Below, piece after piece: positions 1-64,000 of a DNA stretch of 64,000 nt; position 1 is the stretch's first letter, and each line of letters opens with the position of its first letter. The stretch is from Pseudanabaena sp. FACHB-1998. GTDB lineage: Bacteria; Cyanobacteriota; Cyanobacteriia; Pseudanabaenales; Pseudanabaenaceae. The stretch is taken from NCBI RefSeq assembly GCF_014696355.1, contig NZ_JACJQA010000026.1, forward strand, positions 1 through 64,000, written 5' to 3'. Position numbers and translations under genes: made by a program. A model generated the notes under the pieces. The model did no database searches, was not told the origin of the DNA, and saw only the letters and a list, made by a program, of their open reading frames with translations.

Positions 1-62
1 CCTGCGTTATACTCTGACCAGTTGCGGATCTGATATTGCTCTTTCATTGGCTGTTTTGCCAT
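1..62 (-). CDS. IS5-family transposase, N-terminal fragment cut by window edge
   Basis: A minus-strand reading frame opens at an ATG (60-62) and runs off the left edge without a stop. The visible residues include QYQIRNWSEYN, which resembles the N-terminus of IS5-family transposases (family knowledge). Only about 20 residues are visible, so the catalytic DDE residues cannot be checked. The bases just upstream look like an IS end (next entry), which supports the call. Whether the gene is intact cannot be decided here. Confidence 0.55.
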   Translation of the reverse strand, partial: MAKQPMKEQYQIRNWSEYNA

Positions 63-116
63 CCTTATTTATATTTAATCTACCCTTCCATCCCTCTTTT
101 ATGCAACAACGCCGCC
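1..116 (-). mobile_element. IS5-type insertion sequence, one end only
   Basis: Upstream of the transposase start, the minus strand reads GGCGTTGTTGCATAAAAG outward near positions 97-115. This is the style of terminal repeat seen in the IS5/IS903 group. The exact outer boundary and the target duplication cannot be fixed because the other end lies outside the window. Confidence 0.45.
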
Positions 117-146
117 TAACGCTATAAAATTTAGGCTCAATAGGCG

Positions 147-279
147 TTTCGGGGAGGTCAAACATGATAAGTGTCTCAAAGCTTTTAATGACAGGTATTG
201 CAGACAGGGAGTAGCTCCGAGGCTAAAACCATTACACATTAAGCATTTCAGGCTTTTACGCCAACGTAACTCCCCGAAA
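147..279 (+). ncRNA. Candidate structured RNA closed by a 10-bp stem
   Basis: TTTCGGGGAG (147-156) pairs exactly with CTCCCCGAAA (270-279). The enclosed 113 bases contain a small hairpin, GGAG TAG CTCC, near 208-218, and no convincing ORF. A -10-like TATAAAAT lies at 123-130, about where a promoter for an RNA starting near 138 would be. The shape (long closing stem, large interior, about 135-190 nt) recalls 6S-like RNA, but no sequence match is claimed. It could also be a chance stem or a leader. Confidence 0.3.
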
Positions 280-388
280 TATCTATTAAGCCAATTTATA
301 ACTGATTTTTAAGATTGAGCTAGAATAGTAAAGATAAGCGACATTTTATGTCGTCTATTTTAGTTCTTGATATGCAGTGGAGAAAATA

Positions 389-484
389 ATGTCAAAAGAA
401 CAAAAGGGCAATAAAGAAGCGAAAAAACCTAAGAAGGATTCTTCTGAAAAGAAGGAAAAGAAAGATCCTAAAAGATACGATTAA
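389..484 (+). CDS. Tiny lysine-rich protein, 31 aa
   Basis: An ATG at 389 follows a GGAGA (379-383) at good distance and opens 31 codons ending at TAA 482-484. About 14 of 31 residues are lysine, with many Glu, Asp and Ser, no hydrophobic segment and a repeated KKPKK or KKEKK pattern. Small basic, disordered proteins of this kind are common unannotated ORFs in bacteria. Function unknown; nucleic-acid or acidic-partner binding would be a guess. Confidence 0.5.
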   Translation: MSKEQKGNKEAKKPKKDSSEKKEKKDPKRYD

Positions 485-548
485 TTTAGCTTTGGCTATG
501 GCTTTCAGCAACTGCTAACGCATTTTTCGCTAACTAAGTAAAAACAAC

Positions 549-593
549 CCAAAACATGGATGACGACGCGTCGCGTCGTCATCCATGTTTTGG
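549..593. repeat. Palindrome, 22-base arms
   Basis: Arms 549-570 and 572-593 are exact reverse complements around a single T. The outer arm CCAAAACATGGATG resembles the CCAAAAC edges of other palindromes here. It lies between the tiny ORF and the synthetase. Confidence 0.9.
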
Positions 594-613
594 AGAGTTA
601 TTCTCAATCGAGT

Positions 614-662
614 CATAAAGAAACTGATTTGCCAGCTAAGCTGGCAAATCAGTTTCTTTATG
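614..662. repeat. Palindrome, 23-base arms, loop TAA
   Basis: Arms 614-636 and 640-662 pair perfectly. It ends 16 bases beyond the synthetase stop (minus strand), so it may terminate that transcript, although the following T-run is short. Confidence 0.85.
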
Positions 663-678
663 GACTTAATTATTGGTT

Positions 679-3600
679 TTAATTCTCTATGCACCACTTA
701 ATTTTTTCAATCCAGTCCTCCATGTGTTTTTCGTTTAAAAAATCAGGTTGCCAAAACATATTATGGTGACCAGGCAAGACAATTGTTCGGAGACGACCTT
801 TAATGTAACCCTGCCATCCATAGCTCGGAAATAGCCAAGACATATCCGAAATCAGAGGTAAGGGTGTAGTGGAATGATCACAAAATAGTAGTGTTACATT
901 TCCTTCGTAAACTTCTGGTATATAACCTTTTCTCACTTTCACAATAGAATCCCAAATCAGATCAACCTGTGATTGATCCTGTTCGCTACCGCTATTGAAG
1001 TTTTTAGGAGACTCCTCTTTAAGCGGCTTATCGACAGGGCTTCCTTCCTGTATATCAGCCAATAAAGCCTCATTCGTACCCCCCCCAGAAGTGCGCGGAG
1101 CAAATTTCGTAAGGGCTTTAGCCAAACGGTCTAAAACGTATCTCCTCCGTTCTAAAAAATTTCTTTGAGTTACGATATTAATTTCGCGTTCGTACAGCCC
1201 TTTTTTTTCAATTCTTCTATAGGAACTTTCTATAGAAGATTTTGTAGAGAGCTTTGATGAAGATCTGGGAATAAACTTTGCTAATTTCCTAGATAATCGC
1301 TCTGCTATGTAAAGAGACTGTTCCAAAAAACTTTTTTGAGTTAAATTTTGTAGATGTAATTTAACAGAAAAATATTTATACTCAAACTTGCGAGTTTGTT
1401 CCAGCAATTTATGATTAGGAAATTCTCTTTCAATTAAAATTAACTGGGATACTTGTTTGCCTAAAGTTTTTAATTGTTGGGCAATTTCATAGACTACCAA
1501 TGCATCAAAGCACCATCCTATAAGAACAAAAGAGCCAGATAATTCTGAGCTAATCAATTCTTTAGCGTAGGTATTAGCTACACGCTTAATATAGTCATAG
1601 GGGCTATTAACGACCCTGTAACCTGTAGAAGGAAAAACATAAGTCTCGTAAGAATCTGCAAATTGAGTAGCTAAGTTAGATAAACCCACCCAAATCAGTT
1701 TCTTTTCTGATGAAAACTGCTGAGCACTTAGTTTAGTTAGCAGAGAAAGAGTTCCTATTTGGACAACACCTTTAATGCTAATATTTCTGAGCATTAAATC
1801 TCGCAAATCATCATTATCAAGTAGACAATCATAATTTGTTGTTGTTGATTTTTTGTTAATCAATTTTACTAGATTTTCAATTGTAGAAATCTGTGGTAAG
1901 CTTGAAAATCTAATTAGTATATTTGCCTGTTTTTCTATCTCTGAAATAAGATGAGGGATTAACAAAGAATGCCCACCTAGTTCAAAAAAATCATCGGTTA
2001 TTCCAATCGGTTCATGTTGTAAAACCTCTTCCCAAATTTTAGCTAGTTGCTTTTCTAAATCAGTGCGGGGAGCAACATGCTCGTCTTTAAGTAAATAGGC
2101 TCCCTCAATGGTTGGCAAAGACTGTCTACTAAGCTTACCGTTAGGAGTTAAGGGTAAACTATCCAAAGCTATAAATCCTGAGGGAATCATGTAATCAGAT
2201 AAATTATTTTTCAAAAATGAACGTAATTTTCTGATACTAAATTCTGCTTTTTTATTAGTAACAATATAAGCGAAAATTCTATGCTCGCCTGACGGTAATT
2301 CTTGACTGGTTACGGCTACTTGTTGAACATCTGGGTATTGAGATATAACTGTTTCAATCTCTTCAAGCTCAACGCGCATTCCTCGAATTTTTACTTGAAA
2401 ATCCTGTCTTCCTAAAACTTGAATATCACCATTTGATAAGTAGCTTGCCACATCTCCTGTTTGATAAAGTCGAGAATATTCATGGTCATTTATGTCATTG
2501 GTTAAAACAAAGGGATTAACCATAAATTTGGTTTGATTTAGTCGTGGATTCTTAAAGTAACCACGAGCTAAACTAATACCTGATATATACAGATATCCGC
2601 TTTGTCCAACGGATACAGGCTGTAAATTTTCGTCCAGTATATAAACTTGATGATGATCATAGGCTTTCCCTACGGGTACATAGCCTTGCGTTTGGCTAAA
2701 GTCATCGGGAACCCTATAGGCACAAGCACCGATAGTTTCTGTTTGACCATAAATGTTAAATATTTGAGGATTAAGTAGATTAGATTTTTGATTTTTTTGT
2801 TCAAATGCATCTCGAACTTTTTTGAGTAGTTGACAAGGCAATAGTCCACCTGAGAACACAAGTATTCTTAATTTTGAGTTTAATAATGATTCTTTGGCAG
2901 AGCTTTCTTCTTTGGCTAATTCCAAAAGTATAAATTGCCAAACCGATGAAACTGTATCCAAGACAGTTACTTGTTCTCTTTGAATTAACTCTAATAATTC
3001 AATAGGATTTTTTGTGGTGTTATTCGGAGAAATAACTACTTTTGCCCCATTAAACAGAGGTAGAAATAATTGTCGAATTGATGAAGAGAATGAGAAAGAT
3101 GCTGTGTGTAAATAAATATCATCAGAATTAATGCCGATAATATTATTAAGGGATTTTATATAGCATTCGATTTGTGAATGAGTGATTTCTACGCCTTGAG
3201 GCTTACCCGTAGATCCAGAGGTATACATGATATAGGCAAGATCTTGGGGTAATATTTCTGGAGGATAAGAAATTTCTTGACTAGTAGATTGAGAAGATTG
3301 ATGGATATGATTAGAATCTGTTAGTGCTTGTTCTAGCTTATCTATTAAAACTAATTTAAGTTCTTGATTTGGGAGTGTTTGGGCGAGTTTCTCTTGAGTC
3401 AGAATGAGAGATAAGTCGCTTTCTTCTAAAATTATTGATAATCTTTCTTGAGGATAGTTGGGATCTATCGGAATAAACACTCCACCCGCTTTAAGAACGC
3501 TAATAATTCCAATAATCATGTCTAGCGATCGCTCTATAAAAATTCCTACCAGAAATTCTGAGGTAACTCCTATTTGTTGTAAATAACTGGCTAGGCGATC

Positions 3601-3708
3601 GGACTTTGTTTGCAGTTCTTGATAAGTAATTTGTGCTGATGAGTCTTGAATAGCGATCGCTTCTGGATGACGTTCTACCTGTGTTTGTAAAAATTCTTGT
3701 ATAAACAT
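679..3708 (-). CDS. Single-module NRPS-like enzyme: adenylation, carrier, thioesterase (1009 aa)
   Basis: The adenylation domain spans about residues 10-530: YTSGSTGKPQG at 162-172, NIYGQTE at 318-324, YQTGDV at 415-420, GRQDFQVKIRG at 433-443 and NGKLSR at 523-528. A carrier domain follows, with the phosphopantetheine motif GGHSL (Ser581). A thioesterase-like alpha/beta-hydrolase starts near 665. There is no condensation domain. Two oddities: the usual Asp that holds the substrate amino group appears to be Ser208 (FSSS instead of FDAS), suggesting a non-amino acid substrate; and the thioesterase nucleophile motif reads GWCFD (731-735), Cys instead of Ser, with a likely catalytic His in GHH (980-982). 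A variable region (794-815 against 850-871) looks like an internal duplication. The ATG at 3708 gives the expected N-terminus. The gene stands alone. Known A-T-TE enzymes often dimerise aryl-pyruvates; that link is inference. Confidence 0.9.
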   Translation of the reverse strand: MFIQEFLQTQVERHPEAIAIQDSSAQITYQELQTKSDRLASYLQQIGVTSEFLVGIFIERSLDMIIGIISVLKAGGVFIPIDPNYPQERLSIILEESDLSLILTQEKLAQTLPNQELKLVLIDKLEQALTDSNHIHQSSQSTSQEISYPPEILPQDLAYIMYTSGSTGKPQGVEITHSQIECYIKSLNNIIGINSDDIYLHTASFSFSSSIRQLFLPLFNGAKVVISPNNTTKNPIELLELIQREQVTVLDTVSSVWQFILLELAKEESSAKESLLNSKLRILVFSGGLLPCQLLKKVRDAFEQKNQKSNLLNPQIFNIYGQTETIGACAYRVPDDFSQTQGYVPVGKAYDHHQVYILDENLQPVSVGQSGYLYISGISLARGYFKNPRLNQTKFMVNPFVLTNDINDHEYSRLYQTGDVASYLSNGDIQVLGRQDFQVKIRGMRVELEEIETVISQYPDVQQVAVTSQELPSGEHRIFAYIVTNKKAEFSIRKLRSFLKNNLSDYMIPSGFIALDSLPLTPNGKLSRQSLPTIEGAYLLKDEHVAPRTDLEKQLAKIWEEVLQHEPIGITDDFFELGGHSLLIPHLISEIEKQANILIRFSSLPQISTIENLVKLINKKSTTTNYDCLLDNDDLRDLMLRNISIKGVVQIGTLSLLTKLSAQQFSSEKKLIWVGLSNLATQFADSYETYVFPSTGYRVVNSPYDYIKRVANTYAKELISSELSGSFVLIGWCFDALVVYEIAQQLKTLGKQVSQLILIEREFPNHKLLEQTRKFEYKYFSVKLHLQNLTQKSFLEQSLYIAERLSRKLAKFIPRSSSKLSTKSSIESSYRRIEKKGLYEREINIVTQRNFLERRRYVLDRLAKALTKFAPRTSGGGTNEALLADIQEGSPVDKPLKEESPKNFNSGSEQDQSQVDLIWDSIVKVRKGYIPEVYEGNVTLLFCDHSTTPLPLISDMSWLFPSYGWQGYIKGRLRTIVLPGHHNMFWQPDFLNEKHMEDWIEKIKWCIEN

Positions 3709-3760
3709 TTTTACTCAACCATTAAATAAGTACCGTGGCTTAATAAAAAATCAAAATCTC

Positions 3761-3801
3761 AAAAATCTGATTGGTTTGCGAAGTGGGCGAATCAGATTTT
3801 T
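3761..3801. repeat. Inverted repeat upstream of the synthetase
   Basis: AAAAATCTGATT (3761-3772) pairs with AATCAGATTTTT (3790-3801); the 17-base loop contains GCGAAG. Confidence 0.8.
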
Positions 3802-3804
3802 AAG

Positions 3805-3816
3805 AGGGTATACCCT
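3805..3816. promoter_or_regulatory. Possible operator palindrome AGGGTATACCCT
   Basis: A perfect 12-base palindrome without loop lies about 100 bases upstream of the synthetase start. Loop-free symmetry is typical of protein binding sites rather than RNA hairpins. No regulator gene is adjacent; function is inferred. Confidence 0.3.
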
Positions 3817-3958
3817 TGTTAGTTACCCTTTCTTCAATAGTTTAGGATTACTCTAAGCATATTTTTGCTGATAATGCCTAAAGAATATTGTTTATAGATA
3901 ACATAAAAGTTGAAATCAACCGAAAAAATTCTATGTTATTTTGTTAAAAGTTATTATG

Positions 3959-4133
3959 TAGCCATCCTAAATAATTTGAGAAAGCACGCCCCTGTGGGGC
4001 GTGCTTTCTCAAATTATTTAGGATGGCTATTCAGCTTTTTGAAGCTTTGTGGGGTAAAGATAAATTTTAAAAAAGCTTACGAAGTAGGCTTTTTTAAAAT
4101 TTATCTAGGTTTTAAGAAAGCGCAAAGCGCTGT
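3959..4133. repeat. Two-hairpin dispersed element, copy 1
   Basis: A perfect palindrome with 34-base arms (3959-3992, 3996-4029; loop TGT) is followed by a second one (4058-4076, 4088-4106) and the tail GGTTTTAAGAAAGCGCAAAG. The same order of segments recurs, diverged, at 23806-23960. Reading frames through it are by-products. Confidence 0.8.
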
Positions 4134-4149
4134 TGCTATATCTGTATTT

Positions 4150-4413
4150 TTAATTGACTTGAACCTGCATACTTTGCCATTGAGAGAGGCTATAGGTCTT
4201 TAGCTGCAAAGCGTGAATCGCACCACTATCAAGATGCTCTTGGATCGCTCCATAGACTAATTTGTGTTGTTTGATCATGGATAAGCCTTCAAACTGTTCG
4301 GCAACAACGATCGCGGAAAAATGTTGACCATCTTGATTAGGATCTTCGACCTGAACTTTAGCGTCGGGCAAAGATGCACGGATTAATTCGGCAATATTGT
4401 GATGAGAAATCAT
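4150..4413 (-). CDS. BolA-like protein, 87 aa
   Basis: A small protein of BolA type: an N-terminal helix, the beta region with SAIVVAEQFEG, then the helix SMIKQHKLVYGAI with the conserved His-Lys pair. BolA-like proteins work with monothiol glutaredoxins in iron-sulfur and redox regulation (family knowledge). The start MISHHN at 4413 is preferred over an ATG 15 codons upstream because homologues begin a few residues before the first helix. No clear Shine-Dalgarno is visible at either. The monocistronic gene faces away from exonuclease III. Confidence 0.85.
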   Translation of the reverse strand: MISHHNIAELIRASLPDAKVQVEDPNQDGQHFSAIVVAEQFEGLSMIKQHKLVYGAIQEHLDSGAIHALQLKTYSLSQWQSMQVQVN

Positions 4414-4482
4414 GATGGCAAAACTCAAAATGTACAAACTGTTCACATTGTGCCACATGGCGAGATCTTGCTTTCCCAGATT

Positions 4483-4511
4483 AGTGATGCAGGGCTTCGC
4501 TATGCATCACT
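4483..4511. repeat. Short hairpin with GGCTTCGC loop
   Basis: AGTGATGCA (4483-4491) pairs with TGCATCACT (4503-4511). It lies about 90 bases upstream of xth, between divergent genes, so it is not a terminator of either. Confidence 0.6.
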
Positions 4512-4602
4512 TTCCTGTGGCTTGGCAAAGGTACAGGAAGCCGTATGCTAAGATGTGTAACGCTTTGCCCCATTTGTACTTCAGCTTTACCTCAAAGACT
4601 TC

Positions 4603-5394
4603 ATGAAAATTGCAACTTGGAACGTAAACTCAGTTCGTACTCGTATTACCCATGTTTGTGATTGGCTACAAGCAAATCCCGATGTTGATTTACTGTGTTT
4701 GCAAGAGACTAAGGTAATTGATGCGGATTTTCCCCATACGCCTTTTACGGATTTAGGCTATCACACCTATATTTACGGGCAAAAGTCCTATAACGGTGTA
4801 GCGCTGATTGGGCGATCGCCTCTAGAAAATATTCAAACTGGGTTTGCGTCAGTATTAGGGGAAATCGCTGAGCCAAATTTAGATGAGCAGAAGCGCTTGA
4901 TTACGGCGAAATTGGGTGATATCCAAGTTGTGAATATGTACGTTCCCAACGGCTCGGAAATCGGGAGTGAGAAGTATGCGTACAAATTGCGCTGGTTAAA
5001 GTTATTAAAGTCCTATTTGCAAACTTTATTAGCCCAAAGCCCCAATGTATTAATTTGTGGCGACTTTAATGTGGCGATCGCGGATTTAGATATTTACGAT
5101 CCTAAGGGACGAGAAACCAAAGTTATGTCCACTGATATTGAGCGTGAGACCTTAGCAGAGGTTTTAAATTTGGGATTTAAGGATGTATTTCGGAAGTTTG
5201 AATCTGACGGCGGTTACTATAGTTGGTGGGATTATCGTTCGGGCGGATTTGCTCGGAACCGAGGTTGGCGGATCGATTATCATTTTCTCACAGAAACTTT
5301 GTATGATAGAGCTACCAATTGTGTAATTGATATTGAGCCGCGCAAGCTTACCCAGCCTAGCGATCATACCCCTGTAATTGTGACAATTGATTAG
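4603..5394 (+). CDS. xth: Exodeoxyribonuclease III
   Basis: A 263-residue member of the endonuclease/exonuclease/phosphatase fold that repairs abasic sites and trims 3' ends of DNA. The family residues are all visible: WNVNS (Asn7), LQETK (Glu35), NMYVPNG, GDFNVA, the WRIDYHF segment and the C-terminal SDHTPV. Length is normal. The ATG at 4603 gives the canonical MKIATWNVNS start. The pentapeptide gene starts three bases after its stop, so the two are probably co-transcribed. Confidence 0.95.
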   Translation: MKIATWNVNSVRTRITHVCDWLQANPDVDLLCLQETKVIDADFPHTPFTDLGYHTYIYGQKSYNGVALIGRSPLENIQTGFASVLGEIAEPNLDEQKRLITAKLGDIQVVNMYVPNGSEIGSEKYAYKLRWLKLLKSYLQTLLAQSPNVLICGDFNVAIADLDIYDPKGRETKVMSTDIERETLAEVLNLGFKDVFRKFESDGGYYSWWDYRSGGFARNRGWRIDYHFLTETLYDRATNCVIDIEPRKLTQPSDHTPVIVTID

Positions 5395-5397
5395 AGT

Positions 5398-5847
5398 ATG
5401 AAATACCGTATCTTTTTAGCGATCGCGCTTCTCCTCATTTTGATTCTATTTCCTTTGCCAGTATGGGCGGCAAATCCTAGTCAAATCATGGAATTGAAAA
5501 CCGAAAGAAGCTGTGCCTTTTGTGACCTAAAGTCAGCTTATTTACCTGTTACTAATTTTGACTATCACCATCTACTTGGTGCTGATCTGAGTGGCGCAAA
5601 TCTGATGGGAACAAGCTTTGTTTACTCTAATCTCAGTCGAGTTAAGCTTACTAAAGCCAATCTTAGTCACACCAACTTCCAGCATACAAAAATGCTGTTA
5701 ACAGATTTTACGGGAGCCATTTTCGATAAGACCAATTTAGCGGAGGCGGATCTCAATGGAGCTGTTATCAGTGAAGCCCAGATGTCTAAGGCAAAATTAT
5801 GCAAAACGACTTTACCAAGTGGATTAATATCTAATCGTGATTGTTAA
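5398..5847 (+). CDS. Exported pentapeptide-repeat protein, 149 aa
   Basis: Residues 1-24 form a signal peptide ending PVWA before ANPS. The mature part has a cysteine pair CAFC (about 39-42) and then about 15 loose pentapeptide units of A(D/N)LxX type, such as ADLSG ANLMG, ending in a short Cys-containing tail. Pentapeptide repeats fold as a right-handed quadrilateral helix; the role of this small periplasmic or lumenal form is unknown. It starts three bases after xth, and a strong terminator follows. Confidence 0.85.
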   Translation: MKYRIFLAIALLLILILFPLPVWAANPSQIMELKTERSCAFCDLKSAYLPVTNFDYHHLLGADLSGANLMGTSFVYSNLSRVKLTKANLSHTNFQHTKMLLTDFTGAIFDKTNLAEADLNGAVISEAQMSKAKLCKTTLPSGLISNRDC

Positions 5848-5852
5848 ATTCA

Positions 5853-5883
5853 AAAAAAGGCGGCACGAAGCGCCGCCTTTTTT
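5853..5883. terminator. Intrinsic terminator, 12-base arms
   Basis: AAAAAAGGCGGC and GCCGCCTTTTTT pair around ACGAAGC just after the pentapeptide gene, with a T-run. Confidence 0.85.
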
Positions 5884-5887
5884 AAGG

Positions 5888-5918
5888 AAAGAATGGGACG
5901 CAAAGCGTCCCATTCTTT
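5888..5918. terminator. Terminator of the acetyltransferase gene (minus strand)
   Basis: Arms 5888-5900 and 5906-5918 pair perfectly and touch the stop of the next gene; the minus strand has a U-run after the stem. Confidence 0.8.
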
Positions 5919-6407
5919 TTATTTGCCAAGATTTTGCAAAGCCGCACCAGTGACTCGACAGATCCGCCAATCGGGAAGAATATCGGCTCCTATGCGCTTG
6001 TAAAAAGCGATCGCAGGTTCATTCCAATCCAAAACCGACCACTCAAAGCGACCATAACCCCGCGATATCGCAATTTGAGCCAGATTTGTAATGAGAGCCT
6101 TGCCAATCCCACTACCGCGATATTCGGACAGTACAAATAAATCTTCGAGATAAATACCGCGACGGGTGAGAAAGGTGGAATAGCTGGTAAAAAACAAGGC
6201 AAATCCGACAATTTGATTTGGCTCGATCTCCGCAACGATCGCTTCAATGCAAGAATTTTCTCCAAACAAATCGGCTTGTAGAGTTTCACTATTGCCTGTG
6301 ACCTGATCCGAGAGTTTCTCATAGTCAGCAAGCGCTAAGATTAGCGAAAAAATGGCTGGGACATCCTGAATCGTGGCGGGACGAATCGTAAATTGCGATT
6401 GAGTCAT
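5919..6407 (-). CDS. GNAT-family N-acetyltransferase, 162 aa
   Basis: A single GNAT domain of normal length. Residues 7-50 include the N-terminal strand and helix with ALADYEKL, seen in diamine/thialysine (SSAT-like) acetyltransferases. The acetyl-CoA loop reads YRGSGIGKAL (about 96-105), followed by the WNEPAIAFYKRIGA motif. The substrate cannot be read from sequence; a polyamine or amino-acid-like amine is the family suggestion. ATG at 6407. It is divergent from the MAPEG gene, with two palindromes between them. Confidence 0.85.
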   Translation of the reverse strand: MTQSQFTIRPATIQDVPAIFSLILALADYEKLSDQVTGNSETLQADLFGENSCIEAIVAEIEPNQIVGFALFFTSYSTFLTRRGIYLEDLFVLSEYRGSGIGKALITNLAQIAISRGYGRFEWSVLDWNEPAIAFYKRIGADILPDWRICRVTGAALQNLGK

Positions 6408-6451
6408 TTTTTTTAAGATTAATTGAGTGTTGCTATTAAATATAAAACCTC

Positions 6452-6490
6452 AAAACCTGTAGCGCAGGCTGCGCGTACGCCACAGGTTTT
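6452..6490. repeat. Degenerate palindrome, AAAACCTGT family
   Basis: AAAACCTGT (6452-6460) pairs with ACAGGTTTT (6482-6490), enclosing GCGCAGGCTGCGC. It is a weaker copy of the motif at 19223-19287. Confidence 0.7.
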
Positions 6491-6503
6491 ATTAAACAAA
6501 CTA

Positions 6504-6554
6504 CAAGAAATTTTTTGAAAGGGTTGCTTTGCAACCCTTTCAAAAAATTTCTTG
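6504..6554. repeat. Palindrome, 24-base perfect arms, loop TTT
   Basis: Arms 6504-6527 and 6531-6554, CAAGAAATT edge and TTGC core. It lies between divergent genes, so a terminator role is unlikely. Confidence 0.9.
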
Positions 6555-6637
6555 GTTTGGGTTTGAGCGCAAAGCGCTGTAGTTACTGATAAGCTTAACA
6601 AAAGTTAATCTTTTAACCCATTTTTCTAAAAATCACT

Positions 6638-7045
6638 ATGAATTTGACTTTGACTCCATCGCAAATACTCCTCTATGGCATCGCGATCGCAGGGGGGCTG
6701 GTGTATTTGCCTTATATAGTTGTTGCTTATGGGCGTGTCAGTGTTGGCTTTGACATGAATGCGCCTAGAGCGATGTTCGATCGCCTGCCTGACTATGCCA
6801 AACGTGCGACATGGGCGCATCAAAATTCCTTTGAAACCTTTGCACTATTTGCGGCTGCCGCACTTACAACTTACGTCAGTAACTCATCTTCAGAGCAAAC
6901 TTCGCTCTATGTGTTAGCCTTTTTAGCAGCGAGATTGCTATTTAGTTTGTTTTATATTCTGGATTTGCCTTGGTTGCGATCGCCAATGTGGGCTATTAGC
7001 ATGGTGTGTATTGGCGGACTATTTTCATCAAGTCTTTTGCGATAA
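6638..7045 (+). CDS. MAPEG-family membrane protein, 135 aa
   Basis: Four hydrophobic segments (about 8-28, 62-82, 86-106, 114-134) with the MAPEG pattern AHQNSFETFALFAAA in the second. MAPEG proteins include microsomal glutathione transferases; bacterial YecN/MAPEG members are mostly uncharacterised. Located in the inner membrane. ATG at 6638 has no strong Shine-Dalgarno. Convergent with the phosphohexomutase gene, sharing a terminator. Confidence 0.85.
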   Translation: MNLTLTPSQILLYGIAIAGGLVYLPYIVVAYGRVSVGFDMNAPRAMFDRLPDYAKRATWAHQNSFETFALFAAAALTTYVSNSSSEQTSLYVLAFLAARLLFSLFYILDLPWLRSPMWAISMVCIGGLFSSSLLR

Positions 7046-7078
7046 AGAGAAGAGGCGCGATGCGCCTCTTCTCTTTAT
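7042..7078. terminator. Shared convergent terminator, 17-base arms
   Basis: Arms 7042-7058 and 7062-7078, loop GAT. It overlaps the stop codons of both flanking convergent genes. Confidence 0.85.
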
Positions 7079-8607
7079 TTGGACAAAGCTGAAAAGTCAA
7101 GCCCATCAATTGGTTTAAAGAACGCTAATAATCTATTAGCAATTTTCGCTACGCCGCCTTCAATATTAGACTCAATATTTAAAGGCATCACAGGATCGTG
7201 TAGAGATAGACGCAGCAGAAACCACCCATTCTCATCATCGGAATTGCAAGAAATGCGAATCCCTTCATAATTATTCGGGACGATCTCCCAATTGGATTGG
7301 GTTGCCGCAAAGGCTTGTAAATCCGTAATTACGCGATCGCCTAATGCTTTAAAATCCGCTACAAGCATCTTGATGCGGAACTCTTCGCTCTCGATTGGTT
7401 CTTGTAAATTAGCAATCAAATCGGTGAGGGAGTTGCCCGCTAATTTCGATTTTGCCAATTCAATCAAGAGCTTACTCACCAAATAAGCCCCATCATCAAG
7501 GAAATAGTTTTCCTTCATCGCCCCATGCCCCGAAGTCTCGATCGCTAACCAAGACTCTTGCCCTAATTGATTTAGACGCAGCGACTCATTAATTACATTC
7601 TTGTAACCCCGCTTAAAGCGATGATGCACGCCTTCTAAGTCTTGTTCAATAAATTTAGCCAATCCATCGGAAGTGATGGAATCCGTGACAATGGTTGATT
7701 TGGGATGCTCTTTAAGAACAATCGCCGAAATTAAAGCAATCAGCCGATTACGGTTAAGCTCTTTGCCAAATTGATCAACCGCCGCACTGCGATCGACATC
7801 CGTATCAAAAATAATCCCAAAATCTGCTTGATGCTTGATTACCGCTTCACAAATAGAAGCCATCGCCACCTTATCTTCGGGATTAGGAACATGATTGGGA
7901 AATGTGCCATCTGGATCAAGAAATTGGCTACCCGTAATATCTGCTCCTAAAGGCAGTAACACCTTATCTGCATAAAATCCTCCCGCACCATTTCCCGCAT
8001 CGACAATAATTTTTAAGCCTTTAAGAGGCTGATCATAATGTTCAGGATGATGGACAGATTCACGGATTTTGGTGACAAATTGATTCGCATAGACTGAGAT
8101 AAAATCCTGTTCGGTGATACTACCGTGAGAAGTTGAGAACGGAAATTCATTCTTTTCGGCAAGATAGAGAATATCGGTAATATCTTTTTTCTCTAAGCCC
8201 CCCTGAGCCGTGAAGAACTTTAAGCCATTGCGATTAAAGGGTAAATGACTAGCAGTGAGCATAATCGCGCCATCGCAGTGAAACCCGTCAGTAATGGTAC
8301 TCATAAACATTGCTGGCGTTGAAGCGATCGCAAAGTCATACACTTGACTACTAAGGGAATTAATTCCTTCCATTACGGACTGCATTAGCTCCGCTCCCGA
8401 CAGCCGACTATCGCGACCAACGGAAATTAATAAATCAGCAGTTGGCTTCGCTAATTTCTGAGATAGCCAACTCGCAAAAGCTTGTCCTAAAATTTTGGCG
8501 ATTGTAGGAGTTAGATTTACATCTTCATTGGGAACTCCTGCGATCGCTACACCACGAATATCTGAGCCATTTTGAAGCTTTTTCCAATTAATATTTTGCA
8601 TCATCAT
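7075..8607 (-). CDS. Phosphohexomutase (phosphoglucomutase/phosphomannomutase)
   Basis: An alpha-D-phosphohexomutase of about 510 aa that interconverts hexose 1- and 6-phosphates. The phosphoserine loop reads TASHLPFNRNG, the metal loop DTDVDRSA, and the sugar-recognition loop ETSGHGA is present, followed by the C-terminal phosphate-binding domain. An ATG cluster at 8601-8607 is chosen as start because related proteins begin just before NWKKLQNGSDIRG; further in-frame starts at 8664 and 8691 lie in or beyond a palindrome (8661-8699). Substrate preference (glucose or mannose) is not decided by the sequence. Confidence 0.9.
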   Translation of the reverse strand: MMMQNINWKKLQNGSDIRGVAIAGVPNEDVNLTPTIAKILGQAFASWLSQKLAKPTADLLISVGRDSRLSGAELMQSVMEGINSLSSQVYDFAIASTPAMFMSTITDGFHCDGAIMLTASHLPFNRNGLKFFTAQGGLEKKDITDILYLAEKNEFPFSTSHGSITEQDFISVYANQFVTKIRESVHHPEHYDQPLKGLKIIVDAGNGAGGFYADKVLLPLGADITGSQFLDPDGTFPNHVPNPEDKVAMASICEAVIKHQADFGIIFDTDVDRSAAVDQFGKELNRNRLIALISAIVLKEHPKSTIVTDSITSDGLAKFIEQDLEGVHHRFKRGYKNVINESLRLNQLGQESWLAIETSGHGAMKENYFLDDGAYLVSKLLIELAKSKLAGNSLTDLIANLQEPIESEEFRIKMLVADFKALGDRVITDLQAFAATQSNWEIVPNNYEGIRISCNSDDENGWFLLRLSLHDPVMPLNIESNIEGGVAKIANRLLAFFKPIDGLDFSALSK

Positions 8608-8660
8608 CTTACTTGTAAGCAGTCGCGTGCTATGCGGATGGATAAAGTCTATCAACTTAG

Positions 8661-8699
8661 CCATAGTTTTGTTGTGCCGTAGGTACAACAAAACTATGG
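8661..8699. repeat. Palindrome overlapping an alternative start of the mutase gene
   Basis: CCATAGTTTTGTTGT (8661-8675) pairs with 8685-8699 around GCCGTAGGT. In mRNA it forms a hairpin in the leader about 55 bases before the chosen start. Confidence 0.8.
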
Positions 8700-8745
8700 A
8701 TTTGCCCTAGATTTACTTTTTATCGCAATTTCTAAAAGTGTGACC

Positions 8746-8788
8746 CCCCGAATAAATTGCTGCGCGAAGCGCAGCAATTTATTCGGGG
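8746..8788. terminator. Palindrome, 20-base arms, loop GAA
   Basis: Arms 8746-8765 and 8769-8788 pair perfectly. It directly follows the DUF1830 gene (minus strand) and probably ends its transcript. Confidence 0.75.
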
Positions 8789-8790
8789 AC

Positions 8791-9024
8791 TTAAAGTAGC
8801 TGACAAGGAATGCGATCGCTTAAAACTGAGGTGACACTTAGATAAGTGTGAATCTCTAAATAAGCATCAGGTGGAGCATTGAAATCAAAATCATTGTCTG
8901 GGAATATCGCCCTTTCAATGCATTCATTTGCTCCGCCCAGCAAACGCACAATTTGGATTTGTTGCGTTTGATTTATATATTTATAGGAAATCTCATTTGA
9001 GCTATTTAAGTACATGGTTAACAT
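8791..9024 (-). CDS. DUF1830 protein, 77 aa
   Basis: A small soluble cyanobacterial family. The characteristic C-terminal part reads FPDNDFDFNAPPDAYLEIHT and then SDRIPC, with LLGGANECIERAIFP before it. The function is unknown in the family. Starts at 9024 or 9015 (both ATG) are possible. It follows the degenerate kinase-like gene on the same strand with a 41-base gap, so they may share a transcript. Confidence 0.85.
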   Translation of the reverse strand: MLTMYLNSSNEISYKYINQTQQIQIVRLLGGANECIERAIFPDNDFDFNAPPDAYLEIHTYLSVTSVLSDRIPCQLL

Positions 9025-9065
9025 AGTCTTAAATGGGTTGACAATAATTTTTTGATTGGAAGCAT

Positions 9066-9731
9066 CTAATAACCACTATGCCAATGTATTACTGAGTCTA
9101 ATGGCAGAGAAAATTTTATTTTTCCTTTAAATAAATCATGCTTGCTTTTTGGCAAAGAAAAAGTAAATACTGTATCTTTTTCATTATTAAAAACAACTGA
9201 AAGATTACTATTATTCTCTTCAGCAAATTGCCTACATAGAAGCAATTCAATCCTTGCAATTATCTCATCTATTTTACTGTCGTGAGTAATATAGGTGTCT
9301 GTTTGCAATATTTGATAACAACTTTGATTATTCGTACTATCACCAGAAATAATAATGGAAACAACTATATGATCATCAACAGTTTTAGAGAAGATTTTAA
9401 CAGTTTCTCCAATATTTCCAAACTTAACAATATTTATAATCAAGTTGCGAATCATGCAGCAAACCATATCTTTGCGAGCATACACAATAGCCTCACTATT
9501 CATCTCAAAAACAACTTGAATATCTTTAGGTAAAGTGATTTTAGTCAATCGCGCAATTGAATCAGCAATCACTTCATCTACCATGAATGTGTCCTTAGTC
9601 TCTTTAAATTTGATTGATGTTTTTTCTGTATTATTTAATATATCTGAATCGTTTCTGTGACTAAAGACTGGATTAGTAATTGTGTTAACATACTCACAAT
9701 TAATTGTTGGAATATTGTTTAAATCACTCAT
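9066..9731 (-). CDS. Degenerate histidine-kinase-type ATPase domain protein, 221 aa
   Basis: Residues about 50-200 match the GHKL ATPase layout: DEVIADSIARLTKITLPKDI leads in, then a weak N-box (MVCCMIRNLIINIVKFG), and a final strand pair ending TVFTFSLP. The glycine boxes (DxGxG, GxGLG) are missing or unrecognisable, and there is no His phosphoacceptor, sensor or receiver. It may be an inactive kinase remnant or a protein that binds a partner kinase or regulator. The AT-rich sequence and weak codon bias suggest relaxed selection. Call by fold pattern only. Confidence 0.6.
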   Translation of the reverse strand: MSDLNNIPTINCEYVNTITNPVFSHRNDSDILNNTEKTSIKFKETKDTFMVDEVIADSIARLTKITLPKDIQVVFEMNSEAIVYARKDMVCCMIRNLIINIVKFGNIGETVKIFSKTVDDHIVVSIIISGDSTNNQSCYQILQTDTYITHDSKIDEIIARIELLLCRQFAEENNSNLSVVFNNEKDTVFTFSLPKSKHDLFKGKIKFSLPLDSVIHWHSGY

Positions 9732-9906
9732 TATTTTATTTAAATTGCTTGGTCTATATAGTCTTAGATGAAATTAATTAATAAGCTGTATTCAGAGAAT
9801 TACTGAAGGTAATGCACGGTTAATTATATGAAAGCACAATGAGAAAGAACTTAATACTTAAGATTTAATCTATAAATTTATAAATTTTGCACTTTCTTAA
9901 AACCTC

Positions 9907-9953
9907 AGAAACTTTTTAAAAGTATTACCAAGCAATTCTTTTAAAAAGTTTCT
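9907..9953. repeat. Inverted repeat, AAGAAAC edge family
   Basis: AGAAACTTTTTAAAAG (9907-9922) pairs with 9938-9953; the 15-base loop has lost the TTGC core seen in other members. Confidence 0.7.
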
Positions 9954-10138
9954 TGTATCTCACAAAGATTTAATAGGTAATACCTACTTATCAATTCATT
10001 CTTATAGAACTACGATTGAATTAATTTACAAAATGTTGAAGTCGATTGATTTCATTACAAAACTTAACGTTGGACAATGATTGAGTTAATTAAAGGTTTA
10101 CTCTCATTGCCTTTTTTCTAGTTATACTTCCTTCCCAG

Positions 10139-10180
10139 CCAAGAGTTAGTGACGCTTCGCGCCGCACCACTAACTCTTGG
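10139..10180. repeat. Palindrome nested in a second inverted repeat
   Basis: CCAAGAGTTAGTG (10139-10151) pairs with 10168-10180 around a CGCTTCGCGC core. It is flanked by CTTCCTTCC on the left and AGGAAGGGAGTAAC on the right (about 10203-10216), an outer inverted repeat also seen at 14350-14426. Confidence 0.75.
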
Positions 10181-10235
10181 GTTTTAATGTCTATTTTTGC
10201 CTAGGAAGGGAGTAACTGTTGCCATTCTTGGTAGA

Positions 10236-10286
10236 ACACAAAACCAGAAGACGAGTTGCAGCGCAACTCGTCTTCTGGTTTTGTGT
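10236..10286. repeat. Palindrome, 24-base perfect arms, loop AGC
   Basis: Arms 10236-10259 and 10263-10286; outer edge ACACAAAACCAG, inner core GAGTTGC. Confidence 0.9.
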
Positions 10287-10383
10287 AGATTTTGGCAACA
10301 CACACAAAGTTACAAAGCTTGGCAATTTCTTAAAACGTTACATTTGTCCCATACATTTTTAATACTAATTCCCAAAACTTGAA

Positions 10384-10426
10384 AAAAATTAGGTGTGCGC
10401 GTCTTTGACGCACACACCTAATTTTT
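10384..10426. repeat. Palindrome, 20-base arms, loop TTT
   Basis: Arms 10384-10403 and 10407-10426 with one mismatch; edge AAAAATTAGGTGTG. Confidence 0.85.
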
Positions 10427-10644
10427 CATTCTATTAATGGAAGCTCCTGCTAACCAGCTATTTGGCTTTGCAAGTTTATTAGATATGGCAAAGGCAAGTA
10501 TTTAAATAAGTTCGCTATGTAAACTCTTAAAGCATTTGTAAATATAGAAAGCAATACTTTTAAACAATATCGTAAGCTTGTAGAAATGTAGATCACACTA
10601 ATCATAGAAATTTAGATTTCTTAATTCTTGAAATGATATTAATC

Positions 10645-11130
10645 TCACTCTAACTTCCCAATGTAATCCCGAATAACAGGGGTAAATATCTTAACAACCT
10701 GTTGATAAACTTCTCTTTTAAATCTGACTATAGAATCAAGAGTTTTCTCGATCGCCATAAATTGCACCACGCGAAACTCGCGATCGTGAATATCTAATTG
10801 GCAATCGGAAGCAGGATGATCCCAATAAAAGGCAAACCAACGCTGTCTTTGTCCACAATAGTTAGCCCATTTTCCTGACAACTTAAGGGTTGGCGGGAAA
10901 TCGTAATATAGCCATTCAGGATGGATATAGGCTAATACTGCATTATTAATGCCTACTTCTTCGTATAGCTCCCGAAACGCCGCCGCCTGTGGATCTTCAC
11001 CTTCATCAATGCCGCCTTGAGGAAATTGCCAAGAGTCAGGCACACCCACTCGTTCGCCCACTAGCACTTCGCCTTTCCGATTAAAAACAATAATCCCTAC
11101 ATTGGGACGATAGGACTTTTCAGGTGTCAT
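10645..11130 (-). CDS. rppH: RNA pyrophosphohydrolase (NUDIX)
   Basis: 161 residues, standard for RppH/NudH, which removes pyrophosphate from 5'-triphosphate mRNA ends and so starts decay. The start YRPNVGIIVFN and the WQFPQGGIDEGE lead-in are typical. The NUDIX box is complete: GGIDEGEDPQAAAFRELYEE followed by VG. ATG at 11130. It lies 3' of ilvB on the same strand, but a palindrome separates them, so the genes are probably transcribed separately. Confidence 0.92.
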   Translation of the reverse strand: MTPEKSYRPNVGIIVFNRKGEVLVGERVGVPDSWQFPQGGIDEGEDPQAAAFRELYEEVGINNAVLAYIHPEWLYYDFPPTLKLSGKWANYCGQRQRWFAFYWDHPASDCQLDIHDREFRVVQFMAIEKTLDSIVRFKREVYQQVVKIFTPVIRDYIGKLE

Positions 11131-11200
11131 AGTTTTTTAGTTAAACAAAGCAAAAGCATAGCACTGCTGATAATTTTCAGCCAAAAGAGAAAGTATCATC

Positions 11201-11245
11201 CAATTAATAGGGGTGTGTGGCTTAGCCGCACACCCCTATTAATTG
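11201..11245. terminator. Palindrome after ilvB, 20-base arms
   Basis: Arms 11201-11220 and 11226-11245 with one mismatch around CTTAG. It lies about 40 bases past the ilvB stop (minus strand). Confidence 0.7.
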
Positions 11246-11286
11246 TTTTAAATTAAGAAATGGTGTAGCCATTTTTTAATTTGGGA

Positions 11287-13047
11287 TTAAACTAGCGCTT
11301 TCGCCAATTCAACTTTAATTTCGGCGGGAGCTTCGGCAACAGACTGCGATCGCTTGGGAGTTTGGAGACCGACCATTTCGGCATTGCTTGCCCCGGGGGG
11401 AACCATGGGATAGCAATTCTCATTCCGCTTCACACGGAAATCGGCAAACACTGGCCCATCGTAAGCCAAGATTTCGGCTACAGCCGATTGCAAATCGCTA
11501 GGCTCAATTACCTTGACACCTTTAATCCCAAAGGCTTCAGCAAGTTTCACAAAGTCAGGCATACCCGCTTCCATATTAGATGAGGAATAACGCTCATCAT
11601 AGAAACTCTCTTGCCACTGACGCACCATGCCTTGCCAGCCGTTGTTTACCACAATCACCTTAACCTTGATGCCATATTGCGCCAATGTACCTAGCTCTTG
11701 GATATTCATCTGAATGCTGGCATCGCCACTAATACAGATCACTTCATCATTAGGCAGAGCCACTTTAGCGCCCATCGCCGCAGGCATTCCATAGCCCATC
11801 GTGCCGAGTCCTGCGCTAGAGATCCATTTGCGGGGTCCCGTCTTGATTAACTGAGCAGCCCACATTTGGTGCTGCCCCACATCGGTAGTGAAATAAGCAT
11901 TCGGTGCTTGCTTGCCAAATTCGTAGATTACTTGTTGGGGCGACAGCACGTTGTCATAGGCCGGGACTTCAAGGGGATAGTCGCTCCGCCATTGATCAAT
12001 TTGGGCTAACCAATCCTTGGTTTGGATCGTTTCTTCGTAGCTAGTAGCTTCAAGAATTGCTTGTAAAACTTCCTTAACATCGCCCACGATTGGCACTTCG
12101 GGCTTACGGTTTTTGCCAACTTCCGCCGCATCAATGTCAATGTGAATGACCTTAGCTTCGGGGGCAAATTTATCAAGACGACCTGTAACGCGATCGTCAA
12201 ACCTTGCACCCACCGCAATTAAAAGATCGCAACCCTGTACCGCAAAGTTAGCATAAGCCGTGCCATGCATTCCCAGCATACCGAGTGAGAGATGCTCATT
12301 TTCATCAAAAGCACCTTTACCCATAAGGGTTGTGGTAACGGGCATTTGAAAACGCTTAGCGAGTTCGGCAATTTCAGGATGGGCCTCGGCAATAAGTGCG
12401 CCACCACCTGCATAGAGCAATGGTCGTTTGGCTTCACGGATTAGGGCGATCGCTGCGGCAATCTGATGCAAATGTCCTTTTGCCTTTGGTAGATATCCCG
12501 GCAAATCAATTTTTGCTTCAGGATTATATTCAAACTGTTTCTGCCCAATGTCTTTAGGGATATCCACCAGCACGGGGCCGGGACGACCCGTACCTGCAAT
12601 ATGAAAAGCCTCAGCAACAATTCTGGCAATATCTTCAGGTCTACGAATCACATAGGAGTGCTTGACAATCGGTAGAGTAATGCCCCAAATATCCGTTTCT
12701 TGGAAAGCATCTGTCCCGATCGCATAGGAAGGTACTTGCCCCGTGATAATCACCATCGGGATTGAGTCCATTTGGGCGGTCGCAATGCCAGTCACCAAAT
12801 TAGTTGCCCCAGGTCCCGAAGTTGCCACACATACACCCACCTCTCCAGTAGCACGGGCATAGCCATCGGCAGCATGGACGGCTCCTTGCTCATGACGTAC
12901 GAGGTAATGCTTAATCTCACCTCTCGCCTCAGCCTGATAAATTTCGTCATACACTGGCAGAATCGCTCCACCAGGGTATCCAAAGATATGTTTTACACCC
13001 TGCCGTCTCACACTATCGATGAGGGCAAATGCACCCGTAGTTAGCAA
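11287..13047 (-). CDS. ilvB: Acetolactate synthase large subunit
   Basis: Catalyses the first shared step of branched-chain amino-acid synthesis with ThDP, FAD and Mg. 586 residues. ThDP-binding N-domain with [14 protein letters not shown] (Glu of the catalytic dyad) and [12 protein letters not shown] region near GMLGMHG and GARFDDRV; C-terminal ThDP motif [14 protein letters not shown] to [11 protein letters not shown]. The start is a TTG at 13045-13047, placed by AGGAGG upstream and giving MLTTGAFAL, in line with homologues; no in-frame ATG is nearby. The small regulatory subunit gene is not adjacent. Confidence 0.93.
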
Positions 13048-14348
<1,301 letters not shown>

Positions 14349-14349
14349 T

Positions 14350-14426
14350 TACTCCCTTGCCAGAGGAAAATTAGACGTTGCGGCGCTTTGCGCCGCAACG
14401 CTAATTCCTCACTAGGAAGGAAGTAA
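14350..14426. repeat. Nested palindrome with outer GTTACTCCCTT repeat
   Basis: Inner arms 14363-14385 and 14391-14410 (imperfect; GTTGCGGCG core) sit inside outer edges GTTACTCCCTTGCC and AGGAAGGAAGTAAA, as at 10139-10180. Confidence 0.7.
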
Positions 14427-14479
14427 ACCCAAAGTTATCAGGTTGCATCTCAGTGGGGTGCAACCTGATAACTTTGGGT
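14427..14479. repeat. Palindrome, 21-base arms
   Basis: ACCCAAAGTTATCAGGTTGC and one further base (14427-14447) pair with 14459-14479; the loop is 11 bases. Confidence 0.85.
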
Positions 14480-14521
14480 GATTTGGTTTGTGTAGCTGGG
14501 GTCACTTGTATTAGGACAAAT

Positions 14522-14578
14522 CAAAACCCAAGAATCGAATTGCGGCGCTTCGCGCCGCAATTCGATTCTTGGGTTTTG
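14522..14578. repeat. Palindrome, 27-base perfect arms, loop TTC
   Basis: Arms 14522-14548 and 14552-14578: outer CAAAACCCAA, unique middle, inner TTGCGGCGC. Preceded by TTAGGACAAA, as in the copy at 19420. Confidence 0.95.
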
Positions 14579-14677
14579 GGTCTTAACAAAAATAGCAACA
14601 GCTATCCCAATAACGCCAAAGTGTCGTCATACTTTGGTGAATTAATATAAATACTTTTAGTGAGTGGGGCATATAGT

Positions 14678-15967
14678 ATGGAATTGCTCTGGCTGCTAGT
14701 AGGAATAGTAATTGGCTCGATCGCTACCAGTGCTTGTTGGTTTAGTTGGAATTACGCGAAGAAAAAACGCAATCGTAAATTTCGGAAGCGCTCAAATCAT
14801 TTATTGAGATCCGCATCAATTCGTAATCTGAAATATTGGGCGCAAAATATTCAGCAAAAATATCAAAATCCCCTCAATAAATCTGAAAGGATAGATAATC
14901 TGCCCGAACGACCACTTTGGGAAACGATTGTCGAAATCGCGCCGATTGGCTACATTCAAGTAGATCAAGATAATCGACTTGTGGTCTGTAACCAAAAAGC
15001 TGCCACGATGATGGGGATTGTGAATATTCAGCAAGGGTTAATGCGTAAGCCTTTTTTACTCCAACTGATTCGCTCCTATGAGCTAGATCACCTCGTTGAA
15101 CAAACTAGAGTCAATAATGTTAGCTCTCAGGTGGATTGGGTATTTCATCCCGCTATCCCCGATCCTGTCGATCCTGTCCCCCAACAAGGTAGACCCATTC
15201 GCGCCCATAGTATTTTTATGGAGCAAGGTCGGGTCGGTATTTTTTTAGAGGATCGTCAAGAGGCGATCGCCATTGTGCAGCAACGCGATCGCTGGACTTC
15301 CGATGTTGCCCATGAGCTAAAAACACCCCTAACCTCGATTCGTCTTGTTGCTGAAACCATAGAGCCAAGAGTTGATCCTTCCGCCAAAATATGGATTGAG
15401 CGCTTGCTACGGGAAATTGATCGCATTACCAATCTAGTGAAGGATTTATTAGATTTAGGTCAGATGGATGTTGGTATTGCCCCCACTTTAGATCTTAGTA
15501 ACGTGAATTTGGCTGACTTGGTACAAGCGGTTTGGTTAACTCTGGAACCAATTGCTAACCGTAAGCAAGTAAGTCTCAAATATATGGGGGACGATAATTT
15601 AACGGCTCAACTTGACGAATCACGGATCTATCGCCTTTTACTTAATTTATTAGATAACAGTATTAAACATAGTCCTGCACTGCAATCCATTACAATCAAA
15701 ACCAGTGTGTTAGACTCAAGCATCCTAATAGAAACTATTGATGCTGGTGATGGCTTTCCTGAAGATGCTTTACCCCATCTTTTTGATCGCTTCTATCGGA
15801 TCGATCCATCACGCACTAGATCGGGTCTAGATCGAGGCGGTAGGGGACTAGGGTTAGCGATCGCTAATCAGATAGTTGAACTGCATCAAGGTACAATCAC
15901 CGCCCAAAATCACCCTGAGACTGGAGGTGCGTGGATTAAAATCGCGCTCCCATATCAAAAATCATAG
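14678..15967 (+). CDS. Membrane sensor histidine kinase, PhoR/SphS-like, 429 aa
   Basis: One N-terminal membrane segment (about residues 1-22), a basic stretch, a PAS domain (about 85-190; IAPIGYIQVDQDNRLVVCN), a HisKA domain with HELKTPLTSIRLVAETI (phospho-His) and a HATPase domain with NLLDNSIKHS, DAGDGFP and GRGLGLAIANQ. Layout and H-box match the phosphate-sensing kinase SphS/PhoR of cyanobacteria, but no partner regulator is adjacent, so the signal is inferred. ATG 14678 preceded by GTGGGG is preferred; a GTG at 14660 is possible. The next gene starts 7 bases after the stop. Confidence 0.88.
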   Translation: MELLWLLVGIVIGSIATSACWFSWNYAKKKRNRKFRKRSNHLLRSASIRNLKYWAQNIQQKYQNPLNKSERIDNLPERPLWETIVEIAPIGYIQVDQDNRLVVCNQKAATMMGIVNIQQGLMRKPFLLQLIRSYELDHLVEQTRVNNVSSQVDWVFHPAIPDPVDPVPQQGRPIRAHSIFMEQGRVGIFLEDRQEAIAIVQQRDRWTSDVAHELKTPLTSIRLVAETIEPRVDPSAKIWIERLLREIDRITNLVKDLLDLGQMDVGIAPTLDLSNVNLADLVQAVWLTLEPIANRKQVSLKYMGDDNLTAQLDESRIYRLLLNLLDNSIKHSPALQSITIKTSVLDSSILIETIDAGDGFPEDALPHLFDRFYRIDPSRTRSGLDRGGRGLGLAIANQIVELHQGTITAQNHPETGGAWIKIALPYQKS

Positions 15968-15974
15968 ATGCATC

Positions 15975-16967
15975 ATGAGTGTAGAAAAACTTCTGAAAGA
16001 CTATGCGGCTGGTCGGCGCGACTTTGCTAATTCCAATCTCGCTAATGCCAATTTGTTTAATAGCGACTTGATTGGCATTAATTTGACCAAATCCGATTTG
16101 CGTCGGGCTAATTTGGTATTGGCTTATCTTAATAAAGTCACCTTTAATAATGCCAATTTATCAGGAGCTAAACTGGGTGGGGCAATTTTAAACCAAGCGA
16201 TCATGATGAACGCCAATCTCACTGAGTCGGATTTGCATGGGGCCATGTTGCAACGGGTAAATTTGTTTGGGGCGAATTTATCGCTGGCTAACTTGATGGA
16301 TGCGAATCTCAGCGAAGCCGATTTGCGGAGTACCAACTTGCGAGGGGCGAATTTACGTTGTGCGATCTTAACGGCTACGCTGATGCGCGAAGAACGGGGA
16401 TATCCGCCCACGACAATGACAGGAGCCAATTTACGCAAAGCGGATTTACGTGGATCAAATTTGAGTGGAGCTGATCTTTCGGGGGTGGATTTATCTGGGG
16501 CAAACTTAAGTGAGGCGACGCTCTCACGGGTAAATCTCCAAGGAGCAAATTTAAGTGGGGCGATCGCGATCGGGGCAATTTTTACAGAAGCAAATCTAAG
16601 TAGCGCTAATCTGACTGAAGCCAATTTTAAAGGGGCTAACTTGGTTAAAACTGACCTTAAAAATGCCAATTTGCATTTGGCTAACTTGTTTGGTGCAAAT
16701 CTCACTAAAGCGAATTTGAGTATGGCGACCTTAAGTAATGCAGGACTGATTCAAGCAACTCTGACGGGAACTGATCTATCGCGATCGCTACTTGATGGCG
16801 CAAATTTAAGTCAAGCTAGTTTAGTAGAGGCTTATTTAGTAAGAGCTAATCTTGATGGAGCCGATCTTAGTGATGCGGTTTTAACAAGGGCGGAATTGAG
16901 CGGAGCTAGCACCGTCGGCACAATCTTTAGCGGGACAACGATGCCCGACGGCAAAATGCATTATTAA
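15975..16967 (+). CDS. Cytosolic pentapeptide-repeat protein, 330 aa
   Basis: After an N-terminal cap (MSVEKLLKDYAAGRRDF) almost the whole protein is A(N/D)LXX repeats, about 55 units, with one break near residues 135-150 (MREERGYPPTTM). No signal peptide. Such proteins form a long right-handed beta helix; some mimic DNA or act as scaffolds, but the function here is unknown. The start is the ATG at 15975, just after the kinase stop (15967), so it is probably in the same operon. Confidence 0.88.
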   Translation: MSVEKLLKDYAAGRRDFANSNLANANLFNSDLIGINLTKSDLRRANLVLAYLNKVTFNNANLSGAKLGGAILNQAIMMNANLTESDLHGAMLQRVNLFGANLSLANLMDANLSEADLRSTNLRGANLRCAILTATLMREERGYPPTTMTGANLRKADLRGSNLSGADLSGVDLSGANLSEATLSRVNLQGANLSGAIAIGAIFTEANLSSANLTEANFKGANLVKTDLKNANLHLANLFGANLTKANLSMATLSNAGLIQATLTGTDLSRSLLDGANLSQASLVEAYLVRANLDGADLSDAVLTRAELSGASTVGTIFSGTTMPDGKMHY

Positions 16968-17020
16968 CAAAACCAAGAAAGAATTGCGACGCGAAGCGTC
17001 GCAACTCTTTCTTGGTTTTG
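16968..17020. terminator. Shared convergent palindrome, 25-base arms, loop GAA
   Basis: Arms 16968-16992 and 16996-17020 with one mismatch; CAAAACCAAG edge. Lies between convergent genes. Confidence 0.85.
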
Positions 17021-17032
17021 CAGATAATGCCC

Positions 17033-17587
17033 TTAGCCTAAAGCTTGTAAAGCTAAGTGAAAAGCAGTGATGGATTTAGCATCGAGACTAGTATCCGCAC
17101 TTTGCGATCGCAATAAATCCTCAATCTCTTGGCGGCTGAGCATAACTACTTCTATTTCTTCGTCTTCATCCTGTGCAGGAGGATGTTCTAATTTTGTAAG
17201 ATCTTGCGCGAGATAAGCATGAATAATCTCGTCGGAATATCCGGGACAAATATAAAAGCCGCCCAAATACTGCCACTTGCTAGCGCTATAACCTGTCTCT
17301 TCTTCAATTTCCCGTTTAATTGTCAGATCGTGATCTTCCCCCTCTTCGAGAGTTCCCGCAGGAAATTCCAATAAATAGCGCTGTATGGCAAATCGATATT
17401 GCTTAACTAAGACAAATTTGCCATCCGCAGTCACAGGAACCGCTAGCCCCGCCCCCGGATGCTTGATATAGGAATATTCGCCTGTAACTCCATTGGGCAA
17501 TGTAAGGCGATCGACATGAAAAGAAAATTTACGACCTTGATAACTAAGGCGATTTTGCAAGACTTGAGAGGGTGTGAGATCTGGCAT
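17033..17587 (-). CDS. NUDIX hydrolase, ADP-sugar pyrophosphatase type, 184 aa
   Basis: N-terminal strand-rich region typical of ADP-ribose pyrophosphatases (SFHVDRLTLPNG), then VLVKQYRFAIQRYLLEFPAGT and a complete NUDIX box, GTLEEGEDHDLTIKREIEEE followed by TGY. The length fits a dimeric ADP-ribose hydrolase. Substrate inferred from the family. ATG at 17587. Downstream of metK on the same strand but separated by a terminator. Confidence 0.88.
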   Translation of the reverse strand: MPDLTPSQVLQNRLSYQGRKFSFHVDRLTLPNGVTGEYSYIKHPGAGLAVPVTADGKFVLVKQYRFAIQRYLLEFPAGTLEEGEDHDLTIKREIEEETGYSASKWQYLGGFYICPGYSDEIIHAYLAQDLTKLEHPPAQDEDEEIEVVMLSRQEIEDLLRSQSADTSLDAKSITAFHLALQALG

Positions 17588-17624
17588 AAATAAAAAGGCT
17601 AATTATTTAATTCTTTGATTTTTT

Positions 17625-17661
17625 AAATAAAAAAGACTCGCATAGCGAGTCTTTTTTATTT
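17625..17661. terminator. metK terminator, 17-base arms, loop ATA
   Basis: Arms 17625-17641 and 17645-17661; it covers the metK stop and has a U-run on the minus strand. Confidence 0.85.
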
Positions 17662-18901
17662 ATGAGAGGCTCTTTTTGAGAATCTCGACCTTATCTAGAC
17701 GTTCCCAAGGAAGATCTAGATCATTACGTCCTAAATGACCATAGGCGGCAACATTTTGATAGAAGCGCCCACCTCTAGTGCTGGGCAAATTCTGTAAGTC
17801 AAAATTCTTGATAATCGCCGCAGGGCGTAAATCAAAATTATCCTTAACTAGACGCAACAGGGTGTCATCATCCACCTTGCCTGTTCCAAAAGTATCAATG
17901 TGCAAACTGGTAGGACGCGCTACTCCGATCGCATAGCTAATTTGTAACTCGCACTTGCTAGCCAGACCCGCCGCCACAATATTTTTTGCCGCATAACGAG
18001 CCGCATAAGCCGCACTGCGATCGACCTTTGTGGGATCTTTGCCAGAGAAAGCACCACCACCATGTCGGGCATAGCCGCCATAGGTGTCAACAATAATTTT
18101 GCGTCCAGTCAGCCCCGAATCCCCTTGAGGTCCCCCGATCACAAACTTGCCTGTGGGGTTAACCAGATAACGAGTTTCATCGCTAGGCTTAACTGAAGTA
18201 TCGGCAAAGCTAGGCAAAACCACATGAGTCCAAAGATCAGCCTTGATTCTTTCTTGGACTTTTGCTTCTTCGCTCACCCCATCGATCGCCGCATCATGCT
18301 GCGTCGAAAGGAGAATCGTATCGATCGCTACGGGCTTATTGTTTTCATAAACTACAGTTACCTGTGTTTTGCCATCAGGACGTAAATAGGGCAAAGTGCC
18401 ATTTTTACGAACTACGGATAACTGACGAGCTAAACGGTGTGCCAAAGCGATCGGCATCGGCATAAATTCAGGAGTTTCGTCACAGGCAAACCCAAACATG
18501 ATCCCTTGGTCGCCAGCACCAACTGCCTCAAGGGCAGCATCTTCTTCTTCACCTGTGCGGGCTTCGAGGGCAACGTTAACGCCTTGAGCAATGTCAGGGG
18601 ACTGCTCATCAAGGGCTACCATTACCGCACAGCTATTTGCTGAAAAGCCGTTATCTGCGTTGGTATAACCAATTTCAGCAATTTTTTTACGAGCAATATC
18701 GACGTAATTGACATGCGCTTTTGTGGTGATTTCCCCAGTGATCAAGACCAGCCCTGTGTTGACCACAACTTCAGCAGCGACACGCGATCGCGGATCTTGA
18801 GCCAGTAGGGTATCGAGAATCGTGTCGGAAATCTGATCGCAAATTTTATCAGGATGTCCTTCAGTCACCGACTCAGATGTAAATAAGAAGCGACTAGCCA
18901 A
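17660..18901 (-). CDS. metK: S-adenosylmethionine synthetase
   Basis: Makes S-adenosylmethionine from methionine and ATP. 413 residues, normal length. Signatures: [19 protein letters not shown] near the start, [10 protein letters not shown] (about 127-136) and [19 protein letters not shown]. The start is a TTG (18899-18901): AGGAGG lies 8 bases upstream and no ATG fits. The leader has a direct repeat that may be regulatory. Opposite, across a 0.65-kb gap with three palindromes, is a YbjN-like gene, then a homocysteine-synthesis gene. Confidence 0.96.
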
Positions 18902-18945
18902 CTATGTTTCCTCCTAAACGCAAGAAGTTAAAGGCAAATTTTTGA

Positions 18946-18968
18946 TATCTCTTAAATATATCTCTTAA
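18946..18968. promoter_or_regulatory. Direct repeat in the metK leader
   Basis: TATCTCTTAA occurs at 18946-18955 and again at 18959-18968, spaced 13 bases apart, about 45-70 bases upstream of metK. Possible operator half-sites or chance. Confidence 0.3.
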
Positions 18969-19066
18969 GATTTATCCATCATAGTACAAGGCGTTATTTC
19001 TTGATGAGCCTTTAATTGCCGCCAATTGACCGCAATATATAGCAGTGTAAGTTTTGCTTAGGACAT

Positions 19067-19121
19067 AAAACCCAAAAAGCGAGTTGCGGCGCTTCGCGCC
19101 GCAACTCGCTTTTTGGGTTTT
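19067..19121. repeat. Palindrome, 26-base perfect arms, loop TTC
   Basis: Arms 19067-19092 and 19096-19121: AAAACCCAA edge, unique AAAGCGAG, GTTGCGGCGC core; preceded by TTAGGACA. Confidence 0.95.
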
Positions 19122-19222
19122 GGTTTGTACTGGCTAACTCTTGCTTTGCTATAAGCCTAAAGAAGCTGATATTCAGGCAAAGTGTGAGAATCAGCTTTCA
19201 AGTAAGTAGCTAGGCGAAATTA

Positions 19223-19287
19223 AATATAAAAAACCAAAACCTGTGGCGCACGCGCAGCGTGCGCCACAGGTTTTGGTTTTTTATATT
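19223..19287. repeat. Palindrome, 31-base perfect arms, loop GCA
   Basis: Arms 19223-19253 and 19257-19287; best copy of the AAAACCTGTGGCGCACGC family. Confidence 0.95.
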
Positions 19288-19419
19288 ATGCCCATATACT
19301 TAGCGATCGCCGCGATCGCCAAAATGCCAAAATTAAAATATGGCTTGGAAAATGTAACTGCCTATGGGTATAGTCTGATTAACCCAACTATAGCTAGCCA
19401 GTAATGTTAGGACAAAATC

Positions 19420-19472
19420 AAAACCCAACAGATAATTGCGGCGTTTTGCGGCGCAACTATCTGTTGGGTTTT
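19420..19472. repeat. Palindrome of the AAAACCCAA family, imperfect core
   Basis: Left arm 19420-19440 and right arm 19451-19472 around GGCGTTTTGCGGC; flanked by TTAGGACA and GTCCTGA, a short outer inverted repeat. Confidence 0.85.
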
Positions 19473-19555
19473 ATGTCCTGACTTAAGTGGCGATAACTAT
19501 AACTACTTGATTGCCAAAATCACAAAAATTTTCTCAACCAATGGAGGAAAATAGC

Positions 19556-20041
19556 TTGAAATTTCAAACTACTGCTCAAGAATCCTGTTATGAAAAAGTA
19601 TTAACGTGGATGCAAGAGATATTTGACAAATGTCCCTGCGCTCGCCAAGATATTCCAGGATTAGGAATATTTGTAGGATCGGCTTTAGTAGAAGTGCTAA
19701 TTTTTCCTTGGGACGAAAATGATGCAATCATCAATACAAGATCCTATGTGGTAGTAGGAGCCGAATTAAAACCTGAACTCATGCGGTATTTGTTAGAAGA
19801 AAATGCCAAGATGATTTTTGGCGCTTTTGGCATATCTCCAGATAATGAAATTCTTTTTGAACATTCGATAGTGGGTTCAACTTGCGACCTCAAAGAATTA
19901 GCTGCATCAGTCAAAGCCGTGATGGAAATTGCTGATGAATATGACGATAAAATTGTCGATCGCTGGGGTGGTAAAAGAGCCTTAGATCGGATTCATGCTG
20001 GCACTTTGTCTAACAATGGTTGGTCATTGCCGACTTCCTAA
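19556..20041 (+). CDS. YbjN/type-III-chaperone-like protein, 161 aa
   Basis: A single domain of the YbjN / secretion-chaperone fold, with the cyanobacterial signatures GSALVEVLIFPW, SYVVVGAELKPELMRYLL, HSIVGSTCD and DRWGGKRALDR. It is cytosolic; the family is thought to bind peptides or partner proteins. The start is likely the TTG at 19556, because GGAGG lies 8 bases before it, inside a possible alternative start (ATG 19541), and homologues begin just before FQTTAQESCY. Monocistronic. Confidence 0.85.
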   Translation: MKFQTTAQESCYEKVLTWMQEIFDKCPCARQDIPGLGIFVGSALVEVLIFPWDENDAIINTRSYVVVGAELKPELMRYLLEENAKMIFGAFGISPDNEILFEHSIVGSTCDLKELAASVKAVMEIADEYDDKIVDRWGGKRALDRIHAGTLSNNGWSLPTS

Positions 20042-20101
20042 AAATTCTGAATTTTTAAAAATCCCTATATTTGACTTAAAAGACACACAGTAAAATAAAG
20101 A

Positions 20102-20148
20102 ACCAGATTTTTTAAAGCGTAGCGAAGCCACACTCCAAAAAATCTGGT
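20102..20148. repeat. Inverted repeat between co-directional genes
   Basis: ACCAGATTTTTT (20102-20113) pairs with 20137-20148; the loop holds GCGTAGCGAAGCCAC. May terminate the upstream gene. Confidence 0.65.
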
Positions 20149-20178
20149 CAAGCCCTAATCGCCATCTAGCCCAGTTTT

Positions 20179-21345
20179 ATGTCCCAAACGATCGCCGATA
20201 TTAATGCCAAAATTCAAGCAGGCAAGGCTAAGGTCTTAACTGCTACCGAACTCAAAGCCCTTGTAGCCAAGATCGGGGTCACCCAAGCGACAAAGCAAGT
20301 AGATGTGATCGTGACAGGCACATTCGAGCCAATGGAATCATCGGGAGCGGTGATTAATTTGGGGCATACCGATCCGCCGATTAAAATTCGGACTTGCTGG
20401 ATTGACGGTGTACCGGCCTATGCAGGATTTGGCGCAGTTGATATTTATTTGGGCGCAACCCAAGAAGCCGATCCTAGTGATGAAATGCCCCTAAATCGGG
20501 GTGGTGGGCATGTAATTGCGGATTTAATTGCTGGTAAAACGGTGAGCTTTAAGGCGATCGGGCATCCTAATGATTGTTATCCTCGCGCCAACTTTGAAAC
20601 CACAATTACTAAAGATTCAATTAATCAGTTCTATCTCTTTAATCCTCGTAATCTCTATCAAAACTTTATTGTCGGCGTAAACGGCGGCGAAGAAACTTTA
20701 TATACCTATTTGGGCCCACTCCAACCTCGCTTAGGCAATGCTGTATATTCCAATCCGGGGGCTATTTCTCCCCTATGGAATGATCCTGATTTGCAATTGA
20801 TTGGCATTGGCACAAGGATTTTTATGGGAGGTGGTGTTGGTTATGTGGCTTGGGAAGGAACTCAGCACTTCCCCTTGCAAAAGCGTTTAGACAATCGAAC
20901 TCCTATTGGTCCCGCAGCTACGCTCGCCTTGATCGGTGATGCGAAGCAGATGACTCCCGAATGGGTGAGGGGTTGCTATTTTCGGAATTATGGTGCGTCT
21001 CTGATGATGGGCGTTGCTGTGCCATTACCTGTAATTAATGAAGAGGTGGTAGCGAGAGCCTCGGTAATGGATCAGGAATTGGTCGCGCCTGTAATTGACT
21101 TTTCGATTCCTCGCCGTGTCCGCCCAATTTTCGGTTCCGTATCCTACGCTCAATTAAAGTCTGGCAAAATAGCGATCGCTGGTACAACGGTTCGCACGGC
21201 TCCACTGGCGAGTATGCATTTATCCGAAGAGGCGGCTAAAACTCTTAAGGATTGGATTGTTAAAGGAGAATTTACGCTTACGGAGCCTGTGGCGATGTTG
21301 CCAAGCGATCGCACCTTCTTACCGCAAGATGTACGAGGCTTTTAA
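20179..21345 (+). CDS. DUF39 homocysteine-biosynthesis protein (aspartate-semialdehyde sulfurtransferase family)
   Basis: 388 residues covering the DUF39 region: TGTFEPMESSGAVINLGHTD (about 46-65), IRTCWIDG, LIAGKTVSFKAIG, a Cys in NDCYPRANFET (Cys133) and SQPR-type C-terminal SYAQLKSG. In methanogens this family makes homocysteine from aspartate semialdehyde using two Cys. One of them aligns with Cys133; the position of the other appears to be Glu/Ser (MESSG), so the mechanism may differ (inference). No CBS or ferredoxin domain is present. The proximity of metK supports a sulfur amino acid role. Confidence 0.85.
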   Translation: MSQTIADINAKIQAGKAKVLTATELKALVAKIGVTQATKQVDVIVTGTFEPMESSGAVINLGHTDPPIKIRTCWIDGVPAYAGFGAVDIYLGATQEADPSDEMPLNRGGGHVIADLIAGKTVSFKAIGHPNDCYPRANFETTITKDSINQFYLFNPRNLYQNFIVGVNGGEETLYTYLGPLQPRLGNAVYSNPGAISPLWNDPDLQLIGIGTRIFMGGGVGYVAWEGTQHFPLQKRLDNRTPIGPAATLALIGDAKQMTPEWVRGCYFRNYGASLMMGVAVPLPVINEEVVARASVMDQELVAPVIDFSIPRRVRPIFGSVSYAQLKSGKIAIAGTTVRTAPLASMHLSEEAAKTLKDWIVKGEFTLTEPVAMLPSDRTFLPQDVRGF

Positions 21346-21353
21346 TCCTCAAG

Positions 21354-21392
21354 AAATTTCCAAAGGTTTGCTTTGCAGACCTTTGGAAATTT
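21354..21392. repeat. Palindrome, AAGAAATTT edge family, loop TTT
   Basis: Arms 21354-21371 and 21375-21392 with one mismatch; lies 9 bases after the DUF39 stop. Confidence 0.8.
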
Positions 21393-21401
21393 TTAAATCC
21401 T

Positions 21402-21442
21402 CAAAAAAGAAGAGAATCGCTAAGCGATTCTCTTCTTTTTTG
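21402..21442. terminator. Palindrome, 19-base perfect arms, loop TAA
   Basis: Arms 21402-21420 and 21424-21442 end in T6, a good intrinsic terminator for the DUF39 gene. Confidence 0.8.
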
Positions 21443-21463
21443 GGGGCAAGAGTTAGCCATTAC

Positions 21464-21516
21464 AAACCCAAAGATGGAGTTGCGGCGCTTCGCGCCGCAA
21501 CTCCATCTTTGGGTTT
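21464..21516. repeat. Palindrome, 25-base perfect arms, loop TTC
   Basis: AAACCCAA edge, unique AGATGGA, GTTGCGGCGC core. Confidence 0.95.
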
Positions 21517-21517
21517 T

Positions 21518-21548
21518 AAAAGCAATATGGCATAGCCATTTTGCTTTT
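21518..21548. repeat. Palindrome with ATGGC core, loop ATA
   Basis: Arms 21518-21531 and 21535-21548, one mismatch; next to the groL 3' end. Confidence 0.75.
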
Positions 21549-21566
21549 TGGGGATGAGGACGATGA

Positions 21567-23234
<1,668 letters not shown>

Positions 23235-23328
23235 TTAGTAAGTTGGTAATTTGTAATTGAGCTTTTGGCTCTTTTAATGTTTTCTCTATGAGAGCTTTTC
23301 AAAGTTAATAGCTAACAGCTATTAGCCT

Positions 23329-23640
23329 CTATTCAACGATCGCTAAAATATCTCTTTCGGCAAGTAGCAAATAATCTACGCTGTCAATTTTGACTTCAGT
23401 GCCTGCATATTTGGAGTACAAAACTTTGTCGCCTGCTTTTACTTCAAGAGCAACACGGCTGCCTTTATCGTTGCGAGAGCCTGGCCCTACAGCAGTTACT
23501 TCGCCAACTTGAGGCTTTTCTTGGGCTGTGTCTGGCAAGAAAATACCGCCTACTGTTTTTTCTTCTTTAGTTGCTACTTTAACCAATAGGCGATCGCCTA
23601 GGGGTTGTAATGTACCTGCATTTAAAGTTAATGATGCCAC
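23329..23640 (-). CDS. groS: Co-chaperonin GroES
   Basis: 103 aa, full length; caps the GroEL ring. [22 protein letters not shown] (15-36), the mobile loop GGIFLPDT and [17 protein letters not shown] are standard. The start is GTG (23638-23640), set by AAGGAGG about 9 bases upstream; no other in-frame start fits. First gene of the groESL operon. Confidence 0.97.
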
Positions 23641-23724
23641 TGTGCTATACCTCCTTAGAATCTAATCAGAGTGGACGTTGCAGCAGTAATCCAAGGTTGT
23701 AATTTGGGTCACTAGTTGCGTGCT

Positions 23725-23751
23725 TTAGCACTCTATCTCACTGAGTGCTAA
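23725..23751. promoter_or_regulatory. CIRCE operator upstream of groESL
   Basis: TTAGCACTC (23725-23733), nine bases, GAGTGCTAA (23743-23751): an exact consensus CIRCE, the binding site of the heat-shock repressor HrcA. It lies about 85 bases upstream of groS, so groESL is very probably HrcA-controlled. The hrcA gene is not in the window. Confidence 0.97.
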
Positions 23752-24270
23752 TATACTGCGAAATGACTAGGGCAGTAGATCGGCTTACCGTACATTCTTG
23801 TTTGTAATCCTGAATAATTTGGGAAAGTGCGCTCAAAGGGGGAGGCTCTCTCAAATTACCGCTTGCGAATGCTTTGTGGAGTACAGATAAATTTTGAGAA
23901 AGCTGACAAAGACAGCGTTCTCAAAATTTATCGGGGTTTTAAGAAAGCGCAAAGGGCTGGATTGTCGGGACAACCAATAAATAACATTTGTATAACTTCT
24001 ATATATCTTTTGAATAACAATTTTGGTGGTTATCTATCTTTTCAAAAAACAAAAAGAATGAATAATGATAGACAGGAAAATTATTATTAAAGGTTTAGCT
24101 AAAAATCACTTTAAATTAATTAGAGTTATAAAAATAAGACTATATAAACAATTAATTATAAATAGTTGATTGTTAAAAACAAAATAATATTCTTTTTCTC
24201 TAAACTTTTTATATGCAATTCTGCTTATCATTTAACTCGTCGCTAGATATTACTAAAGGAGTAATTTTTT
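23752..24270. other. 519-base gap; element copy 2 and AT-rich DNA
   Basis: From the CIRCE side: two-hairpin element copy 2 (23806-23960), then very AT-rich DNA to the Shine-Dalgarno AAAGGAG (24255-24261) of the next gene. No gene is seen. Confidence 0.65.
23806..23960. repeat. Two-hairpin dispersed element, copy 2 (diverged)
   Basis: Shares with copy 1 (3959-4133), in the same order, AATAATTTG, GAAAG, CTCAAATTA, GCTTTGTGG, AGATAAATTTT, TCAAAATTTATC and the tail GGTTTTAAGAAAGCGCAAAG. Its first hairpin is decayed; the second still pairs (GATAAATTTTGAGAA with TTCTCAAAATTTATC). Confidence 0.75.
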
Positions 24271-25575
24271 ATGTTCTGGACAGCAGATCGGATTTACTCT
24301 CAAGGCATTGAACAGGCTCAAAAAAGAATCTATGAATTCTTTTTGGATATCGTGCGACAGAAATCCCCAGAAGTAGTGTTAGCAGAATTTAAACACTTAT
24401 TCATCAACTTTGGCGATCGCCGAAATCCTGAAATATTACAAGCTCTCGACCAGATTTTAACAGCTTATAACGAGAAAGAGTTTTTCTATACTTTAAGAAG
24501 ATGCTGTTACATTCTCATTAACAACTGGTCAGTCAGTAGTAATCGTATTTATATTCAATACCTCATTGATCTATTTCATCATCCCTCGATTTCCAAAAAG
24601 ACTAATTCTAGCAAACTAAAAACTCTAAGGATTTGGTTGCAGCTATTTATTGATAGCGAAGATTTTCAATATTTAAAACTATTTACTTTATATCTTGATG
24701 GTGATAACAGAGAGGAGCGTAATTGGAGCGATCGCTTTGCTTCTTACCTATTGGCATATCACTACACTAATCCGACTAGTTCGTTGGAGCAAAGACAGGC
24801 TGCTAACTTATTAGCCTATAAGATGAAGGAGAAATTCAAGTTTGACTTGGCGATGTATACTGCCAGAATTGGAGGGGTAGATAGACAACATGGGACTATT
24901 AATAACCCCACTAGTTTGAGTGATAATGTTATTAATTTAGTTACATTGTTGTTAACTAAGAAGAGTGTGTTAAATTGCCAAGATTTGTCTAGTCAGTTTG
25001 TTAAAAAGAGCAGTCAAGTTTTATATTCTGACTATAAAATCCATCTTTTAAAGTATCTTGACTTTTCGATTGCTGATGCGGAAATATCGGAAACGGTACA
25101 AAACAAAATTTATGATAGTTTGTGGCAACTAAAAGCCGAACGTCATGATTTTTGTCCTAATTCTGCTTTGATTTTAAGGACTTCTAAGCATTTAATCCAC
25201 GATATTACAATTAGCGATCGCGGACATCCCACAGAGTTATTTAATATTTTATTGCATCATACAAATCCCCTAAATCTTGTGGTCTTATTGCTCAAGATTT
25301 TGTTGATTAATGATGCGATTCGCCCATATCTAGAGTTGAAAATTGCTTCGATTATTAAATATTACAGTCGATATAGTGAGTCGAAATGTAAGTCGGTCAT
25401 CGCCTTTATTGATATGTTGAATATTGCGCTAGCGCTTTATGCTGGTGAAACTCGCTATAACATTGTGAGAATGAATCCTTATGTAAGTGATGACAAAAAT
25501 ACTGATGATACGGATTCTCTAATTTCTCAATTTGATATGCAGGAATATCGGATTTTTTCTCAAGCAATTAGCTAA
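24271..25575 (+). CDS. Uncharacterised helical protein, 434 aa
   Basis: Not recognised. No signal peptide, membrane span or catalytic motif was seen; the predicted character is all-helical with many aromatic and leucine positions. Segments like FFLDIVRQKSPEVVLAEF and GGVDRQHGTINNPTSL stand out. A well-placed AAAGGAG (24255-24261) supports the ATG at 24271. HIP1 sites and ordinary codon use suggest a resident gene. A 31-base palindrome just after the stop may act as terminator. Probably a conserved cyanobacterial family. Confidence 0.8.
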   Translation: MFWTADRIYSQGIEQAQKRIYEFFLDIVRQKSPEVVLAEFKHLFINFGDRRNPEILQALDQILTAYNEKEFFYTLRRCCYILINNWSVSSNRIYIQYLIDLFHHPSISKKTNSSKLKTLRIWLQLFIDSEDFQYLKLFTLYLDGDNREERNWSDRFASYLLAYHYTNPTSSLEQRQAANLLAYKMKEKFKFDLAMYTARIGGVDRQHGTINNPTSLSDNVINLVTLLLTKKSVLNCQDLSSQFVKKSSQVLYSDYKIHLLKYLDFSIADAEISETVQNKIYDSLWQLKAERHDFCPNSALILRTSKHLIHDITISDRGHPTELFNILLHHTNPLNLVVLLLKILLINDAIRPYLELKIASIIKYYSRYSESKCKSVIAFIDMLNIALALYAGETRYNIVRMNPYVSDDKNTDDTDSLISQFDMQEYRIFSQAIS

Positions 25576-25640
25576 GTAGCAATAACTTAAAAGAGAGAGG
25601 CGGCGCACTGCGCCGCCTCTCTCTTTTAAGTTATTGCTAC
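25576..25640. terminator. Shared convergent palindrome, 31-base perfect arms, loop ACT
   Basis: Arms 25576-25606 and 25610-25640; GAGAGGCGGCGC core. It ends inside the stop codon of the DUF29 gene. Confidence 0.9.
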
Positions 25641-26134
25641 TATTCAGGCAAATAATCTTCATCTAAAACTTGAGATGCTGCGAAAGGAGATGTAACAGGA
25701 AAAGCATCTACGGCGATACCTGTCTCCACTGAAGCGAGTTTTCTTGCCTCTAGATAGACATCAGCGAACTCTTCTAGGAAATATCTTTTGAGGCTAGGGC
25801 TATTTTTAAAAGCCTTGTGGATTCTTTGACGGTGTTCGACTATGGTGAAGCGCCAACTATTAGATCTTTTGTCGGGTTGGTATTGATATTTGAGTAAGTG
25901 CATGAGCAAAATTTTGAGATTACTTTCTAACGCTTGTTTTTGGCTATTACTCATGTCTTCAATTTCTTCAAGCAAATTCTCTAAATCTAAATCCTTAAGA
26001 TTGCCCTCACGCAGTAGTTCTAAAGCTTTCTCGATCCATAGACAAAAATCTTGTTCATAGAGATCGTGATGGGATATTGCTTGTTGAGGTTGAGCTTGAT
26101 TTTCTGCTTGAGTTGTGTCAGAGGCGATCGCCAT
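25640..26134 (-). CDS. DUF29 protein, 164 aa
   Basis: A DUF29 domain from about residue 22: LYEQDFCLWIEKALELLREG, then LDLENLLEEIEDMSNSQKQA, LLMHLLKYQYQPDKRSNSWRF and a C-terminal helix pair. DUF29 proteins are small helical bundles, abundant in cyanobacteria and often near mobile or toxin loci; function unknown. Related to the gene at 61888. The extra N-terminal part is Gln/Ala-rich. ATG at 26134. Convergent with the unknown helical protein. Confidence 0.9.
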   Translation of the reverse strand: MAIASDTTQAENQAQPQQAISHHDLYEQDFCLWIEKALELLREGNLKDLDLENLLEEIEDMSNSQKQALESNLKILLMHLLKYQYQPDKRSNSWRFTIVEHRQRIHKAFKNSPSLKRYFLEEFADVYLEARKLASVETGIAVDAFPVTSPFAASQVLDEDYLPE

Positions 26135-26191
26135 ATCTATTCACCCTTATCTATGCTCTTAGTAGTTCAATTATAGCGCTAGCAAAATATC

Positions 26192-26240
26192 CAAATAAAA
26201 AAGAGAAGCGGCGCTTTGCACCGCTTCTCTTTTTTATTTG
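26192..26240. terminator. Terminator of the aldehyde dehydrogenase gene, 20-base arms
   Basis: Arms 26192-26211 and 26221-26240 with loop CGCTTTGCA; it covers the stop of the next gene. Confidence 0.8.
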
Positions 26241-27658
26241 ATAAATTTTTTCAAGCTGTCTAGAGACATTGTGTAGGGAGGATAGCGCCACTTTAGGTCA
26301 AAGCGGAAGGAATTTTTGAGAACGCTCTTGCGATGGGAAAAGGTATCAAAACTTGCCTTGCCGTGATAGCCACCCATACCACTATCACCAACGCCGCCAA
26401 AGGGAAGTTCAGGATTAGCGAGATGCATGATCGCATCGTTGAAACAGCCACCACCAAAGGAAACTTCTTGGAGAATACGCTCTTGATTTTGCTTGTTGTT
26501 GGAAAATAGATAGAGCGCAAGCGGCTTCGGTTGAGCATTGACAAAGGCGATCGCCTCGGAAAATTGGTCATATTCTAAAATTGGCAAAATCGGTCCAAAG
26601 ATTTCTTCAGCCATGATTTTGGAATTAGGTGAAACTTCGTCAATGAGTGTAGGCGCGATAAAGCGATCGCCTTTATCACTTTGTCCACCAATGAGAATTT
26701 TGCTTTCACTTTTACTTTGATCGATTAGATTAAAGAGGCGATCAAATTGGCGATCGTTGACGATCCGCCCAAAATCTGGAGTTTGTTGAGGATGATCACC
26801 AAAGAAAGTTTTGACATAAGCAACTAACTTCTCAATCAAAATTGGCTTAATCTTTTTTTGAATTAATAGATAATCGGGCGCAACACAGGTTTGTCCTGCA
26901 TTATAGAATTTCCCCCAGATAATTCGCTTGGCTGCGATATCCAAATCACAATCGGAATCAATGATACAAGGGCTTTTGCCCCCCAGTTCTAAGGTAACTG
27001 GTGTGAGATGCTTGGCGGCAGCTTCCATTACGATTTTGCCGATCGCTGTGCCACCTGTAAAAAAGATATGGTCAAATTTTTCGGTAAGTAAGGCTTGATT
27101 AGTTTCGATGCCGCCTTCGATGGCAAGTACAAAATTGGGATCGAAGTTTTCGTTAATGATTTTAGCGATCGCCTTTGAGGTATTTGGTGTATTCTCCGAT
27201 GGCTTGAGGATAGCGCAATTACCTGCGGCGATCGCGCCAATTAAAGGCTGAATCGTGAGAACAAAGGGATAGTTCCAAGGGGCAATGATGAGGACTACGC
27301 CCAAAGGTTCTGTATAGATGTAACTGGAACTAGGGAAGAGATTGATCGGTGTGCCGACCTTGAGAGGCTTCATCCAAGACTTTAGATGTTTGATGGCATA
27401 TTTAATTTCCGAAAGAGTGCCTAAAACTTCGCTTCCATAGGCTTCGATCGCAGGTTTTCGCAGATCGGCATGAAGGGCATCCAGAATTAGCTGATCATTC
27501 TTTTGAATTATATCTAAAAGCTTCTGAAGTTGAGCAACCCGAAAATCATAGCTTTTGGTTTTACCAGTGGCAAAAAAAGCGCGTTGTTTGGCGATCGCCT
27601 CTTGAACATTAATGTCCGTTGGATTGCTCGTGGGATTACTTGTTGGGATTGCGACCAT
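26234..27658 (-). CDS. Aldehyde dehydrogenase, class-3-like, 474 aa
   Basis: Oxidises aldehydes to acids with NAD(P). A single ALDH domain: PWNYPFVLTIQPLIGAIAAGN (about 126-146), the glycine motif FFTGGTAIG, catalytic Glu in TLELGGKSPC, catalytic Cys in NAGQTCVAPD, and a C-terminal ending typical of class 3 (NPELPFGGVGDSGMGGYHG). In cyanobacteria the relative oxidises fatty or apocarotenoid aldehydes; the substrate here is inferred. The N-terminus carries a short TSNP duplication. ATG at 27658. Confidence 0.92.
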   Translation of the reverse strand: MVAIPTSNPTSNPTDINVQEAIAKQRAFFATGKTKSYDFRVAQLQKLLDIIQKNDQLILDALHADLRKPAIEAYGSEVLGTLSEIKYAIKHLKSWMKPLKVGTPINLFPSSSYIYTEPLGVVLIIAPWNYPFVLTIQPLIGAIAAGNCAILKPSENTPNTSKAIAKIINENFDPNFVLAIEGGIETNQALLTEKFDHIFFTGGTAIGKIVMEAAAKHLTPVTLELGGKSPCIIDSDCDLDIAAKRIIWGKFYNAGQTCVAPDYLLIQKKIKPILIEKLVAYVKTFFGDHPQQTPDFGRIVNDRQFDRLFNLIDQSKSESKILIGGQSDKGDRFIAPTLIDEVSPNSKIMAEEIFGPILPILEYDQFSEAIAFVNAQPKPLALYLFSNNKQNQERILQEVSFGGGCFNDAIMHLANPELPFGGVGDSGMGGYHGKASFDTFSHRKSVLKNSFRFDLKWRYPPYTMSLDSLKKFIK

Positions 27659-27729
27659 AGTTTTGTAATTTCCGTAAAATTGCTTCTACCTAAAGGTTAA
27701 CCTACATCACTTTGCGATCGCGCCTAAAC

Positions 27730-27780
27730 CAAGAAAATTTTTGAAAGTGCTGCGATGTAACACTTTTAAAAATTTTCTTG
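27730..27780. repeat. Palindrome of CAAGAAAAT family in a divergent gap
   Basis: CAAGAAAATTTTTGAAAGTG (27730-27749) pairs with 27761-27780 with one mismatch; the core CTGCGATGTAA has decayed. Confidence 0.8.
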
Positions 27781-27941
27781 TAGTTCGTTTGATTGGTAAT
27801 TGCTGTATGTTAATTTTTAACTTATATAACCTATAAGTAGTTCAGTGCTTGTGTCGCACGCTCTGGGGGCAACATAAGATTCTAGGTTTTAAATTTACTC
27901 TGAGCTACTTATTCAACAGCCTATGAATAGTACAGAAAACT

Positions 27942-28742
27942 ATGGCAATTATTGGCGGCATCTTAATCATCATCGGTATTGTTCTGTTTTTCGTGCAGAA
28001 AAACTACAGCACCAAGTTACAAAGTATTCGCTCGGCAACTGGTTCTACTATTGCGGAATTGCAAAACATTGCTGGCGCGATCGCGGGTGAGATTGGAAGT
28101 GGCAATCTACGGGAATATGTGAAAGTGCGGGGCAAAATCTGCACTGATCATCCTCTCATCTCCGAATTGAAGCAATCTCCCTGTGTTCATTACACCATGA
28201 AAGTTGTGAGGGAATATGAGGAGCAACATGTCACCCACGATAGTGAAGGTAAAAGCCGTACCGAAACTCGGCGAGGTTCCGAAACTATATCTAGCAATAG
28301 TCAATCTATTCCATTTACATTACAGGATCGTTCAGGAGAAATGATTGTTAATCCTGACGGTGGCAATATTGAGACAGTGCAAATTCTGGATGAATTTCGT
28401 TCAGAAAATTCTAGCAGTACATCTATATCCTTCGGTGGTTTTACTTTATCCACGGGATCTAACTTTGGTAATGGTAGACGCACGATTGGTTATCGCTATA
28501 CCGAGTCAATTTTGCCCTGCGATCGCGAAGTTTTGGTAATCGGTACAGCCGCCGATGAGGGAGGTCAATTAACGCTTCGCAAACCGATTCAATCGGACAA
28601 AAAGTTTATCATTTCTCTCAAGAGTGAAGAAGAACTCGCCAAGTCTACTGCCAATGCTGTTCAAGGGTTCTTTTATGGAATGGTTGGCTGTTTGGCTAGT
28701 GGTTCGGTGTTATTGATTTTAGGCTTAATTCTCAAGAAATAA
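27942..28742 (+). CDS. GIDE-domain membrane protein, 266 aa
   Basis: One N-terminal membrane span (2-17), a large exposed domain and a C-terminal span (about 238-262): the GIDE/MULAN-like arrangement. The domain shows YVKVRGKI, SPCVHYTMKVVREYEE and the RYTESILPCDREVLVIGTA ending typical of the family, while the RING of eukaryotic forms is absent. Function in bacteria is unknown. ATG at 27942. Convergent with mcrB, sharing a terminator. Confidence 0.85.
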   Translation: MAIIGGILIIIGIVLFFVQKNYSTKLQSIRSATGSTIAELQNIAGAIAGEIGSGNLREYVKVRGKICTDHPLISELKQSPCVHYTMKVVREYEEQHVTHDSEGKSRTETRRGSETISSNSQSIPFTLQDRSGEMIVNPDGGNIETVQILDEFRSENSSSTSISFGGFTLSTGSNFGNGRRTIGYRYTESILPCDREVLVIGTAADEGGQLTLRKPIQSDKKFIISLKSEEELAKSTANAVQGFFYGMVGCLASGSVLLILGLILKK

Positions 28743-28777
28743 AAAAGGCGGCGCATTGCGCCGCCTTTTTTATTTCT
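28735..28777. terminator. Shared convergent terminator, 20-base arms, loop ATT
   Basis: Arms 28735-28754 and 28758-28777, AAAAAAGGCGGCGC stem; U-run in both directions. Confidence 0.9.
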
Positions 28778-28780
28778 ACT

Positions 28781-30703
28781 TTACTCACTAGTTAATTTCG
28801 ACAACGCATTTCTAAAGTCATCCTCTTCTAGTTCTGCAATTTCATACTGGGGTTCAGAAGGGTAAAAGTTACCAAGTGCTGCTTGTAAGGTTGGATCTAC
28901 CTGAATCTTTGGCATAAATTGCTCACCGATCGCTACTCTCAGCATTTCGCTGTTGTGATAGAAGTATTCTTGCAGTAGGGGAATGATGCGGTGATACCAA
29001 GTAAATCGTAGATCTTCGATGGTATCAACATTCATGAAGTAACTATGCCCAATTTGGTAATCGCGCCCGATGAGGAGGGTAATACGTTTGTTGAGTTGGA
29101 TGAGCAATCGATCCAGTTTGATGCCATCGATAACTTTCTCTGTGAGCAATTCAGGGTCGGGTTTGAGTTCAATAAAGGTAAATCGGCGGCGGAGGGCAAT
29201 GTCTAGGAGTGCGATCGAGCGATCGCTTGTGTTCATTGTTCCTAATATGTAGAGATTTTTCGGTACGCCAAATTCTTCTTGGGAGTATGGCAAGGTAACT
29301 TTTAATTCGTTACGCGCTCCTATCCTTTTGTCATCTTCAATCAGTGTAATTAATTCACCAAAAACTTTAGCAATATTTGCTCTGTTGATTTCATCAATAA
29401 TAATCAAATATTTATTATTAGGATCTTCTTTTGCCTCTATACAAATTTTCTTGAATACCCCATTGACAACTCCATAACTAACTTTTCCTGCTTCATCAGG
29501 TATAGGTTTAATTCCCTCTACAAATTCTTCATAAGCAAATGATTGATGGAAAGTCACAAACTTAAAGTATTTTGATTGAAAAATATTTACTTTTTCTAGA
29601 TTATTTTTTTTGATGTTCAATAGTTTTAGGTATGTGTCATACAAATTCTCTCCTACATATTGTTTACCTAAGCTATTAAGATGTATTTTAGCTTTATCGT
29701 TAAAATCAAAATATTCTTGGCAATATGAAGTCAGGTATTTATCAACAACATTCAATCTATCAACTGATTTTCTTGTTATAAAATGAGATGGACAATTTTT
29801 TGTAAACCAGCTTTCACTTAAATTTAGTAATGAAATAGAATTATTGTTCATATAAACAGACAACATTAATATTTCCTGAGTACTCAAATTTTTTATGACT
29901 TCTTTTGAGAAAACTAATTGATCAGATAAAATATCTTTTGTAGTTTGATTAGCTAAATATGTCTTTCCTGTTCCTGGTGATCCATAGAAAATTACATTAC
30001 TTGTGTAATTAAGAAGTATTGACCCATACTTAAATTCACCTTCAATATTTATAATCTCATTCTCAGTTGGAAGAATACATTTGTATAAGAATTCAGTAAT
30101 TTGGTATGAGTCAATCTCTTTGAATTCTATCTGTTCATATAAAAAACTAACTAGGTAAGTATTTGCAGCACAAATACCTCTTGGTCGATATGGTGAACAT
30201 CCAAAATATTCTGATAGATTCGCAATATCTATCCAATTTACTATAGGTAAAATTGTAGATGGTGAGTACAGATACAACAGTTTTACTGCTAAGCGATTAT
30301 TCCTTGATCCTAAATTTCTTTCAAAAGCTAAATCTACAAGGTTTTCATTATATGTATATTTAGCATCATCAAGATCATCATCAAGATCATCATAACGATT
30401 ACGTCTAAATTCTGATAGAATTACGTCTTTAATCTTTTCAAACCACGGATTAATATGAGTTTTATATTCATTATATTTATTTGAAATACTGATTCGTGGG
30501 GCTAGTAAATCAGTTTTGTTAGTTAGCCAAAATAAGTAGCCATCATCGGAAACAAAATCTTCATATTTTAAGTTTGGTATTTCTTCTAGAGGAAACTTTT
30601 CCAAAAAACTTTGATGTAGACGATATAACTCATCAGGCATTGTTTTAGGATTTTCTTTCAGCCATTCTTGAAGTGCAACCCGCCAATCTTGATTAAAGCT
30701 CAT
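28781..30703 (-). CDS. mcrB: McrB-like AAA+ ATPase/GTPase of a type IV restriction system, 640 aa
   Basis: Residues about 1-225 are an uncharacterised N-terminal region, which in this family recognises the modified target. The AAA module follows: Walker A YGSPGTGKTYLA (about 234-245), Walker B LIIIDEINRANIAKVFGELI, the McrB signature MNTSDRSIALLDIALRRRF, and ending near EPQYEIAELEE. McrB translocates DNA and needs the McrC nuclease. Unusual: mcrC lies upstream and an oppositely oriented toxin-antitoxin pair separates them. ATG at 30703; the central part is AT-rich. Its promoter must lie in 30704-30853. Confidence 0.9.
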   Translation of the reverse strand: MSFNQDWRVALQEWLKENPKTMPDELYRLHQSFLEKFPLEEIPNLKYEDFVSDDGYLFWLTNKTDLLAPRISISNKYNEYKTHINPWFEKIKDVILSEFRRNRYDDLDDDLDDAKYTYNENLVDLAFERNLGSRNNRLAVKLLYLYSPSTILPIVNWIDIANLSEYFGCSPYRPRGICAANTYLVSFLYEQIEFKEIDSYQITEFLYKCILPTENEIINIEGEFKYGSILLNYTSNVIFYGSPGTGKTYLANQTTKDILSDQLVFSKEVIKNLSTQEILMLSVYMNNNSISLLNLSESWFTKNCPSHFITRKSVDRLNVVDKYLTSYCQEYFDFNDKAKIHLNSLGKQYVGENLYDTYLKLLNIKKNNLEKVNIFQSKYFKFVTFHQSFAYEEFVEGIKPIPDEAGKVSYGVVNGVFKKICIEAKEDPNNKYLIIIDEINRANIAKVFGELITLIEDDKRIGARNELKVTLPYSQEEFGVPKNLYILGTMNTSDRSIALLDIALRRRFTFIELKPDPELLTEKVIDGIKLDRLLIQLNKRITLLIGRDYQIGHSYFMNVDTIEDLRFTWYHRIIPLLQEYFYHNSEMLRVAIGEQFMPKIQVDPTLQAALGNFYPSEPQYEIAELEEDDFRNALSKLTSE

Positions 30704-30853
30704 ACATTTTCTTTACATACAAAATTATCTTCAAACGCTTTACTAGCTTATCATGCCCTTTTAGAATCTTACCTTTTACCTTAACAACTCATACTCAGCC
30801 TGCTAGGGTAAAATCAAAGCATACAAATCAAAGCTTACAAAAAGTCTAAACTT

Positions 30854-31087
30854 ATGCCTCAAGTTGTCACCCTAGAGCAAGTCTTAGAACTAGCCAAGCA
30901 ACTTTCGCTTGTAGATAAAATTAACTTAATCGAAAAAGTAACCCCTGAAATTAAGCGTGAACTGTACATAAAACCTAAGCCTCGTAGATCTTTGCGTGGT
31001 TTGTGGCGGGGCGCTAACATCAGCGATAACGACATAGCTGAAGTCAGAAAAGAAATTTCAACAAACTTTCCCCGCGAGAGTATTTGA
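30854..31087 (+). CDS. Small antitoxin-like protein, 77 aa
   Basis: Immediately precedes the PIN toxin gene, with stop and start codons overlapping (TGATG), the usual order of a toxin-antitoxin pair. N-terminal helices (LEQVLELAKQLSLVDKINLIEKV) followed by a basic, unstructured part (KPKPRRSLRGLWRG) match the small cyanobacterial antitoxins that wrap the PIN toxin. No AbrB or ribbon-helix-helix domain is obvious. ATG at 30854. Confidence 0.7.
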   Translation: MPQVVTLEQVLELAKQLSLVDKINLIEKVTPEIKRELYIKPKPRRSLRGLWRGANISDNDIAEVRKEISTNFPRESI

Positions 31088-31488
31088 TGAGCAATGCAGT
31101 AACTGATACCCATGCCTTAATTTGGTATTTAGAAGACAACCCAAAACTGAGTGAAGCGGCTAACGAAGTTTTTGAACAGTGCGATGGCGGCGAGATTGTG
31201 ATTTACATTCCAACAATTTGTCTAGTTGAGATTGTTTATCTGCAAGAAAAAGCCCGCATTTCTAGCGACTTCAAAAATCAATTAGATGAGGTTCTAGCAG
31301 TTGGTGATACTGGATTAGTTCTATTTGATTTAACTTCTGAAGTGGTTGATGCTTTAGCGAAAATCCCCAAACAGGCAGTTCCTGATTTACCTGATAGAGT
31401 TATAGCAGCTACGGCTTCTCATCTTGGTTTACCTCTCATTAGCCGAGATCACCGAATGCCTCTTGTTGGTATTCCATTAATTTGGTGA
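31087..31488 (+). CDS. vapC: PIN-domain ribonuclease toxin, VapC family, 133 aa
   Basis: A PIN domain with acidic residues in place: Asp in TDTHALIW (about 7), Glu in SEAANEVFEQ, Glu in LVEIVYL, Asp in LPDRVIAATA and Asp in ISRDHRM. VapC toxins cleave RNA, often initiator tRNA or rRNA. The ATG at 31087 overlaps the antitoxin stop by one base. The pair is inserted, against the direction of the flanking genes, between mcrC and mcrB. Confidence 0.92.
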   Translation: MSNAVTDTHALIWYLEDNPKLSEAANEVFEQCDGGEIVIYIPTICLVEIVYLQEKARISSDFKNQLDEVLAVGDTGLVLFDLTSEVVDALAKIPKQAVPDLPDRVIAATASHLGLPLISRDHRMPLVGIPLIW

Positions 31489-31497
31489 TGACTATGT

Positions 31498-31863
31498 TTA
31501 TAAATATTTCGCCTGAGAATCTTCCTCGACCTTACGAATTTGCGCCAGTTGCAAAATAGCCGCCGCCCTCTCAGCATCTTCATTTTCTACACGAGAAACA
31601 AAATCCAATAACTCTTGATGCTCCACTTCCGTAATATCACCATTTTCATTTTGTTCACGCAAATAATCAAGCCGTGCTTGGTCATCTGGCAAAAGTCGCC
31701 GATCTATAACTTGCAATAACAACTCTTCAGAATTGGGTGATATTAAGGTTTGAGATTGCCTAAGTAAATTATTTAATAAGTCAATTACCTCACTAAGCGA
31801 CTCATCAGGTAATTGCTCAACTAACTGCATAACTCTTTGGCGATCGCCTGTTGATATTGCCAT
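31498..31863 (-). CDS. Small acidic protein coupled to mcrC, 121 aa
   Basis: Starts at the ATG one base after the mcrC stop (TGA A ATG), so it is translationally coupled. It is helical and acidic, with VMQLVEQLPDESLSEVIDLL at the start, as in small cyanobacterial antitoxin-like proteins. A Ser-Pro rich link precedes two further helices. Not recognised as a named family. It might regulate McrC or be an antitoxin-like passenger. Convergent with vapC, nine bases apart. Confidence 0.65.
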   Translation of the reverse strand: MAISTGDRQRVMQLVEQLPDESLSEVIDLLNNLLRQSQTLISPNSEELLLQVIDRRLLPDDQARLDYLREQNENGDITEVEHQELLDFVSRVENEDAERAAAILQLAQIRKVEEDSQAKYL

Positions 31864-31864
31864 T

Positions 31865-33154
31865 TCATACTCCTTGACTATCTGCAAAAAGCCCTCTCAA
31901 TCTATCTACTAGCTTATCACGCTCTCCCTGCTTGCTCAAATCACCACAAAGATCAATAGTCGCCGCCGTAATCGTCCCACCTTCTATATCAAACCTAGAT
32001 CTAAGCTCTGACATCCCCACCACCTGTGGATAAATTAGCATCACATTCGGGCAATTGTAACGTTGAGCATAGGCATACATTTGATAAAAATCCGCTTGTG
32101 AAACTCCCAACTTGCGATCGCCTTCTTGCAATCTCTTATACTTCGTATCCATAATCAAAGGGAATCCGTCCTTGTGACGCATCACTAAATCTGGCTTGAG
32201 TTGAAAGACTTGATCATTATTACTATTCTTTGCTAGATAACGCACAGCACCCAACGACTGTGGCAACAAGTCACAATCCTGTAAGTGATTTGGCAAAATT
32301 TCTTGACGATGGCGAGATATGAAACTAATCACGAACTCCTCAAACAGCTTATTCATATCCAACGCAAAAGCAAAAGTCTGGAAATTGCCACTGGATAATT
32401 GCAAACTCTCATTTTCTAGAAATAACCGCGCCAGATTTAAAAGCGGCTCAAAGCGTTGATTTAAGCGCGTAATTGGAATTAATCGTAAATCTTCAATATT
32501 CACCCTTGGCAATAAAGTTACCTCTTCCATCCATTGCTGCAACTCATGCAACATTTGGCGATTATGGAAATTGCGCGTCAACTGATACAGCCGCTCCACC
32601 ATATAGCGCAAAACCCGATTTAGTTGATTGTCCACCGTAAATTCATCAAACGTCACCGCAAATAAATGCTTACGTTCAGGGCGGCGTAGCTGTTCAGTTA
32701 AGTTCCACTTCCCTTTGAGAACTGGTAAAGTATCACTCACAGATTGATAGTTCCGAAAAGCTCCTCTTTGCCACTCTTCCAAAAGATTCATCGCGTATAA
32801 TCGTGTCAAAATCTCAAACCAATCGAGATCCTGTTGACATAGAGAAGCCAGAGAATATTGCTTGACACTCAACTGGTGAGTATATTCCAGCATATACAGC
32901 AAATTTCGCACCGCTTCTTGCTTTGGTGTTGCCGTATTATTGCGATACATTTTCGGCAAAACTTCGACAGTGCGATCGCCTAATCGAAATACACCCACAT
33001 ATTGCCGTGCTTTTAGCTCCCGTTTGCCATTTTGGATAGTCAAGTCAAATAAGCGATCGCCAATTATTTTTTCTAACTTAGCGATCGCTTCTTGCTCTCG
33101 ATCTGTCCAATTAAAACCATTGCTCAATTCATATTCAAACAAGGATAGTTCCAC
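31865..33154 (-). CDS. mcrC: McrC-like restriction nuclease subunit, 429 aa
   Basis: N-terminal domain with QYVGVFRLGDRTVEVLPKM, the usual McrC lead, a central helical part, and a PD-(D/E)xK nuclease core: FQLKPDLVMRHKDGFPLIMD followed by TKYK, then QMYAYAQRY and VMLIYP. It cuts DNA together with McrB when modified cytosine is recognised. The start is GTG at 33154; XisI ends 16 bases upstream, so they form an operon. The nuclease residues are intact. Confidence 0.9.
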   Translation of the reverse strand: MELSLFEYELSNGFNWTDREQEAIAKLEKIIGDRLFDLTIQNGKRELKARQYVGVFRLGDRTVEVLPKMYRNNTATPKQEAVRNLLYMLEYTHQLSVKQYSLASLCQQDLDWFEILTRLYAMNLLEEWQRGAFRNYQSVSDTLPVLKGKWNLTEQLRRPERKHLFAVTFDEFTVDNQLNRVLRYMVERLYQLTRNFHNRQMLHELQQWMEEVTLLPRVNIEDLRLIPITRLNQRFEPLLNLARLFLENESLQLSSGNFQTFAFALDMNKLFEEFVISFISRHRQEILPNHLQDCDLLPQSLGAVRYLAKNSNNDQVFQLKPDLVMRHKDGFPLIMDTKYKRLQEGDRKLGVSQADFYQMYAYAQRYNCPNVMLIYPQVVGMSELRSRFDIEGGTITAATIDLCGDLSKQGERDKLVDRLRGLFADSQGV

Positions 33155-33170
33155 AATTTCTTGCCCGTTC

Positions 33171-33512
33171 TTAACCTATAGCAAACTCGGTTGCAGAGCG
33201 AACTCTAGCGGGTTGAAAGCCTAAAACTATATCTTGGTTCGGTACACCTAATTTCACTAACTCGTAAGCAATACCACCTTCAGTACCATCATATTGAATC
33301 CAAATCTTTCCATCCTTAATATCCAGATGTAATAAACATCCGTAATCTCTTATATCATTACGTTTCCAACCCACATAAACTAGTTGATAATGGTCATGTT
33401 CCACATCAAAAATCGTCTGAGCTTCAACTTCCTTTGATGATCGCATAGAACGCTCTGCTTTTGCTTGCATTAGTTGTTGAATATATTGTCTATATATAGC
33501 TACTTTATCCAT
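33171..33512 (-). CDS. xisI: XisI family protein, 113 aa
   Basis: A full-length XisI: VYRQYIQQLMQ-like N-terminus, DHYQLVYVGWK and the conserved IWIQYDGTEGGIAYELVKLG followed by VPNQDIVLGF. XisI, with XisH, controls excision of nif elements in heterocystous species, but occurs widely in cyanobacteria. There is no XisH next to it here; instead it sits 16 bases before mcrC. A role as specificity or accessory factor is inference. ATG at 33512. Confidence 0.9.
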   Translation of the reverse strand: MDKVAIYRQYIQQLMQAKAERSMRSSKEVEAQTIFDVEHDHYQLVYVGWKRNDIRDYGCLLHLDIKDGKIWIQYDGTEGGIAYELVKLGVPNQDIVLGFQPARVRSATEFAIG

Positions 33513-33596
33513 TGTGCAATGCTCTCCTTATTTAAGTCCTAAACCAAAAAATTTAGTTGACGAAAAGAAAGACAAATAATTGTTTCAATCTAAAAA

Positions 33597-34439
33597 TTAT
33601 GCTTCTACAGATGGAAAACCATCCGTGGGACTCCAGAAAAGCTTCTTGGTAGGTTCTTTTTTTACATGGGCATTAAAAGCTTTAATAGTTAATGCAGCCA
33701 GCAGAGTCATTGTCGTAGGTCTAAAAATATGCTCTTCTTTCATAAGAAAATCATATAGAACAAACGAGGGACTTTGGGGATCAGGATTACACTCATCCTT
33801 CCAAATACTTTCTAGTTCTGCAAAAAACTCTTCTCCATCGTCCATAGCTGTATTTAGAATCAAAAGAGCCGCAAATCCCATAGCAGCACTTTTTCTACCT
33901 AACTTTTGAGTCGCCTCAAAAGCTGGAAATATCACATCTACATATTTTTTGCCATGTAAAGCGATACTTCTCTCAGCGTACTGTCTGTTTGTGAGAATGA
34001 ACTTATGTTTATTCTCATGCTCTGTTTCTATCCATGCCTTATGCTGTTTAGCAATAGCTGAAAATAGGGGAGCTTTGGGAAGCCCTTGAAGATTCATCAA
34101 ATCTGTGACAGTTCTAGGTTTCCCAATATCAATAGTCCCAAAAGCCTCATCTTCTTCGATACCTTTTATGACAAGCGTTTTAAAAGCTTTGCCACTATTT
34201 ACACAAGCTGTCAATCGATGTTGTCCATCCAGCAAGCGTCCAGATTTAGAAAAAGCAATCGCTTCACCATTTAACATCCATTCATTGTTCTTGAGGCTGC
34301 TGGTGAGTCTTTTGATATGATCTTTTTTTAGTGGGCGATTATCCCGATTATGTTTTTCAAGAATCTCCCTTGCTAGTTCTGGTGTTATTTCTGCAACTCC
34401 AGATTCAATATTACTTTCTATAAATCTAATTTTTTCCAT
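33597..34439 (-). CDS. ParB-like (DGQHR) protein, 280 aa
   Basis: Residues about 15-110 follow the ParB/Srx-like fold: ITPELAREILEKHNRDNRPL, then HIKRLTSSLKNNEWMLNGEAI and the signature LDGQHRLTACV (about 70-80), then FGTIDIGKPRTVTDLM. Proteins with this order are common in phages, plasmids and islands; some may be DNA-modifying accessory factors. The C-terminal half is helical and unassigned. It is the first gene of the minus-strand island; a MITE inserted just upstream could affect its promoter. Confidence 0.8.
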   Translation of the reverse strand: MEKIRFIESNIESGVAEITPELAREILEKHNRDNRPLKKDHIKRLTSSLKNNEWMLNGEAIAFSKSGRLLDGQHRLTACVNSGKAFKTLVIKGIEEDEAFGTIDIGKPRTVTDLMNLQGLPKAPLFSAIAKQHKAWIETEHENKHKFILTNRQYAERSIALHGKKYVDVIFPAFEATQKLGRKSAAMGFAALLILNTAMDDGEEFFAELESIWKDECNPDPQSPSFVLYDFLMKEEHIFRPTTMTLLAALTIKAFNAHVKKEPTKKLFWSPTDGFPSVEA

Positions 34440-34470
34440 TCAACTATATATAACTGTTTAACTAATTTTG

Positions 34471-34599
34471 CTTAGTACAGGACAAAAAGCTTAAAACGCT
34501 CTCCCAGCAAGGTTTTCAGTCAAAATGCCTGTAATCAATACTGGGTAAGGGTTTCAGCCGATTTCGTCGTTTCATTTTTATTTTTTGTCCTGTACTAAG
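34471..34599. mobile_element. MITE with perfect terminal repeats and 9-bp target duplication
   Basis: CTTAGTACAGGACAAAAA (34471-34488) is exactly inverted at 34582-34599, and the element is 129 bp long with no ORF. CTAATTTTG flanks it on both sides (34462-34470 and 34600-34608), a clean target duplication. 9-bp duplications are typical of IS4/IS10-like and some IS1-like transposases. It sits about 30 bases upstream of the ParB-like start. Confidence 0.85.
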
Positions 34600-34731
34600 C
34601 TAATTTTGTATAAGTAAAATATTTACTTAGTAATTTGACTTTGGCTGATCCCTACTAGCTCACTTTTCTACCCGTCAAACATTATTTTATCACAAAAATA
34701 AGTGTTTAAATGGCAAACTAATATATAAACG

Positions 34732-34754
34732 AAAAGCACCCAGAGGGTGCTTTT
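34732..34754. terminator. Terminator of the aminopeptidase gene
   Basis: AAAAGCACCC and GGGTGCTTTT (arms 34732-34741, 34745-34754; loop AGA). Confidence 0.85.
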
Positions 34755-34766
34755 GTCCTAGACAAA

Positions 34767-37394
34767 TTAGGAAGTTTTAGATTTTGCTTCGATCGCTTCG
34801 AGGCGACTCTTTAGCGATTGATTATCCTTACGCAATTGATCGAGTTCCTCACGTAATTGTTTTAACCCTGCATCCTTGCCGATCGCCTTCTGCACTCGTT
34901 GAATTGCTTCATCGGCAACTCGGCGCACCCGACCATCGGGAGTGGAATCCGATAGCGATCGCAAGACCCCAATTGCGCCAGCGCTATCGACTTGCCCCAA
35001 TGCCGCAACCACTGACATTTGCGTTAAGAAGAAGGTTTCCTGCGCGATGATTTGCAAACGATTGAGAATCTGCTCGGTTTTGGGCTTTGTTTGCGATTTG
35101 CCCATTGCACCGAGAGCGCGAATGGCGGCAAGACGTAAGGGCTGAGGCACATCAGGCTCCGTGTATTTAATCACGGTTTCTAAAGCTTCGTCGGAATCTT
35201 TAATTTTCGCTAAACCAGCGATCGCGCCTGAACGCACTACTTCATTCCATCCCGAACGCTCCTTAAGTACGGTTTGCAACAGCTTCACCACCTTAGATGG
35301 TTCGCGATCGGCACTGAGCGCCGCCGCCAATTCACCCGTCAATCTGGCTGCATTTGCCTCGACCGTGTAGCTAGGATCGCCTTTCTTGATAAAGGGCTTG
35401 ATCAAGTCCAAACTCTTCTGCACCTTATTTTGGGCTAAGCCACTGAGAACGGCATTTCTCACCTTGGCATTAGGATCTTCTAATCCCTTTGCTAAAGCTT
35501 CAAAGGCTTGATCGAGTTTAATCGTTGCCAGATTATCGGCAATTTCTACCCGCACGCCCCAGAACTTTTCATCAATGAGGGCTTGACCGAGAGCTTTCAC
35601 CGCTTCTAGCCCGCCTTTTTTTGCAAGAGCTTCGGCGCATTGAATACGGGCGAGGGGGTCGGGGTCAAATTGCAAACCTGCTTTGAGTTCCGCTACTCCA
35701 TATTCGAGGGTGACCTGTTTGAGATAATTATTGCCGCGATCGAAGCTAATGTATTGAGGTTTTGTTTTTAAAGGGAAGTAGAAAGCCTGTTCTTTCTCAA
35801 ATACTTTAACTGTAAAAACTTGTGGTTCTCCCTCTTCAAAGCCAAAACCAATGGGAATCTTCAGATCAAAGAGTTCATCTTGAGTTTGAGCAACTGTAAC
35901 CTTCGCCAAGTTGTTATCACTATCCCAGCTATAGCCCACCTTATATTCAGGATGTCCACCTCGGAAGACATATTGATCGAAAAGGAACATACAGTTTTTG
36001 CCTGTCGCTTCTTCGATCGCCCTTAATAAATCAATGGTTTCCACAGTTTTGTGAGCATTAGTCTGTACAAAATGATGAATCGCTTTCCAGAATAGAGCAT
36101 CACCTAACTCGGTGCGGAGCATGTGATAAACACAGCCGCCCTTCTCGTAAATGTGGCGATCGTATAGCTCGATCGCTTCTCGATAGACATGGGTAACCAT
36201 CGGACGACGGTAGCGATCGCGATCTTCGGCTAGATAACTTCTCGCCTCACCGAGACGATAATAGGCGGCTTCTTCGGCTCCATATTCATGATCTGTCCAC
36301 AGCACCTCTGCATAGGTGGCGGCTCCTTCCTTAACCCAAGCGTGTGACCAATGCTTAATCACCAATAAGTCGCCAAACCATTGATGGGCGAGTTCATGGG
36401 CAACGAGGCTTTCGCTAAAGCGATTATCCAGTGCGGCTCTCGCATCGAGAACACAGCGATCGGTTAACAGAGTTGCGGAAGTATTTTCCATTCCGCCGAA
36501 AATAAAATCCGCTACACAAACCTGTGCATATTTCGGAAAAGCATAATCGTAACCATACTTCTCACTGAAAAATTCAATCATGCGCGGAGTTTTACCCATT
36601 GTCAAGATCGCTTCTTCTTGACTGCGAGATTTATCCACATAGTAGGTAACGGGCTTCCCTTTCCATACATCCTTAACTTCAAGGAAATCACCGATCGCTA
36701 GGGTCATCAGATAGCTAGGATGGATTTCCTTTTGCGACCAATGATAGGTCTTCTCTTTTTTATAATCCTTAACCTCGATCAGTTCTCCATTAGAAATTAC
36801 CGTCAATTCCTTCGGCACGCGGATCGAGATTTCGGAAGTGGCGAGTTGTCCGGGGTAATCAAAGCAGGGGAACCAATAGCGCGAATCCTCATCTTCTCCC
36901 TGTGTCCAAACCTGTGTAGGTTTATTGGGCTGATGTTCCGTTGGTTTTACAAAATAGATGCCCCGTTGAGGTTGCTCGGCAGCATAGGCGATCGCAATTT
37001 CTAGCGGTACACCTGCGCGAGTTGGCTCATTTAGATAAATTTTTAGAAATTCGCCATCATAATCAAACTTGCTTTTTGTCTTGTCAGGATCGGGCTTGGC
37101 TTCGATCTGAGTATTAATTTCGACATGATCGATCCGCAAATTCACTGCATCCAAGGTCAAATCGCTAATCCCATCACGCACAGGATTAAGGCGGATTTTG
37201 CAAGTACCTGCGATCGCTTGATTGGGAATGTCCAGCACTAAATCGAGGGCAATATGCTCAACTTGTCCTGGGCGATCGGGATTGTAATGAGGCTTCGCCC
37301 CCGGTAACTGAAAAGATTTATGCTTTTTCGATTTGTCACTTTCTCCGTCCCAAAAACCTAATTCCAAATGGCTTTCCCACGATTTGCGTGTCAT
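34767..37394 (-). CDS. M1-family zinc aminopeptidase with HEAT repeats, 875 aa
   Basis: N-terminal beta domain, then the catalytic domain with GGMENTSATLLTD and the zinc site HELAHQWFGDLL with the third ligand Glu in WVKEGAATYAE. Residues about 560-830 contain HEAT-like helical repeats (VKALGQALIDEKFWGVRVEI and similar), and the C-terminus is a coiled coil (LKQLREELDQLRKDN). The enzyme removes N-terminal residues from peptides. The true start is probably the ATG at 37394; a TTG three codons upstream is possible. Confidence 0.92.
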   Translation of the reverse strand: MTRKSWESHLELGFWDGESDKSKKHKSFQLPGAKPHYNPDRPGQVEHIALDLVLDIPNQAIAGTCKIRLNPVRDGISDLTLDAVNLRIDHVEINTQIEAKPDPDKTKSKFDYDGEFLKIYLNEPTRAGVPLEIAIAYAAEQPQRGIYFVKPTEHQPNKPTQVWTQGEDEDSRYWFPCFDYPGQLATSEISIRVPKELTVISNGELIEVKDYKKEKTYHWSQKEIHPSYLMTLAIGDFLEVKDVWKGKPVTYYVDKSRSQEEAILTMGKTPRMIEFFSEKYGYDYAFPKYAQVCVADFIFGGMENTSATLLTDRCVLDARAALDNRFSESLVAHELAHQWFGDLLVIKHWSHAWVKEGAATYAEVLWTDHEYGAEEAAYYRLGEARSYLAEDRDRYRRPMVTHVYREAIELYDRHIYEKGGCVYHMLRTELGDALFWKAIHHFVQTNAHKTVETIDLLRAIEEATGKNCMFLFDQYVFRGGHPEYKVGYSWDSDNNLAKVTVAQTQDELFDLKIPIGFGFEEGEPQVFTVKVFEKEQAFYFPLKTKPQYISFDRGNNYLKQVTLEYGVAELKAGLQFDPDPLARIQCAEALAKKGGLEAVKALGQALIDEKFWGVRVEIADNLATIKLDQAFEALAKGLEDPNAKVRNAVLSGLAQNKVQKSLDLIKPFIKKGDPSYTVEANAARLTGELAAALSADREPSKVVKLLQTVLKERSGWNEVVRSGAIAGLAKIKDSDEALETVIKYTEPDVPQPLRLAAIRALGAMGKSQTKPKTEQILNRLQIIAQETFFLTQMSVVAALGQVDSAGAIGVLRSLSDSTPDGRVRRVADEAIQRVQKAIGKDAGLKQLREELDQLRKDNQSLKSRLEAIEAKSKTS

Positions 37395-37461
37395 AAAACT
37401 CAATCTCTAACGTTGGCTTTGATCTTTTAATATAGCAGTTTTCATTTTGATGTATCCAAGC

Positions 37462-37518
37462 TGAAAATCCAGAAAAGGACAAAATGGCTATGCCATTTTG
37501 TCCTTTTCTGGATTTTCA
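37462..37518. repeat. Palindrome, 27-base perfect arms, loop TAT
   Basis: Arms 37462-37488 and 37492-37518, ATGGC core. It lies between the aminopeptidase start and the bciB stop. Confidence 0.95.
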
Positions 37519-37528
37519 TTTGCCCTAA

Positions 37529-37569
37529 AAACAAGAAGTTGCGGCACGAAATGCCGCAACTTCTTGTTT
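37529..37569. terminator. bciB terminator, 18-base arms
   Basis: Arms 37529-37546 and 37552-37569, loop CGAAA, next to the bciB stop at 37571. Confidence 0.85.
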
Positions 37570-37570
37570 A

Positions 37571-38767
37571 TTAAACTTTGGGTAACTGGTACTGAGCAAT
37601 GATTCGCTTCGCAAATTCAGGGACATGAGCTTCGAGCTTTTTGGGATAGTTGCGGCGCACGTATAGATAATTGCGGACAAAATGGGAATCTAGCGAAAAT
37701 CTGCCATATTCCAAGCCTTTGGGTCCAATCTTATTCACCACAAAGCTAATGATCCAAGCTAACCAAATTGGCAAAGTTACCGCTTGATCGTATGCCGAAA
37801 TACCCTGCTGGACTGCGGCGCGGCGATCGCCACTAGAGATCACAGGCTGAGTTTGTAACTGATCCTTGATTAGCTCCAGCATCTCTTTGCCCGTCTCATT
37901 TCGCACCACGATCCATTGCCAGCCAAAGGTTGCGCCCATATAGCCCACCACAATATCCGCGAGAGCATTAGTATAGTCAAAGCAGGTCATGCAGGATGGC
38001 GCAAACACATCCTTGAGTTCCTTGGTATTTAAGCCAAAAAATGGCACTAACTCAGTCGAGCCGTCGGAATGCTTGAAATGCACATTAAAATCCTGCATGA
38101 ATTCGTAATGTACGACCGTTTCAGGCGATCGGCTGGTGGTATCCAGAAATTTTTGCAAACCTTCTCGCGTTACGTTATCGGTGCAGGGTGTGCCTAATAC
38201 ATAGAGTTTTTCTAAGCCTAATTCTTTCTCCACAGTTCTCAGAGCCTGAATCTGACAACCAACACCGATCGCCAATAACCTTTTAATTCCCGACTGCTCG
38301 ATCTGCTCTAGCACCGAGAGATTTGGTGAAAGGGTGGGTTTATTCACCCGCGCGGCAAGAATTTCTTCACGATTTCGGGCAATGATTGGCTGAGGCTTAA
38401 AGCGATCGCTAGGGCTAGATTGCACACAAACCACACCATCGACTAGCCCTTTTTCGAGCATCTCGATCGCTAAAGTAGACACAATCCCTGTCCATTGCGC
38501 CCCCTCGATTGGCTCAGTTTTACGGGCGGCGATCATTTCTTGATGCACACCGAAATAAAGCTCTTTTTCATTATCAAGATCACGCGATCGCCCGTGGGAT
38601 TGCGTCTCTAGTTCATCAATATGCTGCGTGATAAACGCACAAGCCTCTTTGACATAATGAATGTAATAGGTATCACAAAGACCACATTCACTGCATAGTT
38701 CTTTAGCGGGGCGGCGCTGCGTATCTGGGAGAGCTTTTGCTTTGCGATGGGATGGAACAACCGACAT
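37571..38767 (-). CDS. bciB: Divinyl chlorophyllide 8-vinyl reductase, BciB type
   Basis: 398 residues of the F420-hydrogenase beta-subunit/BciB family, which reduces the 8-vinyl group of chlorophyll precursors with reduced ferredoxin. Cysteine motifs for the Fe-S clusters: CSECGLCDTYYIHYVKEAC (about 21-39) and CTDNVTREGL, plus PSCMTCFDYTN (about 255-265). FAD region inferred. This is the form found in Synechocystis (slr1923). ATG at 38767. Separated from the neighbours by palindromes, so monocistronic. Confidence 0.92.
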   Translation of the reverse strand: MSVVPSHRKAKALPDTQRRPAKELCSECGLCDTYYIHYVKEACAFITQHIDELETQSHGRSRDLDNEKELYFGVHQEMIAARKTEPIEGAQWTGIVSTLAIEMLEKGLVDGVVCVQSSPSDRFKPQPIIARNREEILAARVNKPTLSPNLSVLEQIEQSGIKRLLAIGVGCQIQALRTVEKELGLEKLYVLGTPCTDNVTREGLQKFLDTTSRSPETVVHYEFMQDFNVHFKHSDGSTELVPFFGLNTKELKDVFAPSCMTCFDYTNALADIVVGYMGATFGWQWIVVRNETGKEMLELIKDQLQTQPVISSGDRRAAVQQGISAYDQAVTLPIWLAWIISFVVNKIGPKGLEYGRFSLDSHFVRNYLYVRRNYPKKLEAHVPEFAKRIIAQYQLPKV

Positions 38768-38823
38768 TTTAATAATTTTTACTATAAAGATCTGTGTAGA
38801 TCATATAGCAATCCGAAAGGAGT

Positions 38824-38858
38824 TTTGGAAAGCACACCCGAAGGGCGCGTTTTCCAAA
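38824..38858. terminator. Imperfect hairpin after the receiver-kinase hybrid
   Basis: TTTGGAAAGCACACCC (38824-38839) pairs with 38843-38858 with three mismatches, loop GAA. It resembles the first hairpin of the two-hairpin element (GAAAGCACGCCC). Confidence 0.65.
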
Positions 38859-38860
38859 CC

Positions 38861-39943
38861 TTAAATGGGAATCACAATCGAAACAGTTGTACCAATATTT
38901 TCTTCACTCTGAACTTCGATGTCACCGCCATAAAACTCCACTAGAGTTTTAGCCAAAACCAAACCTAAACCCATCCCCTGTTGTTCGTAAAAACGTCGCT
39001 CAAATTGCATATAAGCACCAATATTGGCAACTTGTTCTTTATTCATCCCTCGACCATGATCGCGAATGCTAAATAACCACTTAGAGTCAACTACACTACT
39101 ACTCATAGAGATCTTAGAACCTCTAGATGAGTATTTAAAAGCATTATCCATTAGTTCTTCTATAATCTTGCTCAAATCGTCGGAAGAAATTGCCAAATCA
39201 AGATCGTTGATTTCTATCTCTAGATCTTTTGATCGCTCAAATTCCCTAGCCTTCTGCTCGCCTATACTACTAATCACGAGGAGAACATTGCAGGGATAAG
39301 GAGAAGTAAATCTAGCTTGACCTTGCGATCGCAACAGCAATAATTTGCTGTAGAGTAAATAGTTTTGGATTAAGCGATAGAGCCTTTCCGCAGAGCGATT
39401 AATGCCATTCGCGTATTCGTAAACTTCGCTCGACATTAACTCTTCGCTCTGCATCATCATTAACTCTGAAAGCCCCATAATTCCAGAGAGTGGAGTTTGC
39501 AGTTCATGGGGAAGTGAGAGAGTAATACTGCTCCGCAAAGCCTCCATTTTTTCTTGGATGAGTTGATTAATCGCTTGTTGGCGATTGATGCGGACAGTAA
39601 TTGCTTCAATTAATTCATCCTTAGTGCAAGGCTTCTCTAAGTAATCATCCGCTCCTAAAGCCATCCCCTTACGATTACTGCGGCGATCCATCATCGAAGT
39701 TAAAAACAAAAAAGGAACCGTACTAAGATCTTTATCTTGACGCACTTGTTCGAGAACTTCGTAACCGTTCATGATGGGCATCATCACATCACAGAGAATC
39801 AAATCAGGTTGTTTTTGACTAGCTAAATACACCCCTTTTTTGCCATTTTCCGCAGTTATAACCTCAAAACCTTCTACCAATAAAATATCTTCCAGAGAAT
39901 CTCTTATGAGGTCTTCGTCTTCAATGACTAAAATTTTTGTCAT
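38861..39943 (-). CDS. Receiver-histidine kinase hybrid, 360 aa
   Basis: Residues 1-125: receiver domain (ILVIEDEDLIRD, Asp in LILCDVMMP near 52, Lys in YLEKPCTKDEL). Residues about 140-210: HisKA with LPHELQTPLSGIMGLSELMM. Residues about 245-360: HATPase with ELMDNAFKYSS, IRDHGRGMN and GMGLGLVLAKTL. There is no membrane span, so it is soluble. The receiver and kinase in one protein suggest a phosphorelay branch. The same plan occurs in the next gene on this strand, about 190 bases away. Confidence 0.9.
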   Translation of the reverse strand: MTKILVIEDEDLIRDSLEDILLVEGFEVITAENGKKGVYLASQKQPDLILCDVMMPIMNGYEVLEQVRQDKDLSTVPFLFLTSMMDRRSNRKGMALGADDYLEKPCTKDELIEAITVRINRQQAINQLIQEKMEALRSSITLSLPHELQTPLSGIMGLSELMMMQSEELMSSEVYEYANGINRSAERLYRLIQNYLLYSKLLLLRSQGQARFTSPYPCNVLLVISSIGEQKAREFERSKDLEIEINDLDLAISSDDLSKIIEELMDNAFKYSSRGSKISMSSSVVDSKWLFSIRDHGRGMNKEQVANIGAYMQFERRFYEQQGMGLGLVLAKTLVEFYGGDIEVQSEENIGTTVSIVIPI

Positions 39944-40065
39944 AACTTTAAATATTTGCTTTAGATTTTATGTTACCCATATTTCAACAAGCAATCACTG
40001 TTGATTATAGTTTTTTTTCGCAATAACTCAAGATAAACTTCCCAGTCTAAAAATAGATATTAAAA

Positions 40066-40116
40066 ACCCAAGAATTAGCTGTGCCGCCCGAAGCGCTGCA
40101 CAGCTAATTCTTGGGT
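40066..40116. terminator. Palindrome after the second hybrid kinase, 19-base arms
   Basis: ACCCAAGAATTAGCTGTGC (40066-40084) pairs with 40098-40116 around CGCCCGAAGCGCT; right edge GGGAAGAGAGTAGG resembles the outer repeats near 10203 and 14413. Confidence 0.75.
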
Positions 40117-40134
40117 GGGAAGAGAGTAGGTGTT

Positions 40135-41259
40135 TTATACATACTTACGGTCAAGCATAATTGTAAAAATGGCTCCCTTAGGCTGGTTATTCGCTACAGT
40201 AATTGAGCCATTGTGCGCTTCAATTGTCATTTTACAAAATGAAAGTCCTAAGCCAATTTGTGATAGTCCCAGCACGATATTGCCTACTTCATACTTTTCA
40301 AAAATTACCTGTTTCTGCTCTGGACTAATGCCCATACCTTCATCAATGACTTGAATTTTCACAAGATCTGGGCGATCGGGATGAGCAGGCAAAGTTTCGA
40401 CACTTAAAATAACAGAGCTATCCTGTGGGGAAAACTTAATAGCATTATCAACTAAATTGTCTAAGACACGTCTGATTAGATGCTTATCTCCCGAAATATA
40501 GACACTTTTCTCTGGCAGTTCGCCGATGAGTTGAATTTGTTTACTAGTTGCTAAGGGTTCAAATCCATCTAAGACAGATTTAACCATTTTCGTCATATCA
40601 ACCTCAGAGAGATTAAGCACCAATTTCTTAGCTTCAATTCGACCGATGGTCAGAATATCGTCAATGAGTAGCCGCAATTGGGCAATGGTTTGGCTGATCT
40701 GTTCGATGCGCTTTTTGGAGCGATCGGGGACATCTAGGGTTTTGAGTGAGTCACAGCCTAGCATGATGCCGATGAGAGGGTTGCGGAGATCGTGGACGAT
40801 GGTTTGCATCATTTCTTCGCGCAAACGCATGGTGTCTTGAATGCGATCGTATTGAGTTTTGATGCGTAACATCGATCGCACGCGGGCGCGTAACTCTGTA
40901 CTATTTATAGGCTTACTCACAAAGTCGTCTGCCCCAGCATCAAGACAACGTGCCAAATCCTCTTTATCCGATAGGGCAGTCACTATAATGATCGGTATGT
41001 GACAGTAAAGAGGATCGGTTTTGATGTTTTGGCAGACTTCGATGCCATCCATCTCAGGCATCATGACATCCAGTAAAATTAGGTCAGGTTTAACTTCGGG
41101 TAAAGACGCGATCGCTTCTGCCCCATTATCTTTGTAGTGCAGCTCATAGCCCTCTTTAAATAATAAAATTTCAACTACGTCAAAATTAGCGGGTTCGTCA
41201 TCGACGACTAAAACTATAGGTTGATTTCCCATGCTGATAGATTTCGGGGCAGCGTGCAT
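40135..41259 (-). CDS. Receiver-histidine kinase hybrid, 374 aa
   Basis: Receiver domain (about 14-130; VLVVDDEPANFDV, LILLDVMMPEM, FVSKPINS), then HisKA (IVHDLRNPLIGIMLGCDSL) and HATPase (NLVDNAIKFSPQD, IDEGMGISPEQ, GLGLSFCKMTI). Soluble. The start is either ATG 41259 or ATG 41232 (nine codons later). Its similarity to the neighbouring hybrid suggests duplication or a joint signalling cascade. A palindrome separates it from the divergent Ppx gene. Confidence 0.9.
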   Translation of the reverse strand: MHAAPKSISMGNQPIVLVVDDEPANFDVVEILLFKEGYELHYKDNGAEAIASLPEVKPDLILLDVMMPEMDGIEVCQNIKTDPLYCHIPIIIVTALSDKEDLARCLDAGADDFVSKPINSTELRARVRSMLRIKTQYDRIQDTMRLREEMMQTIVHDLRNPLIGIMLGCDSLKTLDVPDRSKKRIEQISQTIAQLRLLIDDILTIGRIEAKKLVLNLSEVDMTKMVKSVLDGFEPLATSKQIQLIGELPEKSVYISGDKHLIRRVLDNLVDNAIKFSPQDSSVILSVETLPAHPDRPDLVKIQVIDEGMGISPEQKQVIFEKYEVGNIVLGLSQIGLGLSFCKMTIEAHNGSITVANNQPKGAIFTIMLDRKYV

Positions 41260-41303
41260 TGCTACTTAAACGACTATAGGGGACTGCATTACAATCAAAA
41301 GTC

Positions 41304-41342
41304 GATTTTTTGAGGAGTGGCGAAGCCACTCCTCAAAAAATC
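41304..41342. repeat. Palindrome, 18-base perfect arms, loop GAA, in a divergent gap
   Basis: Arms 41304-41321 and 41325-41342; GAGGAGTGGC stem. Confidence 0.9.
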
Positions 41343-41429
41343 GGGTTCTTGATTAAATAGCAGAATCCATAGCTTTTATTCTGACAGATTTTCCTTTACG
41401 ATAGCTTGAGATATTTCTCGGAAAAAGTC

Positions 41430-43016
41430 ATGGCCTCGGATGTCAAAACTTTAGCGGCGATCGATGTTGGGACAAACTCCATCCACATGGTAATTGTCCA
41501 AATTAAGACCTCGATTCCTAGTTTCAGCGTCATTGAATCAGAAAAAGCAACGGTGAGATTAGGTGAGCGCTGCCCTCAGACAGGGAATCTGACAGAAGAT
41601 GCCATTCATCGTGCTATAGAAGCTCTAAGGCGATGTCAAGAAATCTGCCGCACCCAAAGAGTTGAGGAAATTGTTGCCGTCGCCACTAGTGCTACTCGCG
41701 AGTCTCCTAATGGGACTGATTTTATTCGGCGTATTTACGAAGAATTAGGATTGCATGTGGAAGTGATCTCAGGGCAGGAGGAAGCTCGCAGGATCTATCT
41801 GGGGGTAATTTCGGCGATGGAACTCAAGGATGAGCCACATATTTTGATTGATATTGGTGGTGGCTCGACGGAGATGATCTTGGGGGATGGGCGCGATCCG
41901 CTATATCTCAGTAGTACGAAGATTGGGGCGGTGAGATTAACGGATTTATTTATTACCTCCGATCCCATATCACCAATGGAGTACGATCGCCTATTAGGTT
42001 ACATTCATGGTTCGATTGAGCGTCCTACCGATGATTTGAGAATACTTCTCAAAGATAATTCTGAAGGAAAGCTCTTAAAAGCGATCGGCACATCAGGAAC
42101 CATCGAAACTCTTGCCTTACTCCACGCAAAGGAAAAACTGGGAACGATTCCTACCTCCATGCATGGCTACGAAGTCCCCTTTGCAGACTTAGAAAATATT
42201 GTCTGGCGATTGCGGCGAGCTAATTTAGAGGAACGCACGGCTTTAGTACGACAAAAACGCGCAGAAATTATTTTAGCGGGAGCTTTAGTTCTTTTAGAAA
42301 CGATGCGCTTGTTGGGAGTTCCTAAAATCATTCTCTGTCAAAGGGCTTTGCGCGAAGGCTTAGTGGTGGATTGGATGATTCGTCACGGCTATATTGAGGA
42401 TGGATGGCGCTATCAAAGTACGATTCGCGATCGCAGTATTCTCAAATTGGCGGATAAGTATGGCATTGATGTGAAGTATGCCAAGCAGGTTGCCGAACAT
42501 GCCTTGAGTTTATTCGATCAAACGAGAGGGATTTTCCATGAGTGGGAAGACGATGAACGCCATTTGCTGTGGGCGGCTGCCATGCTGCACAATTCAGGAC
42601 ATCATATTAGCCATGATGCTCACCACAAGCATTCCTATTATTTAATTCGCAATGGCGAATTGTTGGGGTATACAGAGTCAGAAATTGAAGCGATCGCCAA
42701 TCTTGCTCGTTACCATCGTAAGAGTGAGCCGAAGAAAAAACATGATAATTTCCAAAGACTAGGCAATGAGCGTCTCAAGCTATTTGTGCGCCAAGCCAGT
42801 ACTTTTTTGCGCTTAGCGACGGCTTTGGATCGGCGGCAAATTGGGGCGATCGCTTCTATTCGCGTAGTTTGCAATCCCCGCACGCGCACCTGTGGTCTAA
42901 GTCTTTTACCCCGTCAGCATCATGATCCTTGCACCTTAGAGCTTTGGAGTCTTGATTATAAAAAACAACCTTTTGAATCGCAGTTTAACGTTACGCTGTC
43001 AGTATCATTAGAGTAG
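41430..43016 (+). CDS. ppx: Ppx/GppA phosphatase family protein, 528 aa
   Basis: N-terminal ASKHA fold (AAIDVGTNSIHMVIV; DIGGGSTEMILGDG; GTSGTIETLA) with Glu in SGQEEARRIYLG; the C-terminal part resembles an HD domain (LHNSGHHISHDAHHKHSYYLI). The family hydrolyses polyphosphate or pppGpp; the length and HD part suggest exopolyphosphatase. The likely start is ATG 41430; a TTG lies 8 codons upstream. Monocistronic, with the stop inside a palindrome. Confidence 0.92.
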   Translation: MASDVKTLAAIDVGTNSIHMVIVQIKTSIPSFSVIESEKATVRLGERCPQTGNLTEDAIHRAIEALRRCQEICRTQRVEEIVAVATSATRESPNGTDFIRRIYEELGLHVEVISGQEEARRIYLGVISAMELKDEPHILIDIGGGSTEMILGDGRDPLYLSSTKIGAVRLTDLFITSDPISPMEYDRLLGYIHGSIERPTDDLRILLKDNSEGKLLKAIGTSGTIETLALLHAKEKLGTIPTSMHGYEVPFADLENIVWRLRRANLEERTALVRQKRAEIILAGALVLLETMRLLGVPKIILCQRALREGLVVDWMIRHGYIEDGWRYQSTIRDRSILKLADKYGIDVKYAKQVAEHALSLFDQTRGIFHEWEDDERHLLWAAAMLHNSGHHISHDAHHKHSYYLIRNGELLGYTESEIEAIANLARYHRKSEPKKKHDNFQRLGNERLKLFVRQASTFLRLATALDRRQIGAIASIRVVCNPRTRTCGLSLLPRQHHDPCTLELWSLDYKKQPFESQFNVTLSVSLE

Positions 43017-43049
43017 ATAGGTTTGGCGCTTTGCGCCAAACCTATCTAC
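43013..43049. terminator. Palindrome at the ppx stop, 17-base arms, loop TTT
   Basis: Arms 43013-43029 and 43033-43049; the TAG stop (43014-43016) lies in the left arm. Confidence 0.85.
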
Positions 43050-43050
43050 G

Positions 43051-43160
43051 GAGATTTTGTTCTTAGATCTGCTTGGTGAAAATCACTAAACAGATCGGTT
43101 GAGGTTTTGTTCTTAGATCTGCTTGGTAAAAAGCACCAAACAGATTTGCTTAGATTTTGT
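43051..43160. repeat. 50-bp tandem repeat, about 2.2 units
   Basis: Units 43051-43100 and 43101-43150 share GTTCTTAGATCTGCTTGGT and AAACAGAT; a third, partial unit starts near 43151. Each unit can form a stem (ATCTGCTTGGT with ACCAAACAGAT in unit 2; a weaker match in unit 1). It ends just upstream of the antiporter start. Confidence 0.85.
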
Positions 43161-43163
43161 TTT

Positions 43164-45152
43164 ATGGAAGGGTCTCTCTCTTTAATCATCATTATTGCGA
43201 TCGTGGCGGGGATATCTGCTCGTGTCATTGCGAATTTTTTTCGCGTACCGAGTATTGTCTTTCTGCTGATTTTTGGCGTAGCTTTAGGGGGGAATGGGCT
43301 TAATTTAGTGCAGCCTCGTCTGTTAGGGGATGGCTTAGAAGCGATCGTTTCTATTTCTGTGGCTTTGATTTTATTTGATGGTGGCTTAAATCTTCGATTA
43401 CAGGATCTCGGCAAAGTATCCGCCAGCCTACGCAATTTGATTACGATTGGAACGTTGATTACTCTGATCGGTGGCGGTATTGCCGCCTACTGGCTCAGTG
43501 AATTTCCTTGGACGATCGCCTTTTTATATGCAGCGCTAGTGGTCGTAACTGGACCCACGGTAATTAATCCGATTGTCGAAGAAGTAGGACTCGATCGCCG
43601 CCTTGCGACTATTCTCGAAGGAGAAGGGGTGCTAATTGATGCGATCGGCTCTGTCCTTGCCGTAGTTGTGCTGGATGTGGCGCTAAATCCCACAGAGAGA
43701 GCCTTTGCCGTCGTCCAAGATTTAGGAATACGCCTTAGCGTGGGCGGTACTATTGGCGCGATCGCGGGCTGGCTCTTAGGCAAATTTTTACAAAAGGCAG
43801 CCTTTCTTGCGGAAGACACCAAAAGTGCGGTCGTCGTGGCCGCCGTATTAGGACTTTTCGGCATCGCCCAACAAATCCAAAGTGAATCGGGACTGACCGC
43901 CGTAGTGATGATGGGAATTGTCTTACGCGCTTCCGAAATCCCCAATAGCCGAGATTTACTCAAGTTTAAAAGTCAGTTAGTGGCTCTTATTGTTTCCATT
44001 CTATTCATTTTACTATCCGCCAATCTATCTATTCCCAGTATCTTTGCTCTTGGTTGGGGAGGTGTGCAGACAGTTCTATTTATGATGTTTATTGTGCGCC
44101 CGATCAATGTAATTGTCAGTACATGGAATAGCAGCTTCTCTTGGCGACAAAAAGCTTTCCTATCATGGTGTGCGCCGAGGGGAATTGTTGCGGCTTCCGT
44201 TGCTTCGCTTTTTTCTATTCTCCTCACCGAAAGAGGTGTTAATGGCGGCGAGTCCATTAAGGCGCTAGTATTCCTGACGATCGCCATGACTGTATTTTTG
44301 CAAGGGCTATCTGCCAAATTAGTCGCGAAACTTCTCGGACTCAATCAAGGCGATATTTCAGGAATAGTCATTGTCGGCAGTAACCCTATCGGAATTTTAG
44401 TCGCGAGGCTATTTCAGGCTAATGGACAAAGGGTAGCGCTTGTCGATACCAATGCCGAACTTTGCAAACAAGCTGCGGAATACGATATTCCTGCCTTTGT
44501 GAGTAATGGACTCGATGCGCGATCGCTTGCCGAAGCTGGGCTGGACTCGGTGGGAACCTTTGTAGCGCTGACCATTAATACCGATGTGAATATTGTCATC
44601 GCTCAACTGGTTGTTAAGGAATTTAAGCCTCCAAAGGTATTTGCAGTTTATATCAAGGAAGCATCTAATATTTCTAATACTAATAGTGAGACGGAAGTGC
44701 AGCAAGCCTTTAGCTCTCGTGTTCCTATTAAAACTTGGAATCAATATATTCTTCAAAGAGAAGTGCGTGTAGGCGAAGTATTACTGACAGCCGAGGATCT
44801 GCCCGATCAATTAGCGAGTTTTAATACGATGTTCAACACAGGCATACTGTTGCCATTACTGTTTGAGCGTAAAGATAAATTACAAATCGTCTCGGCGGAC
44901 ATGATTTGGGAAAAAGGCGATCGCATTGTTTATCTGCTCTATACACCGAAAGCACTACCTCCAGTTCAACAGGAAGCTTTGCCACCGAATACTCTCGATA
45001 TTACGCCTATAGTTCTTTCGGATCTTGATATTGCTCAAAAAACCAGTGATTCTAGCAATTCTAAAGTGTCTAAATACAAAAATAGTGATATCTCCTCTAA
45101 TCCCGACTACTTCTTGCAAATGGCAAAGGATATTCTCAACAAACGTGTTTAG
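43164..45152 (+). CDS. Na+/H+ antiporter (CPA1) with TrkA-N domain, 662 aa
   Basis: About 12 membrane segments from residue 5 to about 390 with the transport-core motifs LILFDGGLN and TGPTVINPIVEEV (Asp/Asn region), then a TrkA-N NAD-binding domain (VIVGSNPIGILVARLF, about 405-420) and a TrkA-C-like tail. Exchanges Na+ or K+ for H+ at the inner membrane. ATG 43164 is preferred: a TTG 19 codons upstream would extend the protein into the tandem repeat. The 3' tail is Ser-rich. Confidence 0.9.
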   Translation: MEGSLSLIIIIAIVAGISARVIANFFRVPSIVFLLIFGVALGGNGLNLVQPRLLGDGLEAIVSISVALILFDGGLNLRLQDLGKVSASLRNLITIGTLITLIGGGIAAYWLSEFPWTIAFLYAALVVVTGPTVINPIVEEVGLDRRLATILEGEGVLIDAIGSVLAVVVLDVALNPTERAFAVVQDLGIRLSVGGTIGAIAGWLLGKFLQKAAFLAEDTKSAVVVAAVLGLFGIAQQIQSESGLTAVVMMGIVLRASEIPNSRDLLKFKSQLVALIVSILFILLSANLSIPSIFALGWGGVQTVLFMMFIVRPINVIVSTWNSSFSWRQKAFLSWCAPRGIVAASVASLFSILLTERGVNGGESIKALVFLTIAMTVFLQGLSAKLVAKLLGLNQGDISGIVIVGSNPIGILVARLFQANGQRVALVDTNAELCKQAAEYDIPAFVSNGLDARSLAEAGLDSVGTFVALTINTDVNIVIAQLVVKEFKPPKVFAVYIKEASNISNTNSETEVQQAFSSRVPIKTWNQYILQREVRVGEVLLTAEDLPDQLASFNTMFNTGILLPLLFERKDKLQIVSADMIWEKGDRIVYLLYTPKALPPVQQEALPPNTLDITPIVLSDLDIAQKTSDSSNSKVSKYKNSDISSNPDYFLQMAKDILNKRV

Positions 45153-45162
45153 AATATCCTTT
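45125..45162. terminator. Hairpin spanning the antiporter 3' end
   Basis: AAAGGATATTCT (45125-45136) pairs with AGAATATCCTTT (45151-45162); its loop and right arm include the stop region. Confidence 0.7.
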
Positions 45163-45167
45163 GCGCT

Positions 45168-45232
45168 CAAACCCAAATTATACAAATGAAGAAATGGCTA
45201 TGCCATTTCTTCATTTGTATAATTTGGGTTTG
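45168..45232. repeat. Palindrome, 31-base perfect arms, loop TAT
   Basis: Arms 45168-45198 and 45202-45232; CAAACCCAAA edge and ATGGC core, so it combines two families. Confidence 0.95.
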
Positions 45233-45271
45233 GTTTTTAAATCGCGTGCAACGCTTACGCGATTTGGTATT

Positions 45272-45321
45272 AAGAGATTTATTAAAAGTGTTGCTTTTGC
45301 AACACTTTTAATAAATCTCTT
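45272..45321. repeat. Palindrome, 23-base arms, loop TTTT
   Basis: Arms 45272-45294 and 45299-45321; AAGAGATTTATTAAAAG edge and TTGC core. Between antiporter and oxidoreductase genes. Confidence 0.9.
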
Positions 45322-45403
45322 GTGGTTCATTTGTTCGGCAATTGCGGTAACGATGTAGAATCTAAAAGAATTTCTTGTACTTTCACTAAAAACAATATTT
45401 CCT

Positions 45404-46531
45404 ATGTACGACTGCATTGTTGTGGGAGCAGGTCCATCTGGCGGTTCAGCATCCTATCATTTGGCAAAACGAGGACGTTCGGTTTTGTTATTAGAAAAAG
45501 AGAGCCTGCCTCGATACAAGCCATGTGGTGGTGGGGTTTCGCCAATGGTGCAGGAATGGTTTGATTTTGATTTTTCGCCAGCAGTTTCCCTGAAGGTCAA
45601 TAAAATTCGCTATACATGGCAAATGGGCGATCCCGAACTGGTAGAACTAACTTCTAAGGAGCCAGTCTGGATGGTGCGCCGTGATGTTTTTGATCATTAT
45701 TTGGTGCAGCAAGCGCAAAAATTGGGGGTAGAACTTCGTGACAATACAGGCGTAACTGGACTTGAGTGGAAAAGCGATCGCTGGTTAGTAAAAACTGAAA
45801 ATGATGTCTTTGAAGCTAAATATGTGATTGCGGCGGATGGCGCAAAAGGCTCCATGGCTAAATGGCTAGGCTTTAAAGAACGCAAACGCCGCATGGGAGC
45901 CGCCCTAGAAGTAGAAGCGCCCCATCCTGCTCCTGATGTTAGCGCCGCTCATTTTGATTTTGGCTCTGTACAGAATGGTTATATTTGGAACTTCCCCAAA
46001 GCGGATGGCTATTCCATTGGTGCTGGAACTTTTATCGGCGGCGAAAAGCAAAATCTCAAAGAGATTGGTGCAGCCTATGCCAAGCAATTTGGAATTGATA
46101 TTACTTCTATTAAGCAATTTGGACATCCAATCTGTTTATGGGATGGCAATCAGGCTCTCCATACCCAAAATGCTTTGCTAACAGGAGAATCAGCATGTAT
46201 TGTCGATCCCTTTACGGCTGAAGGAATCCGTCCTTCGCTCTTGACGGGAATGTATGCAGGTCAGGCGATTGACCAAGCGATCGGTGGCAATACTGATGCG
46301 CTCAAGCAATATACTCTCAAAGTTCAAGAAGAGTGGGGCGAAGATATGGTGTGGGCGCAACGCATTGCGAATATCTTCTATCGTATTCCTAGTTTTGGTT
46401 ACAAAATGGGAGTTAAGCGTCCTAGCGCCAGTCAACGTATGGGCAAGATCCTGTGCGGTGAAATGCGCTATCGCGATGTAGCGGGTGCTGCCATCAAGCG
46501 GCTCACCAAAGGGTTAATGGGTATTAGCTAA
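45404..46531 (+). CDS. Geranylgeranyl-reductase-family FAD oxidoreductase, 375 aa
   Basis: FAD-binding Rossmann motif GAGPSGGSASYHLAKRG (about 7-23), KPCGGGVSP, VIAADGAKG, and the C-terminal FAD contact GESACIVDPFTAEGIRPSL. Related to ChlP, which reduces the geranylgeranyl chain of chlorophyll and tocopherol; this copy differs from the ChlP type in its N-terminus (MYDCIVVGAG), so it may serve another isoprenoid. ATG at 45404. Monocistronic. Confidence 0.9.
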   Translation: MYDCIVVGAGPSGGSASYHLAKRGRSVLLLEKESLPRYKPCGGGVSPMVQEWFDFDFSPAVSLKVNKIRYTWQMGDPELVELTSKEPVWMVRRDVFDHYLVQQAQKLGVELRDNTGVTGLEWKSDRWLVKTENDVFEAKYVIAADGAKGSMAKWLGFKERKRRMGAALEVEAPHPAPDVSAAHFDFGSVQNGYIWNFPKADGYSIGAGTFIGGEKQNLKEIGAAYAKQFGIDITSIKQFGHPICLWDGNQALHTQNALLTGESACIVDPFTAEGIRPSLLTGMYAGQAIDQAIGGNTDALKQYTLKVQEEWGEDMVWAQRIANIFYRIPSFGYKMGVKRPSASQRMGKILCGEMRYRDVAGAAIKRLTKGLMGIS

Positions 46532-46589
46532 CTTAGAAATTCGCACTTTAGCTCACTCAAAGTGTGAACTAAAGTGCGAATTTCTAAGT
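46531..46589. terminator. Palindrome after the oxidoreductase, 21-base arms
   Basis: Left arm 46531-46551 and right arm 46569-46589 (ACTTAGAAATTCGCACTTTA and one more base); the inner loop can pair weakly. Confidence 0.8.
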
Positions 46590-46596
46590 GAGAGTG

Positions 46597-46655
46597 AAGC
46601 CAAGAAATATTTAAAGAAGCTTGCTTTGCAAGCTTCTTTAAATATTTCTTGGCTT
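46597..46655. repeat. Palindrome, 28-base perfect arms, loop TTT
   Basis: Arms 46597-46624 and 46628-46655; AAGCCAAGAAAT edge and TTGC core. Confidence 0.95.
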
Positions 46656-46678
46656 TTAAGAATTCATAGGATGGATAA

Positions 46679-47761
46679 ATGAATAAAAAAAATTATCGAT
46701 TGCTATTTCTCTCTACTCCCGTTGGCGCTCTGGGGTCAGGGATTGGCGGCGGCGTGGAATTAACGCTGCAAAATGCCGCAAAAGCACTTATCGCCAAAGG
46801 ACATGAAATTGAAATAGTCGCTCCTGAAGGTTCGATTACGAAGGTGGCGAAACTGACTCAAATAGCTGGGAATGTCCAGATTCCAGCCCAAACAAAAGTC
46901 GGCATAGATATGGTGATGATGCCGCAAGACTCCGTTCTAGAGAATATGTGGAGCTACGCAAGGGAATCGCAACATCAGTTCGATTTGTTATTTAACTTTG
47001 CCTATGACTGGCTACCGCTTTATCTGACTCCATTTTTTGATCGCCCGATCGCCCATTGGATTAGTATGGCTTCCCTCTCGCCTGTAATGGATGCGATGGT
47101 GAGCAAGACAGTGCAGCGTTTCCCCAAGGCGATCGCGGTCAATACTCGCGCCTGTGCTGATACTTTTAGCGATGGCGAGCGCTTGATGATTATGGGTAAG
47201 GGGATTGATGTAGCGCAATATAAATTTGTCGCTCAGCCCCAAAAGCCAAGTTTGGCATGGGTAGGACGTATTTCTCCTGAAAAGGGGCTAGAAGATGCCG
47301 CCGAAGCAGCTCAAGTAACGGGACTTCCGTTACATATCTTTGGCTTAATCCAAGATCATGATTATTGGCAACAGATTCAAATTTCCTTTCCTCAAGCCGA
47401 AATTCATTACGAAGGATTTCTATCCACTGACGCACTGCAACATAAATTGGGGCAATGTAGTGCTTTACTCATGACTCCTCGCTGGGTTGAGGCGTTTGGA
47501 AATGCTGCGATCGAGGCGTTTGCCTGTGGTGTGCCTGTGATTTCCTACAGCAGTGGTGGACTTACGGAAATTGTGCGTCATGGCAAGACGGGCTTTTTAG
47601 TAGAAATGGGAAGTGTGGCGGGATTAATTAACGCAATTTCACAATTAGCTCAAATAGATCGCTTGACCTGTCGCCAACAGGTGGAAGCAGAATATTCTCT
47701 GGAGGTGTGGGGCGATCGCTTAGAGCGATGGTTTGAAGAGCTAATTACAGCGCATCCTTAG
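46679..47761 (+). CDS. Glycosyltransferase family 4 protein, pterin glucosyltransferase-like
   Basis: 360 residues, GT-B fold: N-terminal FLSTPVGALGSGIGGGVELTLQNAA (first 20 residues of that stretch are typical), a second domain from about 185 with WVGRISPEKGLEDA, and EAFGNAAIEAFACGVPVISY (donor Glu motif). The start region matches cyanobacterial UDP-glucose:tetrahydrobiopterin glucosyltransferases; the substrate is inferred. ATG 46679 follows AGGATGG. Monocistronic. Confidence 0.8.
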   Translation: MNKKNYRLLFLSTPVGALGSGIGGGVELTLQNAAKALIAKGHEIEIVAPEGSITKVAKLTQIAGNVQIPAQTKVGIDMVMMPQDSVLENMWSYARESQHQFDLLFNFAYDWLPLYLTPFFDRPIAHWISMASLSPVMDAMVSKTVQRFPKAIAVNTRACADTFSDGERLMIMGKGIDVAQYKFVAQPQKPSLAWVGRISPEKGLEDAAEAAQVTGLPLHIFGLIQDHDYWQQIQISFPQAEIHYEGFLSTDALQHKLGQCSALLMTPRWVEAFGNAAIEAFACGVPVISYSSGGLTEIVRHGKTGFLVEMGSVAGLINAISQLAQIDRLTCRQQVEAEYSLEVWGDRLERWFEELITAHP

Positions 47762-47772
47762 TATTACAACAA

Positions 47773-47809
47773 AGAGAGAGTTGCGGCGCTTCGCGCCGCA
47801 ACTCTCTCT
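47773..47809. terminator. Palindrome, 17-base perfect arms, loop TTC
   Basis: AGAGAGAGTTGCGGCGC and its complement; just past the glycosyltransferase stop. Confidence 0.85.
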
Positions 47810-47889
47810 GGCGTATTATCTATTTAGTTTTAAGATTTCACGAAAGCTGCTGATGCTAAGTTTATTCTCATTAAAAGGAGTAGACGAGC

Positions 47890-50814
47890 ATGGCATCACT
47901 TCACCAGCCACTATGGGCTTTGTCCTTTGAAGAAATTTATGAATCTCTTGGCACTGCTGCCGATGGTTTATCTCAGAACGAAGCACAATCGCGATTAGAA
48001 AAGTTTGGCGCAAACGAATTACCTGAACCCGCCCATCGACCATTATGGTTAAGGTTTACCGATCAGTTAAGCCATTTTATGGCGCTCTTGCTATGGGTAG
48101 CAGGAATTCTCGCCTTCATTTCCCGAACCCCTGAACTCGGTTGGGCGATTTGGGCAGTCATCTGGATTAATGCAATCTTTAGTTTTTGGCAAGAGTTTCA
48201 AGCGGAAAAAGCCCTATCCGCTCTCAAAAAAGTCTTGCCGATGCAGGTCAAGGTCTATCGCGATCGCGAACTCAAGCAAATACCAGCCCGAGAACTAGTG
48301 CGGGGCGATGTCCTGCAATTGGAAGAAGGCGATCGCGTTCCTGCCGATGCCCGATTAATTTCTGCCGAAAGTTTATATCTCGATGTCTCCGTGATGACAG
48401 GGGAATCTTTGCCTGTGGCGCGAAGTCCTTATCCTGTGCGTCTGCGGGAGTCAGTATCAGTACGTGGTGGCAAAACCATGCTCCGTCAAGGCGAACAGCC
48501 CAAGCAAGAAAAGGTCAGTCCTTCGGAAATTGCCAATCTTGTCTTAGCGGGTTCGACGGTGGCAGCAGGGCGGGCTGTAGCGGTGGTTTATGCGACAGGA
48601 GCCGATACAGAATTTGGGCAAGTGGCGCAGCTAACCACAGTGGTCAAGCGCGAACCCAGTAGCCTTGAAATACAAGTAGCCCTAATTGTGCGGATTATCA
48701 CCGCGATCGCGGTCAGCATGGGCGTAATTATCTTTTTGCTAGCCTACTTTTTGGTAGGTATTGAGGTAAAAGAAAGCTTTATTTTTGCGATCGGCATCAT
48801 CGTTGCCCTTGTGCCAGAGGGCTTATTACCGACCGTCACTCTATCCTTAGCGATCGGGGTGCGACGGATGGCGCGACACAATGCCTTGGTAAGGCGACTA
48901 TCGGCGGTGGAATCCCTGAGCGCCACAACGGTTATTTGCACTGATAAGACAGGCACATTGACCAAAAATGAAATGACGGTACGTTATCTGTGGTTACCTC
49001 ATCCACCCGATGCGGCAATGCCAGTTCCCCAGCTATCGACCGATAAGCTACCATCAGCACTGATTGAAGTTACAGGCTCGGGCTACGATCCCAGCAACGG
49101 TCAAGTTATTCTTCCCGATGATTCCGAAGTTGTATGGAAATCTAAGATTTTATTAATCGGTTCTGCTCTTTGCTCTAACGCACGGTTAATCCATCTTAAC
49201 GCCCCTAGTCGTTGGCAAGAGATTGGCGATCCGACCGAAGCAGCGCTCCTCGTGGCGGCGGGTAAAGCAAATCTCAATTTAGAAGTACTTCAAAAACAGT
49301 ATCCACGCTTACGAGAACTTCCCTTTGATTCCCGTCGGTTGATGATGACCGTGGTATTAAATTGGCAAGATTCGGAGCTATGGTCAAGTAAATTCCCGAA
49401 TCTGGCTTTTACCAAAGGCGCACCCTTGGAAGTTCTCAAGCATTGTCATGGAATTTTGCGCGATGGTCAGGTGCAGGAACTAACCCATGACTATGGGGAG
49501 GAAGTGGTGAATGCTAATGATGATCTAGCTCGACAGGGATTTCGGGTGTTAGGACTGGCGGCGCGTCAAGGTGGACAGGAACTGCTGGATCTTAAGGCAC
49601 AGGAATTAGAACAGGATTTAATCTTTATTGGGCTAGTGGCGATGTTCGATCCGCCCCGTGATGAAGTGCCGAAGGCGATCGCCCAATGTCATCAAGCAGG
49701 CATCAAAGTAACGATGGTCACTGGTGATTATGGGCTAACTGCCGAAGCGATCGCCCGTCAAATTGGCTTAGTCAGTGACAAAGTGCGGGTGATCACAGGC
49801 GCAGGATTAGAGCATCTCTCCGATGCCCAACTGCGACAGGTCGTCAAATATCGCTTTGGTTTGGTATTTGCCAGAATGTCCCCCGAACATAAATTACGGT
49901 TAGTTCAAGCCTACAAAAGTATTGGCGAAGTGGTAGCGGTGACAGGCGATGGTGTTAATGATGCACCTGCGTTAAGGGCGGCAAATATCGGTATTGCGAT
50001 GGGTCAAAATGGAACGGATGTGGCGCGAGAAGCTGCCGATATTGTCTTGACCGATGATAACTTTGCCACCATTGTCGTGGCGATCGAGCAGGGTCGGACG
50101 GTTTATCAAAATATCCGCAAATTTATGACCTATATTTTGGCATCCAATGTGGCGGAACTCGTGCCATTTCTGGCGATGGTAATTCTCAAAATCCCTCCAG
50201 CCCTAATCATTATGCAAATTCTGATCGTGGATTTGGGAACAGATATTTTGCCTGCCCTTGCCTTGGGAACTGAGTCCGCCGAAATTGGCACGATGAAATT
50301 ACCACCACGCAGCAAATCACGACCTCTACTCGATCGCTCCTTACTCTTGCGAGCTTACTGCTTCCTTGGCTTAATCGAAGCAACCTTAGGAATGATGGGT
50401 TTCTTTTGGGTATGGCATAGCTATGGCTATGATTTCAATGCACTTCAAGTGATCGCTCCCAATATTCTCTCTCGCACAGCTAATCCAGAAATTACTTTTA
50501 TCTATGCCCAAGCCACGACCATGACTTTAGCGATTATCGTAGCTTGTCAAGATGGAAATGTTTTTGCCTGTCGCTCCGAAAGAACTTCTATCTTTCGCTT
50601 AGGATTATTTTCTAATCCTTTCATCTGGCTAGGCATTGCTACTGAATGGATATTGATCCTATCAATCATTGAAATTGCCCAATTAAGGCAGATTTTTTCT
50701 ACAGCGCCTCTGACAACATGGCAATGGTTATTTTTATTAATCTGTCCACCCATTTTATTAGGCATGGAGGAATTGCGTAAGTTGTTTTTGCGTAACAGAA
50801 AGCAAAAGTCGTGA
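47890..50814 (+). CDS. Cation-transporting P-type ATPase, P2 class, 974 aa
   Basis: Eight to ten membrane segments; phosphorylation loop CTDKTGTLTKNE, actuator TGES, nucleotide motifs FTKGAP and MVTGDYGLTAEA, and hinge VTGDGVNDAPALR. The membrane motif PEGLLPTVT resembles Na+/K+ pumps (P2C) more than Ca2+ pumps with IPEALP, but the ion cannot be read. The N-terminal domain (LSQNEAQSRLEKFGANELPE) is the standard P2 start. ATG 47890 with AAAAGGAG upstream. Confidence 0.9.
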   Translation: MASLHQPLWALSFEEIYESLGTAADGLSQNEAQSRLEKFGANELPEPAHRPLWLRFTDQLSHFMALLLWVAGILAFISRTPELGWAIWAVIWINAIFSFWQEFQAEKALSALKKVLPMQVKVYRDRELKQIPARELVRGDVLQLEEGDRVPADARLISAESLYLDVSVMTGESLPVARSPYPVRLRESVSVRGGKTMLRQGEQPKQEKVSPSEIANLVLAGSTVAAGRAVAVVYATGADTEFGQVAQLTTVVKREPSSLEIQVALIVRIITAIAVSMGVIIFLLAYFLVGIEVKESFIFAIGIIVALVPEGLLPTVTLSLAIGVRRMARHNALVRRLSAVESLSATTVICTDKTGTLTKNEMTVRYLWLPHPPDAAMPVPQLSTDKLPSALIEVTGSGYDPSNGQVILPDDSEVVWKSKILLIGSALCSNARLIHLNAPSRWQEIGDPTEAALLVAAGKANLNLEVLQKQYPRLRELPFDSRRLMMTVVLNWQDSELWSSKFPNLAFTKGAPLEVLKHCHGILRDGQVQELTHDYGEEVVNANDDLARQGFRVLGLAARQGGQELLDLKAQELEQDLIFIGLVAMFDPPRDEVPKAIAQCHQAGIKVTMVTGDYGLTAEAIARQIGLVSDKVRVITGAGLEHLSDAQLRQVVKYRFGLVFARMSPEHKLRLVQAYKSIGEVVAVTGDGVNDAPALRAANIGIAMGQNGTDVAREAADIVLTDDNFATIVVAIEQGRTVYQNIRKFMTYILASNVAELVPFLAMVILKIPPALIIMQILIVDLGTDILPALALGTESAEIGTMKLPPRSKSRPLLDRSLLLRAYCFLGLIEATLGMMGFFWVWHSYGYDFNALQVIAPNILSRTANPEITFIYAQATTMTLAIIVACQDGNVFACRSERTSIFRLGLFSNPFIWLGIATEWILILSIIEIAQLRQIFSTAPLTTWQWLFLLICPPILLGMEELRKLFLRNRKQKS

Positions 50815-50821
50815 ATTGATT

Positions 50822-50896
50822 AGGACTTACGCAAAGCTAAGGAATTTATTGGGTTTTGGGTAAGTCCTCACTAAAAATGACGTAGCCATTTTTAGT
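50822..50896. repeat. Decayed palindromes between the ATPase and EcfT genes
   Basis: AGGACTTAC (50822-50830) pairs with GTAAGTCCT (50860-50868), around TTGGGTTTTGGG, and ACTAAAAATG (50870-50879) pairs with CATTTTTAGT (50887-50896) around ACGTAGC. Worn copies of the AAAACCCAA and ATGGC families. Confidence 0.55.
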
Positions 50897-50936
50897 TTTG
50901 GTATAAGTTTTATAGAAATGAAACCTAGAGTAGTCA

Positions 50937-51785
50937 ATGAAAATCCAAACTGTTGATCGCGATTCTCTGTTTACGCGCTTAGACTTTCGCACTAAGTTAG
51001 TGGCGATGCTATCCATTACCATCCTCGCCTTTCTTTGGGAAAGCCCGATCGCTGGTGGGATATTGACCCTAAGCGTGCTACTAGCCTGTGCGATCGCGGG
51101 AGTCAGACTGAACTATTTAGGAACTCTCTTAAAAGTAATGATTCCTTTTTATCTATTTCTAATTTTGAGTATGGGATTTTTTAACGTCGAACAGGTGAAA
51201 TTACTAACCCACAAAACCGAACTTACGAGTATCTTTACCCTACCGTCATCGTGGTGGCTCATTGGCAACTCCAAAATGACCTTAGAAGGAACTCTCTATG
51301 GTTTAAATATTGTCTTCAAAACCCTGACGATGATCTTGGTGATTCCCTTAGCGATTTTTACAACGGATGTCAATCAAATGACCGTGGGTATGGTACGCGC
51401 TAAGATTCCTTACAAGATTGTATTTATTTTTTCCTCTACCTTGCGATTTGTTCCACTTTTATTAGAAGAAGTGCAATCGATTATTGAATCCCAGCGTTTA
51501 CGGGGGTTAAATTTTGAGAAAATGGGAGGAATAAAAAAGGCTCAAGTTTATGCCAAAGTTGCCGTACCTTTAATTTTAAATTCGCTGTCTAAGTCTCAAA
51601 AGTTAGAAGTAGTTTTGCAATCCAAGGCTTTTTCGGGCAGTTCTCAACGTACCTATCTCCATGAATCTGATTTAAAAAATACCGATTACCTACTAATGTT
51701 TGGCTCTATATTTTTCTTTCTTGTCGCGATCGCCCTATACATAGGTTTCGGAATTGGCAAATTTGCGTGGCTAATTTACAAGTAA
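50937..51785 (+). CDS. ecfT: Energy-coupling factor transporter T component, EcfT-like
   Basis: 282 residues with 5-6 membrane segments and the two signature cytoplasmic motifs: SQRLRGLN (about 184-191) and SKAFSGSSQR near 227, which contact the ECF ATPases. It is the transmembrane part of vitamin or metal uptake systems. No ATPase or S component gene is adjacent, which is normal for shared ECF modules. ATG at 50937. Confidence 0.85.
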   Translation: MKIQTVDRDSLFTRLDFRTKLVAMLSITILAFLWESPIAGGILTLSVLLACAIAGVRLNYLGTLLKVMIPFYLFLILSMGFFNVEQVKLLTHKTELTSIFTLPSSWWLIGNSKMTLEGTLYGLNIVFKTLTMILVIPLAIFTTDVNQMTVGMVRAKIPYKIVFIFSSTLRFVPLLLEEVQSIIESQRLRGLNFEKMGGIKKAQVYAKVAVPLILNSLSKSQKLEVVLQSKAFSGSSQRTYLHESDLKNTDYLLMFGSIFFFLVAIALYIGFGIGKFAWLIYK

Positions 51786-51795
51786 TTACCAAAAG

Positions 51796-51828
51796 AGTAA
51801 AAGGGGGCGCTTTGCGCCCCCTTTTACT
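51796..51828. terminator. Terminator of the EcfT gene, 15-base arms, loop TTT
   Basis: AGTAAAAGGGGGCGC and its complement. A worn repeat of it follows at 51833-51910 (TTGGGAG, then a CGGGGCTTCGCGCCG core). Confidence 0.85.
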
Positions 51829-51992
51829 TGTTATTGGGAGACCTTGCTTCCGCCGCCTCCCAATATCTACCAAAAGAGTTAAGACGGGGCTTCGCGCCGC
51901 CTCACAATAACTTGGTTTTATGGTTTCAAAACTCCTATGGGTGATCTAGTCTGCTAGAATCAGGGCTAGGTATTTACCCTAATCTGTAGTTC

Positions 51993-53042
51993 ATGCCCCA
52001 CAAGTTGGGGATAGTTTGGGAATCTCTTAAGAGTCACGTCACCGCCATGATGCAATCGGAAAATCTTCGTCAACGTGCCGCCGTATTGGGTTTGCAGGTC
52101 TTTAGCAAGCGCTCAGCCGTTCGGCTTGGCATCGTAACGCAAATCTGGCTAGATGTCGATCAGCGCCGAGTTACTGGAGTAACTGTAGCTGAGCGCTTTG
52201 TGCCAGGTACACCGATCGGCATTGGTGACACCTTCTTCATGTCTCTCGACAATATCGATTTATTAGGTCCCGATGCCATCCTCGTCGATGATGAGTCCGT
52301 CCTCGAAGATATTTTAGTTACCGAGCGTTTCACGAGCTTGATCAACAACGAAGTCGTAACCGAGTCTGGCGAGCCACTCGGTAAAGTACGCGATTTTAAA
52401 TTCGATCCCGAAACAGGCGACCTCCTATTTTTGATCGTCGCTTCCATTGGCAATCCAATTATTCCCGCCAGCCTGATTAGTACCTACGAGCTAGATGTCA
52501 ATGAAATTATTGCCGTAGGTCGCGATCGCATTATCGTGACTGAGGGAATGGAAGATCGCATGACCCAGCTTAGCAAAGGATTGCTTGAACGCCTCGGACT
52601 TGGCAAAGCTCCTTGGGAAGATGAGTTTGAGGATGACTATATGCCTCCTACGACCACCATTCGGGACAATGCGCTATCGTCAGGCACTCGCAGCAGCTAC
52701 TCCCCCCCACCGCAGCAACAACGCCCCGTCTATCGCCAAGAGCAATCTTGGGATGATGGCGATAACTGGGCGGAGGAACGTGTTCCCGTCAATCCACCGC
52801 CACAACGTCGTCAAGCTAGAGCCGAAATGCGCCCTGAGCCATCTCGTCCGATCGCCCCACCACCGAAGCCGATCGACAATTACGATGACGATTATGATGA
52901 TTTTGAGGATGATTATCCCACCTCCTCCAAGCCTGATTTTCGTAACGAAACCCAACAGCAAATCCGCGATGCTTGGGGCGAAACCAAAATTCCTGACAAG
53001 TCCAAACAACGCCTTCCCGAAGAGGAATTTGACGAAATCTAA
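51993..53042 (+). CDS. PRC-barrel domain protein with disordered tail, 349 aa
   Basis: Two PRC-barrel-like domains at about 25-105 and 110-185 (VLGLQVFSKRSAVRLGIVTQ; VTESGEPLGKVRDFKFDPET). The rest is a Pro/Gln/Asp-rich disordered tail. PRC barrels bind proteins or RNA; cyanobacterial versions are linked to thylakoid or ribosome-associated roles without firm function. An ATG about 18 codons downstream (near MQSENLRQRA) may be the true start. Its TAA overlaps the next ATG by one base, so the two genes are coupled. Confidence 0.82.
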   Translation: MPHKLGIVWESLKSHVTAMMQSENLRQRAAVLGLQVFSKRSAVRLGIVTQIWLDVDQRRVTGVTVAERFVPGTPIGIGDTFFMSLDNIDLLGPDAILVDDESVLEDILVTERFTSLINNEVVTESGEPLGKVRDFKFDPETGDLLFLIVASIGNPIIPASLISTYELDVNEIIAVGRDRIIVTEGMEDRMTQLSKGLLERLGLGKAPWEDEFEDDYMPPTTTIRDNALSSGTRSSYSPPPQQQRPVYRQEQSWDDGDNWAEERVPVNPPPQRRQARAEMRPEPSRPIAPPPKPIDNYDDDYDDFEDDYPTSSKPDFRNETQQQIRDAWGETKIPDKSKQRLPEEEFDEI

Positions 53043-53818
53043 TGCTACCCCGTGACCTATTGAATCATGTTGAAAATCGCGACACCCTTAGCCGCCTATT
53101 AGATTTAGCCGATCGCGCAATTCAAACATGGGAAGTTGTGTGCAGTGATTTTCTTTCACCCCCTGAAATTGCGGAAGCAATGATGGTTTTTGGCAAAATG
53201 ACGGAAATTCATTGCCTAGCTTGGGGCGGCTACGAGCAAGCGGAGCGACAAAGATTGGCGATCGCCCGCAGTGAGTTACCGCTTGATCAATCTCAAGTCA
53301 GCCTTACGCCAATTTCAATTTTGGGAAATTTCCTCTTTGATACCGCAACCCATCGCGATTTTCTCGGAGCCTTGCTTGGCTGTGGAATCGAGCGCCAAAA
53401 AGTAGGCGATATCAATGTCTTAGGCGAAAAGGGCGCACAGGCAATCGTTGTTCCTGAACTAGTGGAATACTTGCAACTGCATTTTAATCAAGTGCGGACT
53501 GTTCCCGTTAAGGTCAAGGCGATCGCTTGGGAAGAGTTAAAAATTCGCATCCCTGTTACCAAAGAACTCACTTCTACGGAAGCATCCTTGAGACTCGATG
53601 CGATCGCCTCCTTCGGTTTCGGCATGTCGCGCAGCAAGATGGTGGACTTGATTAACGGTGAAGATGTAAGGGTTAACTGGAAAACAATCTCTCAGCCTAG
53701 CTATCAGGTTAAATCAGGCGATCTCATTGCGATTCGCGGCAAGGGGCGCGTTACCATCGGTGACATCATGATTACTAAGAAAGAGCGTTATCGAGTCCAA
53801 ATGACGCGATCGGTTTAA
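53042..53818 (+). CDS. Photosystem II S4 domain protein, YlmH-like
   Basis: 258 residues: N-terminal YlmH-type domain (FLSPPEIAEAMMVFGKM; GCGIERQKVGDINVLGEKGA) and a C-terminal S4 RNA-binding domain (RLDAIASFGFGMSRSKMVDLINGEDVRVNWK and following; motif split here into two pieces RLDAIASFGFGMSRSK and MVDLINGEDVRVNW). In cyanobacteria the family is called the photosystem II S4 protein; it likely binds RNA or ribosomes. Starts overlapping the PRC-barrel gene. Confidence 0.88.
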   Translation: MLPRDLLNHVENRDTLSRLLDLADRAIQTWEVVCSDFLSPPEIAEAMMVFGKMTEIHCLAWGGYEQAERQRLAIARSELPLDQSQVSLTPISILGNFLFDTATHRDFLGALLGCGIERQKVGDINVLGEKGAQAIVVPELVEYLQLHFNQVRTVPVKVKAIAWEELKIRIPVTKELTSTEASLRLDAIASFGFGMSRSKMVDLINGEDVRVNWKTISQPSYQVKSGDLIAIRGKGRVTIGDIMITKKERYRVQMTRSV

Positions 53819-53821
53819 TTG

Positions 53822-53864
53822 CCAAAACCTGTAGCGTACGCGCAGCGTGCATTACGGGTTTTGG
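53822..53864. terminator. Worn AAAACCTGT palindrome, convergent genes
   Basis: CCAAAACCTGT (53822-53832) pairs with ACGGGTTTTGG (53854-53864), with one mismatch, around a GTACGCGCAGCGTGC core. Probable shared terminator. Confidence 0.65.
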
Positions 53865-53891
53865 TTCTGGTTTTTAATTTAGTTCTGCCCC

Positions 53892-55796
53892 TTAGCAATT
53901 CCAAATTTTAATATTATCACTCCAACAACTGCCTGCTGCTAGCTGGTTTCCATCTTTAGAGAAATTCACACATAGAATTGGATGTACTCCCACCGAAAGA
54001 ATACCGATCTCCTCAGCAGTTTTAGGATTCCATAGTCTAATCGTGCGATCAATACTTCTACTAACTAAAATTTCGCCATTAGGACTAAATGCGAGCGAAT
54101 TAACCCCCGCCGTATGCCCTTTTAGGGTTGAAATTATAGCCCCTGTCTCTGGTCTCCAGAGCTTAATTGTGCAATCACGACTACCACTAGCCAGCAAATC
54201 ATTAATTGGACTAAAGGCTGTACAGGTAATGACATCACTATGTCCTGTAAGTGTAATTTGTGATTGGATTCGCCAAGGATTCCATATCCGAATTGTGCAA
54301 TCGTAGCTACCACTGGCTAAAAGATCGCCTGTTGTGTTGAAAGAAAGAGCCGTTACATAGGATGAATGCTCATTGAAAGTGCGAAAGGTCTTATTAGACC
54401 ATAGATCCCAAATCCGAATGGAATTATCATAGCTACCACTGGCTAACAAACGATTGTCAGGGCAGAATGCAAGGGAACTCACATAGGCTGTGTGGCTCTG
54501 AAAAGAGATGGGTTCTTGCAGTTTATCTAAACTCCAAACAAGTACTTTGCAATCACTGCCACCACTAGCAAGATATCGATCATTATTACTAATGGCGACG
54601 GCAAAAATATCACCTACATGTCCTTTTAAATTTAGGATTGATTTTCCCGTATTAGGATGCCACAAGCGCACGAAACTATCACTCCCCCCACTCATTAAAT
54701 TGCTGTGATCACTATTAAAAGCCAAATCGTGAACGCAACCAGAATGGCTAGTAAAAACACTATTTAAAGACCATTTTTTTATTTTTTGTCTGAGCTTTCT
54801 ATCATCATTGTTTTGTTGTTCAGATAATAATGTTATGAGATTTTTATTGGAATGTATTTGCTGATTTTGAGTAGCTTTAATAATATTGATGTAAGGTGCG
54901 ATTACATTGATATCAAAATAACGAGAAGTTAAGATTTTTTCAGAGCTTAATAATCTTGGCAAATAATAGGGGTTTAAGTGGAGGTAATACCAATCAGCAA
55001 TAAATGCCGACATAAGTTCTTGAATTGAGATAATAATCTGCCGAATAATTCTCAGAGATTTTCGTTCTTTTATTCCTGAAGATACTAAAATGTCATAGGA
55101 TTCTTCCCAATACCATGTAGGCAAAGTAAAGTTAAGGATGTAATTACTATATGGTAGCCACAATCCCAAATGAAAATAAGCCTTATAATCACTGATGCTA
55201 CTATGCAAAATCAATGTGGGAATATGAGCTAAAATGGGTTGTAATTGTTGGATGTCACTATTGCCAATTGCGTTATAAAAATAATCATCATGAAACTCAA
55301 TAGGACATTCTTTACTATCAGGGGGATAATTAATGCTTAAAAACATTTTTAAGTCTTCTATCAATTCAATCTCAAGATTTTCTCTTAATTCGGGAATACA
55401 GCTAGGGCTTGCTTTTAAAGGTGATGAAAGAATCAATAATCGATGTTTTTCAGCATTTTCATGGAGAATGCGATCACTAATATTACGACTAAAGTTTGAT
55501 GAAATATTACTTTCGTATAGATTTTCTATTATATTATTATCATTTTTAGCATTAGATATAACTTGCCACTCACCTAGTAATTCCAAAATGACTTTACTAA
55601 AACTAGGATTAGTTCTATCTATTGCTTTTAAATAGCGTGGATCAGTAATAATTTCAGACGGAATTAAAAACACCTCATTATTTAGATTGAGAGATTTTTG
55701 GTTTTGAATAAGTTCCTTTAAATTCTTTTCTAATATTTTTGCTGCGTCATCTAAGAACTTTGTCAAAACTTCTATAACTTCAGAAGGAAGTGTCAT
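53892..55796 (-). CDS. WD40 repeat protein with an unassigned N-terminal domain, 634 aa
   Basis: The C-terminal half (from about 345) is a seven-bladed WD40 propeller (HSGCVHDLAFN; LASGSYDNSIRIWD; LASGSRDCTIKLW). Residues 1-340 are not recognised: an N-terminal helix, a segment RLLILSSPLKASPSCIPELR, the strand-like PILAHIPTLILHSSISD and a helical part. This may be a TIR-like or effector-associated sensor (weak suggestion). AT-rich N-terminal part. ATG at 55796. Confidence 0.85.
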   Translation of the reverse strand: MTLPSEVIEVLTKFLDDAAKILEKNLKELIQNQKSLNLNNEVFLIPSEIITDPRYLKAIDRTNPSFSKVILELLGEWQVISNAKNDNNIIENLYESNISSNFSRNISDRILHENAEKHRLLILSSPLKASPSCIPELRENLEIELIEDLKMFLSINYPPDSKECPIEFHDDYFYNAIGNSDIQQLQPILAHIPTLILHSSISDYKAYFHLGLWLPYSNYILNFTLPTWYWEESYDILVSSGIKERKSLRIIRQIIISIQELMSAFIADWYYLHLNPYYLPRLLSSEKILTSRYFDINVIAPYINIIKATQNQQIHSNKNLITLLSEQQNNDDRKLRQKIKKWSLNSVFTSHSGCVHDLAFNSDHSNLMSGGSDSFVRLWHPNTGKSILNLKGHVGDIFAVAISNNDRYLASGGSDCKVLVWSLDKLQEPISFQSHTAYVSSLAFCPDNRLLASGSYDNSIRIWDLWSNKTFRTFNEHSSYVTALSFNTTGDLLASGSYDCTIRIWNPWRIQSQITLTGHSDVITCTAFSPINDLLASGSRDCTIKLWRPETGAIISTLKGHTAGVNSLAFSPNGEILVSRSIDRTIRLWNPKTAEEIGILSVGVHPILCVNFSKDGNQLAAGSCWSDNIKIWNC

Positions 55797-56044
55797 AAAT
55801 ACCTTCTAAAATTTCTCTTTGGATGAATTCCTTAAAACCAATGTCTGTGATTAAAGCTAACAAGTTTTTAGCAATCTTGATCAACCTGCGATCGCTATAT
55901 AGCCCACCCATAAAAGTTATTAAAATTAGCATAGATGTCTGATTTGTCCTATTCACAATACTATCATTCTTTTATTAGGTAATACTCAAACACAAAATGA
56001 TGTAGCCATTTTGAGTCTTCAAACCCCTGACTGAGTTTAGTTTT

Positions 56045-56078
56045 AATTAACAAAAGTGTAATGTCACTTTTGTTAATT
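56045..56078. repeat. Inverted repeat, 14-base arms
   Basis: Arms 56045-56058 and 56065-56078 around TAATGT; no terminator function is expected in this divergent region. Confidence 0.75.
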
Positions 56079-56107
56079 GATATAAGTAACGGAGCATAAT
56101 AAAAAAT

Positions 56108-56160
56108 CAGCCCTAAAACTTATAGTCCATGCCCATCGTGCGCTATGGGTTTTAGGGCTG
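56108..56160. repeat. Inverted repeat, 12-base arms with AT-rich centre
   Basis: CAGCCCTAAAAC pairs with GTTTTAGGGCTG around a 29-base loop containing CATGCCCATCGTGCGC. Confidence 0.7.
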
Positions 56161-56276
56161 TCCAAATTATTGACTTGTCAAAAACTTTGATTATTTAGTT
56201 GGAAAGCTTTAGAAAATAACAGTTTTGGAAAAAAATCTTGAGTTTCACCTTAGTCCAAATCGCTGTAAAATTTTAA

Positions 56277-57266
<990 letters not shown>

Positions 57267-57313
57267 AACCAAAATAGCCGTGCCAACTACAACTCTTTTT
57301 GGCATGACATGAT

Positions 57314-57362
57314 ACCCAAAATAAAAGTGGCAGTGCTTCGCACTGCCACTTTTATTTTGGGT
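57314..57362. terminator. por terminator, 23-base perfect arms, loop TTC
   Basis: ACCCAAAATAAAAGTGGCAG edge and AGTGC core, after por. Confidence 0.85.
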
Positions 57363-57412
57363 TTGGAAAGTTATGGAAATATGGTAAAAATGAAACAATA
57401 ATAAAGTGGCGG

Positions 57413-58633
57413 ATGGTAAGGACTATGATTAGATGTCAATCTCAGAGACGACCATTCTATAGTGTCTTTAAGTACGGATTAGCTCTATCTAGTAGCTTTC
57501 TAGTGAGTACCATAGCTAGTCTGCCATCTTATTCCTTATCATTTCAATCTCTTGGTACTAAAACTCCTGTAGGTTTTTCTCAAGTCTCTGGTTTGACCTA
57601 TTCTGGTTCTGGCGATACATATTATGGAATCTCTAATGAATCTGCCGCTAAGTTTTACACCATTAAGATTGATGTCACTGGTAATACATTTAATAGCGTT
57701 ACTAAAGTAGGTACTAATACTACCTTAAAAGATTCGGGGGGAACTGCTCTATCTAACAAAATAGATGCGGAGGGGATTGCCTTATCTGGTAGCAATATCT
57801 TTGTCTCCACAGAAGGTAACTATACGCCTCTAAATCCCTTTGCTTTTGATAATTCCGTACTTACTTCGCCTGCTAATCTTTTTATTCGGCGATTTAATAT
57901 CGCTACAGGCAATCAAGATACAGCAGCAGGTAATGATTTAACTTTAGCAAGTCGCTATACCACTAGCACTACCACAACAGGACTTAGAAATAATTTAGCT
58001 TTTGAGAGCTTGACTATTTCTCCAGATCAAAGTCGTTTGTTCTCGGCGGTTGAAGCTCCACTTAAAGAAGATCAAGCCTTGGCAACTCTTCAAACCTCAA
58101 AAGATTTAATTAGGATTTTAAGGTTTAATTTGGTGAGTGGAATTTTTACGGCAGGAGAGGAATATCTCTATGAAACTGAAATGGGTTTTGGCTTGGCGGA
58201 CTTGTTGGCGATTGATAACAATATACTGATCGCTTTAGAACGTAAGGCTGACATTTCTGGCTCTATTACAGGTATTGGCGTTTTTGAGTTATCTATTGCA
58301 GGTGCTACGGATATTAGTGCCAATACAGGTTTAACTGCCTCAGGGACATCAGGAATTACCAAAGTCCAAAAAACTTCTATCACTTTTGATATTCCCTTAA
58401 GTCCAAGTATCAACTATGAAGGACTAACTTTTGGTGAAACCTTAGCGGATGGTAGACCGACCATCTTTTTTGTGAGTGATAACAATCTTGACGAAAACGC
58501 AGTTACAAATTTTGCAGCCTATGCGGTAGTTCCCTTTGACTTTGAGCCAAGTTTGGGCTTCTTGGCTTTGGGTAGTCTTTATTTAGGCAAAAAAATTCTT
58601 GAAAAAAATAAAAAATCGAAAAAAGAGCTATAG
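57413..58633 (+). CDS. Exported esterase-like phytase-family protein, 406 aa
   Basis: Signal peptide (about 1-42), then a beta-propeller-like domain of the esterase-like activity of phytase family (SQVSGLTYSGSGDTYYGISN; DAEGIALSGSNIFVSTEGN; GFGLADLLAIDNNILIALER). The C-terminus VPFDFEPSLGFLALGSL plus a basic tail resembles the cyanobacterial PEP-CTERM-like sorting signal. Extracytoplasmic. It may act on phosphate esters. ATG at 57413 or 57425. Confidence 0.8.
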   Translation: MVRTMIRCQSQRRPFYSVFKYGLALSSSFLVSTIASLPSYSLSFQSLGTKTPVGFSQVSGLTYSGSGDTYYGISNESAAKFYTIKIDVTGNTFNSVTKVGTNTTLKDSGGTALSNKIDAEGIALSGSNIFVSTEGNYTPLNPFAFDNSVLTSPANLFIRRFNIATGNQDTAAGNDLTLASRYTTSTTTTGLRNNLAFESLTISPDQSRLFSAVEAPLKEDQALATLQTSKDLIRILRFNLVSGIFTAGEEYLYETEMGFGLADLLAIDNNILIALERKADISGSITGIGVFELSIAGATDISANTGLTASGTSGITKVQKTSITFDIPLSPSINYEGLTFGETLADGRPTIFFVSDNNLDENAVTNFAAYAVVPFDFEPSLGFLALGSLYLGKKILEKNKKSKKEL

Positions 58634-58646
58634 CAATGCAAGACCC

Positions 58647-58685
58647 AAGGATAAGTTGCAGCGCTTCGCGCCGCAACTTATCCTT
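58647..58685. terminator. Palindrome after the phytase-like gene, 18-base arms, loop TTC
   Basis: AAGGATAAGTTGC with GCGC core; one mismatch. Confidence 0.75.
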
Positions 58686-58809
58686 CAGGTTTATGGTTTC
58701 CCAAGATTCTTGGGATTTATAGTTTCAAATTTACAAAGATCTGATACATTTTGCTTAGATCAATTGAGATCGCTACATAACTTTAGGGTAAGCATCTGAG
58801 GTTGCTACC

Positions 58810-59661
58810 ATGTCACAAAATCCATTAGTTGAACAGGCAAAACAAGGCAACGTAAACGCGATCGCTTCGTTAATGAATCGATTGCTCAAATCTCAGGGGA
58901 TGTTAGCCAATGTTGAGCGCGAAGGCGATCGCCTTGAGATATTAATTGAGTCTGATCTACGATCACTAGATGATGAAGTCCGCATTCCGAAGCGGCAGGT
59001 ACTAGTGGGCATGATCAAAAAATGGTTTATCACCCTTGAAGTGCAAACAATTTCCAGCCTCAGAATTTCTTGGCAACAAACAGGATTTGTCGAACCTGCA
59101 TGGACAGATGAGGTTTATTTAGTAGATCAGGCTGCTCAAAATGTGCAAACTAACGATGAAGTTAGTCAAAATGGCGGAATCACCGAGCCTCTACAAAGAC
59201 CTAAAATACCACCTCTACCAGTATTTCCGCCACCACCTATGCGTGACCAAGAGCGTAATCCTCGCGATCGCTTCCCTAGCGATCAGCCCGCAGCTGAGTC
59301 TCCAGATTTAGACGAAATGTTTGGTGAAGCTAATACTCCTAAGCCCTTAGAACTTCCCAATCCCAATTTAACTAATACTTGGGAAACCGATAACTCTTCT
59401 CAGGATTCTGGTTTTCTCCTTCTATCTGACATTCCGCCTACAGCGAATGAAGAACTCAACAATTTCCAGTCCGACAATAAATTGGGCGGCAATTTCTCTT
59501 GGAAAATGATTTCCCAGACTCCAAGTTTTGCGATCCAGTTTGTGCAGTATTTAGTGATTTGCGGTGTAATCATCCTGTCATTACGCAGTATTCACGCCAT
59601 CTTTGGGAGTCATTCTAGTAAAGCAACCTCAATTGCGCCCCAAACTGTCGTTAAGACTTAA
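58810..59661 (+). CDS. Conserved cyanobacterial protein with one C-terminal membrane span, 283 aa
   Basis: Residues 1-110 form a folded domain (NPLVEQAKQGNVNAIASLMNR; RLEILIESDL; AWTDEVYL), which occurs widely in cyanobacteria with unknown function. Then a Pro/Asn/Asp-rich linker and one membrane span (about 242-262) near the end. Probably membrane-anchored with the main domain in the cytosol. ATG at 58810. Confidence 0.75.
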   Translation: MSQNPLVEQAKQGNVNAIASLMNRLLKSQGMLANVEREGDRLEILIESDLRSLDDEVRIPKRQVLVGMIKKWFITLEVQTISSLRISWQQTGFVEPAWTDEVYLVDQAAQNVQTNDEVSQNGGITEPLQRPKIPPLPVFPPPPMRDQERNPRDRFPSDQPAAESPDLDEMFGEANTPKPLELPNPNLTNTWETDNSSQDSGFLLLSDIPPTANEELNNFQSDNKLGGNFSWKMISQTPSFAIQFVQYLVICGVIILSLRSIHAIFGSHSSKATSIAPQTVVKT

Positions 59662-59722
59662 TTAGTAAAGCTTAGGAAAAACTTGCGAAAGCCCCTTAAG
59701 AATGTGTTTCGTCTTATAAATT

Positions 59723-59775
59723 ACCAAAAACTGTAAAGTTGCGCCTCCACGGGGCGCAACTTTACAGTTTTTGGT
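59723..59775. terminator. Palindrome, 23-base perfect arms
   Basis: ACCAAAAACTGTAAAGTTGC edge (59723-59745) pairs with 59753-59775 around TCCACGG. Confidence 0.85.
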
Positions 59776-59917
59776 TTGCAATTAATTATGTCTAGCTACT
59801 TAGAGAGTGGCTATACAGCCATATCAAAGATTTACGCGATCGCCTAATTAACCTATGCTCACGTTGTCTTGCCTTACGCGCTAAAGTATAGAAGGCAACG
59901 TTCTTAAGTTGATTTCT

Positions 59918-61708
59918 GTGCAAGAAGATTTTCGATTAATTGTTGATTTAGTAACTGTTCTTGCGGCTGCTTCGTTTGGTGGCTTACTGGCGGCGGCGCT
60001 GCGATTACCAGTTTTATTGGGCTACATCTTTGGTGGCATTGTGGTTGGCCCTACGGGCTTAGGACTGATCAAAGAACTGATTCAAGTGGAAACCCTAGCC
60101 CAGTTTGGGGTTGCCTTTTTGTTGTTTGCCCTTGGTGTGGAATTCTCGCTAAAACAATTAAATAAGGTGAGAGCGATCGCTCTCGGAGGAGGCACATTAC
60201 AAATCCTGTTGACGATCGCCTTCACCGCAGCGGTCTCCGTGTTTGTGGGATGGGTGGATACGCCAACACAGGGCATTTTCCTTGGTGGTATCTTATCGCT
60301 CTCCTCAACGGCGGTAGTACTGCGAAGCCTGATGGAAACCAATGAAACCGAGTCAGCACAGGGACAGGTAACCTTGGGGATCTTGATTATTCAAGATTTG
60401 GCTTTAGGCTTAATGCTGGCGGTCTTGCCTGCCCTCGATCATCCTGAATCCGTAGGGACGGCGGTGGCTCAGGCGTTACTGGTTACGGCTTTATTTGCTG
60501 GGGCGGCGATCGCCGCAGGGATATGGCTAATACCCCCGTTTTTGCGATGGGTGGCGAGTACCGAAAGTCGCGAATTATTTTTGCTGAGTGTGATTGTCCT
60601 CTGTCTGGGAATTGCTCTATTGACTGAGCATTTAGGACTCTCCATTGAAATGGGCGCATTCGTGGCAGGTTTGATGATTTCGGAGGTGGAATACGCCGAT
60701 CAAGCCCTCACCTATGTCGAACCCCTACGGGATGTGTTTGCCACATTGTTTTTTGCAGCGATTGGGATGCTGATTGATCCCCTGTTTTTAATTCAAAACT
60801 GGGAATTGATCCTGAGTCTTGTGGCGATCGTGATGTTGGGTAAATTCTTGATCGTTGTGCCATTGGTGAGCTTTTTCCGCTATCCCCTACGGGTGGCAAT
60901 TTTTGCAGGTTTGGGGCTAGCCCAGATTGGAGAATTTTCCTTTGTATTGGCTAGCGAAGGGCAAAAATTAGGTTTGGTTTCGCGTCGAGTTTATCTGTTG
61001 ATTTTAGGAACAACAGCCGTAACTTTGATGGTCACACCGTTTTTACTCAAGGCAACTCCCCAAATTTTGCTATTACTCGAAAAAGTCCCACTCCTTAAGG
61101 ATTGGATGAATAAACTGGATATGCCGCAAGAGCTTTCGTCAAATGCTGAACTGAAGGATCATGTGGTAGTGTGCGGCTACGGAAGAATTGGACAAGGTAT
61201 TGTTGCTTTGTTGCAGTCTAAGGGGTATCCAGTTTTAGTAATTGAAGATGCCGAATCTAAGGTGCAGATGCTGCGATCGCAAAATATTCCCTACTTATAT
61301 GGAAATTGTGCGAGTCCCTTGGTACTCGAAAAAGCCGAAATCGACCATGCGCGATCGATGCTAATTGCCATTTCTGATCCGATCGCCACCAGACTAGCGG
61401 TGCAAAGAGCGATTAGTCTTTCGCCAGAAATAGACATAGTGGCTAGAGCCGATAAAGACGCTGATATCGATACGCTGTATCAATTTGGCGCGAAGGAAGT
61501 TGTGCATCCGACCTTTGAGGCAAGTTTAGAGCTAACTACTCATTTACTAATTTGTTTGGGCGAAAGTACTACGGATATTCAAGCCGAACTCATTGGCATC
61601 CGCCGCAGTCGTTATGCAAATTTCCGTCCTGAAATTGCCTGCGTCCTGCCCACGCCTCTTTTGCTAACGCCTAGCCCAAATCTAGCGGAGATCGATAAGG
61701 CTTCCTAA
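59918..61708 (+). CDS. Cation:proton antiporter (CPA2/KefB-type) with TrkA-N domain, 596 aa
   Basis: About 12 membrane spans (to about 385) with QFGVAFLLFALGVEFSL and VTLGILIIQDLALG, then a TrkA-N domain starting HVVVCGYGRIGQGIVALLQ (about 412) that binds NAD(H) and controls opening. Functions in K+/H+ exchange. The likely start is the GTG at 59918 (VQEDF), agreeing with homologues that begin MQEDF; a TTG lies three codons before. Confidence 0.92.
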   Translation: MQEDFRLIVDLVTVLAAASFGGLLAAALRLPVLLGYIFGGIVVGPTGLGLIKELIQVETLAQFGVAFLLFALGVEFSLKQLNKVRAIALGGGTLQILLTIAFTAAVSVFVGWVDTPTQGIFLGGILSLSSTAVVLRSLMETNETESAQGQVTLGILIIQDLALGLMLAVLPALDHPESVGTAVAQALLVTALFAGAAIAAGIWLIPPFLRWVASTESRELFLLSVIVLCLGIALLTEHLGLSIEMGAFVAGLMISEVEYADQALTYVEPLRDVFATLFFAAIGMLIDPLFLIQNWELILSLVAIVMLGKFLIVVPLVSFFRYPLRVAIFAGLGLAQIGEFSFVLASEGQKLGLVSRRVYLLILGTTAVTLMVTPFLLKATPQILLLLEKVPLLKDWMNKLDMPQELSSNAELKDHVVVCGYGRIGQGIVALLQSKGYPVLVIEDAESKVQMLRSQNIPYLYGNCASPLVLEKAEIDHARSMLIAISDPIATRLAVQRAISLSPEIDIVARADKDADIDTLYQFGAKEVVHPTFEASLELTTHLLICLGESTTDIQAELIGIRRSRYANFRPEIACVLPTPLLLTPSPNLAEIDKAS

Positions 61709-61724
61709 TCATATCTACTCTGCA

Positions 61725-61747
61725 TAGACAGCACGGAGCGCTGTCTA
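61725..61747. repeat. Short hairpin after the antiporter
   Basis: TAGACAGC (61725-61732) pairs with GCTGTCTA (61740-61747). Possible weak terminator. Confidence 0.55.
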
Positions 61748-61821
61748 ATCCTCGACCTTTTGTGGGACAAGCAGAACTGATCTATGATTGCAAAGAAAGC
61801 TATTTAGACATAATGCAAAAT

Positions 61822-61856
61822 CAAAACATGTGGCGCACGCTGCGCCACATGTTTTG
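61822..61856. repeat. Palindrome, 16-base perfect arms, loop CGC
   Basis: CAAAACATGTGGCGCA and its complement, of the AAAACCTGTGGCGC family. Confidence 0.85.
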
Positions 61857-61887
61857 GGGTTCTATATTTAATTGCGCCCAGCTACTT

Positions 61888-62337
61888 ATGGAAACAAGTT
61901 TATATGAAACAGATTTTTATGGTTGGACGATGCAGCAGTCCAAACTTTTAGCGTTGGGTAAGTTAGATGGATTAGATTTGGCTAACTTAATTGAGGAAAT
62001 TGAGTTTTTGGGGAAGCATAAGCAACAAGAACTATCTAATCGACTGGGTGTGCTGATCGGACATCTCTTAAAATGGCAATACCAACCCCAAAAGCGATCG
62101 CGCAGTTGGCAAGTGACAATTCAGTTACAAAGAGAAGAAATTAACGATTTGTTGGCAGACAATCCGAGTTTAAAGTCTTATTTAGATAAAGCCCTGTTAA
62201 AGGCGTTCCGCTTAGGATTGGCTTTAATTTTGAGTGAGACCCCAATTAAGAAAAGTTTATTGCCAGATGTCTGTCCCTATAGCCTTGAGCAATTGCTGGA
62301 CTGCAACTATCCTGATGATATTGATGTGGAGTTTTAA
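61888..62337 (+). CDS. DUF29 protein, 149 aa
   Basis: Start METSLYETDFYGWTMQQ at the ATG 61888; the open frame upstream runs through a palindrome and is not coding. The DUF29 core: LDLANLIEEIEFLGKHKQQE and LIGHLLKWQYQPQKRSRSW. Similar to the gene at 25640. Overlaps the next ATG by one base (TAATG), so it is coupled with the SLH lipoprotein gene. Confidence 0.88.
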   Translation: METSLYETDFYGWTMQQSKLLALGKLDGLDLANLIEEIEFLGKHKQQELSNRLGVLIGHLLKWQYQPQKRSRSWQVTIQLQREEINDLLADNPSLKSYLDKALLKAFRLGLALILSETPIKKSLLPDVCPYSLEQLLDCNYPDDIDVEF

Positions 62338-63434
62338 TGAAGTTCACATTTCGATTAATTTTAGGACTTCTTGCCTTGTCCCTAAATGCTTGTCAAGGAT
62401 CTAATCTAGGAAGTTCGCTAGAAGGGGCGATCGCCCCAGCAACTCCCAATGACGAAGCATCCCCTAGCCCAACGGCTGAAACTATCCCCAAACCATCTCC
62501 TTCGGTAGCCCAAACCGTAAAACCCACCACAAATCCCACAGTAAATCCAACTATAAATCCCACAGCAACGCCTGAAGCAGTCACCTTAACACCTGCTCCC
62601 ACAAGTTCGCCTAGCTTTACGCCCAAATCCAGCGATCGCCTCAATTTCCAAACCTTTAAAAGCGATCGCCTCTCTAATCAGATGGTAGCGATCGCCCTGC
62701 AAGCTTTCCCAAAATCAACCATTTCCGAAAATTCCAATTTGCTGAAAACGTTTTTCTCGATCAATTTTGCCAATGCTCCAATCCCTACGGCGGAATTTAG
62801 TGATATCGAACAAGTCCCTGCGTCGCTCCGTCCTTGGATTAAAGAGCTGAATAAATTAGGGACAATCTCCGCAAAAACAGGTCAGCTATTTCAGCCCAAT
62901 ACTTTAGTGGCAAGACGAGAATATGCCCGATGGTTATTGCAAACCAATAATCGTTTTTATAAAAATCAACCCAGTCGCCAGATTCGGCTTGCTCAACCAA
63001 GCGATACAGCAAGCTTTCCCGATATTCCCAATAATCACCCAGACTTTGCGATTATCCAAGGCTTAGCCAACGCGGGGTTAATTGGGGGTACGGGCGATCG
63101 CTTCCGTCCTAACGATCCCTTACTACGCGAAGAGCTAGTGCAATGGAAAATTCCCCTCGATGTGCGCCAGCCTTTACCGAGTGCAACGTGGGAAAGCATT
63201 AGTCAAACTTGGGGCTTTAAAGATAGCGATCGCATTAGCGAAAATGCCTTAGGCGCAATTTTTGCCGATGCCCAATTACGAGATCTTGCCAATATTCGGC
63301 GTAGTTTTGGATTTACTACCTTACTACAACCCCAAAAGCCCGTTACCCGTGCCGAAGCCGCCGCGTCCCTTTGGTACTTTGGCACTGCGGTGGATGGCAT
63401 ATCCGCAAGCAAAGTTTTAGAGCAAGATAATTAA
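62337..63434 (+). CDS. SLH-domain lipoprotein, 365 aa
   Basis: Signal peptide with lipobox LNAC (Cys19), then a Thr/Pro/Asn-rich linker (TNPTVNPTINPTATPE, about 66-81), then an S-layer-homology-like region from about 150 (FSDIEQVPASLRPWIKEL; FQPNTLVARREYARWLL; FPDIPNNHPDFAIIQGLANA; GTGDRFRPNDPLLREELVQ; VTRAEAAASLWYF). SLH domains tether proteins to cell-wall polymers, so this is likely periplasmic or envelope-anchored. Coupled with the DUF29 gene. Confidence 0.85.
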   Translation: MKFTFRLILGLLALSLNACQGSNLGSSLEGAIAPATPNDEASPSPTAETIPKPSPSVAQTVKPTTNPTVNPTINPTATPEAVTLTPAPTSSPSFTPKSSDRLNFQTFKSDRLSNQMVAIALQAFPKSTISENSNLLKTFFSINFANAPIPTAEFSDIEQVPASLRPWIKELNKLGTISAKTGQLFQPNTLVARREYARWLLQTNNRFYKNQPSRQIRLAQPSDTASFPDIPNNHPDFAIIQGLANAGLIGGTGDRFRPNDPLLREELVQWKIPLDVRQPLPSATWESISQTWGFKDSDRISENALGAIFADAQLRDLANIRRSFGFTTLLQPQKPVTRAEAAASLWYFGTAVDGISASKVLEQDN

Positions 63435-63550
63435 CTACCTTCCCTTGTGGGGTGGGTTTTAAATTTTGATTCGAGAGAAGTAATGCAATTTGGGATATAG
63501 AGACGCTAGAATATTAGTAATTGTTATTATTGAGAAAAAATCTATAGATT

Positions 63551-63769
63551 ATGTCGCAGTATCAACGTATCGAGTACTTAATCGGGAAAGATGGCAAAAT
63601 CGTTGAACGAGCGATTGATATAACGGGCAGCGAATGCGTAGCAATCACTGCTCAAATTGAGTCAAATTTAGGAAAAGTTGAAACTCGCGAATTATTACCT
63701 AATTATTACGAGACAACTGAGCAAAATATAGATCACTATGCGATCGCGCAAGCTCAGTCCGAACAGTAA
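63551..63769 (+). CDS. DUF2997 protein, 72 aa
   Basis: A small cyanobacterial family recognised by IEYLIGKDGKIVERAIDITG and CVAITAQIESNLGKVE. Family members occur next to ycf35 (DUF1257) and may act in photosynthetic or iron-sulfur processes, but function is unknown. ATG 63551; stop at 63769. Confidence 0.85.
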   Translation: MSQYQRIEYLIGKDGKIVERAIDITGSECVAITAQIESNLGKVETRELLPNYYETTEQNIDHYAIAQAQSEQ

Positions 63770-63958
63770 TTCTAAACAGAGATAGATACTTTGGGGCTTA
63801 TAGCGATTTTGTGCTTCCTTGAGCGCTCTTTTTTGCATACAAATTTGCAATATTTGCGAATCTATCTCAACAAAAGTTAAAATGCTTACCCTATTTGGGT
63901 AAAATTATGGTTAAGAAATTAAGAATTGTTAACGGTTGCCTTATGTAAGAGATGTGTC

Positions 63959-64000
63959 ATGGTAACTCAAACTCCGCTATTAGTATCAGAGTCGAGCGCA
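63959..64000 (+). CDS. Possible start of a gene cut by the window edge
   Basis: ATG at 63959 opens an unbroken frame (MVTQTPLLVSESSA) to the edge. Too short to identify. Confidence 0.25.
   Translation, partial: MVTQTPLLVSESSA

Follow-up and report, generated by a model that had tools for sequence, protein, structure and literature searches.

Introduction

Small inversions in the hairpin loops of plastids were reportedly described by Kim and Lee in 2005. Among the results set out in PMC6824564 are eleven such sites in 20 plastomes, with loops of 4-24 bp that flip-flop between inverted arms, repeatedly and reversibly, in intergenic DNA of cyanobacterial descent. In yeast coding genes, template switching at quasipalindromes homogenises arms and inverts spacers, and the account in PMC8604942 describes both products, including ten inversion events in which the arms were usually already perfect beforehand. 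RNA hairpins are likewise described in PMC8794818 as created and maintained by template switching, with loop inversion as the interstrand signature; there, inversions are uncommon, amounting to 69 clusters, and the loops stay conserved. Dispersed extragenic palindromes with shared ends and cores are known from REP/REPIN sequences and bacterial MITEs (in the parts used of PMC3116915, PMC3733652 and PMC10969869), and the octamer HIP1, GCGATCGC, is given as an abundant cyanobacterial palindrome in an excerpt of PMC4390886.

The palindromes of Pseudanabaena resemble each of these systems in part. As in yeast, arms are homogenised and spacers inverted, TTC<->GAA included, but here two close relatives differ by spacer inversion at 48 of 177 intergenic palindromes. 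As in RNA hairpins, compensatory changes arise at the DNA level, whereas inversions are common and the loops apparently free to turn. The flip-flop of plastid loops recurs, but hundreds of sites are expected per genome and the loops are mostly of three bases. Ends and cores are shared as in REP/REPINs and MITEs, but there are many different perfect arms, and no GTAG/CGTC-tagged imperfect hairpin was recognised. The palindromes are abundant, as HIP1 is, and the HIP1 octamer was found in none of the 32 perfect palindromes listed below.

Palindromes in the window and the genome

The window is the whole stretch of DNA analysed, 64,000 nucleotides of Pseudanabaena sp. FACHB-1998. An inverted-repeat search (arm at least 12, loop at most 10) found 32 perfect inverted repeats in it. 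The loop had three bases in 20 of them, one in five, seven in two, nine in two, and four, five and six in one each. The first-pass annotation had proposed at least 29 palindromes with arms of 14-34 and a loop of exactly three bases. This number was too high, since 20 combined such a loop with an arm of at least 14, although all eight of its example sites were present. One of these, given as 25576-25640, actually spans 25575-25641 and has a one-base loop. The palindromes are listed below without strand. All come from the inverted-repeat search except 27730-27780; gene positions are from the ORF list, 23-base cores from a core search, the element from its ends, and differences from comparison with relatives.

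549-593: perfect, arm 22, loop 1
614-662: perfect, arm 24, loop 1
3959-4029: perfect, arm 34, loop 3
5853-5883: perfect, arm 12, loop 7; left arm A-rich, right T-rich; adjoins gene 3' end; terminator-like
5888-5918: perfect, arm 14, loop 3; touches gene 3' end
6504-6554: perfect, arm 24, loop 3; divergent gap
7042-7078: perfect, arm 17, loop 3; overlaps convergent ORF 3' ends
8661-8699: perfect, arm 15, loop 9
8746-8788: perfect, arm 20, loop 3 (GAA)
10236-10286: perfect, arm 24, loop 3
14522-14578: perfect, arm 27, loop 3; arms and centre resemble the dispersed core family
17624-17662: perfect, arm 18, loop 3; A-tract/T-tract; flanked by two genes; terminator-like
19067-19121: perfect, arm 26, loop 3; contains 23-base core; putative MITE-like element centre; divergent gap
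19223-19287: perfect, arm 31, loop 3; divergent gap
21402-21442: perfect, arm 20, loop 1
21464-21516: perfect, arm 25, loop 3; contains 23-base core
25575-25641: perfect, arm 33, loop 1; overlaps convergent gene ends
26192-26240: perfect, arm 20, loop 9
27730-27780: arm 20, 11-base centre with inner mismatches; divergent gap
28735-28777: perfect, arm 21, loop 1; A-tract/T-tract; convergent gap; terminator-like
37462-37518: perfect, arm 27, loop 3
37529-37569: perfect, arm 18, loop 5; adjoins gene 3' end
41303-41343: perfect, arm 19, loop 3 (GAA); divergent gap; different or no palindromes at the site in relatives
43013-43049: perfect, arm 17, loop 3; 3' end of a presumably Ppx/GppA-like gene; paired differences from the orthologous hairpin in G004 and G022
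45168-45232: perfect, arm 31, loop 3
45272-45321: perfect, arm 23, loop 4
46597-46655: perfect, arm 28, loop 3
47773-47809: perfect, arm 17, loop 3; contains 23-base core
51796-51828: perfect, arm 15, loop 3
56045-56078: perfect, arm 14, loop 6
57314-57362: perfect, arm 23, loop 3
59723-59775: perfect, arm 23, loop 7
61822-61856: perfect, arm 16, loop 3

A 464-kb sample of the same genome (the window and 20 further pieces of 20 kb each) held 213 palindromes, or 0.46/kb, versus none in the first-order Markov simulation that served as its control, which is more than chance would give. The loop length was odd in 200 of the 213. Outside the genus, density was 0.037/kb (19 genomes), and 250 kb of E. 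coli contained six perfect palindromes, none with an arm of 15 or more. Abundant long perfect intergenic palindromes are a real feature of Pseudanabaena. Mismatches affected 15 of 4,144 arm pairs (0.36%) in the sample and 18 of 2,503 (0.72%) summed over 20 relatives.

Gene context

Palindromes with at least 14 matched pairs in the sample numbered 228, and only two lay inside a called gene, which agrees with the earlier description of them as intergenic. The genes came from our own simple caller, which missed some, since its coding fraction was 0.70. Among the 165 palindromes having a flanking gene 3' end, 86 were no more than 20 bp away from that end. A palindrome was present in 44 of 53 convergent gaps and in 26 of 51 divergent gaps. 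Left arms were A-rich and right arms T-rich outward. The shorter hairpins beside gene 3' ends are probably intrinsic terminators. TTTTT (either strand), considered as possible proof of terminators, was not enriched near gene ends, being found at 31% of the 86 near-3'-end palindromes, 41% of 39 divergent ones and 30% of 79 others. Within the window there was no Rfam match above the gathering score. The occupied divergent gaps indicate that a terminator role is insufficient for all palindromes, as the annotation had argued from divergent sites that match the ORF list.

One possible explanation is that the arms stay paired solely because RNA hairpins (terminators or 3' ends of mRNA) are under selection, with each compensatory change reached in two single steps by way of a G-U pair. 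The 3'-end positions, the filled convergent gaps and the outward base bias are in keeping with this. The divergent gaps are not, and neither are the 15 mismatches of the sample, which split evenly into eight G-T and seven A-C, neither strand appearing to be preferred, although the numbers are small. We consider this explanation quite improbable.

Dispersed elements

One 23-base core occurred 118 times. The element around it is about 130 bp long with the ends TATAGC...GCTATA, which were common to several of the 30 core loci examined and are not a feature of all palindromes. A 102-bp palindrome-bearing element was present in one member of the close pair G025 and G023 and missing from the other; no target-site duplication was seen at this single empty site. 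Judging from the copy number, the ends in common and the one element found in a single member of the pair, many palindromes are probably the centres of dispersed MITE-like elements, and the earlier exclusion of spread by transposition is not supported, given the same core and 102-bp elements. The related claim that arms are unlike those of other sites was true in part: 55 of the 228 palindromes were singletons, but 173 had a BLAST neighbour within the sample at E <= 1e-6 (80-bp flanks included) and 92 resembled some other arm that was close to them in length, the identity being about 80% or higher. Strict single-family transposition as the sole cause was rejected on the singletons and on symmetric changes in place.

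In FACHB-1998 the core loop was seen to point either way with respect to the end of the element (D end left at 10 and right at 5 of 30 loci). This agrees with flipping but is no proof of it.

The same genome encodes two Y1 proteins, with NF047646 scores of 80.7 bits (cut-off 80) and 69.6 bits. One palindrome lies within 900 bp of each transposase gene, and cores did not cluster at the two genes. These observations give only a weak link to REP/RAYT.

Loop inversion between relatives

G025 and G023 were compared over 435 kb in 11 paired blocks, with about 0.5% of bases different (background substitution rate 0.00535; 2,165/405,043). G025 is a metagenome assembly, and the inversions were read from assembled sequences. 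Merging by position left 177 orthologous palindromes, and in 48 of them the loop was exactly reverse-complemented while arms and flanks stayed in place. The other loops were identical (106), otherwise different (10), of different length (8) or absent (5). When only loops of at least three bases were counted, 38 of 134 were inverted. Merging by sequence instead gave 45 inverted loops among 175 palindromes. The longest inverted spacers had 11 nt. Some inverted spacers retained inner mismatches (C77 79702, C78 67944), which is expected if the opposite strand serves as template for the whole spacer. Loop inversion was also present between two other assemblies, G021 and G002.

Inversion depended on arm length. 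For loops of 3-9 in the close pair, it was seen in 2 of 34,824 cases with arms of 3-5 bp, 1 of 611 at 6-8 bp, 1 of 35 at 9-11 bp, 0 of 19 at 12-14 bp, 6 of 20 at 15-17 bp, 9 of 23 at 18-20 bp, 4 of 11 at 21-23 bp and 2 of 11 at 24 bp or more. Pooled, this is 21 of 65 at 15 bp or more versus 1 of 54 at 9-14 bp. Simple arithmetic puts inversion at about 0.2 events for each palindrome in each lineage over a divergence of 0.27%, an order of magnitude only.

These inversions refute RNA selection as the sole cause, since turning a loop is neutral for pairing and is left without a cause. They also bear on the idea that the palindromes are young copies of mobile elements, perfect by youth, with inversions representing separate insertions in the other orientation. 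The repeated core, the common MITE-like ends and the 102-bp element fit such an origin. However, the palindromes of the close pair sit at the identical base within identical flanks with the loop alone turned, the 55 singletons have no relative in the sample, and relatives of about 90% identity still carry orthologous palindromes, whose differences are symmetric. We judge this account very unlikely.

Arm co-variation and probable correction

Five changes on both sides of an arm pair were observed in 3,099 arm pairs of the close pair, two of them transversions. If the two sides had been hit independently, the background rate would lead one to expect about 0.03 such changes by arithmetic. One-sided differences numbered 33 in 6,198 arm bases, equal to the background frequency, so the arms are unprotected at 0.5% divergence and correction is slower than inversion seems to be. 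At about 90% identity, 26 retained comparisons, chosen for good pairing and not independent, contained 32 paired differences (20 transversions, compared with a transition/transversion ratio of 1.97 in the close pair), of which at least eight repeat one event in a second species. A similar palindrome stood at the orthologous place in 85 of 190 mapped records at this distance, several degenerate, and some multi-base arm differences could be one element replaced by another. The continual correction suggested earlier is supported by arms that co-vary in orthologous copies. G-U intermediates do not yield the transversions, which again speaks against RNA selection. Correction comes out roughly at about 0.5 events for each mismatch in each lineage over a divergence of 0.27%, again only an order of magnitude. 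At balance, the two rough rates predict about 1% mismatched pairs, versus the 0.36% and 0.72% observed.

Another possible explanation is that extruded cruciforms are opened by a hairpin nuclease or resolvase, after which the ends join again with the hairpin in the opposite orientation; no replication would be needed, and the agent would be a genus-specific second SbcCD. A second SbcD scored above the cut-off in FACHB-1998 and in 24 of 25 congeneric relatives, and nearly all of these genomes have a second full-length SbcC-like protein, adjoining the second SbcD in at least seven; among the 291 genomes searched, 7 from outside the genus had a relative of this SbcD. This link is one gain in one genus, a correlation with n = 1. 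Inversion of a whole palindrome also swaps mismatches and does not correct them, so the paired changes are left unexplained, and we regard this route as highly doubtful. A broader proposal, also unlikely but deserving mention, is an active hairpin-processing route in Pseudanabaena, perhaps based on the second SbcCD. It would flip and mend palindromes so frequently that they serve as reversible flip sites throughout the genome, and it would allow the genus to bear a palindrome load not seen in other cyanobacteria. Loss of SbcCD as the source of the palindrome load was rejected, the opposite being seen in the second SbcCD-type pair.

Discussion

The likely explanation, in our judgment, is that two kinds of intergenic hairpin are kept perfect by one process, template switching between the arms during replication. 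The starting palindromes would be the centres of MITE-like elements and terminator-type hairpins at gene 3' ends. With both arms at least about 15 bp long, the strand being synthesised would repeatedly change template between them. Copying an arm from its partner would remove a mismatch or make it symmetric, and crossing to the opposite strand and returning would copy the spacer upside down. The inversions, the paired changes in arms and the effect of arm length on inversion are direct observations; that replicative template switching is the agent, and not another hairpin reaction, we infer from sequence. The earlier model of fold-back switching that copies local sequence survives as arm-to-arm switching, with loops inverted and arms co-varying; growth of arms from neighbouring sequence was not observed. 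Template switching is seen here as the upkeep and inversion of existing palindromes.

Each signature is known singly, from yeast, rRNA genes and plastids; the density, the speed and the arm-length threshold are new. Elsewhere, template switching at inverted repeats has mostly been inferred from rare events. Dozens of inversions and a threshold of about 15 bp in two close genomes make its rate, direction and genetic control measurable in nature. The findings also advise caution, since perfect, co-varying bacterial hairpins do not imply RNA selection. The Pseudanabaena palindromes are a cyanobacterial counterpart to the flip-flop inversions of plastids, and these genomes offer a natural test bed for a rarely seen mutation process.

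Palindrome density, position and loop types

The genome belongs to Pseudanabaena, as placed via named relatives. The window carries 32 perfect inverted repeats, whose arms span 12-34 bp and whose loops do not exceed 10 bases. A sample of 464 kb from the same genome (the window and 20 stretches of 20 kb) contained 213, compared to 0 when those stretches were simulated with a first-order Markov model. Density was 0.10-0.75 palindromes per kb in 20 relatives within the genus (20 stretches of 20 kb, every one taken around a single common gene). The first 20 kb of contig 1 from each of 19 genomes outside the genus gave 14 palindromes in 378 kb, or 0.037 per kb (a twentieth genome, whose contig has 267 bases, was left out), and E. 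coli K-12 had 6 in 250 kb.

By position, there are two populations. The first consists of 86 palindromes no more than 20 bp away from the 3' end of a gene, with a median arm of 18; 43% of them have a neighbour at E ≤ 1e-9. Both those in divergent gaps (median 24) and those elsewhere (median 22) are longer, and 82% of them have a neighbour at that threshold. The gene-3'-end hairpins are presumably terminators, a label that follows from their position since T runs were not enriched in this class.

Loops were of odd length in 200 of the 213 palindromes and of three bases in 127. Among 126 triloops, GNA or its complement occurred in 70 and a C-G closing pair in 121. DNA hairpins closed by d(GNA) loops are highly stable, and the make-up of the triloops looks as though DNA hairpin stability mattered.

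Loop inversion between close relatives

G025, a metagenome assembly, and G023 differ outside palindromes at 0.535% of aligned bases (2,165/405,043). Eleven paired blocks (435 kb) contained 177 and 186 palindromes, respectively, of which 168 and 172 were mappable. When merged by position, 48 of 177 pairs had exactly inverted loops, with arms and flanks keeping their orientation; the loop was the same in 106, otherwise different in 10, of different length in 8 and missing in 5. Merging by sequence instead gave 45/175. In 10 of the 48 the loop has just one or two bases, a case in which a single substitution might pass for inversion; among loops of at least three bases, 38/134 were inverted. Inversion was also seen in spacers of 7, 9 and 11 bases. 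The inverted fraction was 1/54 at arms of 9-14 bp compared to 21/65 at arms of at least 15 bp; arms of 3-8 bp, some of which are inner parts of longer imperfect palindromes, gave 3/35,435.

Paired changes in the arms

The 3,099 arm pairs of G025 and G023 showed 5 paired differences, two of them transversions, versus 33 one-sided ones, with about 0.03 paired differences expected by chance.

Paired arm changes in G025 (G025/G023 comparison), two of them transversions
Contig C78, 48135
Contig C78, 64259
Contig C129, 14524

At about 90% identity, 26 comparisons were retained (arm identity at least 0.75, pairing at least 0.85), a set biased towards conserved palindromes. These held 32 paired differences (20 transversions), representing fewer than 32 independent events as the comparisons overlap between species, and 28 one-sided differences (8 transversions). 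Their loops were the same in 10, inverted in 6 and other in 10. A similar palindrome was absent in 105/190 mapped records. The window hairpin at 43013 carries paired changes relative to its counterpart in the relatives G004 and G022.

Template switching between the arms would produce arm correction, spacer inversion and arm-length dependence. Selection on RNA was also considered, and alone it leaves loop inversion without explanation. PMC8604942 reports arm correction and inversion in yeast and transversions favoured by bacterial template switching, and PMC8794818 takes loop inversion as the interstrand signature. Plastid "small inversions" in hairpin loops have the same outcome (PMC6824564). 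Among the papers listed by searches of the open PMC literature, none dealt with these Pseudanabaena palindromes; the nearest was PMC4390886, on HIP1.

Dispersed elements

The genome contains 118 copies of a 23-base core, which is also present in 24/25 relatives of the genus but in 0/32 other genomes searched. At 30 loci inspected, it sits centrally within an element of about 130 bp, with the ends TATAGC and GCTATA shared by several of the loci; the subtypes of this element differ symmetrically in both arms, and forms combining two subtypes also occur. With flanks included, 173/228 palindromes have a relative within the 464-kb sample and 55/228 have none. Separately, G025 has a 102-bp palindrome-bearing element, ending in TAAGTAGCT/AGCTACTTA, that G023 lacks.

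G025 contig C124, L099-L100 joined, 36347-36381: site of the 102-bp element

Candidate proteins

L202:2913-3452: Y1 transposase gene
L201:3047-3856: Y1 transposase gene
L200:6805-8025 (contig C41 of the genome that holds the window): second SbcD gene, Bacillus-type, flanked by several palindromes

Scored with the REP-associated tyrosine transposase model, one of the two Y1 transposases barely clears the cut-off. The second, Bacillus-type SbcD is present in the genus and rare outside it. It scored over the cut-off in this genome and 24/25 relatives (the exception is G012); no second full-length SbcD was found in 32 outside genomes, one of which (G030) had two partial hits, and 7/291 searched genomes outside the genus encode a relative of it. 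Most of the genus has a second full-length SbcC-like protein, which, like the first, scores under the curated cut-off; it adjoins the second SbcD in at least 7 genomes, but not in this assembly. We offer this second SbcD/SbcC-like pair as a lead on the palindromes of Pseudanabaena.

Follow-up and report, generated by a model that had tools for sequence, protein, structure and literature searches.

In the window, by which we mean the whole stretch of 64,000 nucleotides from Pseudanabaena sp. FACHB-1998 that was analysed, an intact open reading frame on the minus strand, which the first-pass annotation had left unstated, runs from position 3708 to 679 and encodes a synthetase with adenylation (A), carrier (PCP) and thioesterase (TE) domains (Table 1). 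Pfam analysis of the protein assigned AMP-binding to residues 7-385, AMP-binding_C to residues 450-525, PP-binding to residues 554-617 and Thioesterase from residue 678 onwards. No Condensation (C) domain was found with Pfam in the 1009 amino acids, and the single-module A-PCP-TE layout without C domain that the first-pass annotation had described was thereby confirmed. The A10 lysine (Lys525) and the PCP serine (Ser581) were both intact. No other NRPS-type gene was detected in the genome, which is 99.9% complete and in which the next match was distant (E 8e-21), and a PPTase gene was present in the same genome.

The GC content of the gene was 35%, similarly low in both halves, as compared to 42-50% in other genes nearby. 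An IS-like contig end was found on one side of the gene and housekeeping genes on the other. No polysaccharide genes adjoin it, and no obvious tailoring gene was seen among its first neighbours. In the synteny comparison, BolA and exonuclease genes were adjacent in the genus relatives without an A-PCP-TE gene beside them, indicating that the window gene is an accessory insertion, and no ortholog with this combination of parts was detected in 38 genomes of the order. Positions 1-113 of the window were found as identical copies at the ends of contigs C17, C34, C41-43, C47 and C59. As this segment recurs like an insertion-sequence end, the break in the contig, 0.7 kb away from the gene, is an effect of the assembly. 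Four near-perfect palindromes (arms of 31, 24, 34 and 23 nt) flank the gene on both sides, at 540-662 and 3959-4106, and are possibly small mobile repeats or terminators.

Table 1. Features of the A-PCP-TE synthetase gene, in window coordinates, with residue numbers of the encoded protein in brackets.
Feature	Position	Strand	Basis or remark
A-PCP-TE synthetase gene	679..3708	-	1009 aa from an ATG start; no other NRPS-type gene in the genome
Adenylation domain (3-533)	2110..3702	-	Pfam, alignment and tree; AF2 pLDDT 86.7
FSFSSSIRQL (205-214)	3067..3096	-	Ser208/Ser209 = GrsA 235/236, Arg212 = GrsA 239
Asp251 = GrsA 278	2956..2958	-	Invariant across the A-domain clade
YGQTE (320-324), replacing YGPTE	2737..2751	-	Clade-wide Gln/Pro counts
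Carrier domain (554-617), phosphopantetheine Ser581 in LGGHS	1858..2049	-	Likely fusion zone
PCP-TE linker (about 621-665), LSxxDYRALL...GKRGLI	1714..1848	-	Common to Pseudanabaenaceae Cys-TE modules
Thioesterase (about 666-1009), alpha/beta hydrolase	682..1713	-	Nearest solved folds AB3403 and SulM PCP-TE
Cys733 in GWCFD, nucleophile position	1510..1512	-	Alignment, motif location
Glu760 in LILIE, usual triad Asp position	1429..1431	-	Alignment
His982 in LPGHH, likely triad His	763..765	-	Alignment, motif location
Lid segment, first duplicate copy (about 789-817)	1258..1344	-	BLOSUM score 80, reached by 0 of 2000 shuffles
Lid segment, second duplicate copy (about 846-874)	1087..1173	-	Same internal comparison

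The pocket code of the A domain, mapped by hand to the GrsA positions in an alignment of 104 A domains, was S S R D V S I G A K. Controls in the same mapping gave their known codes, e.g. DAWFLGNVVK and DILQLGLIWK. It had been proposed that FSSS stands here in place of FDAS and that the Asp binding the amino group is lost. The alignment agreed with this, since FSFSSS is located at residues 205-210, a serine replaces the Asp at GrsA 235 that marks alpha-amino-acid A domains, and the invariant Asp of the pocket is at 278 instead. The loss of Asp235 was coupled to a change in the A5 motif, with YGQ found in 55 of the 59 domains with Ser or Thr at 235 and YGP in 40 of the 42 domains with Asp235, both counts taking in related sequences. 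Asp235 coordinates the amino group and is lost in hydroxy- and keto-acid A domains, of which the keto-acid domain StsA also has the A5 proline replaced (M415) (PMC11253843). From the loss of Asp235, the YGQTE motif and this literature we infer that the alpha-amino group is missing from the substrate. Serine at 235 is no proof of a non-amino substrate, as McyG activates L-Phe despite having Val at this position. The keto- and hydroxy-acid domains characterised so far carry a small or aliphatic residue at 235 (PMC11253843). The polar pair Arg239 and Asp278 suggests that the tail of the substrate is polar or charged. Among the solved single A domains of cyanobacteria, ApnA A1 of anabaenopeptin was the nearest. 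No paper matching the pocket codes was found in the literature search.

FSSS was found to be fixed in a cyanobacterial A-domain clade with the code S-S-R-D-x-(S/A)-x-G-x-K, nearly all members of which carry S-S-R-D or T-A-R-D. The window A domain has all parts of the clade signature, namely FSF(S/T)(S/A)S(V/I/L)RQ, Asp278 and YGQTE, and the first of these motifs recurs in about 50 genomes. In a scan of GTDB genomes 55 loci matched two signature peptides. Most of these loci were cyanobacterial, with a few found in Mesorhizobium, Bacteroidota, Planctomycetota, Acidobacteriota and Bacillota. Sixteen or more of the 55 encode proteins of the A-PCP-TE layout that are about 870-956 aa long and end in a canonical GYSFGG-type Ser TE, and some of the other loci of the clade open multimodular NRPSs.

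The gene neighbourhoods differed between these two groups. Among the 96 neighbour proteins of 14 single-module A-PCP-TE loci there were nine GT4 glycosyltransferases, five sulfotransferases, four Wzy_C proteins and three Wzx-type proteins. None of these families was among the 25 commonest around 15 loci where that A clade is part of a multimodular NRPS (60 neighbour proteins); there, MFS exporters and FA_hydroxylase were common instead. The link to polysaccharides is a lead and not a rule, as only about 6 of the 14 A-PCP-TE loci lie clearly within polysaccharide clusters. The literature search gave nothing relevant on A-PCP-TE proteins tied to exopolysaccharide. By-eye inspection of the sequences at a Roseofilum locus (L040) identified an MBOAT protein and a DltD-like protein beside the A-PCP-TE protein. 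At three other loci (L048 at 7838-10636, L095 and L104) the TE is replaced by a multi-pass membrane domain fused to A-PCP, called acyltransferase-like by eye in L048 and L095, where it has no Pfam match; these fusions are possibly one-protein systems for membrane acyl transfer. In Chamaesiphon (L072, L074 and L079) the A-PCP-TE gene comes immediately after a sodium:dicarboxylate symporter, which hints that a dicarboxylate may be the acid.

Each of the 14 terminal TEs of Pseudanabaenaceae that were aligned had cysteine as its nucleophile (GWCYNG, GNCYEG, GYCFEG). These TEs sit at the end of C-A-PCP-TE modules, lack the HPxGG (HxxGG) loop and have a PCP-TE linker of their own, which is absent from other A-PCP-TE proteins. 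The window TE matched this type by its Cys, by the missing HxxGG loop and by a recognisable though degenerate linker. The GxSFGG motif and HPxGG loop of Ser TEs were absent from it, with GWCFD in place of the former. Cys733, Glu760 and His982 were assigned by alignment and the alpha/beta hydrolase fold by fold match, as in a type I thioesterase. The first-pass annotation had likewise taken the Cys of GWCFD (residues 731-735) as the nucleophile, and no Ser was found to replace Cys733 in the TE alignment. The departures particular to the window TE are GWCFD itself, Glu at the triad acid (also in L014) and a long, unaligned lid of about 100 aa with an internal duplication. No shuffle in the lid comparison scored above 39. 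An AF2 model of PCP-TE had a mean pLDDT of 71 with the lid poorly predicted, and gave AB3403 as its best and SulM PCP-TE as its second-best fold match. As the A-domain motif recurs across genomes and Cys is present in every one of the aligned Pseudanabaenaceae TEs, these oddities exceed chance. In Pseudanabaena sp. SR411 (L039, G004:C221:42000-61000) a gene for an SSRD loader A-PCP-C-A-PCP was found together with two C-A-PCP-TE genes, both with Cys TEs without the HxxGG loop; we know of no product of this cluster.

The trees of the two ends of the protein disagreed. In the A tree the window A domain was sister to the Chamaesiphon A-PCP-TE proteins (SH-aLRT 99), and its identity to the A-PCP-TE family (L070-L118) reached 55%. 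In the TE tree the window TE joined the Pseudanabaenaceae Cys family (support 100/96), and its grouping with the A-PCP-TE thioesterases was rejected (p-AU 0.0156). This rejection is moderate evidence because the window TE branch is long (1.82), which also makes the placement and the activity of the TE less sure. Windowed identity favoured Chamaesiphon up to about residue 520, showed no preference across the N-terminal half of the PCP and favoured Pseudanabaena terminal modules at about 561-780. Based on this disagreement the gene appears to have arisen by natural fusion. Sequence and trees show an S-S-R-D A domain from the cyanobacterial A-PCP-TE family attached, inside the PCP or beside it, to the PCP-linker-TE end of a Pseudanabaenaceae C-A-PCP-TE module whose TE uses Cys. 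The shared linker and the missing loop give independent support, apart from the TE tree. An origin by internal deletion of a loader-to-terminal NRPS cluster, as in L039 where the SSRD loader lies just upstream of C-A-PCP-TE, was also considered and is not favoured, as the A tree preferred the Chamaesiphon A-PCP-TE proteins over the L039 loader. By sequence comparison neither FSSS nor the Cys is private to the window gene, each being ordinary in its own lineage. The novelty lies in their combination within a single polypeptide and in the code of the A clade, which is uncharacterised.

Among known systems, the C-A-PCP-TE protein AB3403 of Acinetobacter baumannii (PDB 4ZXH) is closest in its TE, with a Cys nucleophile, GWCF and a triad acid after beta6. 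AB3403 has a C domain and GWCFGG, whereas the window protein has no C domain, GWCFD, Glu as the acid and no HxxGG loop. AB3403 is the other solved Cys TE and differs in the position of its acid from SulM and ObiF, where the triad Asp has moved to position II, with a QCN motif in SulM (PMC11298585). The TEs of SulM and ObiF1 share the Cys nucleophile and the PCP-TE fold with the window protein but belong to multimodular contexts. The NRPS OA858_03905 of Pseudanabaena galeata CCNP1313 (A-PCP-C-A-PCP-TE) matches by genome coordinates G022, whose TE (L009) belongs to the same Cys family. The first A domain of OA858_03905 has Ser235 and the code SIFHSGICM, read by the authors as hydroxy- or carboxy-acid activation (PMC11356792); the window code is SSRDVSIGA, and OA858_03905 has two modules with a C domain. 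The A-PCP-TE family of Chamaesiphon, Roseofilum, Nostoc and others shares A clade and layout with the window protein but has the canonical Ser TE with an HPxGG loop. The fungal quinone and furanone synthetases also have the A-T-TE order without a C domain (PMC9047271). They are fungal and use aromatic keto acids, and their pockets were contrasted only by way of the characterised keto- and hydroxy-acid domains. As a working analogy the DltA/DltB/DltD system of D-alanylation also pairs an A domain with a carrier, and MBOAT and DltD-like proteins lie beside L040; the window protein differs in being one polypeptide with a TE, in its A code and in having no such neighbours.

Taken as a whole, we consider with about even confidence that the window gene encodes a stand-alone, single-module NRPS-like enzyme of chimeric origin for acyl loading and release. 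The substrate of its A domain is most likely a carboxylic acid that lacks an alpha-amino group and is released or transferred through Cys733. This acid would be small, with no amino group on the carbon beside the carboxylate that the A domain adenylates, and Arg212 (239) and Asp251 (278) may read its polar or charged tail, for example that of a hydroxy- or dicarboxylic acid. Once adenylated, it would be loaded onto the phosphopantetheine of Ser581 and passed to Cys733, which could release it to water or hand it over to an acceptor. In the A-PCP-TE family as a whole this acceptor would most plausibly be a sugar or polysaccharide, in a role resembling the D-alanylation of teichoic acid. It is rather doubtful that the cyanobacterial S-S-R-D A-PCP-TE proteins form an unrecognised, NRPS-derived system of polysaccharide decoration with a non-amino acid, from which the window gene arose as a fusion that gained a Cys TE without the usual oxyanion loop and with it a new release chemistry.

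The commonest alternative reading is that the protein is a decaying or minimised NRPS whose TE became vestigial after the fusion, so that it only activates and carries an acid or is inactive. This is possible, although we think it unlikely. The long TE branch, the changes from GWCxG to GWCFD and from Asp to Glu, the unaligned lid with its duplication, the deviating GC content and the missing orthologs in the order are consistent with decay, whereas the frame of 1009 aa is intact, the core motifs of the A domain are kept, as are the PCP Ser, the Cys and the His, and a PPTase is present. The A-PCP-TE layout is known for amino-acid tailoring, and the enzyme could keep an amino acid bound to its PCP while this is tailored in trans, and afterwards hydrolyse it off. 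The missing Asp235 is no absolute bar to this, as seen in McyG, and the invariant Asp278 could bind the amine. However, Asp235 is lost across the whole clade together with the change to YGQTE, and the first neighbours include no obvious tailoring gene, which makes this reading improbable.

The product ideas of the first-pass annotation fared less well. Dimerisation of aryl-pyruvates to quinones or furanones has in its favour the domain order, identical to that of the fungal enzymes, and the lost Asp235. The pocket with Ser, Ser, Arg239 and Asp278 is nevertheless unlike the characterised keto- and hydroxy-acid domains with their small or aliphatic residue at 235 (PMC11253843), which lowered this idea, and the relatives are found either amid polysaccharide genes or at the start of multimodular NRPSs, so that we regard it as very unlikely. 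The first-pass annotation had also linked Cys-type TEs to strained or lactone rings. For a beta-lactone or beta-lactam of the kind made by ObiF or SulM speak the Cys nucleophile and SulM PCP-TE as second-best fold match. Cys is the rule in this TE lineage, Glu760 follows beta6 (position I by alignment) while the triad Asp of SulM and ObiF is at position II, the QCN motif of SulM is not shared, AB3403 has a Cys with no such chemistry known, and a single loaded unit here has no peptide partner or partner module. Ring formation thus appears highly unlikely. That the gene is an assembly chimera and not a real fusion is hardly credible, even though a repeat ends the contig within 1 kb of it, as neither half has a second copy in the genome, the frame is continuous and the GC content is low in both halves.

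As a natural fusion of A and PCP-TE parts from separable lineages, the window gene is useful for locating workable NRPS domain joints, and it exposes a genus-wide family of Cys TEs without the standard HxxGG loop. The clade code SSRD...G.K with YGQTE is spread over the cyanobacteria and more thinly over several other phyla, often beside polysaccharide genes, and a single substrate assignment would inform dozens of so far unassigned genes. A conserved bimodular NRPS between FA_hydroxylase and an MFS exporter was observed at several multimodular loci (L085-L094, L099, L101 and L103), hosted by Nostoc, Dolichospermum, Cylindrospermum and others. Its first A domain has the code TARDVGIG(N/H)K and the second mostly DAWFLGNVVK or DAFFLG(V/L)TFK, and it apparently makes up an uncharacterised peptide family.
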